A stretch of 18,777 nt of DNA from Paenibacillaceae bacterium UBA6304. Its GTDB lineage: Bacteria; Bacillota; Bacilli; Paenibacillales; Paenibacillaceae. The position numbers were made by a program, and so were the translations under genes. The DNA is taken from contig DJTQ01000166.1 of the NCBI GenBank assembly GCA_002439285.1, forward strand, positions 1 through 18,777, written 5' to 3'. Every line of letters begins with the position of its first letter. Position 1 is the first letter of the stretch. Shown one piece after another: positions 1-18,777 of the stretch. The notes beneath the pieces were generated by a model, which made no database searches, was not told the DNA's origin, and saw only the letters and a list, made by a program, of their open reading frames with translations.

Positions 1-279
1 CTGCCGCACCCGGCAATCAAAGAAGCTCAAATGGGTCTGGAGCGCGTGCGCCGCGTCCTCGAATTCGGAATAAAAGGCAACCGGATCGAGCCGCTTAGCC
101 AACGGGAAATCGAAGTACTGAAGCTCATCGCCCAGGGACTCTCCAATAGGGAAATCGCCGAGAAGCTCTTCTTGGCATTGGATACGGTGAAAGGCCATAA
201 TCGAAGGATTTTTGAGAAGCTCCACGTTCAACGACGCACGGAAGCGATCGCTCGCGCCCGTGAACTCAATTTGATATGA
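1..279 (+). CDS. LuxR-type HTH regulator, C-terminal part (5' end outside window)
   Basis: The frame is open from base 1 and reads through an internal ATG at 31, so this is probably the tail of a longer protein. The visible end is a LuxR/NarL DNA-binding domain: LSQREIEVLKLIAQGLSNRE, then IAEKLFLALDTVKGHNRRIF and EKLHVQRRTEAIARA, which is the four-helix pattern including the recognition helix (residues TVKGHNRRI). In MalT-like LuxR proteins this domain ends a large ATP-dependent sensor, and the lack of any receiver domain just before it fits that, but the N-terminal part is not visible. Family is secure; the regulated target is unknown. The gene downstream (366) is on the same strand after 86 bases and has its own ribosome binding site. 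Confidence 0.85.
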   Translation: MPHPAIKEAQMGLERVRRVLEFGIKGNRIEPLSQREIEVLKLIAQGLSNREIAEKLFLALDTVKGHNRRIFEKLHVQRRTEAIARARELNLI

Positions 280-365
280 ACACTCCAAAACCACACTAAA
301 GTGTCTACAGGCTCGATCCTCTTCGAGCTATACTACTGTTAATTAGCTAGGAGAGGAGATCAGGC

Positions 366-1037
366 ATGAGAAAAATGGAGAGCGTGGTGGGGGCATTATT
401 TTTATTGTCGACGGGAGCATTCTTGGTGGGGAGCGGGATCTTGGATCCTATTTTGCATCGAACGGACTTGCTAGTCCGTGTGGATTCCGATCGAATGAGC
501 ATGTTTGCAGGATGGTTCTTGGAGCTAATTAACGCCATAGCGGTTGTGGGGATTGCCATGTTGCTGCAGCCGACGTTAAAGAAATATCATGAGGCGTTTG
601 CGTTTGGGTACTTCGCTTCTCGGGTTATGGAGTCGGCATTGTTAATGTTAAGTTTAATCGGTCCGCTTATCCTTCTCGCGTTAAGTAAGCCGTCTATATC
701 CGCAGGAGCTCCCGGTTCCGGTGATTCATACCTGCAAATGTTAGGGAATTTAACAGTAGAGGCCCATTATTTGCTATTCAATATGGCCATGCTTGTGCTG
801 AGTTTAGGCAGCTTGTTATTTTGTTATATCCTCTATCGATCGAGACTGGTTCCACGATGGTTGTCCATGATCGGCTTGATTGGGTATACGGGCCTGTTAG
901 CAAGCAGTTCTCTGTCCATAGCCGGCCTAGATCTCGGAGCGGTTCTTTACATCCCTGGAGCGATATTCGAAATTGTTTTACCGATTTGGCTCATGGTGAA
1001 GGGATTTAATCTGCATACGCAAGCTTCCGCCAAATAA
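366..1037 (+). CDS. DUF4386 family integral membrane protein
   Basis: A 223-residue, strongly hydrophobic protein with about six membrane segments (roughly residues 7-25, 45-65, 80-105, 130-155, 163-185 and 190-212). The pattern, including the N-terminal GALFLLSTGAFLVGSGILDP stretch and the RLVPRWLSMIGLIGY region near residue 160-175, matches DUF4386 proteins, which have no assigned biochemical function. The ATG at 366 is preceded by GGAGAGGAG at a good distance. It may be controlled by the LuxR-type regulator upstream, but nothing in the sequence shows this. A small GCTCGA/TCGAGC hairpin lies at 311-328 in the leader with no T-run, so it is not a convincing terminator for the upstream gene. 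Confidence 0.8.
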   Translation: MRKMESVVGALFLLSTGAFLVGSGILDPILHRTDLLVRVDSDRMSMFAGWFLELINAIAVVGIAMLLQPTLKKYHEAFAFGYFASRVMESALLMLSLIGPLILLALSKPSISAGAPGSGDSYLQMLGNLTVEAHYLLFNMAMLVLSLGSLLFCYILYRSRLVPRWLSMIGLIGYTGLLASSSLSIAGLDLGAVLYIPGAIFEIVLPIWLMVKGFNLHTQASAK

Positions 1038-1208
1038 GGCCTTTTAACTATTTTCGTTTTATCCAACAGCGTCTAGGAAAACAATGAGTTCTTCATCACC
1101 GTCTAAATCTAATATCTCGTCGATCAGGATTTTTTTATGTGCTAAGGTATATGATATCCGATGATTATATAACTTTATTGAATTTATGTTAGAGGTGGAG
1201 GTATGGGC

Positions 1209-1622
1209 ATGAGAGTAAAATTAGAAGGAATCACTGTTTTGGCGCTTGATGTTCCTAAATTGACTGGCTTTTATCGTGATATCCTGGGATTTAAGGTTAT
1301 TATTGAAGAAGAACATTACACAGAATTTGAGAATAATGGTGTTCGTCTTGCCATTTTCTCGGCACCATTAATGGCAGATAACACAAACGGTCACCATTCT
1401 TATGGAGAAGAGCGTAAAGGGCAAGCCTTTGAGCTTAACTTCGAATGTGATTCTCCTGAGGATGTCTACGCGTTGTATGATGATTTTGTTTCCAAAGGGG
1501 CTACAGGGATAGCAGAGCCGAAGGTGATGTCCTGGGGGCACACTACGGGCTTCTTTGCAGATCCAGAAGGCAACATTCATTCCCTCTTTGCAGTTAATCC
1601 CATTACGGCGGAGAATGCCTAA
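1209..1622 (+). CDS. VOC-fold (glyoxalase/bleomycin-resistance type) protein
   Basis: A 137-residue protein with the paired beta-alpha-beta-beta-beta layout of the vicinal oxygen chelate superfamily: LDVPKLTGFYRDILGFKVII near the N-terminus, and MSWGHTTGFFADPEGNIHSL near the C-terminus, a typical second-half signature ending in a possible metal ligand. Single-domain VOC proteins include glyoxalases, ring-cleaving dioxygenases and antibiotic-binding proteins; the substrate cannot be read from sequence. An in-frame ATG at 1203 exists, but GGAGG at 1197-1201 sits only one base before it and seven bases before the ATG at 1209, so 1209 is chosen. The 165-base gap upstream shows nothing else that I can identify. 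Confidence 0.8.
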   Translation: MRVKLEGITVLALDVPKLTGFYRDILGFKVIIEEEHYTEFENNGVRLAIFSAPLMADNTNGHHSYGEERKGQAFELNFECDSPEDVYALYDDFVSKGATGIAEPKVMSWGHTTGFFADPEGNIHSLFAVNPITAENA

Positions 1623-1704
1623 TAAATTCGATGCTGACAGAGATTGAGAAGTTTCAATTGGAGTGCCTTTGCGCGGCACATCAAGAGCAGACGGAATAAT
1701 AACC

Positions 1705-1733
1705 TTGACTTTGGGAATGGCGTTCATTATAAT
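1705..1733 (+). promoter_or_regulatory. Sigma-A promoter for the T-box/metG unit
   Basis: TTGACT (1705-1710) and a perfect TATAAT (1728-1733) are separated by 17 bases. Transcription would start near 1740, just before the T-box stem I. Confidence 0.8.
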
Positions 1734-1739
1734 TTCCAG

Positions 1740-2033
1740 TAACTTGAATAACCTAAAAAGCTAAGAAGAGAAAGAGTACCTTGGCGACGTCTTTTTACAG
1801 AGAGCTCCGGTAGCTGAAAAGGAGTAAAGAATAGCTTAGGGAACATGGTCTCAGAGCTGCGCATCGAAACCCCATGTGGTTGTAGGCTGCGCCGGAACCC
1901 GCATCCGTTACTGTGCTAGGGTATAAACGCGAATAGCGTCGTACCTGAAGAGGTGAATGTCGTAAGGCATTTGATAAAATTGGGTGGTACCACGTGAGCA
2001 CAACTCTCGTCCCTTTGGGATGAGGGTTTTTTT
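1740..2033 (+). promoter_or_regulatory. T-box riboswitch leader, methionine specifier (AUG)
   Basis: The leader has the hallmark T-box sequence TGGGTGGTACCACG (1981-1994), which forms the antiterminator bulge that binds the tRNA acceptor end, followed by an intrinsic terminator. Stem I is visible from about 1795 with the apical CTCC GGTAGCTG AAAA GGAG element. The likely specifier is AUG at 1845-1847, in the context GAAC AUG G on the 3' side of stem I. It agrees with the downstream methionyl-tRNA synthetase. Uncharged tRNA-Met should stabilise antitermination and switch the gene on under methionine starvation or synthetase inhibition. The exact pairing of stems II and III was not worked out. 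Confidence 0.9.
2004..2033 (+). terminator. Intrinsic terminator of the T-box leader
   Basis: CTCTCGTCCC (2004-2013) pairs with GGGATGAGGG (2017-2026) across a TTT loop with two G-U pairs, then seven T residues follow. The 5' arm is also the part that would pair in the T-box antiterminator, giving the usual mutually exclusive structures. Confidence 0.88.
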
Positions 2034-2061
2034 GTGTGTCAAAAATGAGGGAGGGAATCTC

Positions 2062-3702
2062 ATGGCGAGAGTATTTATTGGTGGGGCATGGCCGTATGCT
2101 AATGGTTCATTGCATCTGGGACGATTGGCAAGTTTATTACCGGGGGATGTAGTGGCACGCTATTTCCGTGCAAAGGGAGATGATGTTTTATACGTGTCAG
2201 GGAGTGATTGTCATGGAACTCCTGTGGCAGTTCAGGCTATTCAGGAGGGAGTATCGCCAGGTGATATTGCAGATCGGTACCATCAGGAATTTCTCGAATG
2301 CTTTAATCGCTTGGGATTCACTTATGATTTGTACACACGCACCGATCAAGAATTTCATCATCGTGTAGTCCAAGATTTGTTTTTGAAGCTTCTGGAAAAT
2401 GGTCATCTGTATAAAAAAACTGTTCTTCAGACGTATTGTGAAACAGATCAAAGATTCTTACCGGATCGATACGTTGAAGGGAATTGCCCCGTTTGTGGTA
2501 ATCAAGCGCGAGGTGATCAATGTGACTATTGTTCAACATTGCTTGATCCAGCGGACTTGTCAGATAAGACATGCAAAATTTGTGGAAATCCTCCTATCGA
2601 GCGGCCAACGGAGCATTTTTATCTTGCGCTGTCCGGGTTTCAAGCTGAATTGACCAAATACGCAGAAAAGGCTCAGGGATGGAAAGAAAATGCTGTTCTT
2701 TTGACTCGGAGGTACTTAGACGAGGGGCTTCAAGATCGTGCGGCGACTAGAGATCTAACATGGGGTGTTGAAGTTCCGGTTGAAGGATTCGGCGAAAAGA
2801 AAATCTATGTCTGGGTTGAAGCCGTTAGCGGCTACCTGTCTGCAAGCAAACAATGGGCAAGTCAGACAGGCGGTAGTTGGGAATCCTTTTGGCTGGATGA
2901 TGAGAAAAGCCTAACCGCGTATTATGTTCATGGAAAGGATAATATACCTTTTCACACACTTATTTGGCCTGCTGTGCTCTTGGGAGTGGGGGGGCTACAT
3001 TTACCGGATCGAATTATATCGTGCGAGTACATGACACTAGAAGGAAAAAAGTTCTCAACAAGCCGTAACTGGGCAGTCTGGGTGCCGGACATTATACAAA
3101 GGTACCAACCGGACTCCATTCGTTACTTTCTGATTGCAAATGGACCAGAGAAACGCGACACTGATTTTTCATGGAGGGAATTCATTCACAGTCACAATGG
3201 GGAGCTGCTTGGTGCGTTCGGAAATTTTGTTAATCGAACATTGGCCTTTATCGACAAATCCTTTGGAGGACGTATTCCTTCAGGAGAACTTAGTGAGGAA
3301 TGGAAAAGGGCAACTGAAGATTTGTATCGAGATTCTGGAGCGCTAATTGAAGAAGGCCGTCTAAAAGAAGCGATTGAGTTGATTTTTACTTACGTTCGTC
3401 AAGCAAACAAATATTTTGATGAACAAAAACCATGGGTGCAAATTAAGGAAAATCGAGAGGCATGTGGAGTAACACTAAATTCATGTGTACAGATTATTGC
3501 CAATCTCGCAAATTTGCTCAGCCCCTTTATTCCCTTCTCTTGTGAAAAAATTAGAACGTTCCTTACGCTTGAAAGACCGAGTTGGCAGTTGATTTTTGTG
3601 CCAGCTGACTTACAAGTTCAAAAGTTAGAACTTTTGTTCGAGCGCATTGACGTAAATCGGATTGAAGAAGAGCTAAGTTTATTGGAGAAGCAAAAAATGT
3701 AG
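2062..3702 (+). CDS. metG: Methionyl-tRNA synthetase, archaeal-like type
   Basis: A 546-residue cytoplasmic class I synthetase that charges tRNA-Met with methionine. Visible signatures are the N-terminal nucleotide-binding motif [13 protein letters not shown] (residues 9-21, HLGR in place of HIGH), the SGSDCHGTP segment (46-54), and a zinc-knuckle insert with CPVCG (142-146), CDYC (154-157) and CKICG (171-175). The KMSKS counterpart is KFSTS (330-334). The helical anticodon-binding domain follows. There is no C-terminal EMAP/Trbp111-like dimer domain. KFSTSR and the multi-cysteine knuckle resemble archaeal/eukaryotic MetRS rather than the usual Bacillus enzyme, so this may be a second, accessory MetRS; whether the genome has another copy cannot be seen. 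ATG 2062 follows GAGGGAGGGA; an in-frame upstream ATG (1984) lies in the T-box terminator and is rejected. Confidence 0.93.
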
Positions 3703-3826
3703 CCTAGATAGGGAAGGGCCATCCATCGGAGGGTAGTTGCCGATTCTTGCGGTGCATGCCATATTTTCAGCGTGCTTAACCTGGATGAATACTTTGAATC
3801 TTGTCAGTTCCATTGCGCTGGCCTAA

Positions 3827-3990
3827 CTATCCTGGCGTCTGCTTGATTGCAAACCATATGGTGTTGGCAATGTCGTTAGGGTCAAGCTGGTTCCATTCCT
3901 GGCTACCCAATTTTTTCAACACAGGATAAATCGAGTTATCTGTGATGGTATCGTACAACTCGGTTTCCACGGCTCCAGGGGAAATGAGGG
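3827..3990 (-). pseudogene. C-terminal remnant of a short-chain dehydrogenase (SDR)
   Basis: On the minus strand this reads ISPGAVETELYDTITD, then NSIYPVLKKLGSQEWNQ, then LDPNDIANTIWFAIKQTPG and a stop at 3827. SPGAV-T-L followed by the D-A-IWFAI-Q-P ending is the C-terminal substrate-loop region of classical SDR enzymes. Nothing SDR-like is readable upstream of about 3990, so the TGxxxGxG nucleotide-binding half and the catalytic Ser-Tyr-Lys are gone. It lies between metG and the aldo/keto reductase, 46 bases past the end of the latter. The rest of 3703-4035 holds only a GGGCCATCC stretch (about 3716-3724) resembling one arm of the hairpins after the two hydrolase genes. Confidence 0.75.
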
Positions 3991-4035
3991 AAGGTGGATT
4001 CAAGCTACTCTGATGTAGAAGAGTCGGATGTCTTG

Positions 4036-4992
4036 TCAGAGGGCGCCGAAGCGGCTGCCTGCGGCCACGCCCTTGGGGGATATACGTTCAATCTCCGCCA
4101 GATCGTCGGCTGATAGCGTCACTTGCAGTGCTCCAAGGTTCTCCTTCATGCGGTCCAATCGTTTCGTTCCTGGAATCGGAATAATCTGCTCTCCTTGCGC
4201 CAGGAGCCAGGCTAGACTCAATTGGGCGGGGGTGCAGCCTTTTTGGGAGGCCATTCTCTCGATCAGAGAGACGACTTCAACGTTCTTTGCGAAGTTCTCG
4301 CCCTGGAACCGTGGGTAATAGCGCCGATAGTCGTCTTCCGGCAAATCCTCGAATTTCTTGATCTGGCCGGTCAGGAAGCCGCGGCCAAGCGGGCTATAAG
4401 GGACAAGACCGATACGCAGTTCCTTTAAAACCGGGAGGACTTCATCCTCCACTTCCCTGCTCCAAAGTGAATATTCTGTTTCGACTGCTGTAATCGGATG
4501 CACCGCATGAGCCCTTCGGATAATATCGGCCGGCGCCTCCGATAATCCGATGTATCGGATCTTTCCTTGCTTAACGAGGTCAGCCATCGTGCCGACCGTT
4601 TCTTCGATGGGGGTGTTGGGGTCGGGGCGATGCTGATAATAGAGATCAATGTAATCCAGTCCCAGGCTATACAGGCTGGCATCAACGGACTTCTTGATGT
4701 AGGCGGGATCTCCTTTCGGACCTTGACCGTGCGTAATTCCGAATTTGGTGGCGATAACGGCCTCATCGCGCCGGCCTTTAAGCGCACGTCCGACGAGCTT
4801 CTCATTTCCCCCGAACCGCCCGAGCGGGAATTCCGTCCCATAAAGGTCGGCCGTATCGAACATCGTCACACCCAAATCCAGTGCTCCTTGAATGGTACGT
4901 ACGGATTCATCGTTATCAGGCATCATCATCGTTCCGAAGCTGATGGCGGACACTTCGAGTCCTTCGTTTCCTAGTTTTCTTTGTTGCAGCAT
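4036..4992 (-). CDS. Aldo/keto reductase
   Basis: A 318-residue NAD(P)H-dependent oxidoreductase with a TIM barrel, likely reducing aldehydes or ketones. The catalytic tetrad is readable: Asp46 and Tyr51 in [11 protein letters not shown], Lys83 in ATKFG and His121 in DLYYQHRPD. The C-terminal cofactor segment [20 protein letters not shown] is typical. Overall it resembles the YakC/AKR13-like group. The ATG at 4992 is preceded on the minus strand by GAGGGAG at a suitable distance. An XRE-type regulator gene ends 98 bases upstream on the same strand, and the gap contains an inverted repeat, suggesting that regulator controls this gene. Substrate unknown. Confidence 0.92.
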
Positions 4993-5014
4993 AGGGCTCC
5001 CTCATTTCTGGTTT

Positions 5015-5051
5015 AGGATCATTCGAATATGAGCCTATTCTAATCGATCCT
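5015..5051. promoter_or_regulatory. Inverted repeat in the aldo/keto reductase promoter region (candidate operator)
   Basis: AGGATC (5015-5020) and GATCCT (5046-5051) form the outer arms. The similarity extends inward, since AGGATCATTCGAATA on one side compares with AGGATCGATTAGAATA read from the other strand, with one gap. It lies 23 bases upstream of the aldo/keto reductase start, where a repressor would block transcription. A separate perfect palindrome, TTTTACTAGTAAAA, lies at 5074-5087 just past the regulator stop codon. Assignment to the neighbouring XRE regulator is inference. Confidence 0.45.
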
Positions 5052-5090
5052 TATTGAGGCAACCACACAACGCTTTTACTAGTAAAAATA

Positions 5091-5909
5091 TTAACGGTCA
5101 GCATCCGGATCCTCTATAACCGGTGTGTAAATGCAGATGTGAATATCCGGGCGGTCGGACAGATTCACCAGCGAATGGATATCATAGGGAACAGGTTGAT
5201 GGACGCCGGGGTGTTGTAAAATAATCCGGTTTACTTTTTTGAGTTGAATGTCGTACTGGCTCCAAATTCTTTCGAACTCGGCGCTGTTCCGGATAAGCTT
5301 CTCTACTGTCTCCTCAAACCAAGGATCATCACGGTGTTTGTCGTAGTAAGTTCGGAACACGGCCACCGAGTAACTCGCGAATTCTTCTATATTCACAATG
5401 CGATGGCGAACTTCCGTATCTTCAAACAACAACCGAATGAAATAACGTTCATGCACAGGAATAGAAGCGAAGTCGGCAAACATCTCTTGGGCGGCCTTGT
5501 TCCATGCGAGTACTTCGCTCCTCTCATTGGTGATATGAGAAGGGTAAGTCAACTGATCTATAATCTTCTGCATCTGCGGATCCACGACGGCTGAAGCCGC
5601 TAGAGGTGCTTCGGATGTATGAGGATTCCATAACTGATATAAGTGACTTTTCTCGGCCGAAGATAATCGCAGTGCTTGGGCGATGCTGTCGATCACTTCT
5701 CTGGACGGGGTCAAATCCCGTCCTTGTTCCAGCCACGTATAGTAGGTGACGCTTACGCCTGCAAGTACGGCGACTTCCTCACGCCGTAGTCCAGGTGTCT
5801 TCCGTTGCCCGCTCGCGAACTCCAGGCCCGCATCCTTCGGTGTAAGACGTTCCCTGCGCGATTTGAGAAACGCTCCCATTGCTTTTGCTTTGTTGTTAGT
5901 AACAGTCAT
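5091..5909 (-). CDS. XRE-family regulator with MmyB-like ligand-binding domain
   Basis: A 272-residue one-component regulator. Residues about 10-85 form a helix-turn-helix with the family signature TPGLRREEVAVLAGVSVTYY followed by TWLEQGRDLTPS. The rest, with LTYPSHITNERSEVLAWN and RYFIRLLFEDTE segments, matches the MmyB-like transcription regulator ligand-binding domain, which is thought to sense a small hydrophobic molecule. Regulators of this type often sit beside the oxidoreductase they repress, and here the aldo/keto reductase follows on the same strand. ATG 5909 has GGTGG upstream. A second member of the same family occurs at 13615-14478 beside an SDR. The ligand is unknown. Confidence 0.88.
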   Translation of the reverse strand: MTVTNNKAKAMGAFLKSRRERLTPKDAGLEFASGQRKTPGLRREEVAVLAGVSVTYYTWLEQGRDLTPSREVIDSIAQALRLSSAEKSHLYQLWNPHTSEAPLAASAVVDPQMQKIIDQLTYPSHITNERSEVLAWNKAAQEMFADFASIPVHERYFIRLLFEDTEVRHRIVNIEEFASYSVAVFRTYYDKHRDDPWFEETVEKLIRNSAEFERIWSQYDIQLKKVNRIILQHPGVHQPVPYDIHSLVNLSDRPDIHICIYTPVIEDPDADR

Positions 5910-6073
5910 AGATCAATCACCACCTGAATGTTTGTGGGCTTCAGGGATATCTCGCGGCTAACATCGCCAAAAAGTTCCAGTCCATCACAAGATCGCTCGA
6001 AGGATCACCCATGCAAGGGAGAACTCCCATACTTCCTTTAGCAGCTTATATCAAAGGATAACACATTTTTATA

Positions 6074-6131
6074 GAAACTTGTCGCTATAGACAACGCGGT
6101 GAACCGTATCATAAATAACGGCAAGCTTTTT
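6074..6131 (+). repeat. Dispersed palindromic repeat, copy A (near full length)
   Basis: GAAACTTGTCGCTATAGACA, then a centre containing GAACCGTATCATAA, then ATAACGGCAAGCTTTTT. The two ends are inverted copies of each other. This is one of about eight related copies in the window; its right arm is nearly intact. Confidence 0.75.
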
Positions 6132-6202
6132 GTGGAATTGCTTACGTGGCACGTATTTGTATCGGAGCAGTTGTCGAGCATGTGAACCCTTCGACATACA
6201 GT

Positions 6203-6238
6203 AGAGAAAGCCCGACCGGTAACTGGTCCGGCTTTCTC
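6203..6238 (-). terminator. Hairpin downstream of the nitroreductase gene
   Basis: AGAGAAAGCCCGACC and GGTCCGGCTTTCTCT form a long stem with one mismatch around a GGTAACT loop. It follows the nitroreductase stop (minus strand) by 26 bases. The T-run is poor, so its terminator role is likely but not certain. Confidence 0.55.
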
Positions 6239-6264
6239 TGTCTAATGGGGAATGCAAATTCCTA

Positions 6265-6903
6265 CTAGCGCCAAAAAGTAATTTGTTCACTATGCAAGCG
6301 CACAGATTCATGGCCCTTGTCTTTCGCTTTTCCGATGGAGAGGATCATGACCGGTACATACCTTTCGTCGTCCAGATCAAATGTGCTAACAACCTTATCA
6401 CGTTCAAAGCCTGCCATAGGATTGGTGTCATACCCATGCGCACGGGCTACCAGCATTAGTTGCATGGCAAATAAACTTGCATCAATTTTGGCAATTTCGG
6501 CTTTTAATTCTCTAGGTATTTGAGGATACATACTCATAATTTGTGAGACCTGCTTGTCGCGTACATCCTTAGGCATTTTCCCTTGTTCCACAGCAGTATT
6601 ATAAATCTCCTCTACATATAACTCACTCTGAGTATCACCCAAAATAATGAGCATCGCCGCGGATGTATCATTTTGTCGTGTATTGAACTGTACAAGAGGC
6701 CGAAGTTTGTTTTTCCCTTCAGGGGAATGAACGACGATAACGCGCCATGGCTGCATATTTGCGGAAGAAGGCGCTAAACTTGCTTCTTGAATGATAGCGT
6801 GCAATTCTTCCTGTGAAATTTTGACGTCTTCATCGTAAAGTCGTATGGAGCGCCGGCTAGTAATAATGTTGACAAAATCGTTATTTTGGATATGTTCCAG
6901 CAT
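6265..6903 (-). CDS. Nitroreductase-family FMN oxidoreductase
   Basis: A 212-residue flavoprotein expected to use NAD(P)H to reduce nitro groups or quinones. The N-terminal FMN-binding signature SRRSIRLYDEDVKIS and ASLAPSSANMQPWRVIVV are characteristic. The middle MQLMLVARAHGYDTNPMAGF segment and the final ILSIGKAKDKGHES strand complete the fold. Such enzymes are usually homodimers. An in-frame start at 6963 exists, but AAGGAGAG lies directly before the ATG at 6903 with normal spacing, so 6903 is chosen. A MerR regulator is divergently encoded, and the promoter here has the overlong spacer that MerR proteins act on. Substrate unknown. Confidence 0.9.
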   Translation of the reverse strand: MLEHIQNNDFVNIITSRRSIRLYDEDVKISQEELHAIIQEASLAPSSANMQPWRVIVVHSPEGKNKLRPLVQFNTRQNDTSAAMLIILGDTQSELYVEEIYNTAVEQGKMPKDVRDKQVSQIMSMYPQIPRELKAEIAKIDASLFAMQLMLVARAHGYDTNPMAGFERDKVVSTFDLDDERYVPVMILSIGKAKDKGHESVRLHSEQITFWR

Positions 6904-6969
6904 GATATCTCTCCTTTTGATGTGACCAGTTGTTTTGACAGTAGTGATGTCACTGGTTATCATGTTGTT

Positions 6970-7000
6970 AATATAAACTATGAACCTTGGTTTATAGCAA
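6970..7000 (-). promoter_or_regulatory. MerR-type promoter/operator for the nitroreductase gene
   Basis: On the minus strand TTGCTA (6995-7000) and TATATT (6970-6975) are 19 bases apart, the long spacer typical of MerR-activated promoters. The spacer carries a dyad (6973-6995) with perfect outer arms ATAAAC and GTTTAT; 8 of 11 arm positions match. Both features are read directly; binding by the adjacent MerR protein is inferred. Confidence 0.7.
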
Positions 7001-7035
7001 AAATCAATTATTCTAAATGCAGAAGGGAATAGGTT

Positions 7036-7404
7036 ATGAAAGCGAATGAAGTATCCAGACTGACGGAGCTACCCATATCCACCTTGCGATTCTATGAACG
7101 CAAACAGTTGATCCCGGAGCAGTTTATATCAAGGGATGAAAACAATTACCGCGTATATGATGAAGAAGTGGTTAAATATTTGCAGGATTTGAGAATGCTG
7201 CTCACGCTGGGTTTTACGATTCAGGAATTAATTTTACTCATAAATGAGAGTTCCCATACGGAGAAGGAAGCATTGGTGAAGTATAAAATTGAACATATTC
7301 AAGAGCTGGAAGCAAAATTGGAAGCATCAAAAACATTCTTAAAGGATGTGTTAAAGGGCAAGGCGGATTTTCAGACCCGATGTAAATCTAACCATGAAAC
7401 GTGA
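7036..7404 (+). CDS. MerR-family transcriptional regulator
   Basis: A 122-residue protein. The N-terminal winged helix reads MKANEVSRLTELPISTLRFY then ERKQLIPEQFISRDENNYRV, followed by the YLQDLRMLLTLGFTIQELIL second helix pair. Residues about 78-110 form the dimerisation coiled coil (KYKIEHIQELEAKLEASKTF). There is a short C-terminal tail with one cysteine (about residue 117) and no obvious metal-binding loop. This resembles small MerR proteins that sense oxidative or aldehyde stress. It is divergent from the nitroreductase gene with a shared 132-base region holding the MerR-type promoter. GAAGGG precedes the ATG. The inducer is unknown. Confidence 0.9.
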   Translation: MKANEVSRLTELPISTLRFYERKQLIPEQFISRDENNYRVYDEEVVKYLQDLRMLLTLGFTIQELILLINESSHTEKEALVKYKIEHIQELEAKLEASKTFLKDVLKGKADFQTRCKSNHET

Positions 7405-7420
7405 TATTTAAAGTGTAAAT

Positions 7421-7473
7421 TTAAAACTTGCCGTTACAGAAAGCGCAGGGAACCATATCATAAGTAACGGCAC
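7421..7473 (+). repeat. Dispersed palindromic repeat, copy B
   Basis: The left arm AAAACTTGCCGTTACAGA is intact, the centre carries GCGCAGGGAACCATATCATA, and the right arm starts GTAACGGCA but then diverges. It sits between the merR gene and the TetR remnant. Confidence 0.75.
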
Positions 7474-7501
7474 TACCATAAGTAGCTAAATTTTTGGTGT
7501 T

Positions 7502-7735
7502 TCAATCCACGCAACAAAACGAGTTCTCATACAGCTCATAAACGGTGAGCAGCTGCTCATTGTTCGTGTCAAAAAGCACGTCCGACTTGTCCTTGAACTG
7601 CCGGAAAAAGGTCCGCTCCGTCACACCCGCAAGACTCGCAATCTCCTGCACAGTCGTGTTTTCATAGCCTTTTTCCATAAATAATTTGGCGGCCGCCGCC
7701 TGTTGGCTGATATTCTTGATCGGGGCGCAAAATCA
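7502..7735 (-). pseudogene. Truncated TetR-family regulator (DNA-binding domain only)
   Basis: Minus-strand translation gives IKNISQQAAAAKLFMEKGYE, NTTVQEIASLAGVTERTFFR and QFKDKSDVLFDTNNEQLL, then a stop at 7502-7504. This is a TetR N-terminal helix-turn-helix. The frame runs back to a TGA near 7735 with no start codon, and the ligand-binding domain (normally another 120-150 residues) is missing, so both ends are lost. Repeat copy B lies 29 bases beyond its end. The 5' side abuts the arsR promoter region, so deletion or rearrangement happened here. Confidence 0.8.
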
Positions 7736-7777
7736 ATGTTGCCCTTTACTTTTGAACGGGGCGGTGCTAATATTGGT

Positions 7778-7793
7778 TTCGATAGTTATAGAA
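7778..7793. promoter_or_regulatory. Candidate ArsR operator 1 (before arsR-like gene)
   Basis: TTCGATAGTTATAGAA is a 16-base imperfect dyad, 30 bases before the regulator start. It resembles the sites at 8122 and 9348 and suggests autoregulation. Confidence 0.5.
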
Positions 7794-7823
7794 CTGCGGA
7801 AGAGAGGGGGGGAGGTGATCATT

Positions 7824-8105
7824 ATGGGAGAAAATCAAGAAGATATCGGGCAAGCGGTTAAAGTATATAAAGCTTTGGGGGAACCAACCCGGCTGAAAAT
7901 CGCTTTACTACTCGCGAAAGAGAGCAATTTATGCTTCACCGCTGTCGGTGAAAGGCTTGAATCGGTTGCAGGCTCGACGCTATCGCATCATTTGAAGCAA
8001 TTGACGGACTCTGGCTTGATTGATTCTCGCAAGAATGGATCGTTTATTCACTATAACGTCAATCGAGAAATAGCAGAAAAATTTGCGCCCTTTTTGTTGG
8101 CGTAA
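7824..8105 (+). CDS. ArsR-family (winged-helix) transcriptional regulator
   Basis: A 93-residue single-domain repressor. VYKALGEPTRLKIALLLAKE, then the helix-turn-helix SVAGSTLSHHLKQLTDSGLI and the wing DSRKNGSFIHYNVNRE are the standard ArsR order. The usual ELCVCDL metal motif is replaced by SNLCFTAVGERL with a single cysteine, so a non-metal ligand or thiol chemistry is more likely than arsenic sensing. The ATG at 7824 follows a strong GGGGGGGAGGTGATC; a longer in-frame reading upstream has no ribosome binding site and overlaps the TetR remnant. It is followed by a flavin monooxygenase and an MFS exporter, each with a similar upstream dyad, so it probably represses all three. Confidence 0.9.
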   Translation: MGENQEDIGQAVKVYKALGEPTRLKIALLLAKESNLCFTAVGERLESVAGSTLSHHLKQLTDSGLIDSRKNGSFIHYNVNREIAEKFAPFLLA

Positions 8106-8121
8106 TTTTTTTAAAAGTCAT

Positions 8122-8137
8122 TTCTATATATCTAGAA
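8122..8137. promoter_or_regulatory. Candidate ArsR operator 2 (before flavin monooxygenase)
   Basis: TTCTATATATCTAGAA is a dyad with arms TTCTA and TAGAA. The surrounding 50 bases, from an ATTTTTTTAAA tract to a GAAGTGAAAAGG end, match the region before the MFS gene, so promoter and operator look copied together. Confidence 0.6.
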
Positions 8138-8190
8138 CAGTGGAAGTGAAAAGGCATATACTTAAATGTAGTTTTATTGAGGAGGAGAGA

Positions 8191-9265
8191 ATGACTATGA
8201 GCGGTCAAACGAAGACGATGGAGATTGGAATGAGCACCTTTCTCCATGCAAATCCCGGAAATGGCGATGTCTCGCATGCTGAGAGGCTGCGCCAGGCGAT
8301 CGAAGAGATGCAATTAGCAGATCAAGTCGGCCTTGACGTCTATGCCATTGGCGAGCATCATCGCATCGAATACACAAGCTCTTCGCCAGCCGTCATTCTG
8401 GCTGCCGCTGCCGCTACAACGAAGCGGATCCGGCTCTCGAGCGCGGTTACGGTGCTATCTTCGGACGATCCGGTGCGGGTATATCAGGACTTTGCAACGC
8501 TGGACGGTCTGTCGAACGGGCGAGCGGAGATTATGGCCGGACGGGGTTCGTTCATCGAATCGTTCCCGCTATTCGGCTATGATCTGAAAGATTACGAGGA
8601 ATTGTATGAAGAAGAAACTGGAACTGCTGTTAAAGATTCGCGCCTCCGAAAAGGTGACCTGGCGCGGCGGTCATCGCCCGGCGATTGACGACATGGGAAT
8701 CTATCCTCGTGCACAGCAGGAGCCTTTGCCTATCTGGATCGGTACGGGAGGCAGCCCGGAATCGGCTGTTCGGGCCGGTTTGCTAGGGCTTCCGATTGCC
8801 TTCTCTATCCTGGGCGGAGAGCCGCAGAGATTTGCACCCTTGGTGGAGCTTTATAAAACAGCCGCTGTGAAGGCCGGTCACGATCCGAATAAGCTGCAAA
8901 TTGCTACGCATTCGCATGGCTTTATTTCGGATACGACACAAGAGGCGGCCGAACGGTATTATCCTGTCATGGCCGACAAAATGAACCGGATTGGCCGGGA
9001 ACGAGGCTGGCCTCGTTATACACGCGACTCATACGATTCAGCCCGCAGCCTTCGCGGCGCTCTTTATGTCGGAGATCCCGAATATGTCGCAGAGAAGATC
9101 GTGCTGCTGCATAAGAACCTAGGCTTGACCCGATTCATGATGTACAACGATTTCAGTTCATTGCCGCATCGCGACTTGCTTCGGACGATTGAGCTTCTCG
9201 GTACCAAAGTAGCGCCGATGGTTCGTAAGGAGCTCGCCCGTCAGACGTCCGACCATAACGTTTAA
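8191..9265 (+). pseudogene. Luciferase-like (LLM) flavin-dependent monooxygenase, frameshifted
   Basis: Two overlapping frames together encode one LLM-class enzyme of about 357 residues. Part 1 (8191 to about 8615) carries MEIGMSTFLHANPGNGDVSH, VYAIGEHHRIEYTSSSPAVI and NGRAEIMAGRGSFIESFPLF, ending GYDLKDYEELYEE. Part 2 (8606-9265) continues KLELLLKIRASEKVTWRGGH and PLPIWIGTGGSPESAVRAGL to the C-terminus. The frames join at the GAAGAAGAAA tract near 8607-8616, where one base too many (or two too few) breaks the frame. Part 1 alone would run on to a stop at 8688. The ATG at 8606 has GAGGA at 8596-8600 and could restart translation, so two polypeptides are possible. GGAGG at 8181 sets the start at 8191 (8197 is an alternative). 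A sequencing error cannot be excluded. Confidence 0.85.
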
Positions 9266-9347
9266 AGCAGAGTACGAACGCTTGGAACGAGGAGGTTTGG
9301 TTGAGCCGTGAAGTCGGCGAATTGAGCATTATTTTTTTAAATATGGC

Positions 9348-9363
9348 TTCTATAGATTTAGAT
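9348..9363. promoter_or_regulatory. Candidate ArsR operator 3 (before MFS exporter)
   Basis: TTCTATAGATTTAGAT resembles operator 2, and the flanking tract and spacing to the gene are also conserved. The MFS start is 27 bases downstream. Confidence 0.55.
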
Positions 9364-9390
9364 CTGTTGAAATGAAAAGAGGAGAAATAG

Positions 9391-10566
9391 ATGAGAAACT
9401 CATGGAAAATTTATGTTCTGGCCATTGTCAGTTTTTTAGTCGGTACTTCGGAGTTCGTGATTGCAGGCATTTTGGATATGCTTGCAAGTGATATTGGAGT
9501 GTCGGTAGCGGCGGCCGGACAGTTGATTACAGTCTACTCGCTTGCTTATGCCATCGGCACCCCGATTCTTATTGCACTCACGGCAAAAATGGATAGAAGA
9601 AAGCTTATGCTGTCGGCTTTGGGATTGTTTTTCGTAGGCAACTTGATCACTGTCACAACTACAGGCTACGGTATGCTGCTCGGAGCAAGAATTATTTTGG
9701 CGATCAGCACAGGGGTATTTATGGTCGTCGCCATGACGATTTCCACCCAAATATCTCATCCTGAAAAACAGGGCAGCGCTATCGCCACGGTTTTATTGGG
9801 CTTTAACCTAGCACTTATTTTAGGGGTCCCACTTGGGAGGATCATTGCGGGCTCACATGATTGGAAGATCATCTTCACGGGGGTCGGAGCCCTGAGCTTG
9901 ATCGCGATGTTGGTCCTTTGGCTGACGATTCCGAAATCAGAAGGAGAGGCTCCCGTTCCAATTCGGGAACAGCTCGCCTTATTAAAAAGCCCCCGAATCA
10001 CTGTCGCGCTTTCCATCAGTTTTTTCTGGATATTGGGCTATACGATCTTGTACACCTATATAACGCCGTTTCTTTTGGACATTACGGGGATGAGCGAAGG
10101 GATGGTAAACATCGGGTTGTTTGCGTTTGGGATAGCCAGTCTCATAGGCTCCCAAGTTGGCGGCTACGGTGCAGATAAATGGGGAATCCCCCGTACGATG
10201 ATTGGAGGCCTGCTCTTTCACTCCGGAATATTATTTTTACTGGCTGCGTTCTCCCATTCGTCCATGTTCGTGTTACCTTTGCTTATGTTATGGTCCTTTT
10301 TCGCTTGGTCGACAGGGCCGGTTCAACAAGTTTATTTAATCGGCATGGCTCCTCAGGCTTCGGGGATCATCCTGAGTTTGAACAATTCTATCGTGCAGCT
10401 GGGTATGGCCGTAGGGGCTGTAATTGGGGGTCTCATTGTAGAAAACATCTCTCTTGCAGCAGTTGGCTGGCTTGGCGGAGTTGGCGTCGCAATTGGGCTC
10501 ATCCCGGCTATAATTTCTTTATCCATGCGTCGCCGATCTGCAGGGGCGGAACGAAACGGCGCATAA
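9391..10566 (+). CDS. MFS drug:proton antiporter-like exporter (DHA1, AraJ/YdhP type)
   Basis: A 391-residue inner-membrane protein with twelve predicted membrane segments. The N-terminal VSFLVGTSEFVIAGILDMLA, the loop 2-3 motif ALTAKMDRRKLML and the LGVPLGRIIAGSHDWKIIF segment after membrane helix 5 are typical of the AraJ/YdhP/Cmr group, which exports drugs or sugars by proton exchange. GAGGAG precedes the ATG. It lies downstream of the ArsR regulator and the broken LLM gene, with its own promoter-like region and operator dyad, which suggests efflux of the compound sensed by the ArsR protein. The substrate is not readable from sequence. Confidence 0.9.
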   Translation: MRNSWKIYVLAIVSFLVGTSEFVIAGILDMLASDIGVSVAAAGQLITVYSLAYAIGTPILIALTAKMDRRKLMLSALGLFFVGNLITVTTTGYGMLLGARIILAISTGVFMVVAMTISTQISHPEKQGSAIATVLLGFNLALILGVPLGRIIAGSHDWKIIFTGVGALSLIAMLVLWLTIPKSEGEAPVPIREQLALLKSPRITVALSISFFWILGYTILYTYITPFLLDITGMSEGMVNIGLFAFGIASLIGSQVGGYGADKWGIPRTMIGGLLFHSGILFLLAAFSHSSMFVLPLLMLWSFFAWSTGPVQQVYLIGMAPQASGIILSLNNSIVQLGMAVGAVIGGLIVENISLAAVGWLGGVGVAIGLIPAIISLSMRRRSAGAERNGA

Positions 10567-10696
10567 CCGATGAAGCTGAAGTTTGAAAACCACGTTTCTA
10601 TATAAGTTTAACAAATGACATCAGCAGAAGGAAGCAGTGGTGAAAGTGCTTCCGAAGCATCCTATCACTCGCTTCCCTTTGAATCACCGACAGATC

Positions 10697-10721
10697 AGGC
10701 CGCCGATTTCTTCGGTGGCCT
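10697..10721 (+). terminator. Probable terminator after the MFS gene
   Basis: AGGCCGCCGA pairs with TCGGTGGCCT around a TTTCT loop. Only a short pyrimidine run follows, so strength is uncertain. Confidence 0.5.
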
Positions 10722-10780
10722 TCTGTGCATGTTAGCTGGATTGTAGCCTCTAACTGTGCGAGACGACAAGCTCCTTTTGT

Positions 10781-10836
10781 ATTTTTGCCGATATAACCAT
10801 TAAGTCGAACCGTATCATAAGTAGAGGCAAGTTTTA
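10781..10836 (+). repeat. Dispersed palindromic repeat, copy C
   Basis: The right half is well kept: GAACCGTATCATAAGTAGAG then GCAAGTTTT. The left arm is decayed to TTTTTGCCGATA. Confidence 0.65.
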
Positions 10837-10887
10837 GACGCATGTTTCCAGTCATAAAGAGCCAGGAGCCAGTGAGAAACAGCCACT

Positions 10888-10904
10888 TAAAACTTGCCGT
10901 TATA
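10888..10904 (+). repeat. Dispersed palindromic repeat, copy D (left arm only)
   Basis: TAAAACTTGCCGTTATA matches the left arm and stops where the first MarR/hydrolase unit begins (ACGATGG at about 10904). Confidence 0.6.
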
Positions 10905-10946
10905 CGATGGTGTACCCAGAGGGGGACTTATGCCTGCTGCAGCAAA

Positions 10947-10977
10947 AGTCCCCTCCATGGTTTTGGTGGAAGGGACT
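10947..10977 (-). terminator. Terminator of marR copy 1
   Basis: AGTCCCCTCCA and TGGAAGGGACT pair with one mismatch. Read on the minus strand the stem is followed by TTTTGC. The same hairpin is found after marR copy 2. A competing stem (GGGGACTT with AAGTCCCC, 10921-10954) overlaps its left arm. Confidence 0.6.
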
Positions 10978-11018
10978 GGTGTAATTAACGTTCAACATAG
11001 TTGCTTCAAAAAACGTGG

Positions 11019-11489
11019 TCACGGCGTCGAGGGATTACTAGACGCTGAAGACCCTTTTTTTGTTTTTCCCGCCAGCCTCGTAATCGACTCAATGTCCTGA
11101 TCAGTTAATTGATCTAGGAAATGCATGCGTATCGCCTTTGCGACTACGGGACGGGCATCATCCAATATTGATTTTCCAGCGGAAGTGATGATGACTTGTA
11201 CGCCACGATCTTTGACCACTGATTTCCTCAACACAAGCCCGCGCTTCTCCATCCTAGTCAGATGATGTGACAATCGACTCTTATCCCAGTCCATGGATTC
11301 GGCCAGTTCCTGTTGGCGAAGACTGCCGTCCCCCATGAGGTCTAACCGATCCAATACTCCATAATCGCCCTCGGATAGTCCCGTTTGCTCGGACATCTCT
11401 TTAATTACGCGACCGAAGATGCTGTGAAAGGAGCCTTTCCACATATACCATAATTGAATTTCTTCTTCGTTCAGTTCGCTCTTATTCAT
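11019..11489 (-). CDS. MarR-family regulator, copy 1
   Basis: A 156-residue winged-helix repressor. ELAESMDWDKSRLSHHLTRM then EKRGLVLRKSVVKDRGVQVI form the recognition helix and wing, including the DRG wing motif; helices at both ends make the dimer interface. The protein has no cysteine, so thiol oxidation of the OhrR/SarZ kind is unlikely. It is divergent from an alpha/beta hydrolase with two perfect palindromic operators between them. The ATG at 11489 has no Shine-Dalgarno sequence, but TATTAT lies six bases before it, pointing to a leaderless mRNA. An in-frame TTG at 11525 also lacks a ribosome binding site and lies within the promoter's -35 hexamer. About 87% identical by hand count to copy 2. 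Confidence 0.9.
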   Translation of the reverse strand: MNKSELNEEEIQLWYMWKGSFHSIFGRVIKEMSEQTGLSEGDYGVLDRLDLMGDGSLRQQELAESMDWDKSRLSHHLTRMEKRGLVLRKSVVKDRGVQVIITSAGKSILDDARPVVAKAIRMHFLDQLTDQDIESITRLAGKTKKGSSASSNPSTP

Positions 11490-11495
11490 GGGTAT

Positions 11496-11525
11496 ATAAT
11501 ACCATAGTTGACGTGTCAACTTCAA
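11496..11525 (-). promoter_or_regulatory. marR copy 1 promoter, leaderless geometry
   Basis: On the minus strand TTGAAG (11520-11525), an 18-base spacer and TATTAT (11496-11501) are followed after six bases by the ATG, so transcription should start at or next to the A of the start codon. The spacer is mostly filled by operator O1. Confidence 0.65.
11506..11521. promoter_or_regulatory. MarR operator O1, unit 1
   Basis: AGTTGACGTGTCAACT is a perfect 7+2+7 palindrome inside the spacer of the marR promoter. Confidence 0.8.
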
Positions 11526-11535
11526 TGTGTTAAAG

Positions 11536-11565
11536 TTGCCTCAGGTTGACGTGTCAACCTATACT
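11536..11565 (+). promoter_or_regulatory. Hydrolase copy 1 promoter
   Basis: TTGCCT (11536-11541), an 18-base spacer and TATACT (11560-11565). Operator O2 fills the spacer. The -35 boxes of the two divergent promoters are only 10 bases apart. Confidence 0.6.
11544..11559. promoter_or_regulatory. MarR operator O2, unit 1
   Basis: GGTTGACGTGTCAACC is a perfect 7+2+7 palindrome; its centre is 38 bases from that of O1. Confidence 0.8.
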
Positions 11566-11598
11566 GATATTGAGAAGATCAAGAAAGGAACATTTATT

Positions 11599-12519
11599 AT
11601 GAAAATGAACGTAAGTACTTCTTCTCCAGTCGTCTCGGTAAAGCCGGTAGTGCTGCCAGTCCCAGGCCGTGGTGAGGATCTGCAAGTGCGGGTATCTGCT
11701 CCAGCGACGGGAAGTGGATTGCCTATTATTATTTTCTCACACGGCTTTGGCTGGTCTTTGGACGGCTACGGTCCGTTAGTCGACTACTGGGCGGCTCACG
11801 GCTTCGTGGTCATCCAACCCACCCATCTAGACTCGAGGACGCTGAATCTTCCTCCTGACGATCCCCGTTCACCACTGATCTGGCGTTTCCGCGTCGAGGA
11901 CCTGAAGCAAATCCTTGATCAACTTGATCTTATTGAAGCTTCCGTTCCAGGCCTCAGTGGACGTCTTGACCGGAGTCGTATCGCCGCAGTCGGACATTCT
12001 TGGGGAGGCCAAACGGTGAGCATGCTGCTCGGTGCACGAGTCCTCGATGCCCATGGCCAACCGGGGGAGGACATGTCCGACTCGCGGATCAAGGCGGGCG
12101 CATTGCTCTCCACGACTGGCCTTGGTGGAGCTGACTTGAGTCCGTTCGCGGCAGAGCACTTCCCATTCATGAACCCGAGCTTCTCCGACATGAGGACGCC
12201 GACCCTTGTGGTGGCGGGGGATCATGATCAATCCCCACTATCCACTCGGGGGCCGGACTGGTTCACCGACCCCTACTTCCTGAGCCCGGGCAGCAAGAGC
12301 CTGCTCACCCTCTTCGGGGCGGAACACTCGCTAGGCGGAATTGCCGGGTACAACGCCGCGGAAACGACGGACGAGAATCCCGAACGAGTTGCATTGCTCC
12401 GGCAACTCACGTGGTCTTACCTTCGTGATGCGCTCGATTTCGACGATTCCAGCTGGCTGGTAGCCCGGAAAGCTCTGGAGGAGGGCGCCAATCCGTTAGG
12501 TCGCATCGAATCCAAGTAA
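11599..12519 (+). CDS. Alpha/beta hydrolase, copy 1
   Basis: A 306-residue cytoplasmic serine hydrolase with no signal peptide. The nucleophile elbow is GHSWG (Ser134). The likely acid is Asp208 or Asp210 in VVAGDHDQS, and the histidine is His243 in LFGAEHSLGG. The oxyanion-hole loop reads FSHGFGWS (His48). The fold resembles dienelactone-hydrolase, chlorophyllase and PAF-acetylhydrolase-like esterases; the substrate is unknown. A longer in-frame reading begins at 11527, but it would start within the operator region and has no ribosome binding site, while AAAGGAA lies before the ATG at 11599. It is divergent from marR copy 1 and should be induced when that repressor is released. About 90% identical by hand count to copy 2. 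Confidence 0.92.
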   Translation: MKMNVSTSSPVVSVKPVVLPVPGRGEDLQVRVSAPATGSGLPIIIFSHGFGWSLDGYGPLVDYWAAHGFVVIQPTHLDSRTLNLPPDDPRSPLIWRFRVEDLKQILDQLDLIEASVPGLSGRLDRSRIAAVGHSWGGQTVSMLLGARVLDAHGQPGEDMSDSRIKAGALLSTTGLGGADLSPFAAEHFPFMNPSFSDMRTPTLVVAGDHDQSPLSTRGPDWFTDPYFLSPGSKSLLTLFGAEHSLGGIAGYNAAETTDENPERVALLRQLTWSYLRDALDFDDSSWLVARKALEEGANPLGRIESK

Positions 12520-12555
12520 GAACCTAAAAGGCGAGATCAACGCGAATCAAAGAAT

Positions 12556-12580
12556 GGGCCATCCCATAAAAGGATGGCCC
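12556..12580 (+). terminator. Hairpin after hydrolase copy 1
   Basis: GGGCCATCC (12556-12564) pairs perfectly with GGATGGCCC (12572-12580). No T-run follows, so termination may be weak. The same hairpin follows copy 2. Confidence 0.6.
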
Positions 12581-12634
12581 TAAAACTTGCGGTTACAGAT
12601 AGGCGCGGAGAACCGTATCACAAATAGGGCGAAG
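12581..12634 (+). repeat. Dispersed palindromic repeat, copy E
   Basis: TAAAACTTGCGGTTACAGAT then GGAGAACCGTATCACAAAT; the right arm is decayed. It directly follows the hairpin of hydrolase copy 1. A larger GGCGAAGC/GCTTCGCC stem (12628-12670) overlaps its end. Confidence 0.7.
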
Positions 12635-12721
12635 CAAACGTCCTGAAATGCTATGAAACTTAGCTTCGCCTTTCATCTTTCATCAATTATGCAAGACAGC
12701 AACTCGACCGTTTGCATCCCC

Positions 12722-13519
12722 TTAGCGTGTTTTGGGGCGCGAAATGCGTTCCATGATCAAAGCTACTCTGCGTCGGGGAAGAAAACGGCCCATCTGGGCC
12801 GACATGTAGTTGTTTCGCCCGTCGATAATATAACTGCTTCCTTTGTCGATTCCACGAAATCCGGCTTGAACTACGTTCTCCGGAGTGGACAGCGCACTGC
12901 CCGCCGCCATGTCCCGGCTTTCATCAGCATCGAAGAAGCCCGTATCCGTCGCACCCGGGCACAGGGTAAGTATGCGGACACCTCGTCCGCGGGTTTCCGC
13001 CCATAGCGCTTCGGAGAAAGATAATACGAATGCCTTGGTAGCACCGTAAACAGCCGAATAAGCGCAAGGCACGAATGCGGCCATGGAAGCCACGTTTACG
13101 ACGATTCCGTCCTTGCGCCCCAGCATGCCGGGCAGAAAATGGTGCGTTAGGTCGACAAGCGCGGCGGTGTTCAGCATGATCTCTTCCTGCTCGCGCTCCG
13201 GATCCATATCCTCAAAGCGGCCATACGTGCCAAAGCCTGCGTTGTTGATGAGAATATCGACCGTCAGGCCGAGTTCGTTCATGGATTCGGCTAGTTGGCG
13301 CGGGGCACCTGCTTTGCATAAATCGCTGGGCAGGGCATACGCCTGCACGCCGTGCTTTCGTTTGATTTCACCGGCTAACGCCTCGAGCTTATTTTGTGAA
13401 CGTGCAGTTAGTACGACATGGCAGCCTCGTGCTGCCAACTCTTTGGCATACGACTCGCCGATCCCGGAGGAAGCGCCAGTGACCACAGCCAGCTTGCCTT
13501 GATAATGATATGAGTTCAT
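12722..13519 (-). CDS. Short-chain dehydrogenase/reductase (classical SDR)
   Basis: A 265-residue NAD(P)-dependent Rossmann-fold oxidoreductase. TGASSGIG (residues 14-21) binds the cofactor, NNAG (92-95) stabilises the fold, and Asn117, Ser145, Tyr158 and Lys162 (VYGATK) form the catalytic tetrad. Arg40 after the second strand suggests NADP preference. The C-terminal loop has CPGATDTGFF. AAGGGGG precedes the ATG at 13519. An XRE/MmyB-type regulator ends 95 bases upstream on the same strand, and an inverted repeat covers the SDR start and -10 region, so that regulator probably controls it. The alcohol or ketone substrate is unknown. Confidence 0.93.
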   Translation of the reverse strand: MNSYHYQGKLAVVTGASSGIGESYAKELAARGCHVVLTARSQNKLEALAGEIKRKHGVQAYALPSDLCKAGAPRQLAESMNELGLTVDILINNAGFGTYGRFEDMDPEREQEEIMLNTAALVDLTHHFLPGMLGRKDGIVVNVASMAAFVPCAYSAVYGATKAFVLSFSEALWAETRGRGVRILTLCPGATDTGFFDADESRDMAAGSALSTPENVVQAGFRGIDKGSSYIIDGRNNYMSAQMGRFLPRRRVALIMERISRPKTR

Positions 13520-13556
13520 GATACAGCCCCCTTGTCGTTGAAGTTGTCTGTATCAT
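13518..13556. promoter_or_regulatory. Inverted repeat at the SDR promoter (candidate XRE operator)
   Basis: ATGATACAG (13518-13526) and CTGTATCAT (13548-13556) are perfect 9-base inverted arms with centres 30 bases apart, about three helical turns. One arm overlaps the SDR start codon and the other a TATGAT -10-like hexamer read on the minus strand. Confidence 0.55.
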
Positions 13557-13614
13557 ACCAAGGACAGGAGGGGGCTAACCACAGTGTCTCCATACTATTA
13601 ATGGGACTAACAGG

Positions 13615-14478
13615 TTAAGATTGCGGTGACAATTCGGAGTCTTGCATCAGCAGCAGCGCGAGTCTCTCTTCCGTGCCTGAACCTGGCGTCGGAACGAAGA
13701 AGCACCAGTGCAGCCCAGGATCGTTGTCGATGGCGGCGGCGCAATGGATCGTGAACTCTAACTTCTCTCCATCAGGTAGGCGATAATGAACCGGAACAGT
13801 GCTTTTTTGCCGGATTTCATGCCACTCCCACAAACGTACGAAGTCCTCGCTGTTTAGTTTCAAACGCTCGAATCGTTCCATGTACATCGGATTGTCTTTG
13901 AAACGGTCGAAGCTTGCTCGTATCAACGCCGTCATGTATCGGGCGAATTCCTCCCAATTCACCAGCCTTTTCGGGTACTCCGGATCCAGAAACAGCAGCG
14001 TCACCATGTTCCGTTCGCTTTCCGGCAGACGGCCGAAATCCGCCACAACAAGCTCTGCTCCCCGATTCCAAACGATCATATCGGCAACCTCATTCGCGAT
14101 GAAAGAAGGATAACGAAGTTGATCCACAAGATTCTGAAGAAATCCGACATCGGGTTTCTCTAGTTTCGATGCCATACTGAAACTGACCGGATCGAGTGCT
14201 GCTAGGTTGAACAAGTGCTTCCGCTCGTCCTCGTCCAACTGCAGCGCTTGGCTGATATGGGACAAAACATCAGGGGAAGGATTTATCTCTCGACCCTGTT
14301 CCAGCCAGGTATAGTAAGTTACACTGACATTGGCGAGATAGGCGACTTCTTCTCTTCGAAGTCCCGGGGTACGCCTTCGGCCGGGAAATGGCTTGATTCC
14401 CGCTGCTTCAGGCTGAAGCCGATATCTGCGCGATTTGATGAATTCCCCCAATGCGGATGAAGAATAACGGTTCACCAT
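13615..14478 (-). CDS. XRE-family regulator with MmyB-like ligand-binding domain, second
   Basis: A 287-residue regulator of the same family as the one at 5091-5909. The N-terminal helix-turn-helix carries TPGLRREEVAYLANVSVTYY and TWLEQGREINPS, and the C-terminal part LRYPSFIANEVADMIVWNRG with NMVTLLFLDPEYPKRLVNWE is the MmyB-like small-molecule domain. An in-frame GTG at 14502 has no good ribosome binding site; ATG 14478 follows GGGAGG by about 11 bases and matches the usual family start, so it is preferred. The SDR gene follows on the same strand with an inverted repeat at its promoter. Ligand unknown. Confidence 0.88.
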   Translation of the reverse strand: MVNRYSSSALGEFIKSRRYRLQPEAAGIKPFPGRRRTPGLRREEVAYLANVSVTYYTWLEQGREINPSPDVLSHISQALQLDEDERKHLFNLAALDPVSFSMASKLEKPDVGFLQNLVDQLRYPSFIANEVADMIVWNRGAELVVADFGRLPESERNMVTLLFLDPEYPKRLVNWEEFARYMTALIRASFDRFKDNPMYMERFERLKLNSEDFVRLWEWHEIRQKSTVPVHYRLPDGEKLEFTIHCAAAIDNDPGLHWCFFVPTPGSGTEERLALLLMQDSELSPQS

Positions 14479-14767
14479 ATAAATCCACGCCTCCCTTTGC
14501 ACCTTATTATATCGCTATTGAAGATCGACTTCATGGAGGAATACTTCTCGGGATACGTAAGTTCCGGCTTTAACGGACCGTTGGTATATCCATTGACTCC
14601 ATTCATCGCGATCCAACTGGAGCTTGAAGCAGCCTTGTGGATTGCCTGGCTATCGATGCTTCGTCTGGAGACGAAGGACGTGAACTAGACAGCACGGGGA
14701 TTCAGACTGATTTCAATCTGCGATAATGAGGTTATGCTAAATAAGAATCGTTTAGGAATCTTGCGTT

Positions 14768-14823
14768 CGATTTCGCTCTATAGATGATAGGGGGAATAGT
14801 ACCACAAGTAACGGTAAGTTTTT
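14768..14823 (+). repeat. Dispersed palindromic repeat, copy F
   Basis: The right arm AAGTAACGGTAAGTTTTT is well kept and the centre has GAATAGTACCACAAG. The left arm, GATTTCGCTCTATAGATGAT, is decayed but alignable to copy A. Confidence 0.6.
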
Positions 14824-14978
14824 CGGAGATACCCGAGCTCTTGGAAAGGCGCTTTCCCAGGCCTGAGTTTGGGATAGATCTTATTCGGAGGAAAAGGCGG
14901 TGTAAACGGGCTGCTGCTTGCTTTTGGAATACAGAACGATGGGGTACCTAGAGGGGAATGTTGCTAACTGAAGCAAAA

Positions 14979-15005
14979 GCCCCTCCATTATTTGGTGGAA
15001 GGGGC
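14979..15005 (-). terminator. Terminator of marR copy 2
   Basis: GCCCCTCCA pairs with TGGAAGGGGC with one unpaired A. On the minus strand it is followed by TTTTGC. Equivalent to the hairpin at 10947-10977. Confidence 0.6.
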
Positions 15006-15048
15006 CGGTTCAATTAACGTTCTACATATTTGCTTCAAAAAAATGTGG

Positions 15049-15519
15049 TCACGGCGTCGAGGGGTTACTAGACGCTGAAGACCCTTTTTTTGTTTTTTCC
15101 GCCAGTCTCGTAATTGACTCAATGTCTAGATCGGTTAACTGATCTAGGAAATGTTTGCGTATGGCCATGGAGACAATGGGTCGGGCATCATCTAATGTTG
15201 ACTTTCCAATGGGAGTGATGATGACTTGAACACCGCGATCTGCATCTAATGGCTTCCTCATCACAAGGCTGCGTTTTTCCATCCTCGTCAGATGATGTGA
15301 CAGTCGACTCTTATCCCAGTCCATGGATTCGGCCAACTCCTGTTGGCGAAGGCTGCCTTCCCCCAGAAGGTCTAACCGATCCAATATCCCATAATCGCCC
15401 TCGGATAGTCCGGTGCGCTCGGACATCTCTTTAATTACGCGACCGAAGATGCTGTGAAAGGAGCCTTTCCACTTATACCATAATTGAATTTCTTCTTCGT
15501 TCAATTCGCTCTTATTCAT
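15049..15519 (-). CDS. MarR-family regulator, copy 2
   Basis: A 156-residue paralogue of the regulator at 11019-11489, differing at about 20 positions by hand count. The recognition helix MDWDKSRLSHHLTRMEKR is identical, so both proteins should bind the same operators. The change SVVKDRG to PLDADRG lies in the wing, and other differences fall in the C-terminal dimer and effector region (for example PVVAKAIRM to PIVSMAIRK). The C-terminal TKKGSSASSNPSTP is identical. The start is set at the ATG 15519 as in copy 1: no Shine-Dalgarno sequence, and TATTAT six bases upstream. The longer in-frame reading to 15612 runs through both operators and is rejected. Confidence 0.9.
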   Translation of the reverse strand: MNKSELNEEEIQLWYKWKGSFHSIFGRVIKEMSERTGLSEGDYGILDRLDLLGEGSLRQQELAESMDWDKSRLSHHLTRMEKRSLVMRKPLDADRGVQVIITPIGKSTLDDARPIVSMAIRKHFLDQLTDLDIESITRLAEKTKKGSSASSNPSTP

Positions 15520-15525
15520 GGGTAT

Positions 15526-15555
15526 ATAATAGCATGGTTGACGTGTCAACTTCAA
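15526..15555 (-). promoter_or_regulatory. marR copy 2 promoter, leaderless geometry
   Basis: TTGAAG (15550-15555), an 18-base spacer and TATTAT (15526-15531) six bases before the ATG, exactly as in unit 1. Confidence 0.6.
15537..15550. promoter_or_regulatory. MarR operator O1, unit 2
   Basis: GTTGACGTGTCAAC is a perfect palindrome of 6+2+6. The outermost pair of unit 1 is lost here (G and T instead of A and T). Confidence 0.75.
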
Positions 15556-15573
15556 CGTGCTACATTTACTTAA

Positions 15574-15589
15574 GGTTGACATGTCAACC
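15574..15589. promoter_or_regulatory. MarR operator O2, unit 2
   Basis: GGTTGACATGTCAACC is a perfect palindrome, now with an AT centre; it lies 38 bases from O1, as in unit 1. Confidence 0.78.
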
Positions 15590-15628
15590 AATGCATAAAT
15601 TGAGAAGACCAAGAAAGGAACATCTATT

Positions 15629-16549
15629 ATGAAAATGCACGTAAGTACGTCTACTCAGGTTATTTCGGTAAAGCCGATAGTGCTGTCAGCCCCGGGCCGC
15701 GGTGAGGATTTGGAAGTGCGGGTATCAGCGCCAGCGACGGGTAGCCAATTACCTATTATTATTTTCTCGCAAGGCTTTGGTTGGTCGATGGACAGCTACG
15801 GTCCGTTAGTCGACTACTGGGCTGCTCACGGCTTCGTGGTCATTCAACCCACCCATCTCGACTCGAGGACGCTGAATCTTCCTCCTGACGATCCCCGTAC
15901 ACCACTGATCTGGCGATTCCGCGTCGAAGACCTGAAGCGCATCCTTGACCAACTTGATCTTATTGAAGCTTCCGTTCCAGGCCTCAGCGGACGTCTCGAT
16001 CGCAGCCGCATCGCCGCAGCCGGACACTCCTGGGGAGGTCAAACGGTGAGCATGCTGCTTGGCGCGCGAGTCCTCGATGCCAATGGCGAACCGGGAGAGG
16101 ACATGTCCGATTCGCGGATCAAGGCGGGCGTCTTACTTTCCACGACTGGCCTGGGTGGAGCTGACTTGAGTCCGTTCGCGGCAGAGCACTTCCCATTCAT
16201 GAACCCGAGCTTCTCCGATATGAGGACACCGACTCTCGTGGTCGCGGGGGATCATGACCAATCCCACCTGTCCACTCGGGGGCCGGATTGGTTCACAGAC
16301 CCCTACTCCCTGAGCCCAGGCAGAAAGAGCCTGCTCACCCTTTTTGGGGCAGAACATATACTTGGCGGAATCTCCGGGTACAACGTCGCGGAGACGACGG
16401 ACGAGAACCCCGAACGAGTTGCTTTGCTCCAGCAGCTTACGTGGTCTTACCTTCGGGATGCGCTCAATCTCGACGAATCAAGCTGGTTGGCAGCCCGGAA
16501 AGATCTGGGGGAGAGTGCCAATCCATTAGGTCGCATCGAATCCAAGTAA
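15629..16549 (+). CDS. Alpha/beta hydrolase, copy 2
   Basis: A 306-residue paralogue of the hydrolase at 11599-12519, with about 32 differences by hand count. Ser134 in GHSWG, Asp208/Asp210 and His243 are kept, so it should be active. The oxyanion-loop residue His48 of copy 1 is Gln48 here (FSQGFGWSMDS in place of FSHGFGWSLDG), next to changes at positions 54 and 56, and there are further changes near the acid and histidine loops (P213H, F227S, S244I). Substrate range may therefore differ. AAAGGAA precedes the ATG. Divergent from marR copy 2. The promoter hexamers seen before copy 1 are not conserved here. Confidence 0.92.
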   Translation: MKMHVSTSTQVISVKPIVLSAPGRGEDLEVRVSAPATGSQLPIIIFSQGFGWSMDSYGPLVDYWAAHGFVVIQPTHLDSRTLNLPPDDPRTPLIWRFRVEDLKRILDQLDLIEASVPGLSGRLDRSRIAAAGHSWGGQTVSMLLGARVLDANGEPGEDMSDSRIKAGVLLSTTGLGGADLSPFAAEHFPFMNPSFSDMRTPTLVVAGDHDQSHLSTRGPDWFTDPYSLSPGRKSLLTLFGAEHILGGISGYNVAETTDENPERVALLQQLTWSYLRDALNLDESSWLAARKDLGESANPLGRIESK

Positions 16550-16585
16550 GAACCTAAAAGGCGTGATCAAAGCGAATCAAAGAAA

Positions 16586-16608
16586 GGGCCATCCCAAACG
16601 GATGGCCC
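16586..16608 (+). terminator. Hairpin after hydrolase copy 2
   Basis: GGGCCATCC (16586-16594) pairs perfectly with GGATGGCCC (16600-16608). It is followed by TAAAAACA, not a T-run. Confidence 0.6.
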
Positions 16609-16632
16609 TAAAAACATGCAGTTACAGATGGC
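16609..16632 (+). repeat. Dispersed palindromic repeat, copy G (left arm only)
   Basis: TAAAAACATGCAGTTACAGA corresponds to the left arm. The centre and right arm are absent, and unit 2 similarity ends here. Confidence 0.55.
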
Positions 16633-16652
16633 ACACCTGGAACTTCCATCAC

Positions 16653-16680
16653 TTGACAATACCGGAAAATGGACTTAAAT
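16653..16680 (+). promoter_or_regulatory. Possible promoter for the DUF1772 gene
   Basis: TTGACA (16653-16658), a 16-base spacer and TTAAAT (16675-16680), about 75 bases before the gene start. The -10 is imperfect. Confidence 0.4.
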
Positions 16681-16755
16681 TTGTGTGTACATCCTTGATC
16701 TGATTTTCATTCGTAATAAACTTGTTCAATCAAATTATGGGTACTGGAGGAAATA

Positions 16756-17247
16756 ATGATATTGAAATTTCTCTATTATTTAACCTTTGCATCCTCGTTG
16801 GGGGCCGGTTTGCTTGCCGGTGTGTTTTTTGCTTTCTCGATCTTCGTCATGCAATCGCTCGCTAAGCTTCCTACGGAACAAGGCATATCTGCTATGCAGA
16901 GCATCAATACAACGATTCTGCAATCGTCCTTTATGGTGGTCTTCACGGGCACAACTGTCTTAAGTGTCGTTTTGGGGATCGCTTCATTTATCAAATTGGG
17001 CACAACCAGCGCGTTATATGTGATTGCTGGGAGCCTGCTCATTTTTATCGGAGTGTTCCTGGTGACGGCTTTATTCAATGTACCGCTCAACGATTCTTTA
17101 GCCGCCGTAACGCCCGGGAGCCCGGAGGGGGCACAAGTGTGGAAGAAATACTTGGATAGTTGGATGCCATGGAATCATGTGCGGACGATTGCTTCTATCG
17201 GGGCGCTGATTTTCTTTATTATCGCTATTCGCAGGTGGGGAGTCTAG
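16756..17247 (+). CDS. DUF1772 (anthrone-oxygenase-like) membrane protein
   Basis: A 163-residue protein with four membrane segments (about residues 5-32, 57-78, 84-106 and 142-160). The GLLAGVFFAFSIFVMQSLAK start and the loop before the last helix, WMPWNHVRTIASIGAL, carry the W-NH-R-IAS signature of DUF1772. The family is named after fungal anthrone oxygenases, but bacterial members have no proven role. GGAGG lies before the ATG at 16756. A strong terminator follows, so it is probably a single-gene unit. Confidence 0.87.
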   Translation: MILKFLYYLTFASSLGAGLLAGVFFAFSIFVMQSLAKLPTEQGISAMQSINTTILQSSFMVVFTGTTVLSVVLGIASFIKLGTTSALYVIAGSLLIFIGVFLVTALFNVPLNDSLAAVTPGSPEGAQVWKKYLDSWMPWNHVRTIASIGALIFFIIAIRRWGV

Positions 17248-17297
17248 TAGTAATGAGGCCGCTGGTAGAGCAAGGCTGGTGTCGAGGCCATATTGCG

Positions 17298-17338
17298 AAA
17301 AAACGCTACTGACATAACGTTGTCAGTAGTGGTTTTTT
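17298..17338 (+). terminator. Intrinsic terminator after the DUF1772 gene
   Basis: CTACTGACA (17306-17314) pairs perfectly with TGTCAGTAG (17321-17329), followed by GG and six T residues. An A-run on the left makes it usable in both directions. Confidence 0.85.
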
Positions 17339-17375
17339 ATAATCGGACATGTAAATGTAAAGGAGATGATATCTT

Positions 17376-17780
17376 GTGAATTTAGCTTCTTTACGCATCA
17401 TTACTGACGACGTGGATCGTCTCGTCGAGTTCTATGAGAAAGTCATGGGGGTTTCGGCGGAGCGACCCGCGCCCGTATTTGCCGAACTCATTGTGCCATC
17501 TTGCACTCTTGCAATCGGCCACTCCCAGACGGCGCAGCTATTCGGTGCCGGTTCCGTAATGGGGGCTAATAATCGCACTGTCATTATTGAGTTCCGCGTC
17601 GACGATGTCGAAGCCGAATATGTGCGCTTGAAGCCATTGGTCGATAATTGGGTAAAGGAACCGACCACGATGCCGTGGGGGAACCGTTCTATGCTGTTCC
17701 GTGATCCCGATGGCAACCTTCTTAACTTCTTCGAGCCGGTGGCCGAGGATGCAATTAAACGGTTTAGCAGTAGACATTGA
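17376..17780 (+). CDS. VOC-fold (glyoxalase/bleomycin-resistance type) protein, second
   Basis: A 134-residue vicinal oxygen chelate protein. ASLRIITDDVDRLVEFYEKV opens the first module and TMPWGNRSMLFRDPDGNLLN with FFEP closes the second; the final Glu of NFFEP is the usual metal-ligand position. It is unlike the VOC protein at 1209 in most positions, so the two are not recent duplicates. The start is GTG 17376, preceded by AAGGAG with ten bases spacing; a TTG two bases earlier reads straight into TGA. It converges with the GyrI-like gene, with a strong hairpin between them. Substrate unknown. Confidence 0.87.
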   Translation: MNLASLRIITDDVDRLVEFYEKVMGVSAERPAPVFAELIVPSCTLAIGHSQTAQLFGAGSVMGANNRTVIIEFRVDDVEAEYVRLKPLVDNWVKEPTTMPWGNRSMLFRDPDGNLLNFFEPVAEDAIKRFSSRH

Positions 17781-17800
17781 CAGGCAGTAAAGGATGGCCT

Positions 17801-17846
17801 TCAAACCTGCCGTTACAGACAGCGCAGGGAATCGCATCACAAATGA
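17801..17846 (+). repeat. Dispersed palindromic repeat, copy H
   Basis: TCAAACCTGCCGTTACAGAC then AGCGCAGGGAATCGCATCAC; the right arm is lost and the next terminator begins immediately. It is preceded by GGATGGCC, as in copies E and G. Confidence 0.7.
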
Positions 17847-17880
17847 CAAGGGGGGTTCCGAAATTAGGAACCCCCTTGTC
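17845..17880. terminator. Bidirectional terminator between convergent genes
   Basis: GACAAGGGGGGTTCC and GGAACCCCCTTGTC pair with a single bulged G around a short loop. Placed between the VOC gene (plus) and the GyrI-like gene (minus). Confidence 0.75.
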
Positions 17881-17931
17881 TCTCAAAATCCGGTCTATCA
17901 GACCGTGTAATGGTAGATCCGTCGAAAACGG

Positions 17932-18531
17932 TTATATTTTCGCCTCTTTTACTGGGTATCGTAAGATCGTCATTGCTTTCTCAGGAGGGGTGTTCATGAT
18001 ATCGGAAATATAAATTTCATGGTGAAGCCCATTTTGCACTAAATTGCGGTTCCTCATAAAAGCCTCTATTAAATCCACGGTCTCCTGCTCCCGATCATAG
18101 GGACCGTTATGCATCATTTGTACGCATGTGCCCTCACCGATCATCTCCAAATTAATAGATTGAATGAGCGGGTTGTCTTTGATAGTATTTGTTCTAACTT
18201 CTTCCCAATGACTCTCAGTCACGTAGTCAGGAACGCGAATGAGCAACTTCCAATACCAATGTTGCATTGGCACCTCCTGAACGGGCCTATTGCCATCGAC
18301 CCACCAAAGTCCCTCCAGGACAGGCACGACAAAATCATTGCCTTCCCGCAACATCAGTGATTTGACACCATGAGCAGCCATATGAAGAGCTTGTACGGCT
18401 GACAGGTGAACAGGCCCGCCTGGAGCCCCTTGATTCGAAATCGTTAGAAAAGGGTTGCTCTCAAATTCTACAAGTTCCGGATAGTGAGGAGCATGATAAT
18501 ACATGTTGTCGGCATTCATTAGATTCAGCAA
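17932..18531 (-). CDS. GyrI-like small-molecule-binding protein
   Basis: A 199-residue soluble protein without a DNA-binding domain. The segment GVKSLMLREGNDFVVPVLEG then LWWVDGNRPVQEVPMQHWYW begins the fold, and MMHNGPYDREQETVDLIEAF with HHEIYISDIMNTPPEKAMTI and LRYPV ends it. This is the GyrI-like (SOUL/effector-binding) architecture, close to proteins that bind hydrophobic amphiphiles or drugs. The start is TTG 18531, because AAAGGAG (minus strand, 18541-18547) is nine bases upstream; the next ATG (18519) would be too far away. An HTH/WYL-type regulator is divergently encoded, a frequent arrangement for this family. A TATAAT hexamer (18567-18572, minus strand) lies in the shared region. 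Confidence 0.85.
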   Translation of the reverse strand: MLNLMNADNMYYHAPHYPELVEFESNPFLTISNQGAPGGPVHLSAVQALHMAAHGVKSLMLREGNDFVVPVLEGLWWVDGNRPVQEVPMQHWYWKLLIRVPDYVTESHWEEVRTNTIKDNPLIQSINLEMIGEGTCVQMMHNGPYDREQETVDLIEAFMRNRNLVQNGLHHEIYISDIMNTPPEKAMTILRYPVKEAKI

Positions 18532-18625
18532 TGTTCGTCTCTCCTTTGAATTAAAAGTATAGAGACATTATACGAAACCGTTCACGACATCATTATGTCA
18601 TTAATGTATTTAGGAGGGCTGGGTT

Positions 18626-18777
18626 TTGAAAATCGAACGACTGCTTGCCATTGTGACGCTGCTATTGACGCGCGACAGAATAAGCGGCAAGGAACTCTCT
18701 GATCGTTTCGAGGTTTCGGTCCGAACCATTTGCCGTGATATCGACACAATCAATAAAGCGGGTATACCTATTATTTC
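18626..18777 (+). CDS. DeoR-type HTH / WYL-domain regulator (YafY-like), N-terminal part
   Basis: The frame from TTG 18626 to the window edge encodes 50 residues: MKIERLLAIVTLLLTRDRIS, GKELSDRFEVSVRTICRDID and TINKAGIPII. This is the HTH_11 domain that begins YafY-like WYL regulators (the R-T-I-RDID-T--AGIP pattern). The C-terminal WYL effector domain lies outside the window, so it cannot be confirmed. AGGAGGG at 18612-18618 sets the start. It is divergent from the GyrI-like gene with about 94 bases between them, which contain GACATCATTATGTC, a near-palindrome that may be its operator. Confidence 0.85.
   Translation, partial: MKIERLLAIVTLLLTRDRISGKELSDRFEVSVRTICRDIDTINKAGIPII

Follow-up and report, generated by a model that had tools for sequence, protein, structure and literature searches.

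Probable recombination sites divide a Paenibacillaceae contig into SCC-like gene cassettes, probably stacked at rlmH by Ccr-type recombinases

The 18,777-nucleotide stretch of Paenibacillaceae bacterium UBA6304 DNA analyzed here (the window) is best explained, with a probability of roughly 0.88, as part of an SCC-like array in which mostly recombinase-less cassettes were stacked at the rlmH gene by Ccr-type recombinases, probably acting in trans. Each of the intergenic repeats in the window would be a putative recombination site of ~58 bp for Ccr-type large serine recombinases. The right half of such a site would comprise the last six rlmH codons (E-P-Y-H-K-stop) plus a short arm that opens the next cassette, and the left half would close the cassette before it or, at the first site, belong to rlmH itself. 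Circular cassettes may insert at the rlmH 3' end by recombination, with the GA of the glutamate codon, at the dyad centre, as the probable crossover point. The incoming cassette would thereby swap the rlmH tail for its own copy, displacing the previous tail outward together with every earlier cassette, and repeated insertion would generate a one-way array. Cassettes that lack a recombinase, the majority, would depend for their movement on helper SCC-like elements that have similar ends and act in trans.

The earlier note had described about eight related intergenic repeats, and these are real: six copies in the window are full and two are halves, and all eight lie on the + strand, outside Pfam-supported genes, with a consensus about as it was given there. 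Some copies are overlapped by purely mechanical open reading frames (ORFs) of the other strand. The full copies, attachment sites 1 to 6, lie at 6073-6130 (core, beginning GAACC, from 6101), 7422-7472 (core at 7450), 10780-10836 (core at 10807), 12581-12636 (core at 12610), 14767-14823 (core at 14794), and 17801-17846 (core at 17829). Sites 1 to 4 encode EPYHK-stop, and the cores of sites 5 and 6 are degraded to E*YHK* and ESHHK*, respectively, with the right arm of site 6 lost. Judged by eye, the left arm of site 3 resembles class C and that of site 5 class B, and two left half-sites without a recognizable core, at 10886-10909 and 16609-16631, carry class A arms; the three classes are loosely defined and leave 47 of 173 left arms unassigned. 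The half copies (near 10888 and 16610) match 17 of 22 consensus bases each, compared with 14 at the best unrelated place on the + strand. A profile built from the window copies (R1) scored these same copies with E values of 1.6e-10 or better, and a wider profile, seeded partly from the very loci searched, gave 221 matches at an E value of <0.01 in 80 loci, against 0 matches at an E value of ≤0.5 in reversed DNA. For the set of typed sites, matches above an E value of 0.01 were discarded and overlapping matches on opposite strands were merged. The rest of the 4.3-Mb draft genome contains no convincing further copy (best E value, 0.62), so that a profile scan of this genome finds only the copies in the window. 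The earlier note had attached the reading of a local duplication to such an outcome; this conclusion fails because the repeat family occurs in relatives of six families.

Each full copy carries, as its right half (GAACCGTATCAYAARTAR), a match to the rlmH 3' end (…EPYHK-stop). This end of the gene is the attachment site of SCC/SCCmec, whose att core is TATCATAA (PMC6222049). The repeats share this rlmH-derived TATCATAA core as well as the imperfect inverted repeats of SCC-type att sites, and their dyad centre falls between the G and the A of the glutamate codon. EPYHK-stop is encoded by 114 of 173 internal sites, with a ratio of nonsynonymous to synonymous changes of 0.085 in the rlmH frame versus 2.7 and 1.8 in the other frames. 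The same holds for 124 sites found by a search pattern from which codons 3 to 6 were absent: 73 of them encode EPYHK-stop, and the ratio (codons 3 to 5) is 0.13 versus 2.0 and 1.1. Variation among internal sites is mostly synonymous in the rlmH frame; the right half evolves as rlmH codons. This constraint would constitute a built-in record of cassettes having served as the end of rlmH.

Downstream of rlmH, relatives carry these repeats in arrays that run one way, the longest noted comprising 26 sites over 126 kb. On the rlmH contigs that were fetched, 145 of 148 internal sites share the direction of rlmH, and array orientation tracks rlmH independently of the neighbouring genes. Among 120 typed CM matches (E value, ≤1.1e-5; five further window copies were left out), 80 are on a contig with rlmH, and 72 of those are located at most 150 kb downstream of it, 71 in its direction. 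The remainder comprises 39 matches on contigs without rlmH, 9 that lie elsewhere or in the opposite direction on rlmH contigs, and the window's own. For the eight genomes available as a single contig, 24 of 32 matches fall within 150 kb downstream of rlmH, where 0.41 are expected. The window's own draft (86% complete) contains no rlmH match, so the link of its contig to rlmH is drawn from homologous sites and cassettes in other genomes.

The arms of the repeats match across cassettes rather than within sites. Omitting sites with more than three core mismatches, sites on the minority strand, and rlmH ends as left arms, we found that the right arm of a site matches the left arm of the following site with a mean score of 5.72, compared with 5.00 ± 0.14 in shuffles (0 of 300 reach it). 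The two arms of one site score 5.08 on average against 4.94 ± 0.11 (36 of 300 shuffles reach it), which is slightly but not clearly above the shuffles. Likewise, arm types are associated across a cassette (odds ratio, 6.6; P = 7e-5), and no association was found within a site (odds ratio, 1.7; P = 0.28). The apparent hairpin is therefore two cassette ends meeting. Several copies fold poorly, and the long hairpin proposed in the earlier note does not hold up, whereas its remark that the arms decay independently finds an explanation, since each arm of a site comes from a different cassette.

Between the sites, the window carries six cassettes, and no recombinase gene was seen in it. Cassette 1 (6131-7421) consists of a nitroreductase gene (6265-6963, - strand) and a MerR-type regulator gene (7036-7404, + strand), and its ends, the right arm of site 1 and the left arm of site 2, match as terminal inverted repeats (score of 9; shuffle mean, 5.0). 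Cassette 2 (7473-10779) encodes an ArsR-type regulator (7824-8105), a luciferase-like monooxygenase (~8197-9265), the reading frame of which is broken, and an MFS transporter (9391-10566). A MarR regulator (11019-11525, - strand) and an alpha/beta hydrolase (11527-12519, + strand) form cassette 3 (10910-12580), and a second such module (15049-16549) forms cassette 5 (14824-16608), with 85% identity between the two over the 300 nucleotides compared. Cassette 4 (12637-14766) holds a short-chain dehydrogenase (12722-13519) and an MmyB-like regulator (13615-14502), both on the - strand, and cassette 6 (16632-17800) holds an Anthrone_oxy (PF08592) protein (16756-17247) and a glyoxalase (17376-17780). 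Homologues of window cassettes are found in the rlmH arrays of three relatives. The block homologous to cassette 3 in genome G005 begins 79 bp past the rlmH site; the cassette 5 homologue in the rlmH array of G001 starts 5 bp from a site, as it does in the window; and the end of cassette 6 resembles a cassette end in G006 (93% over 483 bp), both stopping 18 bp past the start of the core.

Comparisons between genomes indicate that whole cassettes are exchanged together with their flanks. Filled and unfilled rlmH sites are seen between species: G012 holds 3.2 kb more than G017 and G026, and G030 holds 10.6 kb more than G003 and G008. Homology breakpoints lie within 40 bp of sites at 67 of 1,504 ends (4.5% versus 1.05%; null maximum, 2.7%), a modest excess from which rlmH is excluded, as its inclusion inflated the share to 31%. 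Of the blocks common to different species at 88 to 98% identity, 16 of 17 end at sites in both, suggesting recent movement.

Ccr-like genes do occur at rlmH. The 14 best of 36 CcrB-like matches in 59 genomes are all located within 25 kb downstream of rlmH, in 11 genomes, and CcrB was the best NCBIfam model for all 10 rlmH-linked recombinases scanned, with 253 to 438 bits, below the equivalog cutoff of 900. The remaining 48 genomes, many of them drafts, contain no CcrB-like match of at least 213 bits at rlmH, so that numerous arrays may be relics or have some other mobilizing agent. In G040, a recombinase fragment lies at rlmH. Cassettes are short (median, 3.6 kb), and a large serine recombinase (PF07508) is present in only 8 of 164 intervals between sites. 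The window's own draft, at 86% completeness, yielded neither a PF07508 match nor a strong CcrB-like match. A full replication locus (polymerase/SSB/helicase) beside ccr was found in one element only, that of G025, with PolA (DNA_pol_A), an ORF, a D5_N helicase, two CcrB-like genes, and RadC. G009 has a D5_N helicase and no polymerase among the ORFs scanned there, and neither of the two ORFs scanned in G010 matched an NCBIfam model. Arms of the passenger type also bound recombinase-bearing elements, judged by eye to be class A in G010 and class B in G009.

Several other readings have to be weighed against a Ccr-built array. The earlier note had suggested, as one of two readings, a REP- or MITE-like element mobilized in trans. 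Mobilization in trans does fit a window without a local transposase, and hairpin elements of the REP/BIME or MITE type, each transposing singly into an intergenic gap by means of a transposase encoded elsewhere, would account for short imperfect palindromes between genes and for the minority of copies far from rlmH. However, the copies keep one direction per array and are linked to rlmH rather than scattered, and the genome of the window shows no convincing further ones; moreover, the arms within a copy do not clearly match, the right half evolves as rlmH codons, and flanks and whole cassettes are exchanged along with the repeats, which together make this reading very improbable. The note's other suggestion, a conserved RNA hairpin acting as a terminator, an attenuator, or a small RNA, could draw on the copies that fold well, such as 6065-6135 at -18.1 kcal/mol, and on the strong GGCCATCC/GGATGGCC hairpin just before the copies at 12581 and 16609. 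Yet Rfam returned nothing at its gathering score apart from an unrelated T-box, other copies fold poorly, and the missing association of arms within sites as well as an orientation that follows rlmH and not the adjacent genes leave it hardly credible. The same applies to a true integron with attC sites and the tyrosine integrase IntI: one-way arrays of imperfect palindromes dividing small gene modules do look like one, but the sites lack the attC core motif, GTTRRRY, serine recombinases adjoin some arrays, and the arrays of G008, G030, G026, and G017 showed no PF00589 match among the matches listed.

A pile of fossils is the alternative that deserves some weight, although we consider it unlikely. 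It would consist of ordinary composite SCC islands that lost their recombinases and decayed, with no mobilization in trans today, as the 48 genomes without a CcrB-like match at rlmH, the two degraded sites among the six full ones in the window, and the two half copies might indicate. Against it speak the scarcity of PF07508 recombinases among short cassettes, the interspecies blocks that end at sites, and the passenger-type arms of recombinase-bearing elements. Other searches touched on carriage and content. One exact left-arm pattern had 0 matches in viral_contigs, one site-like match was found on a P. polymyxa plasmid record, and a 2.7-Mb P. cellulosilyticus record gave a 4% match. The 87 array ORFs compared with PADLOC hit 11 families, none with more than three members and most of them generic regulators or single genes, and hence offer no clear reading as a defence island.

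SCC elements are known chiefly from staphylococci, where SCC creates MRSA; their cassettes carry antibiotic resistance and typically form one or a few large islands. If environmental Paenibacillaceae do keep dozens of SCC-type cassettes, they would represent a large reservoir of this recombination system, the evolution of which would become testable. The sites furthermore delimit accessory modules (a regulator plus an enzyme or transporter), which lend themselves to cataloguing in many genomes. Like SCC/SCCmec (CcrA/CcrB/CcrC), the arrays combine insertion at the rlmH 3' end with att sites that show imperfect inverted repeats and the TATCATAA core, and ccr-like large serine recombinases accompany some of them; the arrays differ in that these recombinases are distant (scores against the CcrB model given above), in reaching 26 sites in one array, and in that most cassettes measure a few kb and lack a recombinase.

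SCC islands in tandem do occur, as reported in PMC3956370, PMC6222049, and PMC10061031. The Enterococcus cassette chromosome (ECC), which has CcrAB-like recombinases, shares the rlmH insertion, TATCATAA att sites of ~50 bp, and imperfect inverted repeats, but PMC6222049 gives fewer than five att matches per genome, compared with up to 26 in one array here. Bacillota, among them Paenibacillus pinistramenti, are known to carry Pol-SSB islands at rlmH, and the G025 element, with its polymerase, further ORF, helicase, and two serine recombinases, resembles them; PMC10061031 concerns primases, however, and its available text does not describe long passenger arrays, codon constraint, or cross-cassette arm matching. 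Neither long arrays in Paenibacillus nor internal sites under codon constraint were described in the mainly open-access literature that was searched, including the parts consulted of PMC10061031, PMC6222049, PMC3956370, and PMC3783163. While SCC-like islands at rlmH were already known, also in Paenibacillus, arrays this long and codon-constrained sites look new.

Sedentary chromosomal integrons and CALIN are long one-way arrays of small cassettes at one chromosomal locus, mostly without a recombinase, and the rlmH arrays parallel them with an unrelated enzyme. We give even odds to the broader proposal that Paenibacillaceae and their relatives maintain a standing rlmH array of dozens of recombinase-less, self-regulated cassettes, with occasional SCC elements that bear Ccr feeding and rearranging it in trans, as a serine-recombinase counterpart of the sedentary integron. 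Each cassette would then have to carry a working rlmH C terminus, because each in turn supplies the last codons of this housekeeping gene. The recombinase class and site are unrelated to those of integrons, however; the cassettes exceed theirs in size, bring their own regulators, and have genes pointing either way, and insertion takes place in a coding gene, the end of which has to be restored.

The window carries about eight related repeats, as the earlier note had counted them: six full copies (6073-6130, 7422-7472, 10780-10836, 12581-12636, 14767-14823 and 17801-17846) and two left half-copies (near 10888 and 16610), every one on the + strand, between genes and clear of Pfam-supported genes (8/8). 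In the rest of its own genome, a draft of 4.3 Mb in 452 contigs that is 86% complete and of which the window is the entire contig C310 (18,777 bases), sequence and pattern searches found no convincing additional copy, and a covariance model of the six full copies gave a best further match of E = 0.62. With a model from the window copies, matches appeared in 56 of the 59 genomes compared at E ≤ 1; the many copies expected from such a scan are found in relatives and not in the rest of the window's own draft. The 120 matches that we typed (E ≤ 1.1e-5, among the matches listed, with five more window copies set aside) span 40 genomes, assigned to six families.

The relatives' copies revealed what the repeat is made of: the 3' end of rlmH forms its right half, GAACCGTATCAYAARTAR. 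In one copy of the relative G008 the frame extends upstream as …EQIYRAVKINRGEPYHK-stop, and rlmH (PF02590) was subsequently placed at that locus. The gene is present in 58 of the 59 genomes, the sole exception being the window's own 86%-complete draft, in which it was not found. Among the matches listed, 80 of the 120 share a contig with rlmH, 39 are on contigs that lack it and one is in the window; 72 of these 80 are within 150 kb downstream of rlmH, 71 of them in its direction. Within one genome, matches cluster and have a common direction, and in the eight single-contig genomes 24 of the 32 matches listed fall within 150 kb downstream, against an expectation of 0.41. In 80 fetched loci (1.52 Mb, picked mostly downstream of rlmH or around matches), a profile partly seeded from the very loci searched returned 221 matches at E < 0.01, and reversed DNA gave none at E ≤ 0.5. 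Merging left 43 rlmH-type ends and 173 internal sites, 216 in all, spread over 49 contigs. On rlmH contigs, 145 of 148 internal sites share the direction of rlmH, and all 148 lie downstream, a position that follows from the choice of stretches. The array of G008 is the longest, with 26 sites over 126 kb, rlmH's own end counted.

Some matches lie apart from these arrays. Good ones far from rlmH in G008 (C1:1865975-1869871) and in another relative, G030 (C1:1559429 and 2812261), are possibly secondary integration loci. One site-like match is on a Paenibacillus polymyxa plasmid record (NZ_CP010270.1:209295-209354), and a left-arm match is on L182 (JACMKU010000026.1), a MAG contig of 3.7 kb that bears the label Chitinophagaceae and is probably misbinned Paenibacillaceae DNA. 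Three genomes have a second, shorter rlmH-like gene (open frames of 136-139 aa; G018 C1:4261366, G021 C13:843185, G033 C1:687390) that lies downstream of rlmH and is oriented the other way.

We read the sites as SCC-type attachment sites, in which the left half would be the end of the preceding cassette and the right half the last rlmH codons (EPYHK-stop) plus the arm of the next. These codons are exact in four of the six full window copies, degraded in the other two, and encoded by 114 of the 173 internal sites. At the internal sites, most departures from the consensus are silent when read in the rlmH frame, with a nonsynonymous/synonymous ratio of 0.085 compared to 2.7 and 1.8 in the other two frames; the detection profile is not codon-aware. 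An independent check on at least 120 stretches of named genomes, chosen by a left-arm pattern ending within the second codon, gave, among the matches listed, a ratio of 0.13 for codons 3-5 (the other frames gave 2.0 and 1.1) and EPYHK-stop in 73 of 124 sites. The simplest explanation for this constraint is that leading cassette ends have functioned as the rlmH end.

The palindrome had been taken for one hairpin unit, a view that does not hold, since arms pair with those of the next site and not clearly with their own site's. The right arm matched the reverse complement of the next site's left arm with a mean score of 5.72 (145 pairs; shuffles 5.00±0.14, 0 of 300 reaching the observed value), whereas arms of the same site averaged 5.08 (160 sites; shuffles 4.94±0.11, 36 of 300 reaching it). 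Likewise, two arm types were associated across the cassette (odds ratio 6.6, p=7e-5, n=90) and not clearly within the site (1.7, p=0.28, n=87), in tables that leave out pairs with an arm of neither type. The palindrome is therefore mainly a junction at which the terminal inverted repeats of two cassettes meet. By a loose rule allowing up to 8 mismatches, the left arms of the 173 internal sites fall into classes A (51), B (50) and C (25), with 47 in none.

Comparisons between genomes, here always between species, indicate that cassettes move as units. Homology reaches the core in 16 pairs of left flanks (rlmH ends excluded) and in 58 pairs of right flanks, but both flanks are homologous at a single junction only. 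For 376 homology blocks of at least 400 bp (rlmH excluded), 67 of 1504 ends (4.5%) lie within 40 bp of a site, against 1.05% and a maximum of 2.7% in 200 shifts; 17 blocks stop at a site in both genomes. One cassette sits 3,175 bp farther from rlmH in G012 than in G017 and G026, where it directly follows the gene, and another sits 10,587 bp farther out in G030 than in G003 and G008, where it likewise comes directly after rlmH. These matches (94-97% identity over about 400 bp) represent filled versus unfilled rlmH sites; the remaining rows of this comparison are mostly shorter matches. Homologues of window cassettes occur in several rlmH arrays, including those of G001, G005 and G006.

The sites have their dyad centre between the G and A of the glutamate codon, which is the likely point of crossover. 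A cassette circle would recombine at this centre in the end of rlmH and supply the gene with a new tail, and the old tail would be pushed outward to become the next junction. Such a replacement would account for arrays that run one way, for the conservation of the right half and the independence of the arms, and for the presence of rlmH codons at internal sites.

No recombinase was seen in the window. A CcrB model scan of the 59 genomes gave 36 matches at E ≤ 1e-40, of which the 14 best (213-438 bits, 11 genomes) all lie within 25 kb downstream of rlmH. Among the 22 weaker ones, one (G007) does so too and the others are elsewhere in the genome or on other contigs of drafts; at least one of these others (G049) may be the other half of an rlmH-linked gene split between contigs. 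NCBIfam ranked CcrB first for 10 of 10 rlmH-linked proteins scanned, all under the 900-bit cut-off, so that they are relatives and not proven equivalogs. The locus of G025 holds an A-family polymerase, an intervening ORF, a D5_N helicase, two CcrB-like genes and RadC, along with type I restriction-modification genes. A large serine recombinase (PF07508) is encoded in only 8 of 164 inter-site intervals, and in five of these eight the terminal arms match with a score of at least 8 (for example GTGGTAAAGC/GCTTTACCAC in G015 and G029). Class A and class B ends, common among passengers (cassettes without a recombinase), were seen by eye to flank recombinase-bearing elements as well (G010, G009), from which we infer that passengers may be moved in trans by the recombinases of other elements. 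Mobilization in trans, as the earlier note proposed, is compatible with these data; a REP- or MITE-like character is not, the copies being gathered mostly in unidirectional arrays downstream of rlmH. In G004 (C7:163459-205357), a tyrosine recombinase (PF00589) directly follows rlmH, with a second rlmH tail some 41 kb beyond it; this end of rlmH may be used there by an unrelated class of recombinase.

Besides regulators, the window's intervals hold between one and three genes for enzymes or transporters: nitroreductase/MerR, ArsR/monooxygenase/MFS, MarR/hydrolase (twice) and SDR/MmyB-like; a PF08592 protein/glyoxalase cassette has no recognized regulator. The luciferase-like monooxygenase (8197-9265) is split into two overlapping ORFs (8083-8688 and 8606-9265), reflecting either a broken frame or an assembly error. 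Upstream of it and of the MFS gene lie copies of a 54-bp repeat (8100-8153 and 9326-9379; 76%) that include a near-palindrome containing TTCTATA and are possibly operators for the adjacent ArsR-type regulator. A unit of a methionyl-tRNA synthetase gene with a T-box leader (RF00230) in front of it (1754-3702) has relatives on site-bearing contigs of G001 and G005 and therefore looks like a cassette; the site expected after it, near 3733, is not recognizable. Among 87 array ORFs of four other genomes, regulators, two-component systems, ABC transporters and PF00144 serine hydrolases were commonest, at most three ORFs per family, and a defence library gave scattered matches only.

SCC (PMC3956370) and ECC (PMC6222049) are elements of the same kind as the Paenibacillaceae cassettes. 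The ECC text gives fewer than five att matches per genome, and tandem islands at rlmH are already noted for P. pinistramenti in PMC10061031. In the literature searched, we found no description of long passenger arrays as a general feature of these bacteria, of codon constraint on internal sites, or of arm pairing across cassettes. The element type is known from SCC and ECC, and with these three features the Paenibacillaceae arrays look like a new form of it.
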